Below, piece by piece: positions 1 through 64,000 of a DNA stretch of 64,000 nt. The notes under the pieces were generated by a model that searched no databases, was not told where the DNA came from, and saw only the letters and a program-made list of their open reading frames with translations. The stretch covers positions 4,532,001 through 4,596,000 of the forward strand of contig NZ_CP018870.1 of NCBI RefSeq assembly GCF_001941845.1, given 5' to 3'. This DNA is from Streptomyces sp. TN58 (GTDB taxonomy: Bacteria; Actinomycetota; Actinomycetes; Streptomycetales; Streptomycetaceae). The first letter of the stretch is position 1; each line of letters opens with the position of its first letter. The translations under genes were made by a program, and so were the position numbers.

Positions 1-198
1 CTCCAGGCCACGGGCGGCGGCCGCCTCACGCACTTCACCTGCGTGGACGGCAAGGGCGAGATCCTCGTCCCGTGCGGGCGCTGCCGCCAGCTGCTCTACG
101 AGTTCGGCGGCGACGAGCTGCTGGTGGAGACCCCGGACGGGATCCTGCCGCTCGCGGCGATGCTGCCGCAGGCCTTCGGACCCGACCACCTGAGATAG
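1..198 (+). CDS. cdd: Cytidine deaminase, C-terminal part (5' end outside window)
   Basis: The reading frame is open from base 1 and stops at TAG 196-198, giving the last 65 residues. The zinc-site motif PCGRCRQLL lies about residue 27 of the fragment and matches the second half of the cytidine deaminase active site (PCxxC). The family deaminates cytidine and deoxycytidine to uridine and deoxyuridine in the cytosol. A thymidine phosphorylase gene follows 112 bp downstream, the usual pyrimidine salvage pairing. A hairpin follows the stop. The N-terminal HAE motif is not in the window, so the length cannot be judged. Confidence 0.93.
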   Translation, partial: LQATGGGRLTHFTCVDGKGEILVPCGRCRQLLYEFGGDELLVETPDGILPLAAMLPQAFGPDHLR

Positions 199-204
199 CC
201 GTGC

Positions 205-241
205 CGACGGCCCTTCGCCCCTGCCGGGCGGAGGGCCGTCG
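205..241 (+). terminator. Hairpin terminator after cdd
   Basis: Inverted repeat with 10-bp arms CGACGGCCCT (205-214) and AGGGCCGTCG (232-241), starting 6 bp after the cdd stop. There is no strong U-tract, as is usual in Streptomyces. Confidence 0.7.
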
Positions 242-285
242 TACTTCCGTTCGCACTTCCCCTTCCCGAACCCCTCTCCCTCTCT

Positions 286-297
286 CTATGCGCGTAG
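286..297. promoter_or_regulatory. Nucleoside-regulon palindrome upstream of deoA
   Basis: CTATGCGCGTAG differs by one base from the perfect palindrome CTACGCGCGTAG found upstream of add, deoC and the purine nucleoside phosphorylase gene in this window. It lies 13 bp before the deoA start, where it would overlap the promoter -10 region or the leader. It is inferred to be an operator; the cognate regulator is not known from the sequence. Confidence 0.65.
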
Positions 298-310
298 AAA
301 GAAGCACCAC

Positions 311-1588
311 ATGGACGTCATCTCCGTCATCCGGACCAAGCGGGACCGCGGTGAGCTGAGCCCCGAGCAGATCGACTGGGTCATCGACGCCTACACCCGC
401 GGCGTCGTGGCCGACGAGCAGATGTCCGCGCTGGCGATGGCCATCCTGCTCAACGGCATGAACCGCACCGAGATCGCCCGCTGGACGGCGGCGATGATCG
501 CCTCCGGCGAGCGCATGAACTTCGACGCGCTGTCCCGTCCCACCGCCGACAAGCACTCCACGGGCGGCGTCGGCGACAAGATCACCCTCCCGCTGGCCCC
601 GCTCGTCGCCGCGTGCGGCGCCGCCGTGCCGCAGCTGTCGGGCCGCGGCCTCGGCCACACCGGCGGCACCCTCGACAAGCTGGAGTCCATCCCCGGCTGG
701 CGCGCACTGCTTTCCAACGAGGAGATGATGCACGTCCTCGACACCACCGGCGCGGTCATCTGCGCGGCGGGCGACGGCCTGGCCCCGGCCGACAAGAAGC
801 TGTACGCGCTGCGCGACGTCACCGGCACGGTCGAGGCGATCCCGCTGATCGCCTCCTCGATCATGTCGAAGAAGATCGCCGAGGGCACGGGCTCGCTCGT
901 CCTGGACGTCAAGGTCGGCTCCGGCGCCTTCATGAAGAACATCGAGGACGCTCGCGAGCTGGCCCGCACCATGGTCGGCCTCGGCACCGACTCGGGCGTC
1001 AAGACCGTCGCGCTCCTCACGGACATGTCCACCCCGCTCGGCCTGACCGCCGGCAACGCCCTCGAAGTCCGCGAGTCGGTCGAGGTCCTGGCGGGCGGCG
1101 GCCCCGCCGACGTCGTCGAGCTGACCATCGCGCTGGCCAAGGAGATGCTGGACGCGGCGGGCATCAAGGACGCCGACCCGGCGAAGGCCCTGGCCGACGG
1201 CTCCGCGATGGACCACTGGCGCCGGATGATCGCGGCCCAGGGCGGCGACCCGGACGCGGCCCTCCCGGTCGCACGCGAGCAGCACGTCGTCACCGCCCCC
1301 GAGTCGGGCGTCCTGACCCGCCTGGACGCGTACGGCGTGGGTGTCGGCGCCTGGCGCCTCGGTGCGGGCCGCGCCCGCAAGGAGGACCCGGTGCAGGCGG
1401 GCGCCGGCATCGAGCTGCACGCGAAGCCGGGCGACACCGTCACGGCCGGCCAGCCGCTGATGACCCTGCACACGGACACCCCGGAGAAGTTCGACTACGC
1501 CCTGGCGGCGCTGGACGGCTCCTTCGACATCGCCGCGGCCGGTACGGCCTTCGCCGCCACGCCGATCGTCCTGGACCGCATCGCCTGA
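311..1588 (+). CDS. deoA: Thymidine phosphorylase
   Basis: 425 residues, full length for the pyrimidine-nucleoside phosphorylase family (anthranilate phosphoribosyltransferase-like fold). It phosphorolyses thymidine to thymine and deoxyribose-1-phosphate. Visible family motifs are KHSTGGVGDKIT near residue 80, SGRGLGHTGGTLDKLES near 110 and GTGSLVLDVKVGSGAFM near 195, which form the phosphate and substrate sites. ATG 311 follows the purine-rich stretch GAAAGAAG. It sits after cdd, consistent with nucleoside salvage and catabolism feeding DeoC. A palindrome shared with add, deoC and deoD lies immediately upstream, and a hairpin follows the stop. Confidence 0.96.
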   Translation: MDVISVIRTKRDRGELSPEQIDWVIDAYTRGVVADEQMSALAMAILLNGMNRTEIARWTAAMIASGERMNFDALSRPTADKHSTGGVGDKITLPLAPLVAACGAAVPQLSGRGLGHTGGTLDKLESIPGWRALLSNEEMMHVLDTTGAVICAAGDGLAPADKKLYALRDVTGTVEAIPLIASSIMSKKIAEGTGSLVLDVKVGSGAFMKNIEDARELARTMVGLGTDSGVKTVALLTDMSTPLGLTAGNALEVRESVEVLAGGGPADVVELTIALAKEMLDAAGIKDADPAKALADGSAMDHWRRMIAAQGGDPDAALPVAREQHVVTAPESGVLTRLDAYGVGVGAWRLGAGRARKEDPVQAGAGIELHAKPGDTVTAGQPLMTLHTDTPEKFDYALAALDGSFDIAAAGTAFAATPIVLDRIA

Positions 1589-1610
1589 CCTGCGGCTTCC
1601 CTTTCGGGTG

Positions 1611-1642
1611 AACGGGACCGGTGGACCCCCGCCGGTCCCGTT
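1611..1642 (+). terminator. Hairpin terminator after deoA
   Basis: Perfect 11-bp inverted repeat AACGGGACCGG (1611-1621) and CCGGTCCCGTT (1632-1642) with a 10-nt loop, 23 bp after the deoA stop. Confidence 0.8.
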
Positions 1643-1684
1643 CGGCATGCTGGGATCGGTGACGAACCGATTGAGGAGCACACC

Positions 1685-2275
1685 ATGAGCGCACTCACCG
1701 TCCAGCAGGAGCCGCAGGGCGGCGACAGCTGGGAGGGCCTCGTCCGCCTCTGGGAGGAGACGGACTGGCCCGAGGGCTGCAGGGTGGAGATCATCGAGGG
1801 GATCATCACCGTGGCACCACCGCCCGTCAACCACCACAACTACATTGCCGTCAAAGTGCAGCGGGCTCTGATGTCCGTGCTGCCGGAGGACTGCGAGATC
1901 TACCAGACCCTCAATGTGGCCGTACCCTCCCGCAGCGGGCTGTTCATCCCGGACCTGGTCGTGGCCCCCGACGATGTGGTTCTGGAGGACGCCAATTACG
2001 TTGCGGGAACCGCTGCCGAACTAGTCGTCGAGATCACCTCGAAGTCGAACGCGGCCAACGACCGCGTCGCCAAGCTCCACGGTTACGCTGCCGCAGGCAT
2101 TCCGTTCTACCTGCTCATCGACCCGCACGCGACTGGAGAACCTGCCATCCACCTGTACGGCGAGCCTGCGAACGGCACCTACCGCCTGTTGTGGTCGGGC
2201 AAGTTCGGCGAGACCGTCAAGCTTCCGGAGCCCTTCGGCGTGGCGATCGACACCTCCGCCTTCCCCCGCCCCTGA
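1685..2275 (+). CDS. Uma2-family (DUF820) PD-(D/E)xK nuclease-like protein
   Basis: 196 residues. The order of conserved pieces is that of the Uma2/DUF820 family: an N-terminal region with VEIIEGIITVAPPP near residue 40, SGLFIPDLVVAPDD near 80, then ELVVEITSKSN near 110 followed by KLHGYAAAGIPFYLLIDP. The D...ExT...K arrangement is the restriction-endonuclease-like core. These genes are extremely common in Streptomyces and their physiological role is unknown, so nuclease activity is a fold inference. The start at ATG 1685 is supported by the ribosome-binding site GAGGAG 8 bp upstream. Nothing ties it functionally to deoA. Confidence 0.85.
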   Translation: MSALTVQQEPQGGDSWEGLVRLWEETDWPEGCRVEIIEGIITVAPPPVNHHNYIAVKVQRALMSVLPEDCEIYQTLNVAVPSRSGLFIPDLVVAPDDVVLEDANYVAGTAAELVVEITSKSNAANDRVAKLHGYAAAGIPFYLLIDPHATGEPAIHLYGEPANGTYRLLWSGKFGETVKLPEPFGVAIDTSAFPRP

Positions 2276-2351
2276 CCTCGCAGCCGCAGCCGCAGCCACC
2301 GCAGGGTCCGGTCCGCCGATGAGTTCCGGCGGGGCCGGGAGTCATCACCTC

Positions 2352-2687
2352 GTGAAGACCACCCGACTCGCGCTGCCCGGACCCGCCCCGACCGCACGCG
2401 ACGCCGCAGCGCTGTGCGCGCACCTGGCCCGTCTGTACGAGGACGGGGCGCGCGCGGTCGAGTGCGACGCCCGCGCCGTCACCGCTCCGGGGCTCGCCCA
2501 CGTGGACGCCCTGGCACGGCTGCGGCTGACCGCGCGGGGGCGGCCGCTGCGGGTGACCGGTGCCGGCCCGGCCCTACGCGCCCTGCTGGACCTCGTAGGA
2601 CTCGTCGAGCTGCTCGGGGAGGCCGAAGAGCGGGAACCACCGGGCCGTGTCGAGGAAGGCGTTGAGGCCGACGATCCGGCCCTCTGA
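2352..2687 (+). CDS. STAS-domain protein (anti-sigma-factor-antagonist-like)
   Basis: A single STAS-like domain of about 90 residues is recognisable (LARLYEDGARAVECDARAV followed by LRVTGAGPALRALLDLVGL), the fold used by SpoIIAA-type antagonists. The last ~25 residues (GEAEEREPPG onward) are low-complexity and overlap the 3' end of the convergent ECF sigma gene by 114 bp. GTG 2352 is preferred because GGGAG lies 11 bp upstream; an in-frame ATG at 2319 would add 11 residues but has no clear ribosome-binding site. Pairing with a sigma factor suggests a regulatory role, but no partner kinase is present here. Overlap with another gene lowers confidence. Confidence 0.6.
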   Translation: MKTTRLALPGPAPTARDAAALCAHLARLYEDGARAVECDARAVTAPGLAHVDALARLRLTARGRPLRVTGAGPALRALLDLVGLVELLGEAEEREPPGRVEEGVEADDPAL

Positions 2688-3584
2688 GACCTCCAGCACC
2701 TGAAGCGCCCACGGGGTGTGCCCGGGCCCCCCGTCCTCGCGCGGCCGGTACTGGCCGAAGGCCGGCATGCCGTTCGCCGTCGTCGGGATCAGGCGGGAGC
2801 CCTTGCAGCCGATGCCCTGGTTGAGGTGCCAGGCCGCGATGTCCTCCTTGCCCTGCAGCCACAGGTCGAACGGCGGCATGGACAGGACGGCGTCCTCGTG
2901 CAGGAGCGTCGTCAGGCGCGAGATGTCGTAGGACTCGAAGGCGGCGAGGTACTGCTCAAGCAGCTTCGCCTGCTCCGCGTCGAGCGGGTCGGCCGGCTCG
3001 CTCTCGCGCAGCCGCTGCCCGGCGAGCGTGGCCCGCGCCCGCTGGAGCGCGCTGTTCACCGACGCCACCGTGGTGTCCAGCAGTTGTGCGACCTCGTCCG
3101 CCTTCCAGGCCAGTACCTCGCGCAGGATCAGCACCGCGCGCTGCTTGGGCGGCAGGTGCTGGAGCGCCGCGACGAATGCGAGCCGTACGGACTCCTTCGC
3201 GAGCGCCGTCTCGGCCGGGTCCGCGGTCTGCGGCAGCACCCGGCCGTCCGGGACGGGCTCCAGCCAGGTCACCTCGGGCCGCTGGTTGAGCACGGCGGAC
3301 GACTGGTGCTGCGGGGCGGTCAGGTCCATCGGGCGGGCCCGCTTGTTCCCGGCGTTCAGCAGGTCCAGGCAGACGTTGGTGGCGATCCGGTACAGCCACG
3401 AGCGCAGCGAGGAGCGGCCCTCGAACTTCTCGTGGCTGCGCCAGGCGCGGATGTAGGTGTCCTGTACCGCGTCCTCGGCGTCGAAGGCGGAGCCGAGCAT
3501 CCGGTAGCAGTAGCCGGTGAGCTCGACCCGGTACCGGTCCATCGCCGCATCGAGGTCGGTGCTGGTGGTGGCGAGGTCACTCAT
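2574..3584 (-). CDS. ECF sigma factor with C-terminal SnoaL-like domain (SigG/SigJ type)
   Basis: 336 residues. Region 2 lies at about residues 15-85 (YCYRMLGSAFDAEDAVQDTY, then RSSLRSWLYRIATNVCLD), and region 4 at about 135-190 (LPPKQRAVLILREVLAWKA, VAQLLDTTVASVNSALQRAR). The remaining ~130 residues form a SnoaL/NTF2-like domain (EQYLAAFESYDISRLTTLL). That extension is characteristic of ECF groups that work without a dedicated anti-sigma factor, with the extension modulating activity. It directs RNA polymerase to specific promoters, so it acts on the nucleoid. It converges on the STAS gene and overlaps its end. Target promoters cannot be predicted here. Confidence 0.92.
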   Translation of the reverse strand: MSDLATTSTDLDAAMDRYRVELTGYCYRMLGSAFDAEDAVQDTYIRAWRSHEKFEGRSSLRSWLYRIATNVCLDLLNAGNKRARPMDLTAPQHQSSAVLNQRPEVTWLEPVPDGRVLPQTADPAETALAKESVRLAFVAALQHLPPKQRAVLILREVLAWKADEVAQLLDTTVASVNSALQRARATLAGQRLRESEPADPLDAEQAKLLEQYLAAFESYDISRLTTLLHEDAVLSMPPFDLWLQGKEDIAAWHLNQGIGCKGSRLIPTTANGMPAFGQYRPREDGGPGHTPWALQVLEVSEGRIVGLNAFLDTARWFPLFGLPEQLDESYEVQQGA

Positions 3585-3674
3585 GTCGGTCCATCCCCCT
3601 GACGTACGTGGCTACTTCGGAACCTACCGGAGGGGTGTGACAACGGCAGCCCGAAGCCAGGAGCGCCCCAGGTC

Positions 3675-3746
3675 TATCGACATCAAGTATCTTGACGTCA
3701 AGATTGATGTGCGGCAGGCTTCCTCCTGTATCTCGATGTCGAGATA
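3675..3746. promoter_or_regulatory. Cluster of MarR-type operator palindromes upstream of the MFS gene
   Basis: A perfect 16-bp palindrome ATCTTGACGTCAAGAT lies at 3689-3704. A second inverted repeat, TATCTCGA-TG-TCGAGATA, lies at 3729-3746, and a degenerate third copy begins near 3675 (ATCGACATCAAG). The TCTTGA/TCAAGA and TCTCGA/TCGAGA half-sites resemble binding sites of MarR-family repressors in actinomycetes. The sites occupy the region just before the MFS start at 3774, so repression of the exporter is inferred. No MarR-family gene lies beside them. Confidence 0.7.
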
Positions 3747-3773
3747 CTTCGGCGACGGGCGGGGAGGCCACGA

Positions 3774-5141
3774 ATGCGGCGCGGCGGGGAGATGGGGAAG
3801 AAGCGGCGGCAGGGCGAACGGGAACCCGGCCTGCTCGCCCAGCTGCGCCGGCCGCCCGGCGGCCGCGACGCGCGGATCATGCTCCTCGCCCAGCTCCTGG
3901 ACCGTGCCGGCACCGGCGTCTGGGCCGCCGCCTGCGTCCTCTACTTCACCTTCGTGGTCGGCCTCGACGCCGGGCAGGTCGGCATCCTGCTCGGAGCCTC
4001 CGGGGTGGCCGGCATCGCCGGGTCACCCCTGGCCGGCCACCTGGCCGACCGCTTCCCCGTACGCTCCCTGCTGATCGGCGCCCACCTGCTGCGCCTGGTC
4101 ACCCTCTGCCTGCTGCTCGTCGTCACCGACTTCGCGCTGCTGCTCCCGGTGGTGGCCGTCACCCATCTGGGAGACCGCGCGGCCAAGACGCTGGAGATGC
4201 TGTTCGCCACCCGGGTCGCCGGCGAGCGGCGCGCCACCTACCAGGCGCTGTCGCGCAGTTCGGCGAACGCCGGCTACGCGCTCGGCGCGGGCCTGGCCGC
4301 CATCGGCCTCGCCGTCGGCACCCGCGGCGCCTACCACGTGCTCATCCTGGCCAACGCGCTGTCGTTCCTGGTGGCCGCCGCCCTGGTCTGGCGCACCCGG
4401 GAGCCGCGCGGCCGCGGACTCCTCACCGCCCCCTCACCCGCACCCGCACCGTCACCCGCACCCGCACCCGCCGCCACCACCGAGGACCCGGCCCCGTCGG
4501 CGGGGCGGAGCCCCTGGCGGGACCGCGGCTACCTCCGCTTCGTCCTGCTGGACATCCCGATGAACCTCGACGACTCGATCCTCGGCATCGGCATCCCGCT
4601 GTGGCTGGTCAGCCACACCACCGCGCCGCACGAGCTCATCCCGGCCTTCCTGGTCGTCAACACCGTGCTCGTCGTCGTCCTCCAGCTGCGGGTGTCGGCG
4701 AAGGTCCAGGGCCCCCGCCAGGCGGCGGGCGCCGTCGCCCTCTACGGGATCACCATCCTCCTGTGCTGCGTCCTGCTGGCCGCCTCCACCGGCGGCGGTG
4801 TCTGGACCGCGTCGGCCGCCCTGCTCGCCGCGTCGGTGCTGGTCACCGCGGCCGAGCTGATGCGCTCGGTGAGCTCCTGGGAGCTCGCCGTCTCCCTCGC
4901 GCCCCGCGAGGCGCGCGCCTCCTACCTCGGCGTCGCCGGCATGGCCCAGTCCGTGCAGAAGTCCGCCGGGCCGCTGCTGCTCACCGGTGCGGTGATGGCC
5001 GCGGGCCCGGCGGGCTGGCTGGCCCTCGGGGCGGCCGTGGCGGGCCTGTCCCTCGTACAACGCCGGGCCAGCCTGAGGCGGTTGGACAGCCTGGCCGCAT
5101 CCCCCGCGCCGGCCGCGGCCCCCGCCGGCGCGCCCGCCTGA
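3774..5141 (+). CDS. MFS transporter
   Basis: 455 residues with about 12 hydrophobic segments. The loop after TM2 reads GHLADRFPVRS, the MFS motif A (G-x3-D-R-x-R/K) in relaxed form. A Pro/Ala-rich central loop (repeated PAPSPAPAP) separates the two halves near residue 225. The start at 3774 has GGGGAGG 8 bp upstream; ATG 3792 is too close to its purine stretch. The substrate cannot be read from the sequence. MarR-type operators in front suggest inducible efflux of a small molecule. The gene ends just before a long palindromic repeat that separates it from the convergent L,D-transpeptidase gene. Confidence 0.88.
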   Translation: MRRGGEMGKKRRQGEREPGLLAQLRRPPGGRDARIMLLAQLLDRAGTGVWAAACVLYFTFVVGLDAGQVGILLGASGVAGIAGSPLAGHLADRFPVRSLLIGAHLLRLVTLCLLLVVTDFALLLPVVAVTHLGDRAAKTLEMLFATRVAGERRATYQALSRSSANAGYALGAGLAAIGLAVGTRGAYHVLILANALSFLVAAALVWRTREPRGRGLLTAPSPAPAPSPAPAPAATTEDPAPSAGRSPWRDRGYLRFVLLDIPMNLDDSILGIGIPLWLVSHTTAPHELIPAFLVVNTVLVVVLQLRVSAKVQGPRQAAGAVALYGITILLCCVLLAASTGGGVWTASAALLAASVLVTAAELMRSVSSWELAVSLAPREARASYLGVAGMAQSVQKSAGPLLLTGAVMAAGPAGWLALGAAVAGLSLVQRRASLRRLDSLAASPAPAAAPAGAPA

Positions 5142-5154
5142 TCGACGACGCACC

Positions 5155-5219
5155 AGGGCGTGTTGCGAAAGTCCCGCACCGCCCTGCGGGCGGACGGCGC
5201 CACTTTCGCAACACGCCCT
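5155..5219. repeat. Dispersed palindromic element, copy 1 (bidirectional terminator-like)
   Basis: Perfect 18-bp inverted repeat: AGGGCGTGTTGCGAAAGT at 5155-5172 and its complement at 5202-5219, with a 29-bp GC-rich interior. The right arm read on the minus strand begins TAGGGCG, and that TAG is the stop codon of the L,D-transpeptidase gene. Related copies lie at 9567-9650 and 33791-33832. It sits between convergent genes and probably terminates transcription both ways. Confidence 0.85.
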
Positions 5220-5931
5220 ACGTCCCCGGCTTGCGCCCGTACACGTAGACGTCCTCGCCCCTCGCCAGCAGCTGCCAGTAGGCCTTCGCGTCGGCGGGCC
5301 GCATGTTCACGCAGCCGCCCGAACCGGGCGGGTTCCACATGCTCTTGGCCGTCGAGTGGAAGGCGATGCCGCCGTCGAAGAACTGCGCGTACGGCATCGA
5401 CACGTCGTAGAGCGTCGACCAGTGGTCGACGCTGCGGTGGTAGATCCTCTTCGACCCGGTCCGCGTCTCCGTACCGTCCTTGCCCGTGCGGACCGGGACG
5501 GGGCCGTACCGCAGGACAGGGCCGTCCTGGATCCAGCTCAGCTGCCGCGTCAGGTCCACGCAGGCGATCCGCCCCCGGTCCACCGGGCAGTCACCGGTCC
5601 TGTTCGGTGTGCCGCCCGCGGCCCGCTGGGCCAGCATCGTGCTCATCACGCGCCACGTCAGCGGCCCCGCATAGCCCTGGGCCGGGCTGATCCCGTGATC
5701 CGACTGGAACGCCCGGACGGCCGTGCAGTCGGCCGCCGACTGCCTCCCGTCCACGGGCCGCCCCAGGAACTTCTCCACCTGGCGCTGGTAGGGCCCGGTG
5801 GACGGGGTGCAGGAGGCGGCCTCTGCCGTACCGCCCCCCGCGACCGCCACCAGCGGCAGCGCCAGCGCCACCGCCCCGCCCCACACCGCCGCGCGCCGGC
5901 CCGCCCGCCCGCGCGCACTTCGCGTCCCCAT
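5218..5931 (-). CDS. Secreted L,D-transpeptidase (YkuD) with peptidoglycan-binding-like N-terminus
   Basis: 237 residues. An arginine-rich N-region and a hydrophobic core with an AEA-type cleavage site near residue 38 indicate a signal peptide. Residues ~45-100 look like a PG_binding_1 repeat (VEKFLGRPVDG ... VRAFQSDHGISPAQGYAGPLTW). The YkuD domain occupies ~115-235 and ends with HSTAKSMWNPPGSGGCVNM, which carries the catalytic His and Cys of the SxGCxN signature. The enzyme forms 3-3 peptidoglycan cross-links at the cell surface. Its stop codon is donated by the palindromic element at 5155-5219. Confidence 0.93.
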   Translation of the reverse strand: MGTRSARGRAGRRAAVWGGAVALALPLVAVAGGGTAEAASCTPSTGPYQRQVEKFLGRPVDGRQSAADCTAVRAFQSDHGISPAQGYAGPLTWRVMSTMLAQRAAGGTPNRTGDCPVDRGRIACVDLTRQLSWIQDGPVLRYGPVPVRTGKDGTETRTGSKRIYHRSVDHWSTLYDVSMPYAQFFDGGIAFHSTAKSMWNPPGSGGCVNMRPADAKAYWQLLARGEDVYVYGRKPGT

Positions 5932-6020
5932 CCGGTCCTCCCCTGCTCACCGCACTTCGTTCTCCGTGATCAATGCCCGGAAAACGAGCAGGGGTTGCCT
6001 CCGGCGGAAGCGAAGTCCCG

Positions 6021-7316
6021 TCAGCGCGCGCCCGCCGCGGAAGCCGGTATGCGCCGTTGCGCGCGGGCGGCGTGCGTCCCGTACAGGGTGATCGACACGA
6101 CGCCGAGCACCGCGAGCAGCGCGACACCGACCGTCGCCGCCCAGCCGGCCTGGTGGTAGGCGAGGGCGCCGAGGGTGCCGCCCGCGCTCGAACCGAGGTA
6201 GTACGCCGACTGGTACAGCGCGGAAGCCTGCGCGCGCCCCGTCTTCGCGGTCCGGCTCACCGCGGCCGAGGCCACCGCGTGCCCCGCGAAGAAGCCCGCC
6301 GTGATCAGGACCAGCCCGAGCACCACCGCCACCAGGGAGTCCGAAAGCGACAGCAGCAGCCCCAGCGCCGTGGTGGTCACGGCCAGGTACAGCGCGCCGC
6401 GCCGCCCGGCACGGCCCACCAGCCGGCCCGCGGCCGCGGAGGAGACCGTGCCGACCAGGTAGATCAGGAAGATCGACCCGATCACGCCCTGTCCGAGCGA
6501 GAACGGCTCGTCCACCAGCCGGTAGCCGATCACCGTGTAGACCGCGCCGAACACCGTCATGAACAGCGCGCCGATCCCGTACAGCCGCAGCAGCAGCGGG
6601 TCGCGCAGGTGGCCGGCGACGGTACGGCCCACCGCGCGCGGGTTCAGCGACGCCGGGCGGAAGAACCGCGCCCGCGGCAGCAGCACCAGGAAGGCCGCCG
6701 CACAGACCAGCGCCATCACGGCGACGGCCGCCAGACCGGCCCGCCAGCCGCCCAGCTGCGCCGCCCAGCCGGTGACGAGGCGGCCGCTCATGCCGCCGAC
6801 GGAGTTCCCCGCCACGAACAGGCCGATCGCGGCCACCAGCGCCCGGCGCTCGACCTCCTCCGCCAGGTACGCCATCGCGGAGGCCGGGATGCCGGCGATG
6901 GCCGCACCCTGCACGGCGCGCAGCACCACCAGCCACTCCAGGTTCGGCGCGAGCGGGACGAGGAGCGCCACGCCGACGGCGACCGCCATCGACCAGGTCA
7001 TCATCCGGGTACGGCCGAACCGCTCGGACAGGGCGCTCAGCGGGAGCACGAACAGCGCGAGCGCGCCGGTCGCCGCGGACACCGTCCAGCTGGCCTGGCC
7101 CGCCGTCACGCCGAGGTCGGCGGAGATCGCGGGCAGCAGCGCCTGGGTGGCGTAGAGGAGGGTGAAGGCCGCCAGTCCGGCGGCGAAGAGCGCCAGGCTC
7201 ATCCGGCGGTAGCCGGGCCGGCCGGGGGAGAGGGGCTCCGGTGCGGTGGCCGGTGCGGGGGACGACGCGGTGGAGGCACCCGGGATGGCGGGTGCCCCGG
7301 TATGAACGGGAGGCAT
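6021..7316 (-). CDS. MFS transporter divergent from a LysR regulator
   Basis: About 431 residues from ATG 7316. The MFS signature loop LSALSERFGRTRMM follows TM2, and RLVGRAGRRGALYL marks the equivalent loop of the second half. The Bcr/CflA or sugar-efflux-like 12-TM layout is typical of the drug:H+ antiporter group. A longer frame reaches 7388, but the added residues are unlike any MFS N-terminus and would run into the LysR promoter, so 7316 is chosen; ribosome-binding support is weak. Divergent LysR/MFS pairs are commonly regulator-target pairs. The substrate is unknown. Confidence 0.85.
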   Translation of the reverse strand: MPPVHTGAPAIPGASTASSPAPATAPEPLSPGRPGYRRMSLALFAAGLAAFTLLYATQALLPAISADLGVTAGQASWTVSAATGALALFVLPLSALSERFGRTRMMTWSMAVAVGVALLVPLAPNLEWLVVLRAVQGAAIAGIPASAMAYLAEEVERRALVAAIGLFVAGNSVGGMSGRLVTGWAAQLGGWRAGLAAVAVMALVCAAAFLVLLPRARFFRPASLNPRAVGRTVAGHLRDPLLLRLYGIGALFMTVFGAVYTVIGYRLVDEPFSLGQGVIGSIFLIYLVGTVSSAAAGRLVGRAGRRGALYLAVTTTALGLLLSLSDSLVAVVLGLVLITAGFFAGHAVASAAVSRTAKTGRAQASALYQSAYYLGSSAGGTLGALAYHQAGWAATVGVALLAVLGVVSITLYGTHAARAQRRIPASAAGAR

Positions 7317-7436
7317 GCCTTCGACGGTAGGCCGATGCTTTTCATGCGTCCAATGCACAGAATCGCGATAATCGATCCACCACAGCATCAGTCCAGGTCA
7401 GGATCGCGGATGTCGACGAACCGTTACGTAGAAGAC

Positions 7437-8381
7437 ATGGCAGTGACACGTCTGCTGGCTCCCCGGCTGGCGCATTTCGTCGCCGTCGCCCGGCACGAGC
7501 ACGTCACCCGCGCCGCCCAGGAACTCGGCGTACCGCAGTCCACCCTGTCCCGGGCCATGGTCCGCCTCGAACAGGACCTGGGCGTCACGCTGTTCGCCCG
7601 CAAGGGCCGCACCGTCGCCCTCACCACGGCGGGCCGTACCTTCCTGGCCTCCGCCGAGCAGGCCCTCGAAGGCATCGCCCACGCCGCCGAGTCCGTCCAG
7701 CAGGACGCCGACCCGGCCTACGGCAAGGTCGCCTTCGGCTTCCTGCACACCCTCGGCTCCGAGACCGTGCCCGGCCTCATCCGCGCCTTCCGCGCCGACC
7801 ACCCGCGCGTGCGCTTCTCCCTCGTCCAGAACTACGGCGAGGCCATGCTGGAGAAGCTGCGCGCCGGCGAACTCGACCTCTGCCTCACCTCACCGGTCCC
7901 CGACGCCCCGGACCTCGTGGCCCGCCGCCTCGACGAGCAGCGGCTGCGGCTGGTCGTCCCCGACGACCACCGCCTCGCGGGCCGCAAACGCATCCGCCTC
8001 GCCGAGGCCGCGGAGGAAACCTTCGTCACCCTGGAGGCCGGCTACGGCCTGCGCCGCATCACCGACGACCTGTGCGCGGAAGCCGGCTTCACCCCGCGCG
8101 TCGCCTTCGAGGGCGAGGAGGCCGAGACGCTGCGCGGCCTCGTCGCCGCCGGCCTCGGCGTGGCCCTGCTGCCCCCGCCGGCCGTGCCCCGCCCCGGGGT
8201 CGTCGAGCTGAACGTCACCGCTCCGCGCGCCGTCCGCGAGATCGGCGTCGCCTGGCTCGACGGCCACCCCGACACCCCGCCGGTCGCCGAGTTCAAACGC
8301 TTCCTGATCTCCCGCCGCGGCCGCCTCATCCCGGAACTGGAACACCCCACGGCGCAGGAGGAGCGCCACGCCGAAAACTAG
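7437..8381 (+). CDS. LysR-family transcriptional regulator
   Basis: 314 residues from ATG 7437. The N-terminal winged helix-turn-helix reads FVAVARHEHVTRAAQELGV, QSTLSRAMVRLEQDLG and LFARKGRTVALT, the canonical LysR DNA-binding region. Residues ~95-300 are the periplasmic-binding-like effector domain. ATG 7410, with AGGA 6 bp upstream, is an alternative adding nine residues. It lies divergent to the MFS gene at 6021-7316 and probably controls it from the shared intergenic region. The 3' end carries one copy of a 59-bp tandem duplication. Confidence 0.92.
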   Translation: MAVTRLLAPRLAHFVAVARHEHVTRAAQELGVPQSTLSRAMVRLEQDLGVTLFARKGRTVALTTAGRTFLASAEQALEGIAHAAESVQQDADPAYGKVAFGFLHTLGSETVPGLIRAFRADHPRVRFSLVQNYGEAMLEKLRAGELDLCLTSPVPDAPDLVARRLDEQRLRLVVPDDHRLAGRKRIRLAEAAEETFVTLEAGYGLRRITDDLCAEAGFTPRVAFEGEEAETLRGLVAAGLGVALLPPPAVPRPGVVELNVTAPRAVREIGVAWLDGHPDTPPVAEFKRFLISRRGRLIPELEHPTAQEERHAEN

Positions 8382-8449
8382 TGGCCGGCCAGGCACTGGA
8401 ACACCCCGCGGCGCAGGAGGAGCGCCGCCCCGAAATGCAGTGGCCGACC
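8336..8449. repeat. 59-bp imperfect tandem duplication over the lysR 3' end
   Basis: ACTGGAACACCCC begins at 8336 and again at 8395, and the two following segments stay similar for about 50 bp (GGCGCAGGAGGAGCGCC in both). The first copy encodes the LysR C-terminus and its stop; the second is intergenic. It reads as a recent local duplication. Confidence 0.8.
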
Positions 8450-8502
8450 ACGTGCTCCTACCAGCAGGATCAGAGGGTTGGCGGGAGTCAGGGGGAAGCT
8501 GT

Positions 8503-9568
8503 TTGGACGTGTTCGTGTGCGCCGGGTGCGGTACGGAGCTGACGGCCCCGGTCTCCCGGGTCGCCCTCCCCGACCACACCCACCACGGGGCGTGGGAGCG
8601 ACTGCACCCGCCGCTGATGGAGCCGGCGACGTACGCCGTCGAAACCCGGCCCACCGGCCCGCCCTGGCGACTGTGGGACGACGTCGGGGAGGACCTGGCG
8701 GCCCGACAGGGGGTGTACCTGCCGCAGTACGCGGTGTCCTTCGGTTCGCGGGGCCGGGTCGTCATCGCGCCCGGCGACTCCCGGGGCATGGCCCTGATCC
8801 CCGACAGGTGCGAGGGCTACTGCATGGGCATCGACGGCCGTGACGGGCCCAATCTGGCGTGCCGGGGCTGCGGACGGGCGGTGGCGACGCGCATGGACGA
8901 CTGCGGGCTGTGGCAGACGGTGTGGCTGGAGCCCGAGGAGGTCCGGTGCGTGCCCTCGGGCGCGCCGGCCGTCCCGGTCCCCGGCTGGGACGAGCTGGAC
9001 CTGGGGGCCTGCGCCGTGGCGCCCGTCGAACTCGACGGCTCCTGGAGCTTCCGCTGGGAGGCGGCCGTCATGGTGGCCCTCGCCCGCCTGCTGGTCGCCT
9101 GCGAGGGCCGCCCCGTGACCCTGCCCGGTCCCCTCGCCGACCTGGTCGGCGACGCCGTCGCCGGCTTCCTGCCCGCAGGCGGTCCGGCCCTCGCCGCGCG
9201 CCTCGCCGGTCCGGGGACGCCCGTGCTCGGGCCCGGCGGCGACGTCCTCCTGGTACCGCGCCACCCGGTCACCGGGGAGTCGTGGCGGCCCCCGGACGGC
9301 ACGGCCCCCGGACGGCACGGCCCCCGTGGTACCGATGGACATCGGCGTCTGGGCCCACCTCACGCTCCCGGGCGAAGCCTCGCCGCTGCCCGCGACGGGC
9401 ACGCTGCCGGACGGCGTGCTGCGCGACGACTACCCCCGGCCGCTGCGCCCGGGGGACGGTTTCTGGCCGCACCAGGAGGCGTTCAGGGGCACTCTGACGC
9501 ACCTCCCCGGCATCCGCCACCCGCAACTGCGCGCCTACCGCGAGCGGTACGGCGCCCGGCCGCGCTAG
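8503..9568 (+). pseudogene. Hypothetical Cys-rich protein gene, frameshifted by a 16-bp tandem repeat
   Basis: One coding unit split over two frames. Frame 1 runs from TTG 8503 (GGGGGAA 6 bp upstream; GTG 8509 is the alternative) and encodes paired Cys motifs FVCAGCGTEL near the start and LACRGCGRAV near residue 120, suggesting a zinc-binding or rubredoxin-like fold. Near 9287-9326 the frame is lost; the natural continuation (MDIGVWAHLTLPGEASPLPA onward) is in frame 2 and stops at TAG 9566-9568. Removing one 16-bp repeat unit joins the two frames into one protein of about 349 residues. I do not recognise the family. It could be a true pseudogene, a phase-variable gene, or a sequencing or assembly error. 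Confidence 0.75.
9287..9326. repeat. 16-bp tandem repeat, 2.5 copies, causing a frameshift
   Basis: GGCCCCCGGACGGCAC is at 9287-9302 and again at 9303-9318, followed by a half unit GGCCCCCG to 9326. The unit length is not a multiple of three, so gain or loss of one copy switches the reading frame of the surrounding gene. Confidence 0.95.
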
Positions 9569-9650
9569 GGCGTTTTGCGAAAGTCCCGTCCGGCTCGCGG
9601 CGCCTGGCGCCGCCCTGCGGGCGCACGACGCCACCTTCGCAACACGCCCT
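9567..9650. repeat. Dispersed palindromic element, copy 2
   Basis: Left arm AGGGCGTTTTGCGAAAGT (9567-9584) pairs with 9633-9650 with two mismatches; the interior is 48 bp and itself GC-rich with internal dyads. The T before the left arm makes TAGGGCG, and TAG 9566-9568 is the stop of the preceding gene. Same element as at 5155-5219. Confidence 0.85.
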
Positions 9651-9672
9651 GCCCCAACGGCGGGCCGGGGGA

Positions 9673-10041
9673 TCACCCGGAGGGCTTCGCGTAGTCGGAG
9701 AAGCCGGTCCAGTCCAGCGTCACGCAGGGCTCGTCGCCCACCACCCAGGCGTTGTGCCCCGGGTGCACCCGCATGTAGTCGCCGGGCCCGAACTCCGTGC
9801 TCTCCCCGTCGTCCGTGACGACCTTCATCCGGCCGCTGACCACGTACCCGGTGTGGTCGGCCTGGCAGCTGTCCGTCCCGGCCAGCGGCTTGATGTGCTC
9901 CGACCACTTCCAGCCCGGCTCGAAGACGGCCCGTCCGACGGCGCCGTCCCCCGTGTCCACCAGGTCCAGCCGGCCCATGCCGCCGACGAACGGCCTGGTC
10001 TCGTCCGGCTCGTCGAAGTTCCTGCGGTCCATCGCTGCCAT
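9673..10041 (-). CDS. Small cupin-domain protein
   Basis: 122 residues from ATG 10041, with GGAGG about 9 bp upstream. A single cupin barrel is visible: the first conserved region is WSEHIKPLAG ... CQADHTGYVVSGRMKV (about residues 50-75), and the second is EFGPGDYMRVHPGHNAWVVGDEP (about 85-107). The metal ligands are only partly recognisable, and the first motif has one His in HTGY. Such single-domain cupins act as small enzymes or sensors; no function can be assigned. It stands alone between a palindromic element and a hydrolase-like gene. Confidence 0.85.
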   Translation of the reverse strand: MAAMDRRNFDEPDETRPFVGGMGRLDLVDTGDGAVGRAVFEPGWKWSEHIKPLAGTDSCQADHTGYVVSGRMKVVTDDGESTEFGPGDYMRVHPGHNAWVVGDEPCVTLDWTGFSDYAKPSG

Positions 10042-10135
10042 GGCGGATCGCCTCCGGGGGAGGAGCGGGCACCCCGAGTCCACTTCTCACGGTACGCCGC
10101 GAGTGCGCGTCGCGAAACGCGTTCCGCCCGTGCCG

Positions 10136-10870
10136 TCACCGCCGTAGCGACCTCCCGAAACCCGAGGCCAGCGGCATCCGCAGGCCAAGCGGCGGCGGCG
10201 CGGCCAGGGCGTCCGTGACGGGCCGCGAGTACCGGCCCGAGAAGACCGCCCCCAGGACGAAGTCCACGCCCAGCGCCACCACTTCCGCCTGGTGCTCCCG
10301 CAGACCGTGCCCGTCCGAGTGCACCTCGAAGCGGCACGTCGAGCGGTTCGACTTCTTCGCCCGCTCCGCCAGCCGGAAGGAGGCCTCCGGGTCGCTGCGC
10401 GCGTCGTTGGTGCCGTGCACGATCAGCACCTGCCGCCCCGACAGCTGTCTCACCGGTTCCAGGGACGCGGAATCCGCCCCGTCCGCTAAGCAGGGGGCGA
10501 GCGCCAGAACCGCGTTGACGGCTCCGTGCCCCGCCGCCCGCAGCGCGGCCTGCCCTCCCTCGGCGTAGCCGGCCAGGCACACCGGCACGTCCCCGTACCG
10601 CCGCACCGCCTCGTCGGCCGCCCACCGGGCCTGCTCCTCCCGGGAGGACTCCCCGCCGTGGACGACGGCGTGCGCGACCAGCCCGTGCCCGCCGCCCGCC
10701 CGGGCCAGCGCCCGCCCGAGCCGACGCATGGGGCCGGGGGAGAGTCTGGACGCCCCGGGAAGCAGGAGCACCACCCCGTTGACCGGGCTTTCCGTCGGAC
10801 CCGAGCCGGTTCTCGCGCCGGCCGCCCGCCCCAGGCGGGCCCCGCGCGCCGGCGGCGCATGCTGTGCCAT
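10136..10870 (-). CDS. Alpha/beta-hydrolase-fold protein (dienelactone-hydrolase-like), nucleophile replaced
   Basis: 244 residues. The fold is recognised from VNGVVLLLPG (first strand and oxyanion region, residues ~30-40), the nucleophile elbow CLAGYAEGGQAALRA (~97), the acid-strand motif LIVHGTNDARSDPEASF (~150) and a terminal His in SDGHGLREH (~187). The expected G-x-S-x-G is GYAEG, so the serine nucleophile is Ala. Either the protein is non-hydrolytic or the elbow is used differently. It lies divergent from add, whose operator is in the shared promoter region. The function is unknown. Confidence 0.75.
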   Translation of the reverse strand: MAQHAPPARGARLGRAAGARTGSGPTESPVNGVVLLLPGASRLSPGPMRRLGRALARAGGGHGLVAHAVVHGGESSREEQARWAADEAVRRYGDVPVCLAGYAEGGQAALRAAGHGAVNAVLALAPCLADGADSASLEPVRQLSGRQVLIVHGTNDARSDPEASFRLAERAKKSNRSTCRFEVHSDGHGLREHQAEVVALGVDFVLGAVFSGRYSRPVTDALAAPPPLGLRMPLASGFGRSLRR

Positions 10871-10956
10871 GGCGGAACAGTCTCAGACCTTCGGGTGTAC
10901 GCCATCCGTCCGCGCGGTCTCTGTTACATATCGACGCCCGCCGGGGACACGACACT

Positions 10957-10968
10957 CTACGCGCGTAG
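10957..10968. promoter_or_regulatory. Nucleoside-regulon palindrome upstream of add
   Basis: Perfect 12-bp palindrome CTACGCGCGTAG, ending 15 bp before the adenosine deaminase start. It is the same sequence as upstream of deoC and PNP and near-identical to that before deoA. It directly precedes TAGGAGTAGAGT, which could hold a -10 hexamer (TAGAGT), so a repressor bound here would block transcription. Confidence 0.75.
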
Positions 10969-10983
10969 GAGTAGAGTGCGCAG

Positions 10984-12132
10984 ATGACGAGCGAGACCCC
11001 CAACCTGCCGACCCCGGATCAGATCCGTCGTTCCCCGAAGGTGCTCCTGCACGATCACCTCGACGGTGGACTGCGTCCCGGGACCATCATCGAGCTGGCC
11101 CGCGAGGTCGGTTACGAGAACCTCCCCGAGACCGAGGCCGACAAGCTCGGCATCTGGTTCCGCGAGGCGGCCGACTCCGGCTCCCTCCCGCGCTACCTGG
11201 AGACGTTCGCCCACACCTGCGCGGTCATGCAGACGAAGGCGGCCCTCTTCCGCGTCGCCGCCGAGTGCGCCGAGGACCTGGCCGAGGACGGCGTCGTGTA
11301 CGCCGAGATCCGCTACGCCCCCGAGCAGCACCTCGAAGCCGGCCTGACCCTCGAAGAGGTCGTCGAGGCCGTCAACGACGGCTTCCGCGAGGGCGAGCGC
11401 CGCGCCAAGGCCAACGGCCACCGCATCCGCGTCGGCGCCCTGCTGACCGCGATGCGCCACGCGGCCCGCGCGCTGGAGATCGCCGAGCTGGCCAACCGCT
11501 ACCGCGACAACGGCGTGGTCGGCTTCGACATCGCCGGCGCCGAGGCCGGGTTCCCTCCCACCCGCCACCTCGACGCCTTCGAGTACCTCAAGCGCGAGAA
11601 CAACCACTTCACGATCCACGCCGGTGAGGCCTTCGGCCTGCCGTCGATTTGGCAGGCCCTGCAGTGGTGCGGCGCCGACCGCCTCGGTCACGGCGTGAAG
11701 ATCATCGACGACATCGAGGTCGCCGAGGACGGCACGGTCACGCTCGGCCGCCTGGCCAGCTACGTCCGGGACAAGCGCATCCCCCTGGAGATGTGCCCGA
11801 CCTCGAACCTGCAGACGGCCGCGGCCGCCTCGTACGCCGAGCACCCGATCGGCCTGCTGCGGAAGCTGCACTTCAGGCTCACGGTCAACACCGACAACCG
11901 CCTGATGAGCGGCACCAGCATGAGCCGCGAGTTCGAGCACCTGGTGGACACCTTCGGCTACACCCTCGACGACATGCAGTGGTTCACCGTCAATGCGATG
12001 AAGTCCGCGTTCATTCCTTTCGATGAACGACTGGCCATGATCAATGAGGTCATCAAGCCCGGCTATGCGGAGCTGAAGTCGGAATGGCTGTTCCGCCAGA
12101 CCGCTTCCACCAGCGGTTCCGTCTCGGCGTAG
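10984..12132 (+). CDS. add: Adenosine deaminase
   Basis: 382 residues, the normal length for the adenosine/AMP deaminase amidohydrolase family. It hydrolyses adenosine and deoxyadenosine to inosine and deoxyinosine in the cytosol. The metal-binding HxH is [12 protein letters not shown] at residue ~22; HAGEAFG (~212) holds the zinc His and catalytic Glu, and [13 protein letters not shown] (~300) the metal Asp region. The start at ATG 10984 is short of a strong ribosome-binding site (AGGAG about 12 bp upstream). It is preceded by the palindrome shared with other nucleoside genes and followed by a strong hairpin, so it is probably monocistronic. Confidence 0.96.
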
Positions 12133-12150
12133 GCCATGGCGTGACGTACT

Positions 12151-12186
12151 GAAAGCGCCCGGGAGAGGCAATTTCCGGGCGCTTTC
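12151..12186 (+). terminator. Strong hairpin terminator after add
   Basis: Perfect 12-bp stem: GAAAGCGCCCGG (12151-12162) and CCGGGCGCTTTC (12175-12186), with a T-rich tail after the stem. Confidence 0.88.
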
Positions 12187-12271
12187 TCGTATTAAAGGAT
12201 GTTTGCGGGCGAGGGTTTCACGTGACTAGTTTGCGGAGCCGCTCAATTCCCCGTCGCAAGGAATACCTTTC

Positions 12272-12520
12272 ATGAAGCAGTCAGCTGCCAAGTTCCTCGG
12301 TGCCGCCGCCGTCGGTGCCGCCCTCGCGGCCGTCGCCGCCGGCACCGCCTCCGCCGCCGTCCCCGCCATCGGCATCACCGACGCGCTGGGCACCGCCACC
12401 GGTGCGCTGGAAGGCGTCACCAGCCAGCAGCAGATGCAGTCCGAAGAGGGGCAGCCGAGCGACCCCACCGCCGCGGTCACGGGCCTGCTGGGTCCGGTCA
12501 CCGGCGCCCTCAACGGCTGA
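12272..12520 (+). CDS. Small secreted protein
   Basis: 82 residues. A Lys-bearing N-region, an Ala/Val-rich hydrophobic stretch and a TASA-A cleavage site near residue 28 form a clear signal peptide. The mature part is about 54 residues, ending in a small hydrophobic segment (VTGLLGPVTGALNG) that resembles the C-terminus of the secreted protein at 18833-19180 (VSSLLGPLTP). AAGGAA about 9 bp before ATG supports the start. I do not recognise a functional family. Secretion is predicted; the role is unknown. Confidence 0.75.
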   Translation: MKQSAAKFLGAAAVGAALAAVAAGTASAAVPAIGITDALGTATGALEGVTSQQQMQSEEGQPSDPTAAVTGLLGPVTGALNG

Positions 12521-12651
12521 CGCCGACGCGAGACGAACGAACGCACGCACGGCGGTCGCACGCCCCTTCGACGAGGTGTGTGTGCCGCCGTGCGGTGTGC
12601 CACGATCACCACCAACTGCCCGCCGACGCACTGGGTATGAGGTTCTCGGTC

Positions 12652-13416
12652 ATGCGCATGAAGGCACGAGCGACGCTGGTCGCACTGGTCCCCGCCCTGC
12701 TGTCCGCCGCCGTGGGGTGCGGCAGTACGGACGCCCCCGCGACGGGCAGGTCCCCCGACCCCAAGGGCTCCGCGAGCGCCGACGGCGCGCCCGGCGCCGC
12801 CGCGGCACCCACCGACCCGGTCGGCTCGGCGCAGCCGAAGGCCGGCGCCACCAGGCTGGAGCGCTCCGCGCTCGCCCAAGGCGACCTGCCCGGCTATCAG
12901 ATCTCCGCCCAGGGGAAGAACCCCAACGCCCCGGACGGTCAGCCGCAAGCCGACAAGAAGGCCTGCCAGCCGCTGGCCGACATCATGGGCGACAAGCCGG
13001 ACCCCGCCGCGCGCGAGACCGTCAACCGGGGCATCGGGTCCCAGAAGCAGACAGGGCTCGCCGTCTCCGCGTCCGTCAGCTCCTACTCCGAGAGCGACGC
13101 CAAGGCACTGATCTCCCGGCTCAGGGCCGCCGTCGCCGCCTGCGGAAGCGGCTTCAGCGCCACGGTCGACAAGCAGACCGGCAGCTACCGCGAGATCCGC
13201 GCCGCCGACTACCGCACGAGCGGCGACGAGAGCGTCAGCTGGACCACGACCGCGGCGGGCCAGGGCGTCTCCGCGCAGGTCCACCTGGTGGTCGTACGCG
13301 AGGGGGACACCGTCGTACGGCTGATGGCCCTCAACGTGGCGGCGGCCCAGCAGAAGGTCCAGGTACCGCAGGAAGTGACCGACAAGCAGCTGGAGAAGGT
13401 CCGCAAGGCCGGCTGA
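12652..13416 (+). CDS. Putative lipoprotein
   Basis: 254 residues from ATG 12652, which has GAGG 8 bp upstream; ATG 12637 is an alternative. The signal peptide ends in the lipobox-like AAVGC near residue 22, followed by an Ala/Gly/Pro/Ser linker, so the mature protein should be lipid-anchored outside the membrane. The C-terminal ~170 residues form one soluble domain with two Cys (KACQPL, VAACGSGF) and a conserved-looking strand pattern (VHLVVVREGDTVVRLMALNV). This resembles the sensor-type lipoproteins abundant in Streptomyces, but no activity can be assigned. Confidence 0.82.
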   Translation: MRMKARATLVALVPALLSAAVGCGSTDAPATGRSPDPKGSASADGAPGAAAAPTDPVGSAQPKAGATRLERSALAQGDLPGYQISAQGKNPNAPDGQPQADKKACQPLADIMGDKPDPAARETVNRGIGSQKQTGLAVSASVSSYSESDAKALISRLRAAVAACGSGFSATVDKQTGSYREIRAADYRTSGDESVSWTTTAAGQGVSAQVHLVVVREGDTVVRLMALNVAAAQQKVQVPQEVTDKQLEKVRKAG

Positions 13417-13421
13417 GCGCC

Positions 13422-13622
13422 CTACCAGGCGGTCGAGGCGGACTTCTCGTTCGGCAGCAGCACCCACAGCGCGATGTAGACGAGGAACTGCGGGCCGGGC
13501 AGCAGGCACGAGACGGCGAATATGGCGCGCATCGTGTTGGCGGAAATTCCGAAACGCCGTGCGAGTCCGGCGCAGACTCCGCCGATCCAACGGCCGTCAC
13601 GGGGGCGGACCAAGGCGCTCAT
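13422..13622 (-). CDS. PspC-domain membrane protein
   Basis: 66 residues forming a single PspC domain: RDGRWIGGVCAGLARRFGI (about residues 8-26), then a hydrophobic helix (MRAIFAVSCLLPGPQFLVYIALWVLLP, written here only to mark about residues 31-57 as membrane-spanning). PspC proteins sit in the inner membrane and are linked to envelope stress. The start at ATG 13622 is supported by AAGGAG 7 bp upstream. It ends 5 bp from the convergent lipoprotein gene. Confidence 0.9.
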   Translation of the reverse strand: MSALVRPRDGRWIGGVCAGLARRFGISANTMRAIFAVSCLLPGPQFLVYIALWVLLPNEKSASTAW

Positions 13623-13660
13623 GAGGTACTCCTTCGTCGGGATCGCTTTCTTGCGATGAC

Positions 13661-14239
13661 TCAATACTCCCGCTGGACCGCGGACAGAACGTCGGTCCAG
13701 GGGCCGAGCCCGACCCTGGAAATCCTCGGGGTGTCCCCCTGATAAACGGCATGTGAGCGGCGCAGCCGGGCCCGCAGCGCCGGTACGACGGCCGCGTGCG
13801 CGATCAGAACGCCGAGGGTGTTCAGCAGCACCGAGTCCACGTCGACGACCCGGCCCGGGACCCCGCTCTGGAGCATCTCGATGCTCAGCGAGACCAGCGC
13901 GCCGGCCGCGGCGGTCCGCACCAGGGAAGACCAGGCGGCCAGCCGCGACAGCCGGAGCCGCCCGCTGACCAGCGGCACCAGCACTCCCAGCGGGGCCAGC
14001 AGCGCCAGCCCCTCCCCGATCCGACGCGTGGCCTCCAGCGGCCCGAGGGCGAGGTCCGCCCGGATCCCCTCCAGCGGGGTCAGATTGCCGGCGGCCGCCC
14101 ACGGGACGTCAAGGGGCAGCAGGGTCAGCCAGCCGACGGCCACGAGATGGGCGGCGAGCAGGACCCCGGCGAGGAGTCGGAGGCGGAGGGGGATCGCGGT
14201 GGCGCCGGCGGGACTGCCGTCGGCCTCAATACGCTGCAC
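13661..14239 (-). CDS. VanZ-like integral membrane protein
   Basis: About 192 residues from GTG 14239 (an upstream ATG at 14308 would add an unlikely Arg-rich stretch). There are four to five hydrophobic segments, with the VanZ signature SIEMLQSGVPGRVVDVDS followed by LLNTLGVLIAH in the C-terminal half (E...Q...R..D..D...N..G). The VanZ family is named after the teicoplanin-resistance accessory protein, but in Streptomyces the function is unknown. The start is uncertain. Confidence 0.8.
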   Translation of the reverse strand: MQRIEADGSPAGATAIPLRLRLLAGVLLAAHLVAVGWLTLLPLDVPWAAAGNLTPLEGIRADLALGPLEATRRIGEGLALLAPLGVLVPLVSGRLRLSRLAAWSSLVRTAAAGALVSLSIEMLQSGVPGRVVDVDSVLLNTLGVLIAHAAVVPALRARLRRSHAVYQGDTPRISRVGLGPWTDVLSAVQREY

Positions 14240-14315
14240 ACCTGCGAGGACGCACCACCTGGCAGTCCTGGTTCCGCCCCGACGGTGTGGCGGCGGGCAC
14301 GGCCGCACGACCCGC

Positions 14316-14975
14316 TCAGCGAGTGGCGAACAGGACGATCAGCACCAGCGCGCCGGCCACGGCGGGCGCGATGATCTCGTACGACCACTGCACCCGCACG
14401 CTGCCCTGGGCGCCGGGCCGCTCGGCCCCGCGCTCGGCCATCCGCTGGAGCTCGTCGACGATCCGGTCCGCACTGGCCCGCATCGGCTCGGCCTGGAGCC
14501 GGGCCCTCTCACCGGGCGAGCGCCCCGGGGACCGGTCCGGGGACCGCTCCGCACGATCGCGCAGCCCCTCGTACCGCAGACGCTGGCGGTTGGCCTTCTT
14601 CCGCTCGCGCAGCGAGACGGGCACGGACCACAGCTGGTACTTCGACCCCTCGGCCAGCACCTCCGCCGAGTAGCCGGAGCGTACGGCGTCCACGGCGGCC
14701 CACGGCAGCTCGATGATCCGGAAGGGGTTCCGCACCCGCATCCGGTCGTCGTTGGCGAAGACGGCCGGGCGGATCGTGAACGCCACGATCAGCGGTACGA
14801 CGCACAGCGCCACCGCCAGGGCGATCCAGGGGGTGTTCCCCGAGCCGCGCACCACGGCGTCCCCGCAGAGCCATGCCGTCAGCGCGAGCAGCAGTACCCC
14901 CGATACGACGCCCATGGAGGAGCGGTAGACCCGGTCGTCGTAGACCGGCTCATCGGTCGGCTGCTGGCTGCTCAT
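14316..14975 (-). CDS. PH-domain membrane protein
   Basis: 219 residues from ATG 14975. Two hydrophobic segments lie near residues 22-42 and 48-70, followed by a bacterial PH-like segment (RVRNPFRIIELPWAAVDAV, about 82-100), then a charged Arg/Glu-rich linker (RSPDRSPGRSPGERARL) and a final transmembrane helix at the C-terminus. It belongs to the widespread actinobacterial PH-domain membrane proteins of unknown role. The gene sits downstream of a decayed sortase. Confidence 0.82.
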   Translation of the reverse strand: MSSQQPTDEPVYDDRVYRSSMGVVSGVLLLALTAWLCGDAVVRGSGNTPWIALAVALCVVPLIVAFTIRPAVFANDDRMRVRNPFRIIELPWAAVDAVRSGYSAEVLAEGSKYQLWSVPVSLRERKKANRQRLRYEGLRDRAERSPDRSPGRSPGERARLQAEPMRASADRIVDELQRMAERGAERPGAQGSVRVQWSYEIIAPAVAGALVLIVLFATR

Positions 14976-14997
14976 GGGGTCGATTCTGCCCCACGGC

Positions 14998-15185
14998 GCC
15001 GCGTGGGCATATCGGCCCCATGAGATCCGCGTACAGGATGATGTCGTCGGGGCGCCGGCCGACCGTGAGGCTCGCCCCCGCAGGTGATCACACGCAGCTC
15101 CGGGCGGGCGGTGTCGCCGTACACCTTGGCGGTCGGGAAGCGGTCCTCGGTGTCGATTCCATAGCGGATCGGCCAGAACCGGGCG
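14998..15185 (-). pseudogene. Remnant of a class E/F-type sortase (C-terminal fragment, frameshifted)
   Basis: Read on the minus strand from about 15175, the sequence encodes FWPIRYGIDTEDRF, then FPTAKVYGDTARPELRVITCGG, overlapping pieces of a sortase catalytic region with the TC-type active-site cysteine (VITCGG). After a GGGGG run the frame shifts, and the next frame gives RRPDDIILYADLMG, which fits the last sortase strand (DNVVVYA-type). There is no start, no N-terminal half and no catalytic His, so this is a relic. It fills the gap between the PH-domain gene and the deoC promoter. Confidence 0.65.
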
Positions 15186-15202
15186 AGGGGGGTGACAGGT
15201 CG

Positions 15203-15214
15203 CTACGCGCGTAG
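15203..15214. promoter_or_regulatory. Nucleoside-regulon palindrome upstream of deoC
   Basis: Perfect CTACGCGCGTAG palindrome ending 19 bp before the deoC ATG. It overlaps TAGATA, a plausible -10 element that would give an almost leaderless deoC transcript. Identical to the sites before add and PNP. Confidence 0.75.
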
Positions 15215-15233
15215 ATATGCTCATGTGGTGACC

Positions 15234-16196
15234 ATGCCCACCACCCTCACCGCATTCGCTGACGTGACGACGTCCGACAGTGCGCTGCGCCGCTTCCTGC
15301 ACGGGCTGCCCGGCGTCGACGCTGTCGGTCTGGAGGCCCGCGCGGCCTCCCTCGGCACCCGCTCGATCAAGACGACGGCCAAGGCGTACGCCATCGACCT
15401 GGCCATCTCGATGATCGACCTGACGACGCTGGAAGGCGCGGACACCCCGGGCAAGGTCCGGGCGCTCTCCGCCAAGGCCGTCAATCCCGATCCGACCGAC
15501 CGCACGACCCCCATGACGGCTGCCGTCTGCGTCTACCCCGACATGGTGGCCACCGCCAAGGCCGCGCTGAACGGAGCCGACGTCAAGGTCGCCTCCGTCG
15601 CCACCGCCTTCCCGGCCGGCCGCGCCGCCCTGCCCGTCAAGCTCGCCGACACCCGCGACGCCGTCGCCGCCGGCGCCGACGAGATCGACATGGTCATCGA
15701 CCGTGGCGCCTTCCTCGCCGGCCGCTACCTGGAGACGTACGAGCTGATCAAGGCCGTCAAGGAGGCCTGCGTCCGCGAGGACGGGAGCGCCGCCCGCCTG
15801 AAGGTCATCTTCGAGACCGGCGAGCTGTCGACCTACGACAACATCCGCCGCGCCTCCTGGATCGGCATGCTCGCGGGCGCCGACTTCATCAAGACGTCGA
15901 CCGGCAAGGTGGGCGTCAACGCCACCCCCGCGAACACCCTGCTCATGCTCGAAGCCGTCCGCGACTTCAAGGCGCAGACTGGAATCCAGATCGGCGTGAA
16001 GCCGGCCGGCGGCATCCGCACCACCAAGGACGCGATCAAGTTCCTGGTCCTGGTCAACGAGACCGCGGGCGAGGACTGGCTGAGCAACACCTGGTTCCGC
16101 TTCGGCGCCTCCAGCCTGCTCAACGACCTGCTGATGCAGCGCCAGAAGCTGAGCACCGGCCGTTACTCCGGTCCCGACTACGTGACGGTGGACTGA
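15234..16196 (+). CDS. deoC: Deoxyribose-phosphate aldolase
   Basis: 320 residues from ATG 15234 (GTG 15225 or 15228 are possible). This class I aldolase cleaves 2-deoxyribose-5-phosphate to glyceraldehyde-3-phosphate and acetaldehyde. The DeoC core reads AVCVYPDMV (~98), VATAFPAGRA (~123), DEIDMVIDRGAFL (~150), LKVIFETGEL (~190), FIKTSTGKVG with the Schiff-base Lys (~220) and VGVKPAGGIRT-type GVKPAGGIRT (~253). Two aldehyde dehydrogenase genes follow at 5-bp spacing or with overlap, which fits oxidation of the acetaldehyde product. The CTACGCGCGTAG palindrome lies just upstream. Confidence 0.96.
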   Translation: MPTTLTAFADVTTSDSALRRFLHGLPGVDAVGLEARAASLGTRSIKTTAKAYAIDLAISMIDLTTLEGADTPGKVRALSAKAVNPDPTDRTTPMTAAVCVYPDMVATAKAALNGADVKVASVATAFPAGRAALPVKLADTRDAVAAGADEIDMVIDRGAFLAGRYLETYELIKAVKEACVREDGSAARLKVIFETGELSTYDNIRRASWIGMLAGADFIKTSTGKVGVNATPANTLLMLEAVRDFKAQTGIQIGVKPAGGIRTTKDAIKFLVLVNETAGEDWLSNTWFRFGASSLLNDLLMQRQKLSTGRYSGPDYVTVD

Positions 16197-16201
16197 TCAC
16201 C

Positions 16202-17638
16202 ATGGCATCCCTCTTCGAGTACGCACCGGCCCCCGAGTCCCGCTCGGTCGTCGACATCGCCCCCTCCTACGGGCTCTTCATCGACGGCGAGTTCACCGAC
16301 GCCGCCGACGGCAAGGTATTCAAGACCGTCTCGCCCAGCAGCGAGGAAGTCCTCTCCGAGGTCGCCCAGGCCGGCGCCGCCGACGTCGACCGCGCCGTCA
16401 AGGCCGCCCGCAAGGCCTTCGAGAAGTGGTCCGCGCTGCCCGGCTCCGAGCGCGCCAAGTACCTCTTCCGCATCGCCCGGATCATCCAGGAACGCAGCCG
16501 CGAGCTCGCCGTCCTGGAAACCCTCGACAACGGCAAGCCGATCAAGGAGACCCGCGACGCGGACCTCCCCCTGGTCGCCGCGCACTTCTTCTACTACGCC
16601 GGCTGGGCCGACAAGCTCGACCACGCCGGCTACGGCCCCAACCCGCGCCCGCTCGGCGTCGCCGGCCAGGTCATCCCCTGGAACTTCCCGCTGCTGATGC
16701 TCGCCTGGAAGATCGCCCCGGCGCTCGCCACCGGCAACACGGTCGTGCTGAAGCCGGCCGAGACGACCCCGCTGTCCGCCCTGTTCTTCGCGGACATCTG
16801 CCGCCAGGCCGGCCTGCCCAAGGGCGTCGTCAACATCCTCACCGGCTACGGCGACGCCGGCGCCGCCCTCGTCGAGCACCCCGACGTCAACAAGGTCGCC
16901 TTCACCGGCTCGACCGCCGTCGGCAAGGCCATCGCCCGCCAGATCGCCGGCACCGACAAGAAGGTCACCCTGGAACTGGGCGGCAAGGGCGCCAACATCG
17001 TCTTCGACGACGCCCCCGTCGACCAGGCCGTCGAAGGCATCGTCAACGGCATCTTCTTCAACCAGGGCCAGGTCTGCTGCGCGGGCTCCCGCCTCCTGGT
17101 CCAGGAGTCGATCCACGACGAACTGCTCGACTCCCTCAAGCGCCGCCTCTCCACGCTGCGCCTCGGCGACCCGCTCGACAAGAACACCGACATCGGCGCC
17201 ATCAACTCCGCCGAACAGCTCGCCCGGATCACCGCCCTCGCCGACACCGGCGAAGCCGAAGGCGCCGAACGCTGGTCCCCGGCCTGCGAGCTGCCTTCCG
17301 CCGGCTACTGGTTCGCCCCGACGCTCTTCACCAACGTCACCCAGGCACACACCGTCGCCCGCGACGAGATCTTCGGGCCGGTGCTGTCCGTCCTCACCTT
17401 CCGCACCCCCGACGAGGCCGTCGCCAAGGCCAACAACAGCCAGTACGGCCTCTCCGCCGGCATCTGGACCGAGAAGGGCTCCCGCATCCTCGCCGTCGCG
17501 AACAAGCTCCGCGCCGGCGTGGTGTGGGCCAACACGTTCAACAAGTTCGACCCGACCTCGCCCTTCGGCGGCTACAAGGAATCGGGCTTCGGCCGCGAAG
17601 GCGGCCGCCACGGTCTGGAGGCCTACCTCGATGTCTGA
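16202..17638 (+). CDS. Aldehyde dehydrogenase (catalytic member of a pair)
   Basis: 478 residues, NAD(P)-dependent aldehyde dehydrogenase fold. Conserved sites are QVIPWNFPLLML (~160) in the Rossmann domain, FTGSTAVGKAIA (~236), LELGGKGANIVF with the general-base Glu (~258) and FFNQGQVCCAGSRL with the nucleophilic Cys (~291). The gene begins 5 bp after deoC and overlaps the next ALDH-like gene by 8 bp, so the three are one operon. The likely substrate is acetaldehyde released by DeoC or another short aldehyde; this is inferred from context. Confidence 0.92.
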   Translation: MASLFEYAPAPESRSVVDIAPSYGLFIDGEFTDAADGKVFKTVSPSSEEVLSEVAQAGAADVDRAVKAARKAFEKWSALPGSERAKYLFRIARIIQERSRELAVLETLDNGKPIKETRDADLPLVAAHFFYYAGWADKLDHAGYGPNPRPLGVAGQVIPWNFPLLMLAWKIAPALATGNTVVLKPAETTPLSALFFADICRQAGLPKGVVNILTGYGDAGAALVEHPDVNKVAFTGSTAVGKAIARQIAGTDKKVTLELGGKGANIVFDDAPVDQAVEGIVNGIFFNQGQVCCAGSRLLVQESIHDELLDSLKRRLSTLRLGDPLDKNTDIGAINSAEQLARITALADTGEAEGAERWSPACELPSAGYWFAPTLFTNVTQAHTVARDEIFGPVLSVLTFRTPDEAVAKANNSQYGLSAGIWTEKGSRILAVANKLRAGVVWANTFNKFDPTSPFGGYKESGFGREGGRHGLEAYLDV

Positions 17639-18527
17639 GTCCTCTGTGCGTCTGAACGTCTTCAAGACCTACAAGCTGTACGTCGGGGGCAAGTTCCCCC
17701 GCTCCGAGAGCGGCCGGGTGTACGAGGTGAGCGACACGAAGGGCAAGTGGCTGGCCAACGCCCCCCTGTCCTCCCGCAAGGACGCCCGTGACGCGGTCGT
17801 CGCGGCCCGCAAGGCCTTCGGCGGCTGGTCCGGGGCAACCGCCTACAACCGCGGCCAGATCCTCTACCGCATCGCCGAGATGCTGGAGGGCCGCCGCGAA
17901 CAGTTCGTCCGCGAGGTCGGCGAAGCCGAAGGCCTGTCCAAGTCCAAGGCCGCCGCCGTCGTCGACGCGGCCATCGACCGCTGGGTCTGGTACGCGGGCT
18001 GGACCGACAAGATCGGCCAGATCGTCGGCGGGGCCAACCCCGTCGCCGGTCCGTTCTTCAACCTGTCGACCCCCGAGCCGACCGGTGTCGTCACCGTCAT
18101 CGCGCCCCAGGAATCCTCCTTCCTGGGCCTGGTCTCGGTGATCGCCCCCGTGATCGCCACCGGCAACACGGCAGTCGTCATCGCCTCGGAGAAGGCGCCG
18201 CTCCCCGCCCTCTCCCTGGGCGAAGTGCTCGCCACCTCCGACCTGCCCGGCGGCGTCGTCAACATCCTCTCCGGCAAGGCCGACGAGATGGGCCCCCACC
18301 TGGCCTCCCACCAGGACGTCAACGCCATCGACCTCGCCGGAGCGGACGCGGCACTCGCCAAGGAGCTGGAGATCGCGGCAGCCGACAACCTCAAGCGCGT
18401 CCTGCGTCCACAGCCTGTGGACGACTGGAACGCCGACCCGGGCACGTCGCGCATGACGGCGTTCCTGGAAACCAAGACCGTCTGGCACCCCACGGGATCG
18501 CTGGGCGCAAGCGGTTCGTCTTACTAG
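17631..18527 (+). CDS. Short aldehyde-dehydrogenase-like protein lacking the catalytic half
   Basis: 298 residues. It aligns with the N-terminal nucleotide-binding part of ALDHs (KLYVGGKFPRSESG at the start, VTVIAPQESSFLGL at ~155, GVVNILSGKADEMG at ~205) but stops before the ELGG and Cys motifs, so it cannot be a complete dehydrogenase. It overlaps its catalytic partner by 8 bp. ALDH16-type proteins carry an active and an inactive ALDH module in one chain; this pair looks like the split version, with this protein as a structural partner. The C-terminus ends directly before a 82-bp tandem repeat, so recent truncation should also be considered. Confidence 0.85.
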   Translation: MSESSVRLNVFKTYKLYVGGKFPRSESGRVYEVSDTKGKWLANAPLSSRKDARDAVVAARKAFGGWSGATAYNRGQILYRIAEMLEGRREQFVREVGEAEGLSKSKAAAVVDAAIDRWVWYAGWTDKIGQIVGGANPVAGPFFNLSTPEPTGVVTVIAPQESSFLGLVSVIAPVIATGNTAVVIASEKAPLPALSLGEVLATSDLPGGVVNILSGKADEMGPHLASHQDVNAIDLAGADAALAKELEIAAADNLKRVLRPQPVDDWNADPGTSRMTAFLETKTVWHPTGSLGASGSSY

Positions 18528-18530
18528 GGG

Positions 18531-18760
18531 GCTCGGTTCGCCTCCGGCGGCGCTTTTGTCGGCTCCAGGCGGCCGTGCGTCCTCGAAACCGCTCGTATCC
18601 CCCCTTTTTCGGGCTCGGCTCGCCTCCGGCGGCGCTGATGTCGGCTCCAGGCGGCCGTGCGTCCTCGAAACCGCTCGTACTCCCCCTTTTTCGGGCTCGG
18701 CTCGCCTCCGGCGGCGCTTTTGTCGGCTCCAGGCGGCCGTGCGTCCTCGAAACCGCTCGT
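18531..18760. repeat. 82-bp direct tandem repeat, nearly three copies
   Basis: GCTCGG starts units at 18531, 18613 and 18695, an exact 82-bp period. Each unit contains CGCCTCCGGCGGCGC, CTCCAGGCGGCCGTGCGTCC and CGAAACCGCTCGT. The whole 18528-18832 gap between the ALDH pair and the convergent secreted-protein gene consists of this repeat plus GC-rich dyads (GCCGCCTTCGCCGA). No gene is supported in it; it may act in transcription termination. Confidence 0.92.
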
Positions 18761-18832
18761 TCCTCGCGGTTTCTCCGGGCGCTCGGCCGCCTTCGCCGAC
18801 GCGCCGCCTTCGGCTCACTCGCCCGGGCTGCG

Positions 18833-19180
18833 TCAGTGGGGGGTCAGGGGGCCCAGGAGGGACGAGACGGCCGCGGTGGGGAGTTCGCCCACCGACGGGC
18901 CCTGGGTGAGGATCCCCGTGACCGCCGTCGTGCCCACCGACGGGAAGTCGGCGATCTTCGTGGCGACGCCGTTGTCCAGCGGGTCCACACCGGTGTGGGC
19001 CAGGGGGTTCACCTTCAGGTTCGCGATCGGGTCCGTGACGCCGGCCACGGCGGCCGGAACGTCGAGCTCACCGGCCTGCGCACCGCCCGCGGCCATCGCC
19101 AGCGCGGCGCCGGCCATCGAGAGGGTGAGCCCCGCGCTGCGGAGCCGGTTCGGTGCCGAAGGGCCTGCGTGCCGTGCCAT
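18833..19180 (-). CDS. Small secreted protein
   Basis: 115 residues from ATG 19180, with GGTGGGA just upstream. The signal peptide covers residues 1-36 (Arg-rich N-region, LTLSMAGAALAMAAGG core, AQAG cleavage region). The mature ~80 residues are Val/Pro/Thr-rich (VAGVTDPIANLKVNPLAHTG) and end with a short hydrophobic motif similar to the secreted protein at 12272-12520. The function is unknown; secretion is the only firm prediction. Confidence 0.75.
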   Translation of the reverse strand: MARHAGPSAPNRLRSAGLTLSMAGAALAMAAGGAQAGELDVPAAVAGVTDPIANLKVNPLAHTGVDPLDNGVATKIADFPSVGTTAVTGILTQGPSVGELPTAAVSSLLGPLTPH

Positions 19181-19299
19181 GGGATCCCACCTGTGGTCGT
19201 AGTCGCGTGCGCACGCAGCGTAGTGGAGGTGTGTTCCTGGACACCAACCGGTCACCGGGAGGATCCCCTACCCGGGGGAATGGTTCAGACTGGTGTCCC

Positions 19300-19932
19300 G
19301 TGAGCTCTTCCTCTCCTTCGCCGACCCGGGTCGTCCTGCTGACCGGTCCGTCGGGCTCCGGCAAATCCTCCCTCGCCGCCCGCTCCGGGCTACCCGTGCT
19401 GCGCCTCGACGACTTCTACAAGGAGTGCGAGGACCCCACCCTCCCCCTGGTGGAGGGCACCTCCGACATCGACTGGGACTCCCCGCTGTCCTGGGACGCG
19501 GACGCCGCCGTCGCCGCCATCGCCGAACTGTGCGCGTCGGGACGTACGGACGTGCCGGTGTACGACATCTCCACCAGCTCCCGCACCGGCCGGGACACCC
19601 TCGACATCGCCCGCACCCCGCTGTTCATCGCGGAGGGCATCTTCGCCGCGGACATCGCCGCCCGCTGCCGGGAACTCGGCCTCCTCGCGGACGCCATCTG
19701 CCTGCGCGGCCGCCCCTCGACGACCTTCCGCCGCCGGCTCGCCCGCGATCTGCGCGAGGGCCGCAAGTCCGTGCCGTTCCTGCTGCGCAGGGGCCTGCGG
19801 CTGATGCGCGCCGAACGCGGCATCGTGGCCCGCCACGTCGCCCTCGGCGCACACGCCTGCGGCCGCGACGAAGCCCTCGGCCGCCTGTCCGCCGCCGAGG
19901 CGGGCCGCCGCCGCGCCACCACCCCGGCATAG
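19300..19932 (+). CDS. Uridine-kinase-like P-loop NTPase
   Basis: 210 residues from GTG 19300. The Walker A motif GPSGSGKSS lies at residues ~17-25, and LRLDDFYKECEDPTLP at ~35 is the uridine/phosphoribulokinase acid region, followed by DWDSPLSWD. The family phosphorylates uridine and cytidine to UMP and CMP with ATP or GTP; shorter actinobacterial members like this one are of less certain specificity. It fits the nucleoside-salvage theme of the surrounding genes but lacks the CTACGCGCGTAG palindrome. A bidirectional hairpin separates it from convergent sigQ. Confidence 0.85.
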   Translation: MSSSSPSPTRVVLLTGPSGSGKSSLAARSGLPVLRLDDFYKECEDPTLPLVEGTSDIDWDSPLSWDADAAVAAIAELCASGRTDVPVYDISTSSRTGRDTLDIARTPLFIAEGIFAADIAARCRELGLLADAICLRGRPSTTFRRRLARDLREGRKSVPFLLRRGLRLMRAERGIVARHVALGAHACGRDEALGRLSAAEAGRRRATTPA

Positions 19933-19987
19933 GGCGGGCCGGGGCCGCACCCCGCGCCCCCGAAGCGCAGCGCCCGCAGACGTGAAA

Positions 19988-20027
19988 AGGCGGGATCATG
20001 CGGACCCCCGGCCGCTTGATCCCGCCT
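19988..20027. terminator. Bidirectional hairpin between the kinase gene and sigQ
   Basis: Perfect 11-bp arms AGGCGGGATCA (19988-19998) and TGATCCCGCCT (20017-20027), with a T-rich sequence after the right arm and AAAA before the left arm, suiting termination in both directions. Confidence 0.85.
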
Positions 20028-20100
20028 CTTCTCCCCCCAACGGCCCCCGCCCCACCCCCGCAGGACGGGCCCCCCGGCCCGATGGTCCGTGCAGGCCGCG

Positions 20101-20799
20101 TTACGCGACCAGCTCCTCGAAGGACTCCGCCTCGTCGCGGCCGAAGCTCAGCGACTCGTCCTCCCGCAGGCGCCGCAGCGAGCGCCAGATGCTCGACTTC
20201 ACCGTGCCGACGCTGATCCCGAGGATCTCCGCGATCTCCGGGTCCGTGCGGCCCTCGTAGTAACGCAGCACCAGCATCGTGCGCTGCGGCTCCGGGATCC
20301 GGGTCAGCGCCTGCCACAGCACCGCGCGCAGCTCCGTACCGCGCATCGCGTCCGTGTCGGACGCCGTCTCCGGCAGCTCCTCCGTCGGGTACTCGTTCAG
20401 CTTCCGCCGGCGCCACGCGCTGATGTGCAGGTTCGTCATCGTGCGGCGCAGGTACCCGCCGACCGCCGCCTTGTCGCTGATCCGGTCCCAGGCGCGGTAC
20501 GTGGAGAACAGCGCGCTCTGCAGCAGGTCCTCGGCCTCGTAACGGTCACCGGTCAGGTGGAAGGCCGTCGCGTACAGAGCGGCCCGCCGCTCCTGGACGT
20601 ACGCCGTGAACTCCGCCTCCGACGTGGAGGACGGGGTCTGCTGCCGGTCGGGAACCGCCTGGTACTGGTTTGCGTCAATGGCTACGACGTGGGCCGGCCG
20701 GGGCCGGGCGACCGCCACCGTACGGACACCCGCCCGGCGGTTCACATCGTGCAGCCGCGTGACAACCGCGCTGGTGCTGGTGCTGTGCAGCGTGTTCAT
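20101..20799 (-). CDS. sigQ: SigE-family ECF sigma factor, probable SigQ
   Basis: 232 residues. Region 2 is FTAYVQERRAALYATAFHLT then AEDLLQSALFSTYRAWDRI (~65-110), and region 4 is WQALTRIPEPQRTMLVLRYY with GRTDPEIAEILGISVGTVKS (~160-205). The N-terminal ~60 residues are an extension outside the sigma core. It lies divergent from afsQ1; in Streptomyces coelicolor sigQ occupies exactly this position and antagonises the AfsQ pathway. The symbol rests on that synteny plus the sigma fold. Confidence 0.88.
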   Translation of the reverse strand: MNTLHSTSTSAVVTRLHDVNRRAGVRTVAVARPRPAHVVAIDANQYQAVPDRQQTPSSTSEAEFTAYVQERRAALYATAFHLTGDRYEAEDLLQSALFSTYRAWDRISDKAAVGGYLRRTMTNLHISAWRRRKLNEYPTEELPETASDTDAMRGTELRAVLWQALTRIPEPQRTMLVLRYYEGRTDPEIAEILGISVGTVKSSIWRSLRRLREDESLSFGRDEAESFEELVA

Positions 20800-20892
20800 C
20801 TCGCGCCCCCCGTCGTGGAGTGTCTCTGCTTCGGATCGCTGTGCGTTGACAAGAAGACTGCCCGGCCGACTTAACCGGGGTGTCCGTCGACT

Positions 20893-20908
20893 GTCACAGC
20901 ACTGTCAC
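20893..20908. promoter_or_regulatory. AfsQ1-type binding site in the sigQ-afsQ1 intergenic region
   Basis: GTCAC-N6-GTCAC (20893-20897 and 20904-20908) matches the published AfsQ1 consensus GTnAC-n6-GTnAC exactly. It lies between the two divergent starts, consistent with AfsQ1 control of sigQ and possibly of its own operon. Confidence 0.8.
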
Positions 20909-20999
20909 AGCGGCCGTCGGAAGGACCTCGGCGGACTCCCGCAGGATCTCGTGCACCTGACGGTCGAACTCCCGACGGGCTATGGGACAGAATGAGCCC

Positions 21000-21677
21000 G
21001 TGCCTTTCCTGTTGCTGATCGAGGACGACGACGCCATCCGCACGGCCCTCGAACTCTCCCTGTCACGCCAGGGCCACCGTGTGGCCACCGCGGCGACGGG
21101 CGAGGACGGCCTCCAGCTGCTCCGCGAGCAGCGGCCGGATCTGATCGTGCTGGACGTGATGCTGCCCGGGATCGACGGTTTCGAGGTGTGCCGGCGGATC
21201 CGCCGCACCGACCAACTGCCGATCATCCTGCTCACCGCGCGCAGCGACGACATCGACGTGGTCGTCGGCCTGGAGTCCGGCGCCGACGACTACGTGGTCA
21301 AGCCCGTCCAGGGGCGCGTCCTCGACGCCCGCATCCGGGCCGTGCTGCGCCGCGGCGAACGCGAGTCGAGCGACTCGGCGAGCTTCGGCTCCCTCGTCAT
21401 CGACCGGGCCGCCATGACGGTGACGAAGAACGGCGAGGACCTCCAGCTCACGCCGACCGAGCTGCGACTCCTCCTCGAACTGAGCCGCCGGCCCGGCCAG
21501 GCGCTCTCCCGCCAGCAGCTGCTTCGCCTGGTCTGGGAGCACGACTACCTCGGCGACTCGCGGCTCGTCGACGCCTGCGTCCAGCGGCTGCGCGCCAAGG
21601 TCGAGGACGTGCCCTCCTCGCCCACCCTGATCCGTACGGTTCGGGGCGTCGGCTACCGCCTGGACTCCCCGCAGTGA
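21000..21677 (+). CDS. afsQ1: AfsQ1 response regulator (OmpR family)
   Basis: 225 residues from GTG 21000, the length known for AfsQ1. The receiver domain covers residues 1-115: acidic pocket EDDD at 8-11, phospho-acceptor Asp52 in LIVLDVMLPG, Thr/Ser near 80 (LLTARSD) and Lys in DYVVKP (~102). The C-terminal winged helix is at ~135-222 (LTPTELRLLLELSRRPGQAL, RLRAKVEDV). It activates antibiotic and nitrogen-related genes in response to AfsQ2. The stop overlaps the afsQ2 GTG (GTGA). Confidence 0.95.
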   Translation: MPFLLLIEDDDAIRTALELSLSRQGHRVATAATGEDGLQLLREQRPDLIVLDVMLPGIDGFEVCRRIRRTDQLPIILLTARSDDIDVVVGLESGADDYVVKPVQGRVLDARIRAVLRRGERESSDSASFGSLVIDRAAMTVTKNGEDLQLTPTELRLLLELSRRPGQALSRQQLLRLVWEHDYLGDSRLVDACVQRLRAKVEDVPSSPTLIRTVRGVGYRLDSPQ

Positions 21678-23161
21678 TCCGGTCGTTGCTCGCGGGCCGG
21701 CGCTGGACCAGCCTGCGGCTGCGGCTCCTCGTGGTGTTCGCACTGGTCGCGCTGACGGCCGCCGTGTCCGCGTCCGGAATCGCCTACTGGCTCAACCGCG
21801 AGGCCGTCCTCACCCGCGTCCAGGAGGCCGCCCTCGGCGACTTCCGGCAGGAGATGCAGAACCGCGCCGCCGCGCTGCCCGCCGACCCCACGCCCGAGGA
21901 ACTGCAGCGCACCGCCGAGCTGATGGCGGGCAGCAGCCCCGGCTACAGCGTGCTGCTCGTCCAGGAGGGCAAGGACAACCGCCAGATGTACGGCGCGGCC
22001 GGGCCCGACAGCTTCCGGCTCTCGGACGTACCCAAGTCCCTGCAGCACGCGGTGAACGACCGCCAGAAGACGACCGCGGCCAACGACGCCGAATACCACG
22101 TGTACTGGCAGCGGACGAAGCCGCGCGGCAACCCCTACCTGGTCGGCGGCACACGGATCGTGGGCGGCGGGCCGACCGGCTACATGTACAAGTCCCTCGC
22201 CCAGGAGCGGGACGACCTCAACGCGCTCGCCTGGTCGTTGACCATCGCCACCGGCCTCGCGCTGCTCGGCTCCGCGCTGCTCGCGCAGGCCGCGGCCCGT
22301 ACCGTACTCAAGCCCGTACAGCGGCTCGGGGACGCGGCGCGGCGGCTCGGCGAGGGCGAACTGGACCACCGGCTTGAGGTGTCGGGCACGGACGAACTCG
22401 CCGACCTGTCGCACACCTTCAACAAGACGGCCGAGGCGCTGGAGAAGAAGGTCGCCGACATGAGCGCGCGGGAGGAGGCCAGCCGGCGCTTCGTCGCGGA
22501 CATGTCGCACGAGCTGCGCACCCCGCTGACGGCGCTGACGGCGGTCGCCGAGGTGCTGGAGGAGGAGGTCGAAGACCTCGATCCGATGATCGCACCGGCG
22601 GTGGGCCTGGTGGTCAGCGAGACCCGCCGGCTGAACATCCTGGTCGAGAACCTGATGGAGGTCACCCGCTTCGACGCGGGCACGGCCAAGCTGGTCCTGG
22701 ACGACGTCAACGTCGCCGACCAGGTCACGGCCTGCATCGACGCCAGGGCCTGGCTCGACGCGGTCGAACTCGACGCCGCGCGGGACATCACGGTGCGGCT
22801 CGACCCGCGCCGCCTCGACGTCATCCTGGCCAACCTGATCGGCAACGCGCTCAAGCACGGCGGCTCGCCGGTGCGGGTGTCGGTGACCGTGGAGGAGGAC
22901 TGGCTGATGATCGCGGTCCAGGACAACGGTCCGGGCATCCCAGAGGAGGTCCTGCCGCACGTCTTCGACCGCTTCTACAAGGCGAGCGCGTCGCGGCCGA
23001 AGTCGGACGGGAGCGGGCTCGGTCTGTCGATCGCCGTGGAGAACGCGCACATCCACGGCGGCGACATCACCGCGGCCAACGTGCCGGGCGGCGGGGCGCT
23101 GTTCACCCTGCGGCTGCCGGTGGACGTGGGAAAGGCGATCAGTGGTGACCTGGATGCGTAG
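21674..23161 (+). CDS. afsQ2: AfsQ2 sensor histidine kinase
   Basis: 495 residues from GTG 21674. TM1 is at ~18-37, an extracytoplasmic sensor of about 140 residues follows, TM2 is at ~185-208, then a HAMP segment (RLGEGELDHRLEVSGTDELA). The H-box FVADMSHELRTPLT carries His279. The N-box is NLIGNALKHGG, the G1-box DNGPGIPEE and the G2-box GSGLGLSIA. It autophosphorylates and passes phosphate to AfsQ1. It overlaps afsQ1 by 4 bp upstream and the lipoprotein gene by 20 bp downstream, forming one operon. Confidence 0.95.
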   Translation: MIRSLLAGRRWTSLRLRLLVVFALVALTAAVSASGIAYWLNREAVLTRVQEAALGDFRQEMQNRAAALPADPTPEELQRTAELMAGSSPGYSVLLVQEGKDNRQMYGAAGPDSFRLSDVPKSLQHAVNDRQKTTAANDAEYHVYWQRTKPRGNPYLVGGTRIVGGGPTGYMYKSLAQERDDLNALAWSLTIATGLALLGSALLAQAAARTVLKPVQRLGDAARRLGEGELDHRLEVSGTDELADLSHTFNKTAEALEKKVADMSAREEASRRFVADMSHELRTPLTALTAVAEVLEEEVEDLDPMIAPAVGLVVSETRRLNILVENLMEVTRFDAGTAKLVLDDVNVADQVTACIDARAWLDAVELDAARDITVRLDPRRLDVILANLIGNALKHGGSPVRVSVTVEEDWLMIAVQDNGPGIPEEVLPHVFDRFYKASASRPKSDGSGLGLSIAVENAHIHGGDITAANVPGGGALFTLRLPVDVGKAISGDLDA

Positions 23162-23801
23162 GGCCCTGCCGGCGCTGCCGGCCGTACTGGTCCCGCTGGT
23201 CGGGATCGCGCTGCTCGCGACGTCGGGCTGCGGGATCCGGGCGACGACCGTGCCCGTGGACGTGGGCGCGGCGCCGTCGCGCGTCTCGTGCGACACGCCG
23301 GCCCAGCCGGGCGGGCAGAGCGGCGCGCCGGGCTTCCGGGCCAAGGTGGAGCTGGTCTGCGGTTCGCAGCTGGTGGGTGTGGAGCGGATCGTCCCGATGC
23401 CGGAGAAGAGCACCGTACGGGACCCCGCCGTCCAGGCGGCGCAGGCGCTGCTGGAGGCGCTGGAGCGGACGCCGAGCGCGGAGGAGCGGGACGCCGGCTT
23501 CACGACCGGGGTCCCGGCCGGGCTGACGGCGGGCGCGCCGAAGGCGGGCGACCCGGCGGGCACGGTGCGGCTCAGCCGCAAGCCGGAGGACCTGCCGCCG
23601 GTGGCGCTGTCGCAGATCGTGTGCACGCTGGCGGGCAGCGAGTCGGTGTCGGCCGGGCCGGGCCCGGTGGTCCTGGGCGGACCGGACGCCGATCCGCCGC
23701 GGGCGTGGGAGTGCACCGACGCGGTCCGCTCGCGGCCGGAGTCGGTGCCGACGCTGGGCGAGATCGTCCGGCCGACGCCGTCCCCCTCGCCGGGACGCTG
23801 A
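23142..23801 (+). CDS. Lipoprotein of the afsQ operon
   Basis: 219 residues from GTG 23142 (AAAGG 7 bp upstream), overlapping the afsQ2 end by 20 bp. The signal peptide ends in a lipobox-like LLATSGCG near residue 30, so the protein should be lipid-anchored outside the cell. The mature region contains Cys pairs (VSCDT, ELVCGSQLVG, IVCTLAG, WECTDAV) and a tail rich in Pro. A lipoprotein gene in this position is part of the afsQ operon in S. coelicolor, and a role in modulating AfsQ2 sensing is inferred. The domain family is not recognised. Confidence 0.85.
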   Translation: MVTWMRRALPALPAVLVPLVGIALLATSGCGIRATTVPVDVGAAPSRVSCDTPAQPGGQSGAPGFRAKVELVCGSQLVGVERIVPMPEKSTVRDPAVQAAQALLEALERTPSAEERDAGFTTGVPAGLTAGAPKAGDPAGTVRLSRKPEDLPPVALSQIVCTLAGSESVSAGPGPVVLGGPDADPPRAWECTDAVRSRPESVPTLGEIVRPTPSPSPGR

Positions 23802-23823
23802 GCCCGGCGCCGGCCGCCGCCAC

Positions 23824-23970
23824 GGGGGCTCCGCCCCCGGACCCCCGCGCCTCAAGCGCCGGCGGGGCTGGTTTTGGGGGCTCCGCCCCCGGGCCCCGCG
23901 CCTCAAGCGCCGGCGGGGCTGGCTTTGGGGCTCGGCCGGGGCTGGCTTTCAGCCCGTCCGGCGATTGAGG
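23824..23970. repeat. Repetitive extragenic palindromic cluster after the afsQ operon
   Basis: The hairpin GGGGGCTCCGCCCCC occurs at 23824-23838 and 23876-23890. CCTCAAGCGCCGGCGGGGCT occurs at about 23850 and 23901, and an inverted relative AGCCCGTCCGGCGATTGAGG at 23951-23970. These are the common Streptomyces intergenic repeats related to CCTCAATCGCCGGACGGGCT. The rest of the 436-bp gap to the mutase gene (23971-24237) is GC-rich with further dyads and has no supportable gene. A termination role between convergent genes is likely. Confidence 0.85.
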
Positions 23971-24237
23971 ACCGGGTCCGGGCGGAGGCCGGGAAACGGT
24001 GAAAGGGCGGGGCGGGGAGAAGGCTCCGCGCAGCGGCCCCGGACACGCCGACGGCCCCCCGAGCCGAGGTTCGGGGGGCCGAGGGAAAGCGGGTGGCCAG
24101 GCCCCCGCCGGACGGGACGGGAACCTGGCCGGGCGGGGCCGGAGCCCCGCAATCCGTTCGACGGACGGAGTACGGCGCAGCGGCGCGACGCCGGCGAGGC
24201 CCGCCGGAGCCGAGACGCGCGAGCGGCGCCGAAGGGG

Positions 24238-25884
24238 TCAGAGGCCCATCGCCGCCGCGAGGTCCTTCTTGATCGCGTCCAGGACTTCCTGGCCGGTCAC
24301 GCGGGCGGCCGCGAGGCCGGAGGCCTCGGCCACCGGGACCACGACCTCCAGATAGCACTTCAGCTTGGGCTCCGTGCCCGACGGTCGGCAGATCACCCGG
24401 GCCTTGTACTCGCCCTCAAGGTAGTAGCGCAGGCCGTCGGTGGGCGGGAGCCTGTCCGTGCCCTGGTTCAGGTCCTCCGCCGACACCACGCGCAGGCCCG
24501 CCAGCGACACCGGCGGCTCGGCGCGCAGCCGCGCCATCGCGTTCGCGATGACCGACAGGTCCGACACGCGGACCGACAGCTGGTCGGTGGCGTGCAGGCC
24601 GTGGGCCATCGCCAGGTCGTCCAGCAGGTCGGTCAGGGTGCGGCCCTGCTCCTTGAGCTCCGAGGCCAGCTCCGCCACCAGCAGGGCGGCGGTGATGCCG
24701 TCCTTGTCGCGGACGCCCTCCGGGTCCACGCAGTAGCCGAGGGCCTCCTCGTAGCCGTAGCGCAGGCCGTCGACGCGGGCGATCCACTTGAAGCCCGTCA
24801 GGGTCTCCTCGTAGCCGACGCCGGCCGCCTCCGCGATCCGGCCGAGCAGGCTGGACGAGACGATCGACTCGGCGAAGACGCCCTGCGCGCCCTTGTGCAC
24901 CAGGTGCGCCGCGAGCAGCGCGCCGACCTCGTCGCCGCGCAGCATCCGCCAGCCGTCCGCGGTGGGGACGGCCACCGCGCAGCGGTCGGCGTCGGGGTCG
25001 TTCGCGAGCACGATGTCCGGCTGGACCTCGGCGGCCCTGGCGAAGGCCAGGTCCATCGCACCCGGCTCCTCCGGGTTGGGGAACGCCACCGTCGGGAAGG
25101 CCGGGTCCGGTTCGGCCTGCTCGGTGACCAGGACCGGCTCCGGGAAGCCGTGCCGGGCGAAGGCCGCCATGACCACGTCCTTGCCGACACCGTGCATGGC
25201 CGTGTAGACGGTCCGCACGCCCCGGGGGGAACCGGGGGTAAGGACGGCGTCCGTACGGGCCAGGTAGGCCTCCAGGACCTCGTCGCCGAGGTCCTCCCAG
25301 CCTGACTCCGGGCGGGGGACCGAGGCGAGCGTGCCGACGCGGGCGATCTCCGCGGCGATCTCCGCGTCCGCCGGGGAGACGATCTGCGAGCCGTCGCCGA
25401 GGTAGACCTTGTAGCCGTTGTCCCGCGGCGGGTTGTGGCTCGCGGTCACCTCGACGCCGGCGACGGCACCCAGGTGCCTTATGGCGTACGCGAGGACGGG
25501 CGTGGGCAGCGGGCGGGGCAGGACGGCCGCGCGCAGGCCTGCGCCGGTCATGACGGCCGCGGTGTCGCGGGCGAAGTCCGCCGACTTGTAGCGGGCGTCG
25601 TAGCCGACGACGACCAGGCCGCCGGCGTGGCCCTGGGCCTTCAGGTAGGCCGCGAGGCCCGCCGCGGCCCGGATGACCACGCTGCGGTTCATCCGCATCG
25701 GGCCCGCGCCGATCTCACCGCGCAGTCCGGCCGTGCCGAACTGGAGCGTGCCGGAGAACCGGTCGGCCAGTTCCGCCGTGTCGCCCGCCTCGACGAGCGC
25801 CGCGAGCTCGGCCGCCGTCTCCGGGTCGGGGTCCTCCGCCAGCCAGGCCTGCGCCCGGGTGATCAGGTCGTCCTGTACCTGCAC
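24238..25884 (-). CDS. Phosphohexomutase / phosphopentomutase-type phosphosugar mutase
   Basis: 548 residues, alpha-D-phosphohexomutase superfamily. Domain 1 carries the active-site phosphoserine loop VTASHNPPRDNGYKVY (~142), domain 2 the metal loop DPDADRCAV (~300), domain 3 the sugar-binding loop near GYEEALGY (~385) and domain 4 the phosphate-binding loop CRPSGTEPKLKCY (~505). It interconverts sugar-1- and sugar-6/5-phosphates. The gene lies 35 bp after purine nucleoside phosphorylase in the same direction, so converting ribose-1-phosphate to ribose-5-phosphate is an attractive inferred role beyond the usual phosphomannomutase label. Confidence 0.9.
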   Translation of the reverse strand: MQVQDDLITRAQAWLAEDPDPETAAELAALVEAGDTAELADRFSGTLQFGTAGLRGEIGAGPMRMNRSVVIRAAAGLAAYLKAQGHAGGLVVVGYDARYKSADFARDTAAVMTGAGLRAAVLPRPLPTPVLAYAIRHLGAVAGVEVTASHNPPRDNGYKVYLGDGSQIVSPADAEIAAEIARVGTLASVPRPESGWEDLGDEVLEAYLARTDAVLTPGSPRGVRTVYTAMHGVGKDVVMAAFARHGFPEPVLVTEQAEPDPAFPTVAFPNPEEPGAMDLAFARAAEVQPDIVLANDPDADRCAVAVPTADGWRMLRGDEVGALLAAHLVHKGAQGVFAESIVSSSLLGRIAEAAGVGYEETLTGFKWIARVDGLRYGYEEALGYCVDPEGVRDKDGITAALLVAELASELKEQGRTLTDLLDDLAMAHGLHATDQLSVRVSDLSVIANAMARLRAEPPVSLAGLRVVSAEDLNQGTDRLPPTDGLRYYLEGEYKARVICRPSGTEPKLKCYLEVVVPVAEASGLAAARVTGQEVLDAIKKDLAAAMGL

Positions 25885-25919
25885 TACTTCCGCCTTACCT
25901 CTCGTACGGTCCCGGGGCC

Positions 25920-26726
25920 TCAGATGCGGGCGAGCACCTGGGTCAGCAGCTTGCCCATGCGCGCGGCCGAGTCACGGCCGGCCTGCAGGACCTCTTCGTG
26001 GTTCAGCGGCTCGCCGGAGATGCCCGCCGCCAGGTTCGTGACCAGGGAGATGCCGAGCACCTCGGCGCCGGCCTCACGGGCGGCGATGGCCTCCAGCACG
26101 GTGGACATGCCGACGAGGTCGGCGCCCATCACGCGGATCATGTTGATCTCGGCCGGGGTCTCGTAGTGCGGGCCGGGGAACTGCACGTAGACGCCCTCCT
26201 CCAGGGAGGGGTCGATCTCCTTGCACAGCGCGCGCAGGCCGGGCGAGTACAGGTTCGTCAGGTCCACGAAGTTCGCGCCGATGATCGGCGAGGTGGCCGT
26301 CATGTTGATGTGGTCGCTGATGAGGACCGGCTGGCCGGGCTGCATGCCCTCACGCAGGCCGCCGCAGCCGTTGGTCAGCACGACGGTCTTGCAGCCCGCG
26401 GCGACGGCGGTGCGGACACCGTGGGCGACGGCGGCGACGCCGCGGCCCTCGTAGTAGTGGGTGCGGCCGAGGAAGACCAGCGCACGCTTGTCGCCGATCT
26501 TGTACGAGCGGACCTTGCCGCCGTGTCCTTCGACGGCGGCCGGCGGGAACCCGGGCAGCTCGGTGACGAGGAACTCGGCCTCGGGGGCGCCCAGGGCCTC
26601 GGCGGCCGGGGCCCAGCCGGAGCCCATGACGAGGGCGACATCGTGGGTCTCGGCGCCGGTCAGCTCCCGCAGGCGGGCGGCTGCGGCGTCGGCGGCGGCG
26701 GTGGGATCGGTAACAGATGCGTTCAC
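25920..26726 (-). CDS. deoD: Purine nucleoside phosphorylase
   Basis: 268 residues from GTG 26726; trimeric PNP (MTAP/PNP) family. Phosphate-site motif [16 protein letters not shown] is at ~27; [12 protein letters not shown] (~67), RTHYYEGRG (~87), [16 protein letters not shown] (~115) and [14 protein letters not shown] (~190) follow. It phosphorolyses inosine and guanosine to the base and ribose-1-phosphate. A CTACGCGCGTAG palindrome lies 26 bp upstream, grouping it with deoA, add and deoC. The symbol deoD/punA is by function; the trimeric class is often called punA. Confidence 0.94.
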
Positions 26727-26751
26727 GCAGACGAGCGTAGCCGCTCATTGC

Positions 26752-26763
26752 CTACGCGCGTAG
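26752..26763. promoter_or_regulatory. Nucleoside-regulon palindrome upstream of PNP
   Basis: Perfect CTACGCGCGTAG, 26 bp upstream of the GTG start of the purine nucleoside phosphorylase gene. Fourth copy of the motif in the window; all copies precede nucleoside or deoxyribose catabolic genes. Confidence 0.75.
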
Positions 26764-26903
26764 ATGGCACAGCTCACCATGCGCGGATCGTTGTCTTGTC
26801 GTTTCCGACCAATTGTCCGCCGTGACCTACCGTGACGTGCGGTGACCGGCGGGTACGGGATGTGGGAGCCGTCCGCACGGGGGGCGGGAGGCTCGCGCCG
26901 GGG

Positions 26904-27341
26904 TCAGCAGGGGCGCTTGCGCAGCTCCATCACGTAGTCGTGCGGGGCGCCGGCGGACTCGGCCGCGTCGGCGATCTCGCCCAGGTAGCGCGCCGAGGGC
27001 AGGCCGCCCTCGTAGCCGTTGAGCACGTAGCACCAGGCGGCCTCGTCGCCGTCCAGCGTGTGCACCCGGATCCGCATGCGCCGGTAGATGTCGAGCCCGA
27101 CGCCCTCCCAGCGGTCCATCGAGTCCTCGTCCAGCGGGGCGATGTCGTACAGGGCGACGAAGACCTGGTGGCGCGGGGCCTCGACGATCGTGGCGAGGGA
27201 GCCCTCCCACCCCATCTGCTCGCCGCCGAAGGTCAGCCGCCAGTCGTTGATCCAGCCCGTGCCGCGCAGCGGCGAATGGGGAGCGCGGCGCGTCATCAGC
27301 CGCGGGTCGAGGTTGCCGGCGTACGCGGCGTAGAGCGACAT
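26904..27341 (-). CDS. Gamma-glutamylcyclotransferase-like (GGCT/AIG2) protein
   Basis: 145 residues from ATG 27341. The N-terminal SLYAAYAGNLDPRLM is the GGCT signature YGSNL in relaxed form; LYDIAPLDEDSMDRWEGVG (~70) and YVLNGYEGGLPSARYL (~105) are the next conserved pieces. Members cyclise gamma-glutamyl compounds or act on related amides. Substrate is unknown. The start has a weak ribosome-binding site. It lies divergent from the quinone dehydrogenase gene. Confidence 0.85.
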   Translation of the reverse strand: MSLYAAYAGNLDPRLMTRRAPHSPLRGTGWINDWRLTFGGEQMGWEGSLATIVEAPRHQVFVALYDIAPLDEDSMDRWEGVGLDIYRRMRIRVHTLDGDEAAWCYVLNGYEGGLPSARYLGEIADAAESAGAPHDYVMELRKRPC

Positions 27342-27538
27342 GAGGTCGAGGGTACGGGAGGGGCGGCCGTGGACGTGTGCCAGGCGGGGGTACACCCGGA
27401 CGGAGTCCCGGGCGGGGACCGGGCGCGAAGCACCTTGAAGCGTGCGGGACAATGGAGCACGGAATGCATCCCCCGGGGAGACCCCCCGGACGCCGGCCGG
27501 GGCGGCAGCCGGCCGGGTAGACGTGAGGCGGACTTTTC

Positions 27539-28978
27539 GTGACCCGGATCGTGATCATCGGCGGCGGACCCGGCGGGTATGAGGCGGCGCTGGTCGGCGC
27601 CCAGCTCGGTGCGGAGGTGACCGTCGTGGACTGCGACGGCCTGGGCGGGGCCTCCGTCCTCACCGACTGCGTACCTTCCAAGACCCTGATCGCGACCGCA
27701 GAGGTGATGACCACCTTCGACTCCTCCTACGAGGAGCTGGGGATCATCGTCGCGGACGACACCCCGCACCTGGAGCAGGCGGCGCGCGTCGTGGGCGTGG
27801 ACCTCGGCAAGGTGAACCGGCGCGTCAAGCGCCTCGCGCTCGCCCAGTCGCACGACATCACCGCCTCCGTCACCCGGGCCGGCGCCAAGGTCATGCGGGG
27901 CCGCGGCAAGCTGGGCGGCCCGCAGGGCATCGACGGCACCCGGGACGTCATCGTCACCGCCGCCGACGGGACCGAGACGATCCTGACGGCCGACGCCGTC
28001 CTCATCGCCACCGGCGGCACCCCGCGCGAGATCCCCGACGCCCAGCCCGACGGCGAGCGCATCCTGAACTGGACCCAGGTCTACGACCTGGAGGAGCTCC
28101 CCGAGGAGCTCATCGTGGTCGGCTCGGGTGTGACCGGCGCCGAGTTCGCCGGCGCGTACCAGGCCCTCGGCTCCCGGGTGACCCTGGTGTCCTCCCGCGA
28201 CCGCGTGCTGCCGGGCGAGGACCCCGACGCGGCCGCCGTCCTGGAGGACGTCTTCCGGCGCCGCGGCATGAACGTCGTCGGACGCTCGCGCGCCGAGTCC
28301 GCCAAGCGGGTCGGCGACCGGGTCGAGGTCACCCTCTCCGACGGCCGGGTGCTGACCGGCAGCCACTGCCTGATGGCGGTCGGCGCGATCCCGAACACGC
28401 AGAACATGAACCTGGAGGAGTCCGGCGTCCGGCTCAAGGACTCCGGGCACATCTGGACCGACAAGGTCTCCCGCACCTCCGCGCCGGGCGTGTACGCCGC
28501 CGGCGACGTCACGGGCGTCTTCGCGCTCGCGTCCGTCGCGGCCATGCAGGGGCGCATCGCGATGTACCACTTCCTCGGCGACGCGGTGGCCCCGCTGAAC
28601 CTGAAGACGGTCTCCTCGAACGTCTTCACCGACCCCGAGATCGCCACCGTCGGCTACACCCAGGCGGACGTGGACGCGGGCAAGATCCACGCCCGTGTCG
28701 TGAAGCTCCCCCTGCTGCGCAACCCGCGGGCCAAGATGCAGGGCATCCGGGACGGCTTCGTGAAGATGTTCTGCCGCCCCGGCACGGGCATCGTGGTGGG
28801 CGGCGTGGTCGTCTCGCCGCGCGCGAGCGAGCTCATCCACCCGATCTCGATCGCCGTCGACAACAATCTGACGGTCGAGCAGATCGCAAAGGCGTTCACC
28901 GTGTACCCCTCGCTGTCGGGATCGATCGCCGAGGTGGCCCGCCAGCTGCACACGCGGAAGGCCGACGGAGAGGCGTAA
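27539..28978 (+). CDS. lpdA: NAD(P)H-quinone dehydrogenase of the flavoprotein disulfide-reductase family (LpdA type)
   Basis: 479 residues from GTG 27539. The FAD dinucleotide motif is IVIIGGGPGGYEAAL (3-17), the NAD(P) motif is LIVVGSGVTGAEFAGAY (~187) and the second FAD motif is GVYAAGDVTGVF (~315). The redox region is GGASVLTDCVPSKT, with only one Cys of the usual CxxxxC pair, as in mycobacterial LpdA, which reduces quinones rather than lipoamide. It is cytosolic. A strong hairpin follows, so transcription probably ends before deoR. Confidence 0.93.
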   Translation: MTRIVIIGGGPGGYEAALVGAQLGAEVTVVDCDGLGGASVLTDCVPSKTLIATAEVMTTFDSSYEELGIIVADDTPHLEQAARVVGVDLGKVNRRVKRLALAQSHDITASVTRAGAKVMRGRGKLGGPQGIDGTRDVIVTAADGTETILTADAVLIATGGTPREIPDAQPDGERILNWTQVYDLEELPEELIVVGSGVTGAEFAGAYQALGSRVTLVSSRDRVLPGEDPDAAAVLEDVFRRRGMNVVGRSRAESAKRVGDRVEVTLSDGRVLTGSHCLMAVGAIPNTQNMNLEESGVRLKDSGHIWTDKVSRTSAPGVYAAGDVTGVFALASVAAMQGRIAMYHFLGDAVAPLNLKTVSSNVFTDPEIATVGYTQADVDAGKIHARVVKLPLLRNPRAKMQGIRDGFVKMFCRPGTGIVVGGVVVSPRASELIHPISIAVDNNLTVEQIAKAFTVYPSLSGSIAEVARQLHTRKADGEA

Positions 28979-28986
28979 GCGGACCC

Positions 28987-29020
28987 AACCGCCCCACGCC
29001 CCAAGGGCGTTGGGGCGGTT
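28987..29020 (+). terminator. Hairpin terminator after lpdA
   Basis: Arms AACCGCCCCA (28987-28996) and TGGGGCGGTT (29011-29020), extended inward by a CGCCC/GGGCG pairing. Confidence 0.85.
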
Positions 29021-29153
29021 TGCGGTCGCGTGGCGGGACGTCCGCCCCAGTCGCAGGGCCCGTATACCACTAGCAGCCCCGTTCCATGGACAACTTCGGT
29101 ATTCCGGCGGAAAGAGCTGAAAGCAGACGGTCGTTGGGGTTACTGTCAGTTTC

Positions 29154-30110
29154 GTGTTCGCTGCAGAACGTCGCCAATTGATCCTCGAAATGGTGCGGGC
29201 CAACGGAGCGGTGTCGCTCCGGGAGCTCGCCCGCGTCGTCCAGACCTCCGAAGTGACCGTACGGCGGGACGTGCGGGCACTGGAGGCCGAAGGACTCCTC
29301 GACCGCCGACACGGCGGTGCGGTCTTGCCGGGCGGTTTCACGCGGGAGTCCGGCTTTCCGCAAAAGTCCCATCTCGCGACGGCGGAGAAGACCGCCATTG
29401 CCGATGTCGCGGCCGGCCTCGTCGAAGAGGGCGAGGCCGTCGTGGTCGGCGCGGGCACCACGACGCAGGAGCTGGCCCGCCGGCTCGCCCGGGTGCCCGG
29501 CCTGACCGTGGTGACCAACTCCCTCCTGGTCGCCCAGGCGTTGGCGCACGCCAACCGGGTCGAAGTCGTCATGACGGGCGGCACCCTGCGCGGCTCCAAC
29601 TACGCCCTCGTGGGCAGCGGCGCCGAGCAGTCCCTCCAGGGGCTGCGAGTGTCCCGGGCCTTCCTGTCGGGCAGCGGCCTGACGGCGGAGCGCGGCCTGT
29701 CCACGTCCAACATGCTCAGCGCGAGCGTGGACCGGGCCCTCGTCCAGGCCGCGGCGGAGGTGGTGGTCCTGGCGGACCACACGAAGCTCGGTACGGACAC
29801 CATGTTCCAGACGGTGCCGACGGATGTGATGACCCGCCTGGTCACGGACGAGCCCCCGCCGCACGACGACCGCGCCGCCACCGAGCTCCAGGCGCTGGCC
29901 GACCAGGGCGTCCAGATCACCGTGGCGGGCGGCCCCGTGGCCTCCGGCGGCGTGGACGGCATGGGCGCCCGCCGCCCCCGCCGCGACTCCCCCCTCCCGG
30001 TCCAGCGCCGCGGCGGCCCGACGGCCCAGCTCCGCAGCGCGTCCCCCCTCCCGGACCCGGTCGAACGGGAACGGGAGCGAGCGAGGGTGGCGGACATGCG
30101 GCGGCGCTAG
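29154..30110 (+). CDS. DeoR-family transcriptional regulator
   Basis: 318 residues from GTG 29154. The N-terminal DeoR helix-turn-helix is QLILEMVRANGAVSLRELAR then TSEVTVRRDVRALEAEGLLD and RRHGGAVL. The DeoRC sensor domain follows (~75-240: VVVGAGTTTQELARRL, VVTNSLLVAQAL, VVVLADHTKLG). The last ~60 residues are Arg/Pro-rich and disordered. No ribosome-binding site precedes GTG, but TACTGT ends 7 bp upstream, so a leaderless transcript is plausible. DeoR proteins sense phosphorylated sugars; it is a candidate for the nucleoside palindrome, but this is unproven. Confidence 0.92.
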   Translation: MFAAERRQLILEMVRANGAVSLRELARVVQTSEVTVRRDVRALEAEGLLDRRHGGAVLPGGFTRESGFPQKSHLATAEKTAIADVAAGLVEEGEAVVVGAGTTTQELARRLARVPGLTVVTNSLLVAQALAHANRVEVVMTGGTLRGSNYALVGSGAEQSLQGLRVSRAFLSGSGLTAERGLSTSNMLSASVDRALVQAAAEVVVLADHTKLGTDTMFQTVPTDVMTRLVTDEPPPHDDRAATELQALADQGVQITVAGGPVASGGVDGMGARRPRRDSPLPVQRRGGPTAQLRSASPLPDPVERERERARVADMRRR

Positions 30111-30126
30111 CCAGCACTAGGAATCA

Positions 30127-30159
30127 CGAAGGCCCCGCCCGGTTCGGGCGGGGCCTTCG
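30127..30159. terminator. Bidirectional hairpin between deoR-type gene and accA2
   Basis: Perfect 15-bp stem: CGAAGGCCCCGCCCG (30127-30141) and its complement (30145-30159), with a 3-nt loop, between convergent genes. Confidence 0.92.
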
Positions 30160-30179
30160 CGTGGACGCGACCTGGGACG

Positions 30180-31943
30180 TCAGTCCTTGATCTCGCAGAT
30201 CGTGGCGCCCGAGGTGACGGAGGCGCCGACTTCGGCGGTGAGGCCGACGACGGTGCCGGAGCGGTGCGCGTTGAGCGGCTGCTCCATCTTCATCGCTTCC
30301 AGTACGACGATCAGTTCGCCCTCGGTCACCTGCTGGCCCTCCTCGACGGCGACCTTGACGATCGTGCCCTGCATCGGGGAGGCGAGGGTGTCGCCGGAGG
30401 CCGCCGGGCCGGACTTCTTGGCCGCGCGGCGCTTGGGCTTGGCACCGCCCGCGGCGGCCGTGCGGGCCAGGGTCATGCCGAGGGAGGACGGCAGCGAGAC
30501 TTCCAGGCGCTTGCCGCCGACCTCGACCACGACCGTCTCGCGGCCCGGCTCGTCCTCGGTGTCCTCCGCGGCCGGAGCCGTGAACGCCGGGATCTCGTTG
30601 ACGAACTCGGTCTCGATCCAGCGGGTGTAGACGGTGAAGGGGCTGCCGTCGGTGGGGGCGAACGCCGGGTCGGCGACGACCGCACGGTGGAAGGGGATGG
30701 CGGTGGCCATGCCCTCGACCTCGAACTCGGCGAGGGCGCGGGCGGCGCGCTGGAGCGCCTGCTCGCGGGTGGCGCCGGTGACGATCAGCTTGGCGAGGAG
30801 GGAGTCCCAGGCCGGGCCGATGACGGAGCCGGACTCGACACCGGCGTCGAGGCGCACGCCCGGGCCGGTCGGCGCGACGAACTTCGTCACGGTGCCGGGC
30901 GCCGGGAGGAAGCCGCGGCCCGGGTCCTCGCCGTTGATGCGGAACTCGATGGAGTGGCCGCGCAGGACCGGGTCGCCGTAGCCGAGCTCCTCGCCGTCGG
31001 CGATGCGGAACATCTCGCGCACCAGGTCGATGCCGGCGACCTCTTCGGTGACCGGGTGCTCGACCTGGAGGCGGGTGTTGACCTCCAGGAAGGAGATCAG
31101 GCCGTCGGCGGAGACGAGGAACTCCACCGTGCCGGCGCCGACGTAGCCGGCCTCCTTCAGGATGGCCTTGGACGCGGCGTACAGCTCCGCGTTCTGAGCG
31201 TCGGTCAGGAACGGCGCGGGGGCTTCCTCGACCAGCTTCTGGTGGCGGCGCTGGAGGGAGCAGTCACGGGTCGAGACGACGACGACGTTGCCGTGCGAGT
31301 CGGCCAGGCACTGGGTCTCGACGTGGCGCGGCTTGTCGAGGTAGCGCTCGACGAAGCACTCGCCGCGGCCGAAGGCGGCGACGGCCTCGCGGACGGCGGA
31401 GTCGTAGAGCTCGGGCACCTCTTCGAGGGTGCGGGCGACCTTCAGGCCGCGGCCGCCACCGCCGAAGGCGGCCTTGATGGCGATCGGGAGGCCGTGCTCC
31501 TTGGCGAAGGCGACGACCTCCTCGGCCCCGGAGACCGGGTCCGGGGTGCCGGCGACGAGCGGCGCGCCGGCGCGCTGGGCGATGTGACGGGCGGCCACCT
31601 TGTCGCCGAGGTCGCGGATGGCCTGCGGCGGCGGGCCGATCCAGGTCAGACCCGCGTCGATCACGGCCTGGGCGAAGTCGGCGTTCTCGGACAGGAAGCC
31701 GTATCCGGGGTGGATGGCGTCCGCACCCGAGTCGGCGGCGGCCTGGAGGACCTTGGAGATGTCCAGGTAGCTCGCGGCCGGGGTGTCACCGCCCAACGCG
31801 AAAGCTTCGTCTGCCGCGCGGACGTGCAGGGCGTCCCGGTCCGGATCGGCGTAGACGGCTACGCTCGCGATCCCGGCGTCCCGGCAGGCCCGAGCAACGC
31901 GGACAGCGATTTCGCCACGGTTGGCGATGAGCACCTTGCGCAC
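30180..31943 (-). CDS. accA2: Acyl-CoA carboxylase alpha subunit (biotin carboxylase + biotin carrier)
   Basis: 587 residues from GTG 31943, with GGAGG upstream. Biotin carboxylase N-domain starts [19 protein letters not shown]; the ATP-grasp region contains [14 protein letters not shown] (~160) and the active region [20 protein letters not shown] (~285). The C-terminal carrier domain has the biotinyl lysine in [10 protein letters not shown] (~553). It supplies carboxybiotin to the beta subunits (PccB at 59.5-61.1 kb) to make methylmalonyl- or malonyl-CoA. In Streptomyces such alpha subunits are shared between acetyl- and propionyl-CoA carboxylase. Malonyl-CoA from this complex would also feed the accessory lipid pathway next door. 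Confidence 0.94.
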
Positions 31944-33029
31944 GATGGCTCCCTCCTTGGAACAAGCTGAGTTTAGGGACAGCCCACACGGCCTTTCGAC
32001 CCTTCCCCGGTGGTGACCTTGCCCACACAGAGTGTGATGCGAGGCCCGCTCCGCCGGAGAACCCTTGTGGCGCCCCAGGTCAGGGGGATCCCCAACTGCA
32101 CAGTAGCCCTGTCATGTATCCAAGGTCTCTGTCTCCCCGGTCAGCGGCCCCGGGTGATTCTTTGTCGAGTCCCTACGAACGGCGCACATCTTCCTTGCGG
32201 TCGTGAGCGGAGTTGTCCCCTTGTTTACTGATTGGTAGCAGCCCCGTCGTCCCAGCCATACCCGGGACAACACCGTACCCACAGCCGTGCGGCCCGTGCG
32301 GGTCCCGGGCGGGCGGCAGCGCGGCGGGTGTACTCCGGATGGTCGACGCCGACACCGGGGGCGGATTCGGTGCGGATTCGGTGAGGAGCCGGTGCGGGGT
32401 CGGGTGTGGCGCCCTCGCCGGGGATGGCGGAGTGAGTGAGTCCGTTTCCTCTGGGGTGATGCGGTCCGGGAGGCGTCGAGTGCCGTCACGGCCGCAAAGA
32501 CGAAGGCGTGATCGATGGAAAGCGCGGGATGCGCGTTGAGCGGACGAACGTTTTAGGCCACTCGGCGCGCCGCGCACCTCGGGTGCGGGCGGGGGCCGGG
32601 GTTGGCCGGGGTTCGACGGAGGGTATTGAGCGGTCATTCCCGCACTGGAGCAGGCTTTTGGGCGGGCCCCCGGCGGCCCCCCGGAGGGTCCGCGGACGGG
32701 GCGTCAGCGGTTAATGCTTCAAGGAAAAGTGACAGTCGGTCAGCTGGAGTCAGATCGCCCCTGACCATGTTGACTGTGGCGAACGGGCCAGGTTAGGTTT
32801 ACTGCTCCGTGTGCCCTGCCGGACGGGCTGAGGCAAGTGGCTGCGGGGCAGCAGCGCCGAGCCGACCGAGCGTCCCGCAGGCCGTTTCCCGACTCAGTGC
32901 TTCGAGCTCCGGCACCCAGCGGTTGAAAAAAGAGCGCTTTGACCGGGCGCTTCTATGAATACCCATTTCATTCCCCGATGCCGGTGCGCACCGGTGTCGG
33001 GTGACTGCAAATGAACATGTGAGGGAAAA
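31944..33029. other. 1.1-kb gene-free boundary between core genes and the accessory cluster
   Basis: No reading frame here has both Streptomyces-like codon bias and a ribosome-binding site; candidates of 60-150 codons on either strand lack recognisable domains. The left part must hold the accA2 promoter. The segment 32880-33060 is noticeably less GC-rich than the flanks (for example TTGAAAAAAGAGCGC) and holds a long hairpin at 32974-33001. I see no integrase, tRNA or insertion-sequence remnant. Confidence 0.7.
32974..33001. promoter_or_regulatory. Long interrupted palindrome upstream of the PPTase gene
   Basis: CCCGA at 32974-32978 pairs with TCGGG at 32997-33001 around the perfect 14-bp palindrome CCGGTGCGCACCGG (32981-32994). 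It ends 28 bp before the PPTase TTG start, so it may be an operator or a leader hairpin. Confidence 0.6.
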
Positions 33030-33776
33030 TTGCCGGGGGATGATCTTCTCTATGACATATGTCAACCTGAAAACGATGCACGGGTAGCGGAATTACCGGA
33101 GGAGTGGCGGCAGCCGGACCGCCCGTACGACGTGGGAGAGGGTGAGGTCCACGTCTTCTCCGTGCTGAACGAGAGCGAATTCGGCCCGCCGCGGGACCTG
33201 CCGCACGGCGGTTCCACGGGCGACGACCGGACTGTACGGGCCTTGCTCGCCCGTCTGCTGATGCGGCCGCCCCACGACATCCGCCTCACGCGGGACGATC
33301 TGGGGCGGCAGAGATGGGAGGCGGGGCCGTTGGGGCTCGCGGTCTGCCGGGACGAGGGAGGGCTGCTCGTGGCCCTGGCCCGGGGCCTGTCGGTGGCGCT
33401 CAGCGCGGTCACCGTCCCGTGCGCGGTCGACGCGGAGGCGCTGCTGCCCTTCAGCCGGACGGAGCGCGCCTTCGCGGGGGAGGCGGCGGCCGGACGGCGG
33501 CCCCTGGTCCTGGCCCGGATGTGGGCGCGCAAGGAGGCGGCGCTGCGACTGGCCGGACGCGGAGCCTTCGCGCTGGCCGCCGAGGTCGACGTGATGGCCG
33601 TCGGGCCGGAGGGCCGGGTGGCGCTGCCCGCCTCCGGGCCGTGGAGTGCGGGCGGCGTCGCGTACGTACGGGACCTGCCCGCCGGAGCCGGGACGGCGGC
33701 GGCCGTGGCGGCCTCCGGCCCCCTGCGCGGTGCGGTCTTCCGCAGATTGCGGTGTCCGGAGCTCGCTCCGGCGTGA
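33030..33776 (+). CDS. Sfp-type 4'-phosphopantetheinyl transferase, TTA-containing
   Basis: 248 residues from TTG 33030, with GAGGGA 4 bp upstream. It transfers phosphopantetheine from CoA to a carrier-protein serine, most likely the ACP at 43457-43702. Visible motifs are GRQRWEAGPLGLAV (~92), the magnesium site in CAVDAEALLPFSRTE (~131) and ARMWARKEAALRLAGRG (~165), the WxxKEA signature. Leu22 is the rare TTA codon (33093-33095), so translation may depend on the bldA tRNA. The first ~16 codons are AT-rich compared with the rest. First gene of the cluster. Confidence 0.88.
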   Translation: MPGDDLLYDICQPENDARVAELPEEWRQPDRPYDVGEGEVHVFSVLNESEFGPPRDLPHGGSTGDDRTVRALLARLLMRPPHDIRLTRDDLGRQRWEAGPLGLAVCRDEGGLLVALARGLSVALSAVTVPCAVDAEALLPFSRTERAFAGEAAAGRRPLVLARMWARKEAALRLAGRGAFALAAEVDVMAVGPEGRVALPASGPWSAGGVAYVRDLPAGAGTAAAVAASGPLRGAVFRRLRCPELAPA

Positions 33777-33790
33777 GCTGTCGTCCCGCC

Positions 33791-33832
33791 AGGGCGTGCC
33801 GCGAGCCGGACGGGACTCTCGCAACACGTCCT
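33791..33832. repeat. Dispersed palindromic element, degenerate copy 3
   Basis: AGGGCGTGCCGCGAG (33791-33805) pairs imperfectly with CTCGCAACACGTCCT (33818-33832). Read on the minus strand the right arm begins TAGGACGTG, and that TAG is the stop codon of the XRE regulator gene. It is related to the copies at 5155 and 9567. Confidence 0.75.
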
Positions 33833-35099
33833 ACGGCATGAGCACGGCGTGCGGGTCGAGACCGGTGACGTGGCCGGGGGCGCTCAGCTCCCGCCACGTC
33901 TCCATCGCGAGCCGGACGGCTCCGGCCTTCTCGTAGTCGGCGGCCGCCGACCTGAAGTCCTCGGCCGCCGCTTCCTCCTGTCCCGCCGCCCGCCGGGCGC
34001 GGGCCCGGATCACCGTGCAGCGGGCCCGGTCGACGGGGCCCAGCGCGGAGGGGTCCAGCGCGTCGGCGGCAGCGGCCGCCTCGTCCGGGGAGGCGTCCCC
34101 GGACCGTACGACGGCCAGTGCCTCCAGGGCCGCGAGCCAGGTCGCGGCCGGGGGAGCGGAGTCGAGCGCCTGCACCCGGCGGGCCCGCTCCAGCAGCGCC
34201 TGGGCGCTCGCGTCGCCGGTGGCCAGGGCCAGCAGGGCGCGGGCCCGGTCCAGGCGGATGCGCAGCCGGACGTCGTCCGCCCCGCCGAGCAGCTCCTCCG
34301 CCTCGGCCAGCAGGCCGACGGCCTCGCTGCCGCCGCCGAGGTGGCGGGCGCCGGCCGCCGCCCAGAGCGCACACGCGCGCAGCGGCTCGGCCGTGATCGA
34401 GGGCACCTCGGTGAGCAGTGCGTCGCCGAGGCCCTTCGCGCGGTGCCACTCCCCGCTCTCCACGTATGCCGTCAGCAGCACCACCTGGGCCCGGACGTGT
34501 TCGGGCCTGCCCGCGTCGAGGCCGGCGGCGGCGCCGGAGGCCTCCTCCGCGAAGGTGACGGCGTCGGACAGCCGTCCCGTGCGCCGGTGGAGGTCGGCGA
34601 GTTCGATCGCGGCGCGGGCGCGCATGAGCTGCGCGGCGGTGGTGATGGGGTCGTTCAGCAGCTCCAGCAGGACCGCCTCGCGCTCGGCGTCGGCCCCGAG
34701 GCGGTCCAGCACGGTGGCCAGTTCCCAGCGGGCCTCCCAGCGCACCTCGTCGAAGCCGCCGTCGCCGGCCTGCCGCACGACGGTGTCCAGCTGGGAGCGG
34801 GCCTCGGCCCAGTCGCCGGCCAGCTGGCTGGAGCGGGCCGCCACGAGCAGCCCGACCAGCTGGAGCCGGTGGGTGCGCTGCCGGTCCCGGGCCTCGGGCT
34901 CGCACAGCTCCTCCAGCGTGACCCCGAGCCGCCCGGCGATGACCTTGGCCGCCTTGAGGCTGGGGATCCGGTGACCGCTCTCCACCAGCGACACGTAGCT
35001 GGCCGAGACGCCCTCGCCGGCGAGGTCACCCTGGGACAGGCCCTGGATGCGACGGCTTTCCCGGACGCGTTTCCCGAATGCTGGCTGCTCGATCGTCAA
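33831..35099 (-). CDS. XRE-family regulator with TPR-like C-terminus (probable cluster regulator)
   Basis: 422 residues from TTG 35099. Residues ~8-65 form the helix-turn-helix (FGKRVRESRRIQGLSQGDLA, then VSASYVSLVESGHRIPSLKA). The remaining ~350 residues are all-helical, Ala/Arg/Leu-rich repeats (for example AELADLHRRTGRLSDAVTFA-like segments) consistent with TPR arrays that bind a peptide or small ligand, as in RRNPP/SARP-like regulators. It is divergent from an MFS exporter gene and adjacent to the PPTase, so it probably controls the cluster. Its stop codon is supplied by the palindromic element. Confidence 0.85.
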   Translation of the reverse strand: MTIEQPAFGKRVRESRRIQGLSQGDLAGEGVSASYVSLVESGHRIPSLKAAKVIAGRLGVTLEELCEPEARDRQRTHRLQLVGLLVAARSSQLAGDWAEARSQLDTVVRQAGDGGFDEVRWEARWELATVLDRLGADAEREAVLLELLNDPITTAAQLMRARAAIELADLHRRTGRLSDAVTFAEEASGAAAGLDAGRPEHVRAQVVLLTAYVESGEWHRAKGLGDALLTEVPSITAEPLRACALWAAAGARHLGGGSEAVGLLAEAEELLGGADDVRLRIRLDRARALLALATGDASAQALLERARRVQALDSAPPAATWLAALEALAVVRSGDASPDEAAAAADALDPSALGPVDRARCTVIRARARRAAGQEEAAAEDFRSAAADYEKAGAVRLAMETWRELSAPGHVTGLDPHAVLMP

Positions 35100-35267
35100 G
35101 GTTCGGCTCGCTGTGTGGTTGAAGGGCGGATGGATATTACGGAGTGTGACAAAGATTCTACCCGACTGGCCGCGTTACGTAGGGCGGGTCCGTACTCAGG
35201 TACCGATTTTTGCGTATTCTTGGGGTATTCATGTAGTCACATTCGAGTCATGTTAAAGTCAATACTC

Positions 35268-36539
35268 ATGACAATCGATGGACGGCCAGGCCGGCGGCGC
35301 CGGTGGGGCATGTATGTCCTGCTGGGCGCGGTGGCGGTCAGTTCGGCCGGCGAGGCGATGATGGTCGTCGCCGTCCCGTGGTTCGTGCTCCAGACGACCG
35401 GCAGCGTGGCCCAGACCGGAATCCTCGTCGCCCTGGGCGCGGTCGCCTCCGGAGCCGTCGGATTCGTTTCCGGCCCGCTGGTGGACCGCTGGGGATTCCG
35501 CGCCACGGCCGTCCTGTCGTACACGGTCGGCGGTCTCGGGGCGGCGTGCATTCCGGTCATGCACGTGCTGGGGATGCTGGACTTCCCCGTCCTCGCGGCG
35601 CTCGTCGTGGCGGCCAACGTGCTGGACATCCCCGCCTCCGCGGCCGTCACCGGCCTGGTGCCCGAGCTGTCCGCGGACGCCGGCATGCCACTGGAGCGGG
35701 GCAACGCGCTGCTCAGCGGAGTCCACCAGGTGGCGCAGCTGTGCGGGCCGCCGCTGGGCGGAGCCGCCGTCGCCCTGCTCGGGGTCTCCCACGTCCTGCT
35801 CATCGACGCCGCCGCCTGCCTCCTCGCGGCGGCCCTCATCCTCGGCTGCGTCGCCGCCGGCCGGGCCCGCGCCCCGGGCGCGCGGGCCGAGGGGCCCTAC
35901 CTGGCCGAGCTGCGCTCCGGACTGCGCACCCTGCGCGAGCACCGGCTGCTGCGGGCCATGGCGGTGTCCGGGACGGCCTTCAACGGCCTGGACAGCGGAC
36001 TGGCCGGCGTGGTCCTGGTGACCTACGCCTACCAGTACCTGGGCAGCGCGGCGAGCCTGGGCATCCTGCTCACCGCGTTCGGACTGGGCGCGGTGGCCGG
36101 CACGGTGGGCTACGCGGTCGCCGGGCACCGGCTCGGCGCCCGCCGCGTGTACCTCGGCTCGGGCTTCGCGGTGGCCCTGTCGATCGGCGCGCTCGCCGCC
36201 CTGCCCTCCCTCGCCGTCGGCGCCGTACTGCTCGCCCTGCTCGGCGCGTTCGCCGCCCCGGTGGGCCCGGTCCGCACCGGCGTGCTCCAGCGCAGCGTCC
36301 CGCGCGAGCAGTACGGGCGGGTGACCGCCGCGGTCGACACGGCCGGGCTGGTCGCCGTACCGCTCGGCGCCTCGATGACGGTGGTGCTCGTGGGCGCCGT
36401 CGGCCTGCGCCCGGCCATCGCCGCGCTCGCCTGTGCGTATCTGCTGGTGGTCTGCTGCTGCTGGGCCGCCCCCGCACTGCGGGGCATGCAGCCAGGCCGG
36501 CAGCCCGTGACTGCCATGACTGAACTTGACAATCAATGA
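35268..36539 (+). CDS. MFS exporter of the cluster
   Basis: 423 residues from ATG 35268. About 12 transmembrane helices; GPLVDRWGFRATAV follows TM2 (MFS motif A variant) and GHRLGARRVYLGSG marks the second half. There is no clear ribosome-binding site, but TAAAGT (35254-35259) lies 9 bp before the ATG, so a leaderless or near-leaderless transcript is plausible. It starts the rightward arm of the cluster and is divergent from the XRE regulator; export of the product or self-protection is inferred. CGAGTCAT in its promoter region resembles half of the palindromes at 44.8-44.9 kb. Confidence 0.87.
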   Translation: MTIDGRPGRRRRWGMYVLLGAVAVSSAGEAMMVVAVPWFVLQTTGSVAQTGILVALGAVASGAVGFVSGPLVDRWGFRATAVLSYTVGGLGAACIPVMHVLGMLDFPVLAALVVAANVLDIPASAAVTGLVPELSADAGMPLERGNALLSGVHQVAQLCGPPLGGAAVALLGVSHVLLIDAAACLLAAALILGCVAAGRARAPGARAEGPYLAELRSGLRTLREHRLLRAMAVSGTAFNGLDSGLAGVVLVTYAYQYLGSAASLGILLTAFGLGAVAGTVGYAVAGHRLGARRVYLGSGFAVALSIGALAALPSLAVGAVLLALLGAFAAPVGPVRTGVLQRSVPREQYGRVTAAVDTAGLVAVPLGASMTVVLVGAVGLRPAIAALACAYLLVVCCCWAAPALRGMQPGRQPVTAMTELDNQ

Positions 36540-36588
36540 CAAGCGGTTGACGCTGACTCTCCATGGACTCCGCCCCGAGGAGGGATAC

Positions 36589-37830
36589 ATGAGCTCCGCT
36601 CCCGCCTGGCCGACCGCTCTCGACGAGCCGGTGCAGGTCCCCGACCCCGGACGCCTGGAGGCACTCCGCGCCGTCCGGGACTTCCTGGCCGACGACCCCG
36701 GCGCCGTCCACGACCTGCTCTGCGAGATCTCCACCCACCGCGCCGCCGGTTACGAGATCGAGGCGACCATCGCCACGCTGGACGGCGCGCTCGCCGAGTT
36801 CGAAACGTACCGGCCGGGCCGGGTCCCGCGACTGGCGGTCTACATGCCGTCCAACGTCGTCCTGTACTCGTACGCCCTGTACCTGCTGGTGCCCGCCCTC
36901 TTCGCGGACCGGCTGGTCTTCCGCCCCTCCAGCCAGGTCAAGGACCAGATGGGCAGGCTGCACGAACTGCTCGCCGCGCGCCACGGGCTGCCGATCGAAC
37001 TGACCAACGCCAGCCAGCGCGAGTTCCTGCGCGAGCACGTCCAGCCGGCCGACGTCGTCGTCTTCACCGGCGCCTACCGCAACGCCGAGCAGATCAGGCC
37101 CCAACTGGCTCCCGGCCGGCTGTTCCTGTTCCTCGGCTCCGGCGTCAACCCCTTCGTCGTCGCCCCGGGCGCCGACCTCGGGAAGGCGGCCCGCGACGCC
37201 GTGGAGATCCGGATGCACAACGCCGGCCAGGACTGCCTGGGCCCTGACCTGTTCTGCGTCCAAGAGGACCTGCTCGACGAGTTCCTCGACCTCCTCGTCA
37301 CCGAGCTCAAGGCCCTGCGCTACGGGCCCTACACCGACCCGGACGCCGACTACGGGCCCGTCTTCTACGACGGCGCGCTGGAGGAGGCCGCCCAGTACCT
37401 GGCCCGCAACCGCCGCGGCATCGTCCACGGCGGCCACGTCGACTTCCGCGAGCGGCGGATGGAGCCCACCGTCGTCCTCGGCGAGGAGGTGACCCCGCGC
37501 ACGCCCGTGCCGGAGTTCTTCGCGCCGGTCTTCAACGTCGTCGGCTACCGCGACCCGGAGACCCTGGCGGCCACGCTCACCACCGCGGTGTTCACCGAAC
37601 GCGCCCTCGGGTCGAGCGTCTACGGCGACGCCCCCGCCCTGGTCGAAGCGCTGCGCCGGCGCACCACCGTCACCGTCGACACCACGCTGCTGTCCATCGA
37701 CGACGGCAACGCGCCCTTCGGCGGATACGGGCGGATGGCCAACTACATCACCGACGGCACGCAGATGTGGACCGAGCCGGTCCTCGTCTCCAAGGCCGTC
37801 GCCGAGCACCTTCCGGCGGCCGGCCGATGA
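36589..37830 (+). CDS. Aldehyde-dehydrogenase-fold enzyme, possibly CoA-acylating or acyl-reductase type
   Basis: 413 residues from ATG 36589 (GAGGGA 6 bp upstream). It has an ALDH nucleotide-binding half and the nucleophilic Cys216 in HNAGQDCLGPDLF. The motif that normally carries the general-base Glu (ELGG) is FLGSGVNP here, so the deacylating Glu is absent, as in CoA-acylating aldehyde dehydrogenases and LuxC-type acyl reductases. It overlaps the next TPP-enzyme gene by 4 bp, indicating coupled expression; the pair could convert a 2-oxo acid to an aldehyde and then to an acyl (thio)ester. Substrate and direction are inferred only. Confidence 0.8.
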   Translation: MSSAPAWPTALDEPVQVPDPGRLEALRAVRDFLADDPGAVHDLLCEISTHRAAGYEIEATIATLDGALAEFETYRPGRVPRLAVYMPSNVVLYSYALYLLVPALFADRLVFRPSSQVKDQMGRLHELLAARHGLPIELTNASQREFLREHVQPADVVVFTGAYRNAEQIRPQLAPGRLFLFLGSGVNPFVVAPGADLGKAARDAVEIRMHNAGQDCLGPDLFCVQEDLLDEFLDLLVTELKALRYGPYTDPDADYGPVFYDGALEEAAQYLARNRRGIVHGGHVDFRERRMEPTVVLGEEVTPRTPVPEFFAPVFNVVGYRDPETLAATLTTAVFTERALGSSVYGDAPALVEALRRRTTVTVDTTLLSIDDGNAPFGGYGRMANYITDGTQMWTEPVLVSKAVAEHLPAAGR

Positions 37831-39551
37831 CCGACGTGACGTACCCGAGCGCCTGGCACGCCGTCGCCGACCACCTCCACCACCTCGGCACCGCCACCGT
37901 CTTCGGCCTGCCCGGCGACGACATGGACCTGCTGGGCGCCCTGGAAGGCACCGACACCCGCTTCGTCCTCTGCCGCGACCAGCGCAACGCCCTCTTCATG
38001 GCGACCGGTTACGCCCTCGCCTCCGGGCGGCCCGGCATCTGCGCGGTCGGCAAGGGCCCGGCCCTGACCAACACCCTCACCGGGGTGCTGGAGGCGGCCT
38101 CCGCGGCCGCACCCGTCGTCCTCCTCGCCGGGGGCACCGCCCTGGACCGGCTGGGCACGGGGGCGTTCCAGGAACTCGACCAGCTCGCCGCGGTCCGCCC
38201 GTACGTCAAGTGGGCGGTCCGGGTGGACCACGCCGACCGGCTGCCGGGGGTACTGGAGAAGGCCGTCGCCGTCGCCGTCAACGGCACGCCCGGCCCCGTG
38301 TACGTCGAGATCGCGGAGCAGGCGGCCGGGCAGCCGGTCACCCGCACCGGTCCCTGGCGGCCGGCCGCCGCGCAGCGGCTCACCCCGGACCCCGGGGTGC
38401 TGCGGGCCACCGCCGACGCCATCGCCGCGGCCCGGCGGCCCCTGCTGCTGGTGGGCGGCGGCGCCCGCCACCGCAACACCGGCCGGCTACTGGAGGACTT
38501 CGCCGAGCGGATCGGCGCCGGGATCTTCACCACCGCCTCCGGCCGGGGCACGGTCGCCGAGGACCACCCGCTCTTCTGCGGCGTGTCGGGCCTCTACACC
38601 GTGGCACCCGCCGACCGGCTGTGGCGCGAGACCGACCTGGTGATCGCCCTCGGCAGCCGGCTGGAGGAGACGGCGACCTTCGGCTGGCCGGACGCCGCCG
38701 GGCTGCCGGTGATCCAGGTGGTGGCGGGCGAGGAGAGCCTGGTCACCGGAAGGCCGGGCACCGGTGTGCTCGGCGATGTCGCACGGACGGTCGAAGCCTG
38801 GTCGGCGCTGCTGGAGCGGCACGCGGGCGGCACCGCCTGGACGGGACGGGTCAAGGCCGTACGGGAGGAACACGCCGTACGGGCCGCCGAGCGGGCGGCG
38901 GCCGCGGACGAGGCGGCGGCCGCCGCCGGCCCGGACGCGGGCGTACCGGTGGCCCGGGTGCTGGCCGCCCTCGCCGAAGCCGTTCCCGAGACGCGCGTCC
39001 TCGTCCAGGAGAACGGCCTCCAGGACATGTGGTCTTACTTCTACCCCCACTGGAGTTGCGGGGCCCTCGGCGGGTCCGTCGTGCCCAGCGAACAGACCCC
39101 GCTCGGCTTCGGCGCCGCCGCCGCCGTGGGCGTCGCCCTGGCCGAGCCGGGACGGCCCGTGGTGGCCGTGGCCGGCGACGGCGCCTTCAACCTCTTCCGC
39201 TCCGAACTGCCCACCGTCGCCGACGCGGGCGCGGCCGTGCTGTACGTGGTCCTCGACAACGGCGGCTACGGATGGCTGCAGACCAACCTGGACCGGGTGT
39301 CGGGCACCGGCTCGCGGTTCGCCTTCACCGCCGACCGCCCGACCGGCTCCGAGGGCCTGGCCCACGCGTACGGCCTCGGATTCTGGCGGGCCGACAACCC
39401 TGGCGATCTCCACGGCGTCCTCCACAAAGCGTGGCAGCACTGCGCGGAGAACAACACGGCAGGAGTGGTCGAGGTGAGGGTGTCCCTCGCCGACAGCCCC
39501 CCGGGCACCTCGGGGGCGAACGGCGACTTCCCGCTGCGTGAGGACGAATGA
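37827..39551 (+). CDS. Thiamine-diphosphate-dependent enzyme (acetolactate-synthase/2-oxo-acid-decarboxylase family)
   Basis: 574 residues from ATG 37827. The N-terminal PYR domain (~5-170), middle domain (~185-330) and C-terminal PP domain (~380-540) are in the usual order. The TPP/Mg motif is GDGAFN at ~450, followed ~22 residues later by LDNGGYG. The position normally holding the catalytic Glu (RHEQ in the family) is CRDQ, so Asp51 replaces Glu. Coupling to the ALDH-fold gene suggests decarboxylation of a 2-oxo acid to an aldehyde, as AruI does with 2-ketoarginine. That substrate is a hypothesis prompted by the ureohydrolase in the cluster. Confidence 0.85.
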   Translation: MTDVTYPSAWHAVADHLHHLGTATVFGLPGDDMDLLGALEGTDTRFVLCRDQRNALFMATGYALASGRPGICAVGKGPALTNTLTGVLEAASAAAPVVLLAGGTALDRLGTGAFQELDQLAAVRPYVKWAVRVDHADRLPGVLEKAVAVAVNGTPGPVYVEIAEQAAGQPVTRTGPWRPAAAQRLTPDPGVLRATADAIAAARRPLLLVGGGARHRNTGRLLEDFAERIGAGIFTTASGRGTVAEDHPLFCGVSGLYTVAPADRLWRETDLVIALGSRLEETATFGWPDAAGLPVIQVVAGEESLVTGRPGTGVLGDVARTVEAWSALLERHAGGTAWTGRVKAVREEHAVRAAERAAAADEAAAAAGPDAGVPVARVLAALAEAVPETRVLVQENGLQDMWSYFYPHWSCGALGGSVVPSEQTPLGFGAAAAVGVALAEPGRPVVAVAGDGAFNLFRSELPTVADAGAAVLYVVLDNGGYGWLQTNLDRVSGTGSRFAFTADRPTGSEGLAHAYGLGFWRADNPGDLHGVLHKAWQHCAENNTAGVVEVRVSLADSPPGTSGANGDFPLREDE

Positions 39552-39576
39552 ACGACTGCGAGACAAGGATGAGGCA

Positions 39577-40479
39577 ATGGCCGTAGCGCTTTTCTTTCCC
39601 GGGCTCATTCCCACCCGATTCGACGCGATCAGCGAGTTCGTCACCACCAACGACCACGCCAGACGCAGATTCGCCCAGGCGGACGAGGTGTTGGGCTACC
39701 GCCTGGCCGACGCCTACCGCGAGGCGTCCATCTACGACTGGGAGGTGTTCGAGACCGGGTTCATGGCAGTCACCCTCGCCCTCGCCGACTGCGCGCAGGA
39801 CCGCCACGGCGGCCGGCCCGCCGTCTGCGGCGGGCAGAGCTTCGGCGCCTTCATGGCGGCCGTCTGGGCCGGCGCGCTGACCTACCCGGACGCGCTGGAG
39901 CTGATCCGGCGCAGCGTCACCGTCGAGACGGACTACTTCGACTCCCTGGAGGAGCCGCTGGGCTGCCACTTCTTCTACCGGCTTCCGCACGACACGGTGC
40001 GGCGGCTGGTCGAGGAGACCCAGGCCCGCGGGGAGTGGATCGAGCTGTCGGTGGTCCTGGACGAGGAGGTCCACGCGGTGTCCGCGTCGCTGCGCTCCCT
40101 GGAGCGCTTCGAGCAGCGGGTCCGTGAGGAGGGCGGGTTCCCCTTCTACACCATGAACCGCGCCGAGCACTGCTCCGCCGTCTCCGGGCTGCGCGAGCGC
40201 CTGCACGACGAGGTCTACGGCACCGTCCCGTGGAACACCCCCGCGATACCCGTCCTGTCCGACGTCGACGGGCGGCTCCTGACCGATCCCGAGGAGATCA
40301 AGCAGGACCTGCTGGACGGCTGGACGACCCCCGTCCACTGGCAGACCATCCTGCGGGGCCTGCACGCGGCGGCGGTCGACGAGGTGTGGATCCCGGGCCC
40401 GCGCAACATGTTCGCGCGGATCACCAACAAGGCCATCCCCACCCGGGTGATCACGCCCAGGACGGCGCTCGGAGCGTGA
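39577..40479 (+). CDS. ACP S-malonyltransferase (FabD-like)
   Basis: 300 residues from ATG 39577 (AAGGATGAGG upstream). It loads malonyl groups from CoA onto ACP. The nucleophile is Ser88 in GGQSFGAFMAAVWAGAL, and the His is in FPFYTMNRAEHCSAVSG (~194). The family fingerprint GRNQ/arginine region is less obvious, so acyl specificity should be treated as unproven. The gene ends in a GTGA overlap with the MFS gene. It is a second FabD-type gene beyond the primary FAS copy expected elsewhere, which supports a dedicated acyl pathway for the cluster. Confidence 0.88.
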   Translation: MAVALFFPGLIPTRFDAISEFVTTNDHARRRFAQADEVLGYRLADAYREASIYDWEVFETGFMAVTLALADCAQDRHGGRPAVCGGQSFGAFMAAVWAGALTYPDALELIRRSVTVETDYFDSLEEPLGCHFFYRLPHDTVRRLVEETQARGEWIELSVVLDEEVHAVSASLRSLERFEQRVREEGGFPFYTMNRAEHCSAVSGLRERLHDEVYGTVPWNTPAIPVLSDVDGRLLTDPEEIKQDLLDGWTTPVHWQTILRGLHAAAVDEVWIPGPRNMFARITNKAIPTRVITPRTALGA

Positions 40480-42053
40480 GCGCGGAAACGAAGACGCCGA
40501 CGGACCCGGCGGGGCGCCGGGTCCTGTCGGCGGCGGTGTTCGCGAGCGCCCCGGCCGAGGTGCTCGACTTCCTGCTGCCGCTGTGGGCCGGCTCGGCGCT
40601 GAAGGCCGGCGCGTCCGTGGTGGGCGCCCTCATCGCCTTCGAGGCGGTGCTCTCGCTGATCGTGCGCCCCCTGGCCGGAGAACTGGCCGACCGGTACGAC
40701 CAGCGGCGGGTGGCCGCGGCGGGCGCGGCCCTGTACGCCCTCTCGTTCGCCGGGTACGCGCTCGCCGACTCCCTGCTCCTGGCCTTCGCCGCGGCAGGCC
40801 TGGGCGGCGCCGGCGGCGCGCTGTTCTGGGTCGCCCTGCGGGCCTGGACCGGACAGCAGGCGGGGGACGGCGACGGCACCGCCGCGTACGGGAAGCTGCT
40901 CTCCGCCGAGGGCCAAGGTGCCTTCGTGGGCTATCTGGTGGCGTTCTCGCTGCTGGAACGCACCGGATACCCGGCGCTGTTCTGGCTGGGCGCCGCCGCC
41001 TGCGTGCTGGCCGCGGCCCTGCTGCTGCGCGGGCCGCGCGTAGGGCCGGCGCGCCCCGCCGCTGAGGCCGGGGCGCCGGGGGAGGGGCTGCGGCGCGGGG
41101 CGGCGGAGCGGCGGCTGCTGCCGCTGATGGTGGTGTCCGCGGTGACGGCCGCCGCCGAGGCCGGGCTGTGGATGCTGTTGCTGCTGCGGCTTCAGGGGGA
41201 TCTGGGCCTGTCGCCGAACGAGATCGCGCTGGTCTTCGCCCCAGGCTTCGTGGTGTTCGTACTGCTGCCGGAGCACGCCCACCACATCACCGACCGGTTG
41301 GGCCGCACCCCTACCATGATCATCTCGTTCGCGGCGGGCGCGCTGTTCGCGGCAGGGCTGGCGGTCGTCTCCACGCCCCTGGCGATCGCCGCGTTCTGGA
41401 CCGTGGCCGCCGCCTGTTTCGCGGCGCAGATCCCCGTGGAGCAGGCGACGGTGGCCGCCGCGTCGGGCGGCCGGATCGGCCGGGGCATGGGCCTGTACGA
41501 GACCGCGCGCCTGGCCGGGGTGGTGGCCGGCCCGCTGGTGATGGGGGTGCTCTACGAGGAACTGGGCTGGGTCGCCGCGTGCGTGGCGGCCGCGGCCACC
41601 TCCGCGGCGGGGGCGGTCGTGGTGCCGTTCGCGGTCCGCGTCCTGCGCCTGCCGCGGGAGGAGAGCAACGCCCGGACAGCGGCCGGGGCCGGAACGGGGG
41701 CCGGCGCCGTGCCGGAGACATTGCACACGACACAGGACGGAGAAGACATGGACACGAGCAAGCCCGAACCGGCGCAGCCTGCGGCGAAGCCCGCCCTGAG
41801 CCCGAAGGCCCACGCCCGCAAGGAGCGCCGGGACTGGTACATCCACACGGCCGCGTTCGCGCTGGGGCAGCTGGTCCTGTGGGCCCTGGACTCCAGTTGG
41901 CTCGTATGGCAGATCACGGACGGCAGCGTGCCCGACGACCAGCGCGGGCCGCTGGTGTGGTTCGGCCGGATCTGGCTGACCATCTGGGTGATCGACACCA
42001 TCTGGTCGTGGTCCTACACCATCTGGCCGCGGGAGAAGAAGGCGAAGTCGTAG
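40476..42053 (+). CDS. MFS transporter with C-terminal 2TM-domain extension
   Basis: 525 residues from GTG 40476, overlapping fabD by 4 bp. Residues ~15-400 form a 12-helix MFS protein (RPLAGELADRYDQRRVAA is the loop after TM2). After an Ala/Gly linker, residues ~425-525 hold a separate two-helix module (RDWYIHTAAFALGQLVLWAL, then FGRIWLTIWVIDTIWSW), known elsewhere as a free-standing 2TM protein. An internal ATG at 41748 has GGAG 5 bp upstream, so the 2TM part could also be made alone. It is an exporter candidate for the lipopeptide. Confidence 0.85.
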   Translation: MSAETKTPTDPAGRRVLSAAVFASAPAEVLDFLLPLWAGSALKAGASVVGALIAFEAVLSLIVRPLAGELADRYDQRRVAAAGAALYALSFAGYALADSLLLAFAAAGLGGAGGALFWVALRAWTGQQAGDGDGTAAYGKLLSAEGQGAFVGYLVAFSLLERTGYPALFWLGAAACVLAAALLLRGPRVGPARPAAEAGAPGEGLRRGAAERRLLPLMVVSAVTAAAEAGLWMLLLLRLQGDLGLSPNEIALVFAPGFVVFVLLPEHAHHITDRLGRTPTMIISFAAGALFAAGLAVVSTPLAIAAFWTVAAACFAAQIPVEQATVAAASGGRIGRGMGLYETARLAGVVAGPLVMGVLYEELGWVAACVAAAATSAAGAVVVPFAVRVLRLPREESNARTAAGAGTGAGAVPETLHTTQDGEDMDTSKPEPAQPAAKPALSPKAHARKERRDWYIHTAAFALGQLVLWALDSSWLVWQITDGSVPDDQRGPLVWFGRIWLTIWVIDTIWSWSYTIWPREKKAKS

Positions 42054-42078
42054 CCGCGCCGTACGGCGCCGCGCGTCT

Positions 42079-42107
42079 CCGGCCCGGGGCCTGCCGCCCC
42101 GGGCCGG
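42079..42107. terminator. Bidirectional hairpin between MFS and P450 genes
   Basis: Perfect 12-bp stem CCGGCCCGGGGC (42079-42090) and GCCCCGGGCCGG (42096-42107), with a 5-nt loop, between convergent genes. Confidence 0.9.
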
Positions 42108-42120
42108 CGGCCGTCCGGGG

Positions 42121-43350
42121 TCATCCCAGCTCCAGCGGGAGCCGGTCGTAGCCCCGCAGTGAGGTGACGCGCGTACGGGCCTGCGCCGGGCCGGCGTGGG
42201 CGATGTGCGGGAAGCGGGCCAGCAGCCGGGGGAAGACGACCTGCGCCTCCATCTTGGCGAGGGCGGCGCCCAGGCAGTAGTGGGCGCCGGCGCCGAAGCT
42301 GAGCGAGCCGGACACGGGCCGGCCGGGCAGGAAGGCATCGGGCTGCTCGTAGCGCTCGGGGTCGCGGTTCGCGCCGGCGAGCAGGGCCACGACCTGGGTG
42401 CCCTTCGCGATGTGCACCCCGTTCAGTTCGGTGTCCTCGCCGGTCCAGCGGGAGGCGATCTGGATGGGCGGGGTGAAGCGCAGCATCTCGTCCACCCAGG
42501 CGGCGGCGTTGCCGGGCTCGGCGCGCAGGCGGGTGAGGAGTCCGGGGTGGTCGAGGAGGGTGGCCGTGCCGTTGCCGATGAGGTTGCTGGTGGTCTCGTA
42601 GCCCGCGGAGTACAGCAGGACCAGGTTGGCGAGCAGTTCGCGGCGGGTGAGCCGGTCGCCGTCCGCGTCGCGGACCGCGATGAGCGTACTGACCATGTCC
42701 TCGCGCGGATCGGCCTGCCGCTCGGCGACCAGCGCGCCCAGCCGGTCCCACAGTTCGGCGGTCGCCGCGTCGGCGCGCTCCAGGTCGGGGCCGAGGAGGT
42801 TGTGCTCGATCGCGGAGGTGATGTCGCGCACCCGCGGACCGAACCAGGCCCGGTCCTCCTCGGGGATGCCGAGGAGTTCGCCGATGACGGTGATGGGGAG
42901 CGGCAGGGCGAGCCGTTCCATCAGGTCGACCGGGCCGGTGGCGGCCTGGGCGGCGAGGTCGTCCAGCAGGGCGTCGGTCAACCGCTCCACCGCCGGCCGC
43001 AGGCCCTCCACCCGGCGCGGGGTGAAGGCCCGGCTGACCAGGCGCCGCAGCCGCTCGTGGTGGGGCGAGTTCTGGTTGACCATCTCGCCCATGAGGGAGT
43101 GGACCGCCAGGTGCTCGGGACCCTCGGGCCAGGTGCGGGCGATCCATTCGTCGTCCTCGACCCGGAAGAGCGGATCGCGCAGCACCCGGTCGCAGTCGGC
43201 GTAACGGGTGACGACCACGGTCCCGTCGGGCAGGCGGGCCACGGGGGCCCGCTCGCGCAGCACCGCGTAGAGGGGGTACGGGTCGGGGCAGCCGAGCGGG
43301 CTGAACAGGGCGCGAAGTGCGCGGCGTACCTGGATCCGGTCGTCGCTCAT
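42121..43350 (-). CDS. Cytochrome P450
   Basis: 409 residues, soluble bacterial P450. The oxygen-activation I-helix is LLYSAGYETTSNLIGNG (~235), ExxR is in WVDEMLRFTPP (~278), and the heme loop is LSFGAGAHYCLGAALAKME with the Cys ligand (~350). It oxidises a tailoring substrate with electrons from a ferredoxin not encoded here. It is the last gene of a leftward unit (diiron enzyme, ACP, P450), so oxidation of an ACP-bound acyl chain is a reasonable inference; oxidation of the peptide is the alternative. Confidence 0.95.
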   Translation of the reverse strand: MSDDRIQVRRALRALFSPLGCPDPYPLYAVLRERAPVARLPDGTVVVTRYADCDRVLRDPLFRVEDDEWIARTWPEGPEHLAVHSLMGEMVNQNSPHHERLRRLVSRAFTPRRVEGLRPAVERLTDALLDDLAAQAATGPVDLMERLALPLPITVIGELLGIPEEDRAWFGPRVRDITSAIEHNLLGPDLERADAATAELWDRLGALVAERQADPREDMVSTLIAVRDADGDRLTRRELLANLVLLYSAGYETTSNLIGNGTATLLDHPGLLTRLRAEPGNAAAWVDEMLRFTPPIQIASRWTGEDTELNGVHIAKGTQVVALLAGANRDPERYEQPDAFLPGRPVSGSLSFGAGAHYCLGAALAKMEAQVVFPRLLARFPHIAHAGPAQARTRVTSLRGYDRLPLELG

Positions 43351-43456
43351 GGTGCCTCCTGGGCCCGGGCTCGTACGGCGAGTCCGGGGGTGGGTGGATG
43401 CGCCGCTCCGGCCCCGGGGTGGCGCGGGCCGAAGCAGCGGCGGGAGGAACGGGCGG

Positions 43457-43702
43457 TCAGCCGGCCAGCTGCTTCTCGATCCGGATCACGATGTCGGACA
43501 CCAGCTGGAGCTCCTTGAGCTCCTCTTCGGGCAGGCTCACCCCGAAGCGCTCCTCGGCGGCGACGATGACCTCGACCATGGCCAGGGAGTCGACGTCGAG
43601 GTCGTCGATGAAGGACTTCTCCTCGGTCACGTCGGCCGGCTCCACGTCGGCGACCTCGTTCAGGATCTCGGCGAGGCCGGAGATGATTTCGTCACGCGTC
43701 AT
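43457..43702 (-). CDS. Acyl carrier protein
   Basis: 81 residues, one acidic four-helix ACP domain. The phosphopantetheine site is Ser39 in FIDDLDVDSLAMVEV, and helix III holds EERFGVSLPEEEL. It would be activated by the cluster PPTase and loaded by the malonyltransferase, and it carries the growing acyl chain for the ketosynthases and enoyl reductase. It lies 123 bp after the diiron gene and 106 bp before the P450 gene; the spacers are GT-rich and hold no gene. A dedicated ACP separates this lipid from primary fatty acid synthesis. Confidence 0.95.
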   Translation of the reverse strand: MTRDEIISGLAEILNEVADVEPADVTEEKSFIDDLDVDSLAMVEVIVAAEERFGVSLPEEELKELQLVSDIVIRIEKQLAG

Positions 43703-43825
43703 GGCGGTTACCTCTCTTGGGGTGTGTCGCGGTGGTGTGTGTGGCGGTGGTCTGTGTGGCAGTGGGTGCGGGGCAGGAGAGCGGGGCGGGGGAGCGCGGT
43801 GCGCCGTCGCCCGGGCGCCGCCGGC

Positions 43826-44776
43826 TCAGCGGTCCTTTTCGGCGGGCGGCTTCGGCGCGGAGAGGCCGACGACGTGGTCGGCGAACTTCTTCTCGATGCC
43901 GATGAGCCGCAGTTGGCGGTACAGGCTCTCGATGCCGAGCTGCTTCATGGTGAGCCCCTGCGGGGCCGAGTCCGCCTCGCCGCCCTCCTCGATGTTGAGG
44001 GCGATCGGCGCGGCGAGTTCGATGATCTCGCGGATGTCGTCGCCGTAGCCCTCCTGCACGCCCTGGCGCAGGGCGTGCAGACCGAAGCTGACGTGCCGGG
44101 ACTCGTCGCGGCACATGGCCGTGAAGCCGGCCTTCAGCCCGGCGAGCAGCGGGATGCCGTGCAGGGAGTTGACGATGGCCCGCTGCCCGACGAGGGCCAG
44201 GACGCCCTCGGTGATCAGGTGGAAGAGAGCCACCGCGCGCAGCCAGCGGCGGTAGTCCGAGGGGTGGTGCTGCAGCTCCCGGATGATCTCGGTCTCGACG
44301 CGGCTGAGTTCCTGGTGGGCGGGCGTGACCATGTTCCACGCCTGCACCAGCATCCGCTTGGGGTCGGAGTCCAGGCCGAGGATCTCCTCGCCGAGGCGCA
44401 GCATCAGCTGGGTGTGCCGGGTCTCGTCGGCGATCTGCGTACCGAGGTAGAGGTGGTCGCGCTCCTCGGGGGCTCCGGTGAGGATCGGACCCAGGAGGTC
44501 GAGGCCGGTGTACTCGCCGATGATGAAGGTGGCGATGGACTCCTCGATCATCCTGCGGGCGGCCTTCGGGAGCCGCTTGTCGAAGTCCTCGCGGTCCGGC
44601 CCGAGTTCGATGGCCTGGGCCGACCACTGCTGCTTCTCCCAGCGCTCGTAGAGAGCCTGTGGCTGTGGCTGCTGTTCGGTGACGAGGTCGGCGTGCCGAA
44701 GTACGTCCCGCAGAGGGAGCTTCGGCATCTCGGCGAGCGAGGCGTCATCGAGCAGCAGGGTGCTCCAGCGCGGCAT
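43826..44776 (-). CDS. R2-like (ferritin-superfamily) diiron oxidase/desaturase
   Basis: 316 residues from ATG 44776 (GGAGAG upstream; longer starts would include the operator). Metal ligands are in the order E, ExxH, E, ExxH: EESIATFIIGEYTGLD (~66), IADETRHTQLMLRLG (~100), LITEGVLALVGQ (~165) and RDESRHVSFGLHALR (~195). This matches ribonucleotide-reductase R2 and R2-like ligand-binding oxidases. No R1 subunit is nearby, so nucleotide reduction is unlikely. Oxygenation or desaturation of an acyl-ACP fits, because the ACP gene follows directly. Confidence 0.82.
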   Translation of the reverse strand: MPRWSTLLLDDASLAEMPKLPLRDVLRHADLVTEQQPQPQALYERWEKQQWSAQAIELGPDREDFDKRLPKAARRMIEESIATFIIGEYTGLDLLGPILTGAPEERDHLYLGTQIADETRHTQLMLRLGEEILGLDSDPKRMLVQAWNMVTPAHQELSRVETEIIRELQHHPSDYRRWLRAVALFHLITEGVLALVGQRAIVNSLHGIPLLAGLKAGFTAMCRDESRHVSFGLHALRQGVQEGYGDDIREIIELAAPIALNIEEGGEADSAPQGLTMKQLGIESLYRQLRLIGIEKKFADHVVGLSAPKPPAEKDR

Positions 44777-44788
44777 ATCAACTCTCCA

Positions 44789-44924
44789 TGACTCTTGAGT
44801 CAAGTCCATGACTATCCATGAATTCGACAGTGAACAGCACGCACGGCGCATCGTCAACGTGAGTGGGTCCCCGTCGAGATGACTCCGAGAATCCCTCAGT
44901 CATGTTTCTTGACTCGTGAGTCGA
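44789..44924. promoter_or_regulatory. Two matching palindromes in the divergent promoter region (probable operators)
   Basis: TGACTCTTGAGTCA, a perfect palindrome apart from its TT centre, lies at 44789-44802, 13 bp before the diiron-enzyme start. TTGACTCGTGAGTCGA lies at 44909-44924, in front of the ketosynthase gene. Both contain GACTC-N2-GAGTC. The second includes TTGACT, a near-consensus -35 hexamer, so binding would block the rightward promoter. The XRE/TPR regulator of the cluster is the obvious candidate to bind here; this is inference. Confidence 0.75.
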
Positions 44925-45021
44925 GAGTGTGTCAATGTTTGGTCATCGCCCCGGCAGGGAGCCCAAGAGGCCCCAGCCGAAGGGTGGTTGACGTTCACGA
45001 CGACGACGGAGGGAGGCGGCT

Positions 45022-46341
45022 ATGGCGCAGACACGGGCTGGTGCCCCGGAACACCGGGTGGTCATCACCGGAAGCGGCGTCGTCTCCCCCATCGGCTGCA
45101 CCACCGAGGAGTTCTGGACCTCGGCCACGGCCGGGCGCAGCGGAATCCGCACCATCACCCGCTACGACGCCGACACCCTTCCGACCCGGTTCGCCGGCGA
45201 GGTCGTCGACTTCGACCCGAAGCCGTACATGCCCAACAAGCAGGGCCGCCGCCTCGACCGGTACGCCCAGTTCGCCCTCGCCGCCGCCCTCCAGGCGGTA
45301 CGCCAGGCCGGACTGGAGACCGGCGGGGAACGGGCCACCCGGACCGCCGTCCTGGTCGGCTCCGGCTACGGCCCCGGCCAGCTCATGCAGTCGGCCATCC
45401 ACGACCTGCGCGACCACGGCCGGCGTCGGATGACCCCGTACCTCGCCTCCAGCGGCTCGCTGGACAGCGCGGCCGGCGAGATCGCCTTCCGGCTCGGCGC
45501 GCGGGGCGCCTCCGGCGCCACCGCCACCGCCTGCGCGACCGGCGCCACCTGCATCGGCGACGCGATGCGCATGATCCGCCACGGATACGCGGACGTCGTC
45601 GTCGCCGGCGGCGCCGACGACGCGGTCAACCCGCTCGACCTCGCCGCCGCGGCCAACGCCGGTGCGCTCTCCCGCCGCGACGACGACCCCGGCCGCGCCA
45701 GCCGCCCCTTCGACCGGGCCCGTGACGGGTTCGTCATGGGCGCCGGCGCCGGCATCGTCGTCCTGGAGTCCGCCGAGCACGCCCGCCGCCGCGGCGCCAC
45801 CGTACTGGCCGAACTGGCCGGCTACGGCGCGACCACCGACGCCTACCACTCGACCCACCCCCACCCCGAGGGACTCGCCGCCCGGCAGGCCATGACCGAC
45901 GCCCTGGACGACGCCGGGGTGCGGCCCGAGGAGATCGACCACATCTCCGCCCACGGCACCGGCACCCAGCTCAACGACCGCATCGAGAGCGCGTCGATCC
46001 GGGCCGTGTTCGGGCGCCACGCCCGGCGCGTCCCCATCAGCTCCCTCAAGTCGATGACCGGCCACATGATCGGCGCCGCCGGCGCGGTCGAGCTGATCGC
46101 CGCGGTCCACACGATCCGCGACGGGATCGTGCCGCCGACCGTGAACTGCGACGACCCCGAGGACACGGAGCTGGACTACGTACCGCACACCGCGCGTCCC
46201 CACGCCGTGCGCACCGTCCTCAGCAACTCCTTCGGGTTCGGCGGCCACAACGCCGTGCTCGTGCTCCGCGCCCCCTCCGCGGACACCCCGAAGCCGTCCC
46301 AGTCCCCGCAGCAGCCGGAGCCCCAGGGAGGAGAGCGATGA
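45022..46341 (+). CDS. Beta-ketoacyl-ACP synthase II (FabF-like)
   Basis: 439 residues. Catalytic Cys171 lies in ATACATGATCIGDAMRM, the first His in ISAHGTGTQLND (~313) and the second in SLKSMTGHMIGAAGAVE (~348). The C-terminal loop NSFGFGGHNAVLVL is also canonical. It catalyses decarboxylative Claisen elongation of acyl-ACP with malonyl-ACP. ATG 45022 has GGAGGGAGG upstream. It shares an ATGA overlap with the LanKC gene, so a lipid-elongation enzyme and a lanthionine synthetase are translationally coupled. Confidence 0.95.
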   Translation: MAQTRAGAPEHRVVITGSGVVSPIGCTTEEFWTSATAGRSGIRTITRYDADTLPTRFAGEVVDFDPKPYMPNKQGRRLDRYAQFALAAALQAVRQAGLETGGERATRTAVLVGSGYGPGQLMQSAIHDLRDHGRRRMTPYLASSGSLDSAAGEIAFRLGARGASGATATACATGATCIGDAMRMIRHGYADVVVAGGADDAVNPLDLAAAANAGALSRRDDDPGRASRPFDRARDGFVMGAGAGIVVLESAEHARRRGATVLAELAGYGATTDAYHSTHPHPEGLAARQAMTDALDDAGVRPEEIDHISAHGTGTQLNDRIESASIRAVFGRHARRVPISSLKSMTGHMIGAAGAVELIAAVHTIRDGIVPPTVNCDDPEDTELDYVPHTARPHAVRTVLSNSFGFGGHNAVLVLRAPSADTPKPSQSPQQPEPQGGER

Positions 46342-48962
46342 CCAGCACCAGGCCCCAGCCCGAGGAGTACTGCCAGGCCAGCCGCGTCTTCTACGACATC
46401 GCCGGCCGCCACAACGAGGACGACACCTCCTGGTTCGCCCAGACCGGCGCCCCGGCCCACGAGGGCTTCGAGCGCCGCGAGATGGACGTGTGGATCGTGC
46501 ACACGCCGGTCGGCCACACCATGCCGCAGCAGGGCTGGAAGATCCACATCTCCGGCCTGCCGGACAACGCCCGGCGCATCGTGGACGCCGCCTGGGCCTA
46601 CTGCACCCGCGAGGGACTGCCCTTCAAGTTCCTGCGCAGCGTCGACGTACTGACCACCCACAGCCTCAAGTACGCCCCGCGCTCCTCCAGCGGCAAGCTG
46701 GTGACGATCTACCCGAGCGACGAGCAGCAGCTGCGCCGCACCCTGGAAGACCTCGGCGCCCTCCTCGACGGCGAGGCCGGCCCCTACATCCTCACCGACC
46801 TGCGCTGGAACGCCGGACCCCTGCACGTGCGCTACGGCGGCTTCGTCGCCCGCTGGTGCACCGACGAGGACGGCTCCCCCGTCGCGGCGATCGAACGCCC
46901 CGACGGCACCCTGGTCCCCGACCGCCGCCGGCCCGTGTTCGAGGTACCCGAATGGGTCCAGCTGCCCGCCTTCCTCGCCGAGCAGCTCGCCGCCCGCGAG
47001 GCCGGCGGCTCCGCCGCGGACTTCCCCTACCGGGTCGAGCGCGCCCTGCACTTCTCCAACGGCGGCGGCGTCTACCTGGCGAAGGACGCCCAGGGCCGCC
47101 AGGTCGTCCTCAAGGAGGGCCGCCCCCACGCGGGCCTCGACGGCCGCGGCCGGGACGCGGTGACCCGCCTGGCGCGGGAGCGCCGGGCCATGGAACACCT
47201 CGCCGGCATCCCCGGCATCCCGGCCCTGTACGAGCACCGCGTCGTGTGGGAGCACCACTTCCTCGCCGTACAGCACCTGGAGGGCGACACCCTCCAGGGC
47301 TGGATGGCCCGGCACTACCCGCTGACCAAGGCCGGACCGGCCGACGGCGAACTCACCGCCTACGCCCGCCGGGCCCAGGCCGTGGCCGACCGCATCGACC
47401 GGCTCGTCGCCCGGGTGCACGCCCGCGGCATGGTCTTCGGCGACCTGCACCCGGCCAACATCCTCATCGACGACGAGGACCAGGTCTCCCTGGTCGACTT
47501 CGAACTCGCCGTCCCCGTCGAGGAGGCGGACCGGCTCGGCCTCGGCCACCCCGGCTTCGCCGGAGCCGGCCGCACCGGCTACGACATCGACCGGCACGCC
47601 CTGGCCGCCCTGCGGCTGTGGCTGCTGTTCCCGCTCACCGGCCTGAGCGAGCTCGACCCGGGGCGCGGCGTGCGCCAGGCGGACATCGCCGAGCGGCGGT
47701 TCGCCCTGCCCGTCGGCACCCTGGACGCCGTACGCCGTGAACTGGCCCCCGGCCAGGAGGCCCTCGAACGGGTGCCGGCCGTGCTCCGCGAGGCGCCGGG
47801 CGTGGACCTCGACCACGAGCGGCCCGACTGGACCGCCGTACGCAAGTCCCTGGCGGAAGCCGTCCTGCTCTCGGCGACCCCCGAGCGCGACGACCGGCTC
47901 TTCCCCGGCGACGTACGGCAGTTCCTCACCGACGGACTGGGCCTCGCCCACGGCGCGGCGGGCGTCCTGTGGGCGCTGCACACCTCGGGCGCGGGCCGCT
48001 ACCCCGAGCACGAGGAGTGGCTCCTCAAGGCCGCCGACCGACGACCCCCCTCCCGGCCCGGACTCTACGACGGCGCGCACGGAGTCGCCCACGTTCTGCG
48101 GGAGTTCGGCCACCTGGACGCGGCCGAGGCACTGCTGGCCCGCAGTGCGCAGGCCGTCGGCGCGCTGCGCGACCCGAGCCTGCAGCGCGGCACCGCGGGC
48201 ATCGGCCTGGACCTGCTGGACGCCGCCACCCGCACCGGCGACGGCGACCACCGCCGCCGCGCGCTGGCCCTGGCCGACCGGATGGCCGACGCGATCGCCC
48301 TGGGCACCGCCCCGGGCATCACGGCCGGCCCCGGCCGGGGCAGCCGGGCCGGACTGCTGCGCGGCTGGAGCGGGCCCGCCCTGTTCTTCCTGCGGCTGTA
48401 CGAGGACACGGCGGACGCGGCCCACCTCGACCTCGCGGTCCGGGCCCTCCACCACGACCTCGACCTGTGCGGCGTCGCCGAGGACGGCTCGCTCCAGGCG
48501 GACGGCGGGTTCCGGCTGCTGCCCTACCTGGAGGTGGGCAGCGCGGGCATCGCACTGGTCGCGGACCAGGTCCTCGCCCACCGCGGGGACGCCCGGCTGG
48601 AACAGGCGCTGCCGCTCCTGGTGCGGGCCGCCGAGCCCGAGTTCACCATCGAGCCGCACCTGTTCGGCGGCCGGGCCGGCCTCCTGGCCACGCTCGCCTC
48701 GCTGCGCACCCGCACCGCGGGCCCGGCACCCGCGACGGCCGTGCCACGGCACCTGTCGCGACTGCACTGGCACGCGCTGTCCTACCGCGGCCACCTCGCC
48801 TTCCCCGGCGAGCAGCTGCGCAGGATCTCGATGGACCTGGCCACCGGCAGCCCCGGCATCCTGCTGGCCCTCACCGCGGCACTCGACGGACGGCGGGACT
48901 TCCTGCCCTTCCTCGCGCCGCGCACGGACCGCCCCACCGGCGTGGACCCCCACGCCCCCTGA
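46338..48962 (+). CDS. lanKC: Class III lanthipeptide synthetase (LanKC)
   Basis: 874 residues in the class III order lyase-kinase-cyclase. The N-terminal lyase (~1-200) has GWKIHISGLPDNARRI and FKFLRSV with YAPRSSSGKLVTIYP. The Ser/Thr kinase (~225-500) has Lys259 in VVLKEGRPH, the catalytic loop FGDLHPANILID (~368) and the metal motif VDFE (~387). The cyclase-like domain (~520-874) lacks the zinc Cys/His ligands of LanC (LLRGWSGPAL where WCxG is expected), as is normal for class III. It phosphorylates and dehydrates precursor Ser/Thr and forms (methyl)lanthionine or labionin rings. The precursor gene lies 64 bp downstream. Confidence 0.95.
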   Translation: MTSTRPQPEEYCQASRVFYDIAGRHNEDDTSWFAQTGAPAHEGFERREMDVWIVHTPVGHTMPQQGWKIHISGLPDNARRIVDAAWAYCTREGLPFKFLRSVDVLTTHSLKYAPRSSSGKLVTIYPSDEQQLRRTLEDLGALLDGEAGPYILTDLRWNAGPLHVRYGGFVARWCTDEDGSPVAAIERPDGTLVPDRRRPVFEVPEWVQLPAFLAEQLAAREAGGSAADFPYRVERALHFSNGGGVYLAKDAQGRQVVLKEGRPHAGLDGRGRDAVTRLARERRAMEHLAGIPGIPALYEHRVVWEHHFLAVQHLEGDTLQGWMARHYPLTKAGPADGELTAYARRAQAVADRIDRLVARVHARGMVFGDLHPANILIDDEDQVSLVDFELAVPVEEADRLGLGHPGFAGAGRTGYDIDRHALAALRLWLLFPLTGLSELDPGRGVRQADIAERRFALPVGTLDAVRRELAPGQEALERVPAVLREAPGVDLDHERPDWTAVRKSLAEAVLLSATPERDDRLFPGDVRQFLTDGLGLAHGAAGVLWALHTSGAGRYPEHEEWLLKAADRRPPSRPGLYDGAHGVAHVLREFGHLDAAEALLARSAQAVGALRDPSLQRGTAGIGLDLLDAATRTGDGDHRRRALALADRMADAIALGTAPGITAGPGRGSRAGLLRGWSGPALFFLRLYEDTADAAHLDLAVRALHHDLDLCGVAEDGSLQADGGFRLLPYLEVGSAGIALVADQVLAHRGDARLEQALPLLVRAAEPEFTIEPHLFGGRAGLLATLASLRTRTAGPAPATAVPRHLSRLHWHALSYRGHLAFPGEQLRRISMDLATGSPGILLALTAALDGRRDFLPFLAPRTDRPTGVDPHAP

Positions 48963-49026
48963 GCTCCGGACGGCACCAGCCGGCCGGTTGTCCACTGACC
49001 CCGATACACGGAGAGGAGGAAACACC

Positions 49027-49113
49027 ATGTCGATCGTTCTCGACCTGCAGGGCCTTGAGGTCCCCGCCGAGGAGACCACGCGCGTCGCCAGCACCGCCAG
49101 CAACCACTGCTGA
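49027..49113 (+). CDS. lanA: Class III lanthipeptide precursor peptide, 28 residues
   Basis: ATG 49027 has GGAGAGGAGGAAA just upstream, one of the strongest ribosome-binding sites in the window. The leader begins MSIVLDLQGLEVP and contains the LDLQ box typical of class III leaders (RamS/AmfS type). The C-terminal part, residues 17-28, holds Thr17, Thr18, Arg19, Ser22, Thr23, Ser25 and a terminal Cys28. Ser22-x2-Ser25-x2-Cys28 fits the labionin/avionin pattern S-x2-S-x(2-5)-C. At 28 residues it is shorter than SapB- or AmfS-type precursors. No other Cys is present, so one ring system is expected. A stem-loop follows. Confidence 0.93.
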   Translation: MSIVLDLQGLEVPAEETTRVASTASNHC

Positions 49114-49124
49114 ACGAGCTGAGC

Positions 49125-49162
49125 AGCTCCGGTGCCCGCCCTTCGGGGCGGGCCCCGGAGCT
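49125..49162 (+). terminator. Stem-loop after the precursor gene (attenuator or partial terminator)
   Basis: AGCTCCGG-T-GCCCGCCC (49125-49141) pairs with GGGCGGGC-C-CCGGAGCT (49146-49162) with one internal mismatch. It follows the precursor stop by 11 bp and is typical of RiPP operons, where it limits read-through so that precursor mRNA exceeds that of the downstream enzymes. Confidence 0.85.
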
Positions 49163-49244
49163 CGTCCGTTTTCCGCGCGCTCCGCGCGTTCTGCGCGCCG
49201 GACCGAGCCCCGGCGCCCCGAAGGACCTTGAGGGAGAGACCCGT

Positions 49245-50015
49245 ATGAGCGGCCTGCTCGACGGCAAGAGACTCGTCATCACCGGTGTGATCACCGAGAG
49301 TTCGATCGCCTACGCGGTGGCACGCCTCGCCCAGCAGGAGGGCGCGCACATCGTCCTCACCGCGTACGGACGCGCCTCGCTGGTGCGGCGACTCGCCCGC
49401 CGGCTGCCCCACGAACCCCCGGTCGTGGAACTCGACGTCACCGCCCCCGACCAGCTGGCCACCCTCGCCGACCGGGTCGGCGAGCACCTCGACGGCGTCG
49501 ACGGCGTCCTCCACTCGATCGCGCACGCCCCCGCCGAATGCCTCGACGGCGGCTTCATGAGCGCCGGGTGGCCCGAGGTCTCCGCCGCCCTGCACACCTC
49601 CACGTACTCCCTCCAGGCGCTCACGGTGGCCTGCCGGCCCCTGCTCCGCCCCGGCGCGTCCGTCGTCGGCCTGGACTTCGACGCCTCCCGGGCCTGGCCC
49701 GGCTACGACTGGATGGGTGTGGCCAAGGCGGGCCTGGAGGCGTGCAGCCGCTACCTCGCACGCGAACTCGGCCCCGACGGCATCCGGGTCAACCTGGTCG
49801 CGGCCGGCCCGCTGCGCACCCTGGCCGCCCGCGGCATCGGCGGCGACGGACCGGCCTTCGAGACCGGTTGGGCGCAACACGCCCCGCTCGGCTGGAACTC
49901 CGCCAACGCCGAACCCGTCGCCCGTACCTGCCTGGCACTGCTCTCGGACTGGCTCCCCGCCACCACAGGAGAGATCGTCCACGCGGACGGCGGCCACCAC
50001 ATGATCGGAAGCTGA
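49245..50015 (+). CDS. Enoyl-ACP reductase (FabI/InhA-like)
   Basis: 256 residues. GLLDGKRLVITGVITESSIA at the start is the FabI/InhA nucleotide site, HSIAHAP (~92) the substrate-side loop, YDWMGVAKAGLEACSRYLAR (~155) the Tyr-Lys catalytic segment, and RVNLVAAGPLRTLAARGI (~185) the InhA-like loop before the substrate-binding helix. It reduces trans-2-enoyl-ACP with NADH. AGGGAGAG precedes ATG 49245. Its InhA-like features suggest long-chain substrates. No ketoreductase or dehydratase gene is in the cluster, so those steps would use the primary FAS. A role as an insensitive resistance copy is a weaker alternative. Confidence 0.93.
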   Translation: MSGLLDGKRLVITGVITESSIAYAVARLAQQEGAHIVLTAYGRASLVRRLARRLPHEPPVVELDVTAPDQLATLADRVGEHLDGVDGVLHSIAHAPAECLDGGFMSAGWPEVSAALHTSTYSLQALTVACRPLLRPGASVVGLDFDASRAWPGYDWMGVAKAGLEACSRYLARELGPDGIRVNLVAAGPLRTLAARGIGGDGPAFETGWAQHAPLGWNSANAEPVARTCLALLSDWLPATTGEIVHADGGHHMIGS

Positions 50016-50016
50016 C

Positions 50017-51045
50017 GTGCACCACCTCGGATCGGCCCACGGGCCCGACATCACCTTCCTCGGCGTTCCCCGGCTCGACCTGTCCGCCCCGCCCGTGGAC
50101 GCCGACGTGGTCATCCTCGGCGCCCCCTTCGACGGCGGCACCTCGCACCGACCCGGCGCCCGCTTCGGCCCGTCCGCGATGCGGCAGGCCTGCTACCTGC
50201 CGCAGAACGGCGCACGCCGCAGCCTGGCCATGGGCGTGGACCCGCTCACGGAACTGAAGGTGTACGACGCCGGCGACGTCCCCTGCTACTCCGGCGACAT
50301 CGAGCAGAGCATCCGCAGCATCGAGCAGGCGGTACGGATGACGGCCGCCCTCGGGGCGATCCCCGTCGTGCTCGGCGGCGACCACACGATCGCGCTCCCC
50401 GACATGCGCGGCCTGGCCCGCCACCACGGCTTCGGCCGCATCGCCATGCTGCACTTCGACGCCCACGCCGACACCGGCGAGGTCGAGGACGGCCCGCTGT
50501 ACGGCCACGGCAAGCCGATGCGCCAGCTCATCGAGTCGGGCGCGGTGCGCGGCGACCGCTTCCTGCAGATGGGACTGCGCGGCTACTGGCCCGGCCCGGA
50601 CACCCTGCGCTGGATGGCGGGCGAGGGCATGCGCTCGTACGAGATGTCCGAGATCACCTCGCGCGGGCTGCCGGCCTGTCTCACCGAGGCGTTCGCCGTC
50701 GCCATGGACGACTGCGACGGGGTCTTCCTGTCCGTCGACGTGGACGTGGTGGACCCCGGCCAGGCACCGGGCACCGGCACCCCGGAGCCCGGCGGCCTGA
50801 CCTCCCGCGAACTGCTGGACGCGGTGCGCCGGATCGCCTACGAGCTTCCCGTGGTCGGCGTCGAGGTCGTCGAGGTGGCACCCCCCTACGACCACGCCGA
50901 CATCACCGCCTACCTGGGCAACCGGGTCGTCCTGGAGGCCCTGTCCGGCATCGCCCGGCGGCGCCGCGACCAGGCCCTGGGCACACGCTGGGACCCGCGC
51001 ACCCCGCTGCTGGAACGCGAGACGCGGGAAGGGGCGCAGGCGTGA
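50017..51045 (+). CDS. Ureohydrolase (agmatinase/guanidinobutyrase-like)
   Basis: 342 residues from GTG 50017, 1 bp after the reductase stop. Manganese ligands are in VVLGGDHTIALP (~117), MLHFDAHADTGE (~145) and FLSVDVDVVDPGQAPG (~237), the complete arginase/agmatinase set. These enzymes remove urea from a guanidino group to leave an amine. Adjacent genes encode an enoyl reductase and an acyl ligase, so one option is deamidination of a guanidino-acyl chain, as in amino-acyl-starter polyketides. Another is conversion of Arg19 in the precursor core to ornithine, as the peptide arginase OspR does. Confidence 0.92.
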   Translation: MHHLGSAHGPDITFLGVPRLDLSAPPVDADVVILGAPFDGGTSHRPGARFGPSAMRQACYLPQNGARRSLAMGVDPLTELKVYDAGDVPCYSGDIEQSIRSIEQAVRMTAALGAIPVVLGGDHTIALPDMRGLARHHGFGRIAMLHFDAHADTGEVEDGPLYGHGKPMRQLIESGAVRGDRFLQMGLRGYWPGPDTLRWMAGEGMRSYEMSEITSRGLPACLTEAFAVAMDDCDGVFLSVDVDVVDPGQAPGTGTPEPGGLTSRELLDAVRRIAYELPVVGVEVVEVAPPYDHADITAYLGNRVVLEALSGIARRRRDQALGTRWDPRTPLLERETREGAQA

Positions 51046-52541
51046 GCGCGACGAGGACCGGGGCACCGGCGGACCCGGCGGTGGCGGCCGCGCCCCCGGG
51101 CCCGGTGGCAGGCACTCCCGCCCCGGCCCCGCGACTGGCCGACGCGGCCGGCACCCTCACCGGGGCCGCGCTCACCCGCCGGGTGCTCGCCGCCGCCGCG
51201 GAGCTGCGCGAGCGCGGCGTCGCACCGGGCGACCGGGTCCTGGTCAAGGGCGACAACTGCGTCGACTACGTCGTGGCCCTGCTCGCCCTGATGCACCTGG
51301 ACGCCTCGCTCGTGCCGGTGGACCACCGCCAGTCCGCGGCGGACGGGCGGTTCGCGGCCCGCCGGGCGCGGGCGCGGTGGCTGCTGACCGGGGAGGCGGC
51401 CGCCGCCGACTTCCCCGGCGAGCACGTGCTGGCCTATCCCGGCCTCGGTACGGGCCACGCCCCGCCCGACGGGGACGTCGACCTCACCGCGTGGTTCGCC
51501 CGCGCCGACGCCGTGGTGCTGTGGTCCTCGGGGACCACCGGCCCGCCCAAGGGCATCGTGAAATCCGGCCGCGCCGTCCACGACAACACCCGGCGCACCA
51601 TCACGGCCATGGGGTACCGCGCGGACGACGTGCTCGCCCCGCTGCTGCCCTTCTCCCACCAGTACGGGCTGTCCGTCGTACTGCTGTGGTGGCTGGCCGG
51701 CTGCACGCTGGCCGTCACGCCCTACCAGCGGCTCGACGTGGCCCTCGCCCAGGCCGCCGGGCACGGGGTCACGGCCGTCGACGCCGCCCCGTCGACCTAC
51801 CACTCCCTGCTCGGCGTCGTGCGCCGCCGGCCCGAGCTGCGGGCCGCGCTGAGCCGCGTACGCGTCTGGGGCGTCGGCGGCGCCCCGCTGCCCGCCCCGC
51901 TCGCCGAGGCCTTCCCGCAGGCCCTGGGCCGGCCCCTCCTCGACGGGTACGGACTCACCGAACTCGGGAACGTCGCGCTGGCCACCCCCGACGTGCCCAC
52001 CGGCTGCGGCAGGCCGCTGCCGGGCGTCGAGGTACGCATCGTCCGCCCGGACGGCGAACCCGCCGCCCCCGGCGAGCTCGGCGAGATCGAGGTGCTCTCG
52101 CCCGGGCTGATGGAGGGCCACCTGCTCGACGACGGCACGCTCGCCCCCGTACCGCGGGGCTGGTACGCGACGGCCGACCTGGGGCGCCTCGACGCCGAGG
52201 GCCACCTGTACGTGGTGGGCCGCAACCAGGCCGTGCACCGGTCGGGCTTCACGCTCTACCCGGAGAACCTGGAGCGCAAGGCCGAGGCCTGCGGGCGGCA
52301 GGTCAAGGCGCTGGCGGTGGAGGACCTGCGGCGCGGCTGCACCCTGCACTTCGTCGTGGCCGACCCGGACGGGGGCTCGCCGGCCCAGTGGCGCGGGCGG
52401 ATGGCCCCGCATCTGGCGGAGTACGAACAGCCCAACGCCGTGCACGTCGTCGACCGCTTTCCGCTGAGCGCCAACGGCAAGACCGACACGGCGGCCCTGC
52501 GCAGGATGGTGGGTGTCGGGGCAGCCCCCGGCGCCGCCTGA
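51042..52541 (+). CDS. Acyl-AMP/acyl-CoA (or acyl-ACP) ligase
   Basis: 499 residues from GTG 51042, overlapping the ureohydrolase gene by 4 bp. ANL-superfamily motifs are VLWSSGTTGPPKGIVKS (P-loop A3, ~165), GYGLTELGNVA (A5, ~308), YATADLGRLDAEG (A7, ~375) and DRFPLSANGKTDTAALRR with the catalytic Lys (A10, ~480). It adenylates a carboxylic acid and transfers it to CoA or a carrier protein. Its coupling to the ureohydrolase suggests activation of a guanidino or amino acid starter such as 4-guanidinobutyrate; this remains a hypothesis. A bidirectional hairpin follows. Confidence 0.92.
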   Translation: MSATRTGAPADPAVAAAPPGPVAGTPAPAPRLADAAGTLTGAALTRRVLAAAAELRERGVAPGDRVLVKGDNCVDYVVALLALMHLDASLVPVDHRQSAADGRFAARRARARWLLTGEAAAADFPGEHVLAYPGLGTGHAPPDGDVDLTAWFARADAVVLWSSGTTGPPKGIVKSGRAVHDNTRRTITAMGYRADDVLAPLLPFSHQYGLSVVLLWWLAGCTLAVTPYQRLDVALAQAAGHGVTAVDAAPSTYHSLLGVVRRRPELRAALSRVRVWGVGGAPLPAPLAEAFPQALGRPLLDGYGLTELGNVALATPDVPTGCGRPLPGVEVRIVRPDGEPAAPGELGEIEVLSPGLMEGHLLDDGTLAPVPRGWYATADLGRLDAEGHLYVVGRNQAVHRSGFTLYPENLERKAEACGRQVKALAVEDLRRGCTLHFVVADPDGGSPAQWRGRMAPHLAEYEQPNAVHVVDRFPLSANGKTDTAALRRMVGVGAAPGAA

Positions 52542-52583
52542 CCCGCCCATCCCGGCGGCGCCCGCTCCGCCCGCCCCCGTGCC

Positions 52584-52618
52584 GGTCGCTCCGCCCGACC
52601 CCCGCGGGCGGAGCGACC
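52584..52618. terminator. Bidirectional hairpin between ligase and second ketosynthase
   Basis: Perfect 14-bp stem GGTCGCTCCGCCCG (52584-52597) and CGGGCGGAGCGACC (52605-52618) between convergent genes. Confidence 0.92.
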
Positions 52619-52626
52619 CTGGCGCT

Positions 52627-53763
52627 TCACCGCCGGAGCAGGACCAGCGAGGCGTTGTTGCCTCCGAAGCCGAAGCTGTTCACGGCGGCCGTCCGGACGC
52701 CGGAGACCTCCATCGGGGCCGTGGGCAGCACCAGCCGGGCGGTCGGCTCCGGGGTGGCCAGGCCCGCCGTGGGGGCGACGATCCCGCTGCGCAGCGTCCC
52801 GGCGGCCGCGGCGATCGCCGGTGCGCCGGAGATGTGCAGCAGGTGGCCGATGGCGCCCTTGTGCGAGCTGACGGGCAGGGCGCGGGCGCCGCTGTCCGCG
52901 GCGACGGCCTCGACGGCGGCCAGTTCCGCCGCGTCGCCCTGGCCGGTCCCGGTCGCGTGGGCGTGCACATGGTCCAGCCCGTGCACGGAGGCGTCGTCGA
53001 GGGCGTCGCGCATGCAGGCGGCGACCCGGTCGGTGTCGGAGGCGGCGGACTTGGCGCCCGAGACCCGGCAGGCCGACCCGGCCACGACGAGGTCCGCGGC
53101 CGCTGCGCGGGCCCGGGCGTGTGCGGCGCTCTCCAGCACGACGGCGCCACCGCCCTCGCCGAGCGAGATGCCCGCCCGTTCGACGTCGAAGGGCCGGGCG
53201 GCCGTGCGGCCGACGGCACGGACGACGTCCATGCTGGCGTACTCGTACCGGTTGAGCACCGAGGAGCCCACCACGGCGGCCACGGGCGCCTCGCCGGCGC
53301 GCAGCAGCTCGCGCGCGTACCCGACGGCGAAGACGGCGGAGGCGCAGGCGTGCGAGAGGTGGACGTACCGCGGGCCCGGCGGCGCTCCCAGGACCTCGGC
53401 CGGGTCGGGGCCCATGAACTCCCGCTCGTCGCCGGTCGGTTCGGCGCGGCCCTCGCCGGGCCGGGGCAGGGGGGCCTGGCCGACGAGGAGCACGACGGCG
53501 CCGTCCGGGAGCCGGGCGAGGCCCGCCGCGTGCAGGGCCTCCGCCAGGGCGGCCCTGGCGTAGGCGCCCTTACGGGTGGCCCCCGCGGGCTCCGGTGCCG
53601 TCTGCGGCACCTCGCCGACCGGTTCGCCCCGGTAGGGCGCCGCGGTGAAGCGCCGGGCGGGTGCCAGGGCGGAGCGTCCGCCGACCAGGCCCCGCCAGTA
53701 CGGCTCCACGCCGTGGCCGAACGGGGTGACCAGGCCGAGTCCGCTGATGACGATGTCGCTCAC
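52627..53763 (-). CDS. Second beta-ketoacyl-ACP synthase (FabF/KAS-like)
   Basis: 378 residues from GTG 53763, overlapping the preceding minus-strand gene by 4 bp. The catalytic Cys140 is in LSHACASAVFAVGYAREL, the His pair in HAHATGTGQGDAAEL (~260) and SSHKGAIGHLLHISG (~290), and the C-terminal loop is NSFGFGGNNASLVLL. It is shorter than the ketosynthase at 45022-46341, with a trimmed N-terminal region. The active-site Cys means it is not an inactive chain-length factor. It may catalyse priming or a specific elongation in the acyl chain. Confidence 0.92.
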   Translation of the reverse strand: MSDIVISGLGLVTPFGHGVEPYWRGLVGGRSALAPARRFTAAPYRGEPVGEVPQTAPEPAGATRKGAYARAALAEALHAAGLARLPDGAVVLLVGQAPLPRPGEGRAEPTGDEREFMGPDPAEVLGAPPGPRYVHLSHACASAVFAVGYARELLRAGEAPVAAVVGSSVLNRYEYASMDVVRAVGRTAARPFDVERAGISLGEGGGAVVLESAAHARARAAAADLVVAGSACRVSGAKSAASDTDRVAACMRDALDDASVHGLDHVHAHATGTGQGDAAELAAVEAVAADSGARALPVSSHKGAIGHLLHISGAPAIAAAAGTLRSGIVAPTAGLATPEPTARLVLPTAPMEVSGVRTAAVNSFGFGGNNASLVLLRR

Positions 53764-54293
53764 AGGCCGGACGCCTTCCAGGTGGTGGCGAGGGCGAGGC
53801 AGTCCGCGTCGCGCGGGTCCTCGCCGGGGAACACGATCAGGTCCAGTACGACGGCGGCCGGGCGGGCGGCGGTGACGGCGGGGGTGAACTCCGCGCCGGG
53901 CTCCACGCCGGGCTCCGCCGGCCGGGCCAGCAGGTAGCAGTCGCCGCGGTGCTCCGTCGCGGTCAGGTAGGGGCGCACCAGTTCGGAGGCCTCCAGCCCG
54001 ACGGAGTCCGAGGGCCGCAGCCGGCGTGCGGTGTCGTGGCAGCGGGCGACGAAGCGCCGGGCCGCCCAGGTGCCGTAGTCGTGGCACAGGACGTACAGCG
54101 GGGCCGTCGCCCGCACGTCCTCGGGCAGCGCGCCGAAGGCGTCGCCGAGGGCCGCGGAGGCCGCGTCCGCCGGCTTGCGGTGCACGGGTCGTGCCGCGAG
54201 CGGCACCGGGACGGCGGCCAGCCGGGTCTCGTCGGTCCCGGCGAGCGCCCGGTGCCAGGGCACCGCGACGGGCCTGGTGGTTCCTGTCGTCAT
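53760..54293 (-). CDS. Unrecognised protein coupled to the second ketosynthase
   Basis: 177 residues from ATG 54293 (GAGGGG 6 bp upstream). It overlaps the ketosynthase start by 4 bp, so the two are made together. I do not recognise a family. There is no signal peptide or transmembrane helix. Scattered features (PLYVLCHDYGTWAARRFV, then DCYLLARPAEP and AVVLDLIVFPG) are weakly reminiscent of a ketosynthase N-terminal lobe without its catalytic part, so a short chain-length-factor-like or partner role is possible. Its tight coupling argues that it acts with the ketosynthase. Confidence 0.75.
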   Translation of the reverse strand: MTTGTTRPVAVPWHRALAGTDETRLAAVPVPLAARPVHRKPADAASAALGDAFGALPEDVRATAPLYVLCHDYGTWAARRFVARCHDTARRLRPSDSVGLEASELVRPYLTATEHRGDCYLLARPAEPGVEPGAEFTPAVTAARPAAVVLDLIVFPGEDPRDADCLALATTWKASGL

Positions 54294-54376
54294 CCCAACC
54301 CCTCTACCGCAAGTCATGATCTGTCGAATATGCTCAGCCGGTAGTCAATTTTTGTCAACGAAATGAAAGGGGAGTC
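54294..54376. promoter_or_regulatory. Divergent promoter region with direct TTGAC half-sites
   Basis: Only 83 bp separate the leftward hypothetical/ketosynthase unit from the rightward glycosyltransferase unit. On the minus strand TTGAC-AAAAA-TTGAC (about 54343-54357) places two half-sites one helical turn apart and supplies -35-like hexamers TTGACA and TTGACT. The AT-rich stretch is unusual for the region. Regulator unknown. Confidence 0.55.
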
Positions 54377-55609
54377 ATGCCGCTCCACGTCGGATTCGTC
54401 GGCATCGCGTGGCACGGTCATGTGAACCCCACCCTCGGCCTGGTCCAGGAACTGGTCCGCCGGGGCCACCGGGTCTCCTACGCGGTCACCGAGGCCTTCG
54501 CCGACACCGTCCGGGCCGTCGGCGCCGAGCCCGTCGTCTACCGCAACCCGGTCGACGACGCCCTCACCGACGACGGCCTGGAGATCTCGCCGACGGACTT
54601 CCTCCGGGAGACCGAGGCCACCCTGCCCGTAATCGCCGAGGCCTGGGCCGACGACCGGCCCGACGTCATCGCCTACGACGGCATCGCCTGGGCCGGACGG
54701 GCCCTCGCCGCCAAGTGGCACATCCCGGCCGCCGAGATGTGGCCCTCCTTCGTCTCCAACGAGCACTTCTCCCTGGAGGCGGAGTTCCTCGCGGACCAGC
54801 CGCTGCACCCCGGGGTCCTGCGCTTCGTCCGCGAACTGACCCGCTTCCTCACCGCCCACGGACTGCCCGCGACATCCGCCGGCGACTTCCTCGGCCACAC
54901 CGAGCCGCTGCGCCTGGTCTTCCTGCCGCGCTCCTTCCAGTACCGCGGCGAGACCTTCGACGACCGCTTCGCCTTCGTCGGACCCTGCGCCGGAGACCGC
55001 GCCTTCCAGGGCGACTGGCACCCCGCCGCGGACCGCCGGCCGGTGCTGCTGATCGCCCTGGGCACCGCCTGCTACGAGTGGCCCGAGTTCTTCCGCATGT
55101 GCGGCGAGGCCGTCGCCGACCTGCCCTGGCAGGTCGTCATGGCCTACGGCCCCGGCATCGACCCCGAAGCCGTGGGCCCGCTGCCCGACCACGTCGACGC
55201 CCGGCCGCACGTACCCCAGCTCGCCGTCCTGCGCCACGCCGACGCCTTCGTCACCCACGCCGGCATGGGCAGCACGATGGAAGCCCTCTCCCACGGGACC
55301 CCGATGGTGGCCGTCCCGCAGACCGGGGAACAGGCCGCCGTCGCCGAGCGCGTCGCCCAACTGGGCCTCGGGGTCCGCCTCGACCGCGAACAGCTGACCG
55401 CGCACACCCTGCGCGAAGCCCTCGTACGCGTCATGGACGACCCCGGCATCCGCGCCAACGCCGCACGGATGCGCGAGGAACTGCGCTGCGCCGGCGCCGC
55501 CCCCGAGGCCGCCGACCGCCTGGAACGCCTCGCCACGTCCGCCGCGTCCGCCGCGGGCACCGGCACCGCCGGCACCCGTACGGCGCCGGGCGTGGCCACC
55601 GGCACCTGA
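54377..55609 (+). CDS. Glycosyltransferase, GT1/MGT type
   Basis: 410 residues, GT-B fold. The acceptor domain starts VGFVGIAWHGHVNPTLGLVQ, a macrolide-glycosyltransferase-like N-terminus. The nucleotide-sugar site in the C-terminal domain is DAFVTHAGMGSTMEALSHGT (~290), with PQTGEQ after it (Gln/Glu sugar contacts). ATG 54377 has AAAGGGGAG upstream. It transfers a sugar from an NDP donor to a small-molecule acceptor; no deoxysugar genes are present, so a common donor such as UDP-glucose or UDP-GlcNAc is likely. GNAT, deacetylase and methyltransferase genes follow, suggesting amino-sugar tailoring. Confidence 0.92.
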   Translation: MPLHVGFVGIAWHGHVNPTLGLVQELVRRGHRVSYAVTEAFADTVRAVGAEPVVYRNPVDDALTDDGLEISPTDFLRETEATLPVIAEAWADDRPDVIAYDGIAWAGRALAAKWHIPAAEMWPSFVSNEHFSLEAEFLADQPLHPGVLRFVRELTRFLTAHGLPATSAGDFLGHTEPLRLVFLPRSFQYRGETFDDRFAFVGPCAGDRAFQGDWHPAADRRPVLLIALGTACYEWPEFFRMCGEAVADLPWQVVMAYGPGIDPEAVGPLPDHVDARPHVPQLAVLRHADAFVTHAGMGSTMEALSHGTPMVAVPQTGEQAAVAERVAQLGLGVRLDREQLTAHTLREALVRVMDDPGIRANAARMREELRCAGAAPEAADRLERLATSAASAAGTGTAGTRTAPGVATGT

Positions 55610-55666
55610 GCACCACCCTTCCATCCATCAAGCCATCCATCCGGCACCTTCACTCAGGGAGTCCCC

Positions 55667-56410
55667 ATGCAGGGCAAACTCGTCAGGCTCGAACGGCCCA
55701 GGGACGAGGACTACGAGCTGATGGCACGGTGGTTCGGGCCCGACGCCCCCGCCGCCGTCATGGCCGCCACCGACGGAGACGTCGTCACCGCCGAGGAGTT
55801 CCGCCGCCTCGACCAGAGCGGCGGCCTGCGCCAGTTCGCCGTCCGCGACGCCGAGGACCGCACCGTGGGCGCCGTCCACTTCAAACACCAGGGCCCGGTC
55901 GGCGGATACGTCCTCGGCGGCGCGATCGGAGACCGCGAACTGTGGCGCCGCGGCCTGGGCGCCGAGGCCTTCGACCTCCTCATCGACCACCTCTTCCACG
56001 CCCGCAACGCCCACCGCGTGCAGTTCACCACGGCGCTCTACAACAAGAACGTCCTCCGCCTGGTCACCGGCGTCGGCTTCACCCTCGAAGGCATCCTGCG
56101 CGAGTACTTCTACCTCGACGGCCGCCACCACGACGGCGCCGTGTGGGGACTGCTGCGCCACGAGTACTACGCGGCGGTCGAAGAGCTCAAGCGCACCGAC
56201 GCCACGTTCTCCCTGGCCGACGCCATACCCGAGGAGGACAAGGAAGAGGCCCGCCGGCTCCTCGCCGAGTACGTCGCCGGCCCGTTCGGCAAGACCTCCA
56301 CCGGGCTCCTCCTCGCCGCCGCCGGCATCACCCCCGCGGCCGGCGACCAGGACCGTACCCAGGACCGTCCACACGACGGCGACCGGCAGCCCGGGGCCGG
56401 CGAGCGGTGA
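55667..56410 (+). CDS. GNAT-family acyltransferase
   Basis: 247 residues from ATG 55667 (GGGAG upstream). The GNAT core runs ~1-165: KLVRLERPRDEDYELM at the start, the acyl-CoA pyrophosphate loop in ELWRRGLGAEAFDLLIDHLF (~88), and NAHRVQFTTALYNKNVLRLV then GVGFTLEGILRE (~105-145). A further ~80 residues form a helical tail. In goadvionin biosynthesis a GNAT enzyme joins the polyketide acyl chain from its carrier protein to the peptide N-terminus, so this protein is the leading candidate to couple lipid and peptide. N-acylation of a deacetylated amino sugar is the alternative. Confidence 0.88.
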   Translation: MQGKLVRLERPRDEDYELMARWFGPDAPAAVMAATDGDVVTAEEFRRLDQSGGLRQFAVRDAEDRTVGAVHFKHQGPVGGYVLGGAIGDRELWRRGLGAEAFDLLIDHLFHARNAHRVQFTTALYNKNVLRLVTGVGFTLEGILREYFYLDGRHHDGAVWGLLRHEYYAAVEELKRTDATFSLADAIPEEDKEEARRLLAEYVAGPFGKTSTGLLLAAAGITPAAGDQDRTQDRPHDGDRQPGAGER

Positions 56411-57168
56411 CACCGCAGCGCTGGAGCACCCTCGTCCTCTCGCCGCACTTCGACGACGCGGCCCTCTCCGTCGCCGGCCTGCTCGGCCGGCTGGACGGCC
56501 CCGCCGCCGTGGCCACCGTCCACGGCGGCGCCCCGCCCGAGGGGGCACCCGCCTCCTGGTGGGACGCGGGCTGTGGATTCACCACGGCCGCGGAGGCCCA
56601 CCGCACCCGCCTGGAGGAGGACGCGCGCGCCTGCGCCCTGATGGGGGTCGAACAGCTCACCCTGCCCAACGCCGACAGTCCGTACCGCGACGGCGGCCCC
56701 CTCACCGGCCTCGCCGAACTCCTGAGGGACCTGCACCCGGACACCAGGGTCCTGCTGCCGCTCGGCACCAACCAGCCGGACCACGCGGCCGTCCGCGACC
56801 AGGCCCTCGCCCTCCTCGCCGACCCGGCGGGCCCCCGGCCGTACGTGTACGCCGACCTGCCCTACACCGGCGCCGTACGCCGGTGGGGAACGGACGCGGC
56901 GGTCGAACGCCTGGCCGGGGACCCCGCGTACGGGGGCGCGCTGCGCGAGACGGCCGCCCGCCACCGCATGCGGGTGGCGTACGACGTCCGCCTCGACGAC
57001 ACCGAATGGGCCGCCAAACGCGCCGCCATCGTCTGCCACAGCTCGCAACTCGCCCCGGTGGCCGTCGGTCACGGCCCCTTCCTGCGCAAACCCGGCCCCC
57101 TGCAGGCCGAGCTCGTCTGGGCGCTGGAGCCGCTCGGGGACACCACCGCACACACCCCGGAGCCCTGA
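56407..57168 (+). CDS. PIG-L (LmbE-like) N-deacetylase
   Basis: 253 residues from GTG 56407, overlapping the GNAT gene by 4 bp. The zinc and catalytic motif is VLSPHFDDAALS (~9-20; PHxDD), the third ligand region is GTNQPDHAAVRDQ (~120), and the chain continues with a typical LmbE core. The family removes acetyl groups from GlcNAc-type sugars (MshB, GlcNAc-PI deacetylase, glycopeptide tailoring). Next to a glycosyltransferase, GNAT and NodS-like gene, it likely deacetylates the transferred sugar; deacetylation of another amide cannot be excluded. Confidence 0.9.
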   Translation: MTPQRWSTLVLSPHFDDAALSVAGLLGRLDGPAAVATVHGGAPPEGAPASWWDAGCGFTTAAEAHRTRLEEDARACALMGVEQLTLPNADSPYRDGGPLTGLAELLRDLHPDTRVLLPLGTNQPDHAAVRDQALALLADPAGPRPYVYADLPYTGAVRRWGTDAAVERLAGDPAYGGALRETAARHRMRVAYDVRLDDTEWAAKRAAIVCHSSQLAPVAVGHGPFLRKPGPLQAELVWALEPLGDTTAHTPEP

Positions 57169-57773
57169 TGCCGACCACCCGCCGCACCTCGGTGTCCACC
57201 GCACACTTCGACAAGGCCTACCGCGCCCGCACCGACCCCTGGGGCACCCTCCACAAGGCCTACGAACGGGAGAAGTTCGCCGACACCGCCTCCCTGCTGC
57301 CCGCCGGCCGCTTCCGCTCCGCACTGGAGATCGGCTGCGGCGTCGGCGCCCTGACCCGGCTCCTCGCCCCGCACTGCGACGCGCTGCTCGCCACCGACTG
57401 CTCCGGGGCGGCGATCGAACAGGCCCGCGCCAACTGCGCGGACCTGGACGGCGTCTCGTTCGCGACGCTGCGCGTGCCCGAGGACCTGGCAGGCGGCGAG
57501 GCGGACCTCGACCTCGTCGTCATGTCCGAGGTGGGCTACTACCTGTCCGACGCCGACCTCGCCCTCGCCGCCCGGCGGATCTGCGCACGGCTGCGGCCCG
57601 GCGGCCACCTGCTCCTCGCGCACTGGGTCCACGAGGGCGCCGAGGGGGTCATGACCGGACGAGGGGTCCACGAGGTGTTCCGTGCCGTTGCCGGTACGGT
57701 CCAGGTCGCCGGCCGGGACGCGAGCCGGTACGGCGAGACCTACCGGCTGGATCTGCTCCGGAGGCTGCCGTAG
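57168..57773 (+). CDS. NodS-like SAM-dependent methyltransferase
   Basis: 201 residues from ATG 57168, overlapping the deacetylase stop by one base. The N-terminus HFDKAYRARTDPWGTLHKAY matches the NodS-type entry (FDxxYxxxxDPWxxxxxxYE). The SAM motif I is ALEIGCGVGALTRLLAP (~46), and DLVVMSEVGYYLSDADL (~104) and RLRPGGHLLLAHWVHEG (~130) follow. NodS N-methylates the deacetylated glucosamine of Nod factors. In this operon N-methylation of an amino sugar, or of a terminal amine on the acyl chain, is inferred. Last gene of the cluster. Confidence 0.88.
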   Translation: MPTTRRTSVSTAHFDKAYRARTDPWGTLHKAYEREKFADTASLLPAGRFRSALEIGCGVGALTRLLAPHCDALLATDCSGAAIEQARANCADLDGVSFATLRVPEDLAGGEADLDLVVMSEVGYYLSDADLALAARRICARLRPGGHLLLAHWVHEGAEGVMTGRGVHEVFRAVAGTVQVAGRDASRYGETYRLDLLRRLP

Positions 57774-57913
57774 GGCGCCGCCGGCTCCGATTGGCGGCCC
57801 GGTCGGTGCGGCGGCCCCGGAACCGGGGTGTACGGATGTCTTGTCCATCGCGCTACCCGTTAGTAGCCTCCAGGCGTCGAACAGGCTTGTGACACGTGGG
57901 GGGTGGGCACACC

Positions 57914-58414
57914 GTGCTGCGAAGACTCGTGGCCGCACTGGCCGCGATCGTGCTCGTCGCGGAGGCGGCGGTGCTCGTGCTCGTCCACATCGTGCTGGGC
58001 CGGACCACGGCCAACCAGTCGATGTCCATCGCGGGCAGCGACCCGGACGTCATGTCCAAGGCCACCTACGCCATGGGCGCGGGCATGGGCGCCTTCCTGG
58101 TGCTGTGCGCCCTGATCGCCGCCGCCGGCGCGCTGCGCGACCGCCCGCCGGGCCGCTTCGCCCGCGCCGTCCTCATCGGCGCCGCCGCCACCCACGCCGT
58201 GCTCGGCATCCTCGCCGTCGGCCTGGTCGGCTGGGCCGCCTTCGCGACGCTGATGCTGATCCTGGCCCTCCTCGTACTGGTCCTGACGCTCTATCCCGCC
58301 GCCCGGCCCGGCGGCGGCAGGGGCGAAGGCGAGGGTGCCGACGGCGGCGCCGGCCCGGTGGCGGACACCCCGCCCCCGCCGCCGTACGGGGAGCTCAAGC
58401 CCACAAGTCCGTGA
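57914..58414 (+). CDS. Integral membrane protein, unknown function
   Basis: 166 residues from GTG 57914 (GGGGGGTGGG about 7 bp upstream). Four hydrophobic helices at ~8-28, 55-75, 90-108 and 112-130, followed by a Gly/Ala/Pro-rich cytoplasmic-type tail. I do not recognise a family. It overlaps the convergent maf gene by 20 bp. Codon usage and layout are those of a core gene, so the accessory cluster ends before it. Confidence 0.8.
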
Positions 58415-59015
58415 TGGACACGCCCAGTTCGCCCAGCAGGGAGCGCAGCAGCGGCATGGACAGCCCGATCACGTTGCCGTGATCCCCGTCGATGCCGTCG
58501 ATGAACGGCGCCGACAGACCGTCCAGCGTGAAGGCGCCCGCCACGTGCAGCGGTTCGCCGCTCGCCACGTACGCCGCGATCTCCGCGTCCGTCGGCTCGC
58601 CGAATCGGACCGTCGTCGACGCCGTGGCCGACACCTGCCGCCCGGTCGCCGTGTCGATCACGCAGTGCCCGGTGCGCAGCACACCGGCCCGGCCGCGCAT
58701 CGCCTTCCAGCGCGCGGTGGCCTCCTCGGCGTCCGCGGGCTTGCCCAGCGCCTCGCCGTCCAGCTCCAGCACCGAGTCGCAGCCGATCACCAGCGCGCCC
58801 GAGGCCTCGTCCAGGCCGGCCACGACGGCCGCCTTCGCCTCGGCCAGCGCGAGCGCCAGCTCGGCCGGCTCGTCGTGGTCCAGGGTGTCCTCGTCGAAGC
58901 CGCTGACGATCACGTGCGGGGCGAGGCCGGCCTGCCGCAGCAGGTTCAGCCGGGCGGGGGAGGCGGAGGCGAGGACGAGCCCCCGCGTGGTGGAGGGCTC
59001 GGGCGTGGCAGTCAT
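58395..59015 (-). CDS. maf: Maf-type nucleoside triphosphate pyrophosphatase
   Basis: 206 residues. The phosphate-binding start [19 protein letters not shown], the catalytic region [18 protein letters not shown] (~75) and HCVIDTATG with the later [18 protein letters not shown] (~175) are standard Maf features. It hydrolyses non-canonical nucleotides (dTTP/UTP or modified bases) and is linked to septum control. It is the first conserved core gene to the right of the insertion and overlaps the membrane protein gene at its 3' end. Confidence 0.93.
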
Positions 59016-59066
59016 GCCGCCATCGTAGGCGCGGCCGGACGCGCTCAGAAACGGCTGGGCAACGGC

Positions 59067-59201
59067 TCAGAAGTGGCTCACGCCGAGGACGTAGACCACC
59101 ACGAGCATGGCGAGGGCGAGCACCACGGTGAGCCGCCGGATCATGGCCTGCGCGTCGCGCATGTCCTTCGGCGGCTCGTTCTTCGGGTCGGACCAGAGCA
59201 T
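59067..59201 (-). CDS. mmpB: MmpB-type morphogenic membrane peptide (44 residues)
   Basis: The peptide starts MLWSDPKNEPPKDMRDAQAM and has one transmembrane helix (~24-40) ending in VSHF. The MLWSDPxNEPPK start is the hallmark of the Streptomyces MmpB family, small single-pass proteins associated with morphology. It sits between maf and the carboxylase epsilon gene, the usual location. It is below most gene-size cutoffs. No enzymatic role is expected. Confidence 0.85.
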   Translation of the reverse strand: MLWSDPKNEPPKDMRDAQAMIRRLTVVLALAMLVVVYVLGVSHF

Positions 59202-59279
59202 GCTCCGATCCTGGCCCCGGGGGCGGGTCCGGCGCCTGAGTACGGGTACTCAAGCGCCGCCCCGCGTTCACCACACCCC

Positions 59280-59492
59280 CTAGCCGGGCCAGTACGTACG
59301 GCCCCACGCCCGCGGCCCCGGCTGCGGCAGCCGCCGCCGGGCCACCCGGGCAGGTGTCGACCACTCGTCCGTGACCTGCGGGGCGCCCGACGGCTGCGAC
59401 GAGGCCAGCAGCGCCGCGCGCGCCTGGACCACCGCCAGTGCGGCGGCCAGCTCCTCCGGGGTCGGATTGCCCTTGACGACCTTGATCACCAC
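59280..59492 (-). CDS. accE: Acyl-CoA carboxylase epsilon subunit
   Basis: 70 residues. IKVVKGNPTPEELAAALAVV is the AccE/PccE signature, and the basic Arg-rich C-terminus (RVARRRLPQPGPRAWGRTYW) is typical. The epsilon subunit stabilises the alpha-beta carboxylase complex. It starts 18 bp after the pccB stop in the same direction, so the two form an operon; the alpha subunit is the AccA2-like protein at 30180-31943. Confidence 0.92.
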   Translation of the reverse strand: MVIKVVKGNPTPEELAAALAVVQARAALLASSQPSGAPQVTDEWSTPARVARRRLPQPGPRAWGRTYWPG

Positions 59493-59510
59493 GGTGACCT
59501 CCTGGAGGGA

Positions 59511-61103
<1,593 letters not shown>

Positions 61104-61139
61104 CGGGGTCGCGGCTCCCTGCGTGGTGTCAACTGCCTG

Positions 61140-61153
61140 GTCAATTGATTGAC
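61140..61153. promoter_or_regulatory. Palindrome in the pccB-birA intergenic region
   Basis: GTCAAT-TG-ATTGAC is a perfect inverted repeat between divergent pccB and birA. Its halves also form TTGAC hexamers usable as -35 elements for pccB. An operator for a fatty-acid or acyl-CoA regulator is plausible. Confidence 0.6.
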
Positions 61154-61234
61154 TACTGCTGGCTACTGGTGCGTAGCGTATCGGCGGGCATGGCGCTCGG
61201 CAGTGCGGCGTTTGACACACCTACATTGGGTTGC

Positions 61235-62101
61235 ATGACGCCATCAGATGCCTCAGCAGGAGCCTCCGCAGGTCGTTGGTCGAGCCTGGAGCGGCCGCCG
61301 CTCAACGCCGCCGCCCTGCGGCGGGCCCTCGTCACCGGGGACGGGCTGTGGACCTCCCTGGAGGTGGTCCCCTCCACCGGGTCCACCAATACCGACCTTG
61401 CCACGCGCGCGCCGGAACTGCCCGAGGGGGCCGTGCTCGTCGCCGAGGAGCAGAGCGCCGGACGCGGCCGGCTCGACCGGAGCTGGGTCGCTCCCGCCCG
61501 CTCCGGGCTGTTCTTCTCCGTCCTGTTCAAGCCGGGCGCCGCGGTCCCGCAGGAGCAGTGGGGGTGGCTGACGTTGCTGGCGGGCGTCGCCACCGCGACC
61601 GGGCTCTCCCGGGCCGCCGGCGTGGACACCGCCCTCAAGTGGCCCAACGACCTGCTGGTCAGCGTCGAGGGCGAGGAGCGCAAGGCCGGCGGCATCCTCG
61701 CCGAGCGCGTCGCGGACGGCATCGTCGTCGGGATCGGGCTCAACGTCACCCTCTCCGAGGAGGAGCTGCCGGTGCCGGCCGCCGGGTCGCTGCTGCTGGC
61801 CAAGGCCACCGTGACCGACCGCGAGCCGCTGCTCAAGGCCGTGCTGCGGTCCCTGGAGGAGTGGTACGGGAACTGGCGCGCCGCAGCCGGCGACCCGGCG
61901 GCCAGCGGCCTCCAGGAGACCTACGCGGCGGGCTGCGCCACCCTCGGCCGGCACGTGCGCGCGGAGCTGCCCGGCGGGCGCACCCTCACCGGAACGGCCG
62001 AAGCCGTCGACACCGATGGCCGCCTGGTGATCCGCACCTCCGAAGGGACCCACGAGGCGGTGGGGGCGGGCGACGTCGTCCACCTGCGATCCGTGCACTG
62101 A
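61235..62101 (+). CDS. birA: Biotin-[acetyl-CoA-carboxylase] ligase
   Basis: 288 residues from ATG 61235. Biotin/ATP sites are VPSTGSTNTDLA (~50), AEEQSAGRGRLDRSW (~72-86), KWPNDLLV (~130) and KAGGILAE (~146); a C-terminal SH3-like domain is at ~235-285. No N-terminal DNA-binding domain is present, so this is a monofunctional ligase. It biotinylates the carrier domain of AccA2. TACATT ends 7 bp before ATG and there is no ribosome-binding site, which suggests a leaderless mRNA. Confidence 0.94.
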   Translation: MTPSDASAGASAGRWSSLERPPLNAAALRRALVTGDGLWTSLEVVPSTGSTNTDLATRAPELPEGAVLVAEEQSAGRGRLDRSWVAPARSGLFFSVLFKPGAAVPQEQWGWLTLLAGVATATGLSRAAGVDTALKWPNDLLVSVEGEERKAGGILAERVADGIVVGIGLNVTLSEEELPVPAAGSLLLAKATVTDREPLLKAVLRSLEEWYGNWRAAAGDPAASGLQETYAAGCATLGRHVRAELPGGRTLTGTAEAVDTDGRLVIRTSEGTHEAVGAGDVVHLRSVH

Positions 62102-62322
62102 CGGGGCCGGGGCCAGGCGGGCGGCGGTATGCGCGCAATGCCGGGTTTCGGGTGGGTACGGCTTGGGGCGCCGCCGCGCGGAGCCCCGGGTCGTACCCGG
62201 ATCGAAGCCGGGCAGGGGAGTGAGCTACGGCACACCTGCCGTATGGTTTAGGCGATCCCGCTGCTCGTGGTGATCAACCGGTTCGGCAGGGCAGTGCGCA
62301 CGGAATGGACAGGAGGCGGCCC

Positions 62323-63471
62323 TTGACCGTCGACGACTCTGCCTCCGGCGCGTCCGCCCCCGGGCCCGGTAATCCGGGCACCCCGATCGGGCGCGACCAG
62401 CACACTCCCCACCACGAGGTCGACCACACCGTGCAGCCGACGGCGGACCCCCTCGCGATCCGCCTGGAGCAGCTGATCCTCGGCGCCGAGCGCCGGTACA
62501 CGCCCTTCCAGGCCGCCCGCAGCGCCGGGGTGTCGATGGAACTCGCCTCCCGCTTCTGGCGGGCCATGGGCTTCGCCGACATCGGCCAGGCCCGGGCGCT
62601 GACGGAGGCCGACGTACTGGCGCTGCGCCGGCTCGCCGGCCTGGTGGAGGCCGGGCTGCTGTCGGAGCCGATGGCGGTGCAGGTGGCGCGGTCCACCGGG
62701 CAGACCACGGCGCGGCTGGCGGAGTGGCAGATCGACTCGTTCCTGGAGGGGCTCACGGAGCCGCCGGAGCCGGGGATGACCCGTACGGAGGTCACGTATC
62801 CCCTGGTCGAGCTGCTGCTGCCGGAGCTGGAGGAGTTCCTCGTGTACGTGTGGCGCCGCCAGCTGGCGGCGGCAACCGGGCGCGTGGTGCAGGTCGCGGA
62901 CGACGAGGAGATGGTCGACCGGCGGCTCGCGGTGGGTTTCGCAGACCTGGTGGGCTTCACGCGCCTGACGCGCCGGCTGGAGGAGGAGGAGCTCGGCGAG
63001 CTGGTCGAGTCCTTCGAGACGACCGCGGCGGACCTGGTGGCCGCGTACGGCGGCCGGCTGATCAAGACGCTCGGCGACGAGGTGCTGTACGTCGCCGACG
63101 ACGCGGCGACGGCGGCGGAGATCGCGCTACGGCTCATCGAGACGATGGAGGCCGACCCGCAGATGCCCGAGCTGCGGGTCGGGATCGCCTTCGGCACGGT
63201 GACGACCCGGATGGGCGATGTCTTCGGGACCACGGTGAACCTGGCGAGCCGGCTGACCTCCATAGCCCCCAAGGACGCCGTGCTGGTGGACGGGGCGATG
63301 GCGGAGGAGCTGTCCCGGACCGGCGCCGCCCCGGTGTCGGAGAAGGAGGCCGAGGCGGAGCCCGGCGAGGGTGCGGCCTACCGGTTCGCCCTCCAGCCGA
63401 TGTGGCAGCGCCCGGTCCGCGGCCTGGGTGTCGTCGAGCCCTGGTCGCTGACGCGCCGCAAGCGCCGCTGA
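62323..63471 (+). CDS. cya: Class III adenylate cyclase (CyaA)
   Basis: 382 residues from TTG 62323 (AGGAGG 7 bp upstream; ATG 62305 lacks support). The N-terminal ~190 residues are soluble, with a helix-turn-helix-like stretch (YTPFQAARSAGVSMELASRF). The catalytic class III domain is at ~200-340: metal Asp in VGFADLVGFTRLTRRLE, the second in LGDEVLYVADD, and the RVGIAFGTVTTRMGDVFG and NLASRLT motifs. It makes cAMP, which in Streptomyces influences germination and development. It follows birA by 221 bp; that gap holds GC-rich dyads and no supportable gene. Confidence 0.93.
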   Translation: MTVDDSASGASAPGPGNPGTPIGRDQHTPHHEVDHTVQPTADPLAIRLEQLILGAERRYTPFQAARSAGVSMELASRFWRAMGFADIGQARALTEADVLALRRLAGLVEAGLLSEPMAVQVARSTGQTTARLAEWQIDSFLEGLTEPPEPGMTRTEVTYPLVELLLPELEEFLVYVWRRQLAAATGRVVQVADDEEMVDRRLAVGFADLVGFTRLTRRLEEEELGELVESFETTAADLVAAYGGRLIKTLGDEVLYVADDAATAAEIALRLIETMEADPQMPELRVGIAFGTVTTRMGDVFGTTVNLASRLTSIAPKDAVLVDGAMAEELSRTGAAPVSEKEAEAEPGEGAAYRFALQPMWQRPVRGLGVVEPWSLTRRKRR

Positions 63472-63657
63472 CCGTACGCGGACGCCGCCCGCGGATGCGC
63501 GGGGCCGCGCGCCCCGCGCCCCGCACCTGAGGGGCGCCGTGCGGGGCGGTCGCGCGTACGGACGTCACGACCGCACTGCGATGTGTTCCGGGGGCGTCCC
63601 GAAGGGCGCGGCACCGCCTACTATCCCGACGTAACGTTCGTTAACCGGGAGGGTCCT

Positions 63658-64000
63658 ATGGCGTCCGAGTTCGAGTCGGAGTTCGTGGCGGTGCGCCGCC
63701 ACGAGGGCGGGGTCGCGGAGCTGGTCATGGACCGCCCCAAGGCCATGAACGCGGTCTCGACCGACATGGCCCGCGCCATCGGTGCCGCCTGCGCCGCGCT
63801 GGCCGCGGACCGCACCGTACGGGTGGTCGTGCTCTCCTCCACGGCGGAGCGGGCCTTCTGCGTCGGAGCCGACCTGAAGGAGCGCAACTCGCTGTCGGAC
63901 GCCGAGCTGGTGCGGCAGCGGCCGACCACGCGCGGGGCGTACGGGGGTGTGCTGGAGCTGCCGATGCCCACGATCGCGGCCGTGCACGGCTTCGCGCTGG
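63658..64000 (+). CDS. Enoyl-CoA hydratase/isomerase, N-terminal part (3' end outside window)
   Basis: 114 residues are visible from ATG 63658 (GGGAGGG upstream). Crotonase features are ELVMDRPKAMNAVSTDMARA (~22) and the oxyanion-hole segment AFCVGADLKERNSL (~66), then MPTIAAVHGFAL (~103). It acts on enoyl-CoA thioesters in fatty acid or amino acid breakdown. GTTAAC in the promoter region overlaps a near-palindrome AACGTTCGTTAACC, which resembles operator half-sites of TetR-type acyl-CoA regulators, but this is weak. Confidence 0.9.
   Translation, partial: MASEFESEFVAVRRHEGGVAELVMDRPKAMNAVSTDMARAIGAACAALAADRTVRVVVLSSTAERAFCVGADLKERNSLSDAELVRQRPTTRGAYGGVLELPMPTIAAVHGFAL

Follow-up and report, generated by a model that had tools for sequence, protein, structure and literature searches.

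Fatty-acid genes and class III lanthipeptide genes lie together in the genome of Streptomyces sp. TN58, which raises the question of whether they serve one pathway and whether the product is a lipolanthine. The genes occupy positions 33030-57773 of the window, the 64,000-nucleotide stretch of this genome that was analysed. Profile searches covered all 22 genes of the region, of which two, the precursor and the partner of the second ketosynthase, are without a family match. The 22 include genes for the synthetase LanKC, a 28-residue precursor, FabF, FabI, an acyl carrier protein (ACP), an acyltransferase, an AMP-ligase and a second ketosynthase, and no modular PKS or FAS was found among them by profile. 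The first-pass annotation had described one block joining LanKC and its precursor to an ACP, two ketosynthases, an InhA-like reductase and an acyl ligase, with purely type II lipid machinery, and the profiles bear this out for the 22 genes. The product is probably (at a rough probability of 0.7) a short ring peptide, predicted to carry a fatty acyl chain placed on its N-terminus by a GNAT, with discrete lipid enzymes supplying the chain. The genes closest to this reading, and one RNA element, are:

33030..33776, + strand, Sfp-like PPTase candidate (PPT); below cut-off with PF01648 (E 0.019) and with TIGR00556 (E 0.043)
39538..40479, + strand, VinK/FabD-like acyltransferase (AT); PF21124 49.9 bits, above cut-off; FabD 59 bits, below cut-off
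43457..43702, - strand, ACP; PRK00982 105.1 bits (cut-off 84), PF00550
45022..46341, + strand, FabF-type ketosynthase KS1; TIGR03150 526.8 bits (cut-off 493.75)
46338..48962, + strand, class III lanthionine synthetase LanKC; NF038151 1011.7 bits (cut-off 575)
49027..49113, + strand, precursor LanA, 28 aa, MSIVLDLQGLEVPAEETTRVASTASNHC; LDLQ leader motif, C-terminal SxxSxxC
49116..49171, + strand, strong RNA hairpin just 3' of the precursor stop codon
49245..50015, + strand, FabI/InhA-type enoyl reductase, next gene after the precursor; PRK07889 392.6 bits (cut-off 299)
52627..53763, - strand, second ketosynthase KS2; PF00109/PF02801; NCBIfam fabF 165 bits, below cut-off
53760..54317, - strand, KS2 partner, 185 aa, a predicted half-ketosynthase (thiolase fold) resembling a chain-length factor; without a family match
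55667..56410, + strand, GNAT acyltransferase, candidate peptide-lipid coupler; PF13302 44.8 bits

In the proposed pathway AT, ACP, KS1 and FabI would build the chain. FabG and the dehydratase would come from the host, yet between FabI and the AMP-ligase some relatives of the cluster carry an extra FabG (L008, L018) and a MaoC-like dehydratase (L008, L009). Two of the chain-building assignments made by the first-pass annotation stand in part. Its PPTase has an 84% ortholog at the equivalent place in L077, with profile scores below cut-off, and its malonyltransferase is an acyltransferase in which VinK_C scores above cut-off while the FabD and malonate models score below. The GNAT would link the acyl chain to the peptide, and it likely is the coupler; by profile it is generic, and in the PDB it comes closest to diamine and spermidine acetyltransferases. 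KS2, which was scanned as the longer frame 52627-54087, and its partner were considered as a pair of the cispentacin type. According to PMC10698177, AmcF-AmcG of cispentacin is a KS-CYF pair that occurs with an ACP, an AMP-ligase and FabI. These three components are present here too, next to a ketosynthase whose partner may likewise be a truncated KS-like protein. KS2 scores below the AmcF cut-off, and the partner gave a weak fold match and had no match in NCBIfam or Pfam at E values up to 10.

Four further enzymes are proposed to act on the acyl unit:

36526..37830, + strand, ALDH-family enzyme; PF00171 93 bits; usual general-base Glu absent in alignments
37827..39551, + strand, ThDP-dependent enzyme; three TPP domains; cofactor-activating Glu replaced by Asp in the alignment
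43826..44809, - strand, R2lox-like ferritin-fold oxidase; PF00268 53 bits; R2-like ligand-binding oxidase 80 bits, below cut-off
51042..52541, + strand, AMP-forming acyl ligase; PF00501 197 bits

The remaining genes are variable or accessory:

33831..35099, - strand, HTH_3 regulator; PF01381 35 bits; 90% ortholog in L077
35274..36539 (start approximate), + strand, MFS transporter 1; the enclosing frame 33849-36539 scores 99.8 bits with PF07690
40476..42053, + strand, MFS transporter 2, extended at the C-terminus; the enclosing frame 40230-42053 scores 131.8 bits with PF07690
42121..43350, - strand, cytochrome P450; PF00067 121.7 bits
50017..51045, + strand, arginase/agmatinase-family ureohydrolase (variable part); PF00491 289 bits
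54377..55609, + strand, macrolide-family glycosyltransferase (variable part); TIGR01426 416 bits, above cut-off
56407..57168, + strand, PIG-L deacetylase (variable part); PF02585 37.7 bits, above cut-off
57168..57773, + strand, NodS-like methyltransferase (variable part); PF05401 above cut-off for the enclosing frame 56559-57773

The first-pass annotation had not named the GNAT, the R2lox-like oxidase, the ThDP enzyme, the ALDH, the P450, the ureohydrolase or the half-ketosynthase. Together, the glycosyltransferase, the PIG-L deacetylase and the NodS-like methyltransferase would decorate the peptide with an amino sugar that is de-acetylated and methylated, and the MFS pumps would carry the product out.

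The core of the cluster was found beside LanKC at six further loci, making seven in all, with LanKC identities of 93 to 47%. KS1, AT, the ThDP enzyme, the ALDH, the AMP-ligase, R2lox, the GNAT, LanKC and the precursor are present at all seven, and the ACP, FabI, KS2 and its partner at six. The exception is L067, which represents another family of the class (LanKC 47% by tblastn); the latter four genes were undetectable in its 37.6 kb, and the fatty-acid core is therefore not identical everywhere. Because the core recurs beside LanKC at six more loci while 16 other LanKC loci do not have it, the lipid and peptide genes are taken to belong together, and the type II fatty-acid/class III lanthipeptide hybrid proposed at first pass is kept as a unit throughout the seven. 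The sugar-tailoring genes that had been described as additions are present at 54377-57773, but they are found, together with the ureohydrolase, in only four of the seven loci (the window, L007, L009 and L010). Neither ureohydrolase nor sugar genes were seen in the sequence examined for L018 and L008, and in L018 the P450 and second MFS were also not found.

The precursor suggests what kind of ring is made. An SxxSxxC sequence followed by the stop codon ends 11 of 11 family precursors (7 loci) and 0 of 18 control precursors from 15 other LanKC loci, whereas the SapB-like SxxSxxxC occurs in 0/11 and 17/18, respectively. The precursors of L007 and L010 are identical to LanA of the window. Downstream of LanA, the fold of 49108-49190 has an energy of -52.1 kcal/mol (z -4.6). 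The leader would be cut off before the last ~8 residues (ASTASNHC) by a protease encoded outside the cluster, no leader peptidase having been found among the 22 genes. LanKC would phosphorylate and eliminate both core serines, and then use the C-terminal Cys to close a labionin-like ring. With two waters lost, the octapeptide core would have a calculated mass of 753.286 Da if its carboxyl group stays free and 707.281 Da if it is also oxidatively decarboxylated, a difference of 46.005 Da, in each case before the acyl chain is counted. In PMC10435860 the nocaviogua octapeptide reads back as Ala-Ser-Val-Ser-Ser-Asn/Asp-Gly-Cys, which resembles the predicted core of LanA. In a quick-method tree built without MicKC, LanKC falls in one group of 48 rows (SH-aLRT 87) with P0081 of strain TP-A0584, which we take to be the goadvionin producer.

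Avionin is the hallmark of lipolanthines and is made with a flavoprotein (HFCD) Cys decarboxylase, MicD. No match to PF02441, the model for such decarboxylases, was found among the 22 genes. The host genome, a single contig, has five PF02441 matches, all about 300 kb or more from the cluster; by eye one looks like UbiX and one like CoaBC, and the remaining three do not show the P-x-M-N motif. In S. composti there are just two matches, and in the other cluster-bearing genomes none of the matches listed (4 of 5 for the L067 genome) lies on the LanKC contig. No HFCD decarboxylase was found in or near the cluster, and avionin is therefore unexplained. The label lipolanthine-like given at first pass thus holds for the precursor end, may hold for the LanKC grouping and is not supported for the decarboxylase, while its wording of a labionin-type ring fits the missing enzyme. 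The cluster would work like a lipolanthine cluster but fails one defining feature, and for this reason it is not filed as one.

It is possible, though unlikely, that the product is a true lipolanthine after all, with the C-terminal Cys decarboxylated to give avionin by an enzyme encoded elsewhere, such as a genome flavoprotein, or by the cluster's own R2lox or P450. The SxxSxxC spacing with its terminal Cys in every family precursor, the resemblance of the core to nocaviogua (PMC10435860), and the presence of R2lox at all seven loci are consistent with this, whereas the PF02441 matches, by their contigs (the host's single one excepted), their distance, their motifs and their number in S. composti, speak against it. 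R2lox itself also occurs away from peptide genes. At two similar loci, L028 and L029, the ALDH, ThDP enzyme, AMP-ligase, KS2, KS2 partner and R2lox are present and LanKC had no match in the 60 kb examined at each, and in L030 and L031 R2lox again lies beside AMP-ligases. This distribution points to acyl chemistry and weakens R2lox as a candidate for the missing Cys decarboxylase.

We infer that the ThDP enzyme, ALDH, AMP-ligase and R2lox form an acyl-oxidising module, perhaps for alpha-oxidation, that would ready the acyl unit or shorten it, with oxidation of a chain bound to a carrier or to CoA as the most plausible reaction. The R2lox-like protein matches PDB 7qbk (E 2.4e-11) and keeps the metal-ligand positions in the alignment, and in L067 the AMP-ligase and ALDH form a single 928-aa frame. 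The best PDB relatives of the ThDP enzyme are BbmA, acetohydroxyacid synthases and 2-hydroxyacyl-CoA lyases, with scores within about 25 bits, so its reaction is not decided by sequence; a literature search on BbmA/CsmA returned nothing relevant. Given Asp for Glu in the ThDP enzyme and the lack of the general base in the ALDH, standard chemistry cannot be assumed for either. A fuller joint reading is distinctly doubtful. In it, discrete enzymes would build the tail and a bacterial alpha-oxidation unit would then remove one carbon: R2lox would hydroxylate an acyl thioester, its cleavage would fall to the ThDP enzyme, and the ALDH with the fused or neighbouring AMP-ligase would re-arm the shortened acid. 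This tail would be combined with an SxxSxxC ring on the C-terminal Cys formed without a flavoprotein decarboxylase.

A different use of these enzymes, which seems improbable, would be to make an arginine-derived starter like that of nocaviogua, with the ThDP enzyme, ALDH and ureohydrolase running an arginine transaminase route to 4-guanidino- or 4-aminobutyrate. Nocavioguas carry a bis-methylguanidino acid according to PMC10435860, the ureohydrolase resembles agmatinase-2, proclavaminate amidinohydrolase, guanidinopropionase and guanidinobutyrase, and the ThDP enzyme scores, below cut-off, on a guanidino-oxopentanoate decarboxylase model. What weakens this route is that the ureohydrolase goes with the sugar genes in its four loci, whereas the ThDP enzyme and ALDH are in all seven, and that the ALDH is without the general base of hydrolytic ALDHs.

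That two unrelated clusters merely adjoin, with LanKC making a class III peptide of the usual sort and the fatty-acid genes serving some other product, is very improbable. The acyl module without LanKC in L028 and L029 would suit such a separation, but the mixture is kept in the seven loci even though L018 and L067 have their genes in another order. As had been claimed at first pass, lipid and peptide genes are interleaved, with the start of LanKC overlapping the end of KS1 by 4 bp (as ATGA) and the precursor lying between LanKC and FabI. The 16 LanKC loci without the block, three of them (L014, L019, L069) short contig ends, hold only single look-alikes, namely an ACP and KS in L016 and a MaoC-like gene in L013, plus weak ThDP, ALDH or P450 matches in L011, L070 and L017. 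A SapB-type morphogen synthetase is hardly tenable: LanKC has a RamC_N domain and no second RamC_N gene was found in the Streptomyces sp. TN58 genome, but the 28-aa precursor ends in SxxSxxC-stop where SapB-like precursors have two SxxSxxxC motifs, and the tree sets LanKC apart from L012, with its SapB-like precursor, and the L012 neighbours L013, L015 and L017 (SH-aLRT 87 to 89). SapB-type placement with unlinked FAS genes had been named beforehand as what would overturn the hybrid; the tree places LanKC elsewhere and the linkage recurs.

The acylated ring peptide favoured here can be set beside known systems. Lipolanthines (microvionin, nocavionin/nocaviogua, goadvionin) share with it a class III synthetase, a short SxxSxxC core, dedicated acyl genes and a GNAT. 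The cluster differs in having no HFCD Cys decarboxylase that could be found, in its R2lox, ThDP enzyme and ALDH module, and perhaps in a precursor of only 28 aa; goadvionin has a polyketide part where the cluster has discrete fatty-acid enzymes. In lipoavitides a KAS III reportedly makes a short hydroxy-dimethylpentanoyl group, whereas no KAS III domain was matched among the 22 genes, which have FabF-type KS domains only. Lipoavitides (2024) combine non-modular fatty-acid synthases with class III peptides, a likeness drawn from a title cited in PMC13060382. The pairing is already known from them, and the cluster is a variant of it. Among the entries listed, searches of the open literature showed no description of the cluster itself, which is no proof of absence.

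Microvionin strongly inhibits MRSA. Lipid-tailed class III lanthipeptides are few, with 12 in three groups by 2023 according to PMC10435860. The seven-locus family has a lipolanthine-type core yet shows no decarboxylase of the type that such a ring would call for, and it permits a direct test of whether a short-spaced ring can form without decarboxylation. Its acyl module recurs independently of peptide genes, which gives R2lox-like proteins a pathway context, and its small discrete enzymes are on offer for making acylated peptides.

Nine contigs appear to be shared between the homologs of the GNAT and those of LanKC and/or the KS2 partner, in a comparison that took 23 of 32 GNAT, 15 of 120 LanKC and 26 of 27 partner homologs; no TP-A0584 protein is named among the 32 GNAT homologs. 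A tblastn search of a plasmid collection with LanKC gave 80 records, none with at least 60% identity, and so no close plasmid copy there. Among the LanKC homologs, P0039 bears a name that places it on a plasmid of S. rochei.

The locus is a real, conserved hybrid of lipid and class III lanthipeptide genes. Gene calling by codon-position GC, corrected by reading frames and annotated by profile searches, gives 22 genes in the cluster, and the gene list of the first-pass annotation is recovered at the positions it gave, with the PPTase as the weakest assignment. None of the cluster gene products is a modular PKS or FAS, as expected of the purely type II lipid machinery proposed earlier. LanKC exceeds the threshold of the NCBIfam class III synthetase model, and its reported overlap with the ketosynthase gene KS1 is real (ATGA at 46338-46341). 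The precursor gene follows LanKC after 64 bp and is separated from FabI by 131 bp; a stable hairpin (z -4.6, 49116-49171) lies immediately 3' of the precursor stop codon and could set the precursor-to-enzyme ratio. The flanks of the cluster in the window (30180-31943; 58395-61220) hold acyl-CoA carboxylase-type genes and maf:

30180-31943, minus strand, biotin carboxylase gene, left flank of the cluster
57896-58414, small ORF between the cluster and maf
58395-59015, minus strand, maf, right flank of the cluster
59511-61220, minus strand, carboxyltransferase gene, right flank of the cluster

A LanKC scan of genome contigs yielded 13 loci, five of which contain the block when searched by tblastn with the window proteins: L007 (S. 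virginiae), L008 (S. composti), L009 (S. rimosus), L010 (Streptomyces sp. NRRL F-2664) and L018 (S. albus). Each matches ALDH, the ThDP enzyme, AT, ACP, R2lox, KS1, LanKC and the precursor, as well as FabI, the AMP-ligase, KS2, its half-ketosynthase partner and GNAT. The block was not found by tblastn in the other eight loci (LanKC 44-52%), which show single look-alikes: in L016 an upstream ACP (58%) and KS (40%), a MaoC-like gene in L013, a weak ThDP match in L011 and a P450 match in L017. A class-wide search of 394 genomes detected LanKC at E 1e-150 in 55, and the surroundings of nine listed places were compared. One of these, L067, which comes from a different family of the class, carries KS1, the ThDP enzyme, AT, LanKC, GNAT, R2lox, the AMP-ligase and ALDH at 40-54% identity together with two precursors; ACP, FabI, KS2 and the KS2 partner were not found in the 37.6 kb searched. 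The other eight places lack the block, with one weak ALDH match (L070). Overall, a nine-gene core is present in 7/7 family loci, window included, versus 0/16 other LanKC loci, among them L014, L019 and L069, where the contig is short and ends early. Thus the predicted linkage of lipid genes to LanKC holds across several genomes. R2lox is found at E 1e-30 in 8 of 392 sampled Streptomyces genomes, and four of these matches (including the window genome) are at least 87% identical and adjoined by KS1, ACP and P450. In the window, L007 and L010 maf adjoins the block, while other genes flank it in L008 and L018, suggesting that the block moves as one piece.

Other genes vary among the family loci. 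A ureohydrolase, a glycosyltransferase, a PIG-L protein and a NodS-like methyltransferase occur in the window, L007, L009 and L010; the ureohydrolase and sugar genes were not found by tblastn in L008, L018 or L067. Judging by enzyme family, the sugar genes would carry out GlcNAc transfer, de-acetylation and N-methylation. FabG is present in L008 and L018 and a MaoC-like dehydratase in L008 and L009, so L008 is the only locus seen with a complete reductive cycle. GNAT is present in all seven family loci, and nine of 23 GNAT homologues (of 32 listed; contigs matched by size) pair with a homologue of LanKC or the KS2 partner; GNAT is likely the peptide-lipid coupler.

In a quick IQ-TREE phylogeny of 131 LanKC sequences, computed without bootstrap or MicKC and with long branches flagged, the family forms a 20-row clade (SH-aLRT 100) nested in a 48-row group (SH-aLRT 87). 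That group also includes a homologue from Streptomyces sp. TP-A0584 (P0081), which we take to be the goadvionin strain. L012, whose precursor is SapB-like, falls outside together with the adjacent L013, L015 and L017; support in this tree is moderate. The entire window genome has a single RamC_N gene, and hence a separate SapB-type LanKC was not found there.

Likeness to lipolanthines holds in part. Oxidative decarboxylation of the C-terminal Cys of microvionin is reported to precede cyclisation to avionin (PMC9415263), and avionin is described as decarboxylated labionin (PMC10880069). Profile searches found no match to PF02441, the flavoprotein family that includes Cys decarboxylases, among the 22 cluster genes. 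The window genome has five PF02441 matches, the nearest about 300 kb away; by eye these resemble UbiX, CoaBC and three more proteins that lack the P-x-M-N motif. Between two and four matches occur in each of five other cluster-bearing genomes (only two in S. composti), with none on the LanKC contig as judged from contig number and length. Among the matches listed for the 55 LanKC genomes, which cover four of the five in the L067 genome, PF02441 lies near LanKC in G586 (~9.5 kb) and G711 (~21 kb), and within 30 kb in none of the rest. Because the cluster shows lipolanthine features but this one was not found, it is described as working like a lipolanthine cluster and is not classed as one. It belongs with the lipid-tailed class III lanthipeptides, differing in make; a lipid-peptide link is reportedly already known from the lipoavitides. 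What makes the cluster unusual, and amenable to testing, is the lack of a decarboxylase together with its R2lox/ThDP acyl module.

The 11 family precursors (8 distinct sequences) are 27 or 28 aa long, and in all of them S-T-x-S-x-x-C directly precedes the stop codon. This ending occurs in none of 18 control precursors, drawn from 15 LanKC loci outside the family, and 17 of the 18 have SxxSxxxC; the controls are a non-random sample, retrieved with patterns permitting both spacings and chosen by eye on an LxLQ leader, with some cut to an inner Met and an additional L066 row, which has CA at its end, excluded. The nocaviogua peptide is given as Ala-Avi-Val-Ser-Avi-Asp/Asn-Gly-Avi (PMC10435860), which in gene terms would be A-S-V-S-S-N(D)-G-C, versus A-S-T-A-S-N-H-C for the window core. 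Five tandem precursor-like ORFs occur at another LanKC locus (L066:9347-10400), with a PF02441 flavoprotein ~9.5 kb from LanKC.

Two similar Streptomyces loci, L028 and L029, hold ALDH, the KS2 partner, the ThDP enzyme, the AMP-ligase, KS2 and R2lox together (27-51% identity), and LanKC was not found in the 60 kb of each. In L067 the AMP-ligase and ALDH form a single 928-aa frame right after R2lox (L067:13279-16065), and more distant R2lox relatives lie directly 3' of AMP-binding enzymes (L030:9089-11804; L031:7119-10480). This recurrent placement ties R2lox to activated acyl substrates. The six metal-ligand positions are kept in 10/10 R2lox sequences, by eye against 7qbk; in alignments the ThDP enzyme has Asp in place of Glu (8/8) and ALDH lacks the general-base Glu (7/7). 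In alpha-oxidation a substrate is hydroxylated and cleaved by a ThDP enzyme, and the aldehyde is then oxidised and re-ligated; since the module enzymes match these steps, we tentatively propose that the module is an alpha-oxidation unit, a reading we consider rather unlikely. An ALDH without its general base argues against plain aldehyde oxidation. A reductive reading, in which the ligase and ALDH yield an aldehyde for ThDP-driven carboligation, is rated equal to alpha-oxidation. In L028 and L029 the acyl module lies within the first 10.5 kb, and would serve a different product; a 61-aa acidic protein adjoins R2lox in both. Further on, L028 carries genes for a monooxygenase-flavin reductase fusion, an amidohydrolase, PrpF, asparagine synthase and PALP, and L030 also holds an AurF-type N-oxygenase gene.
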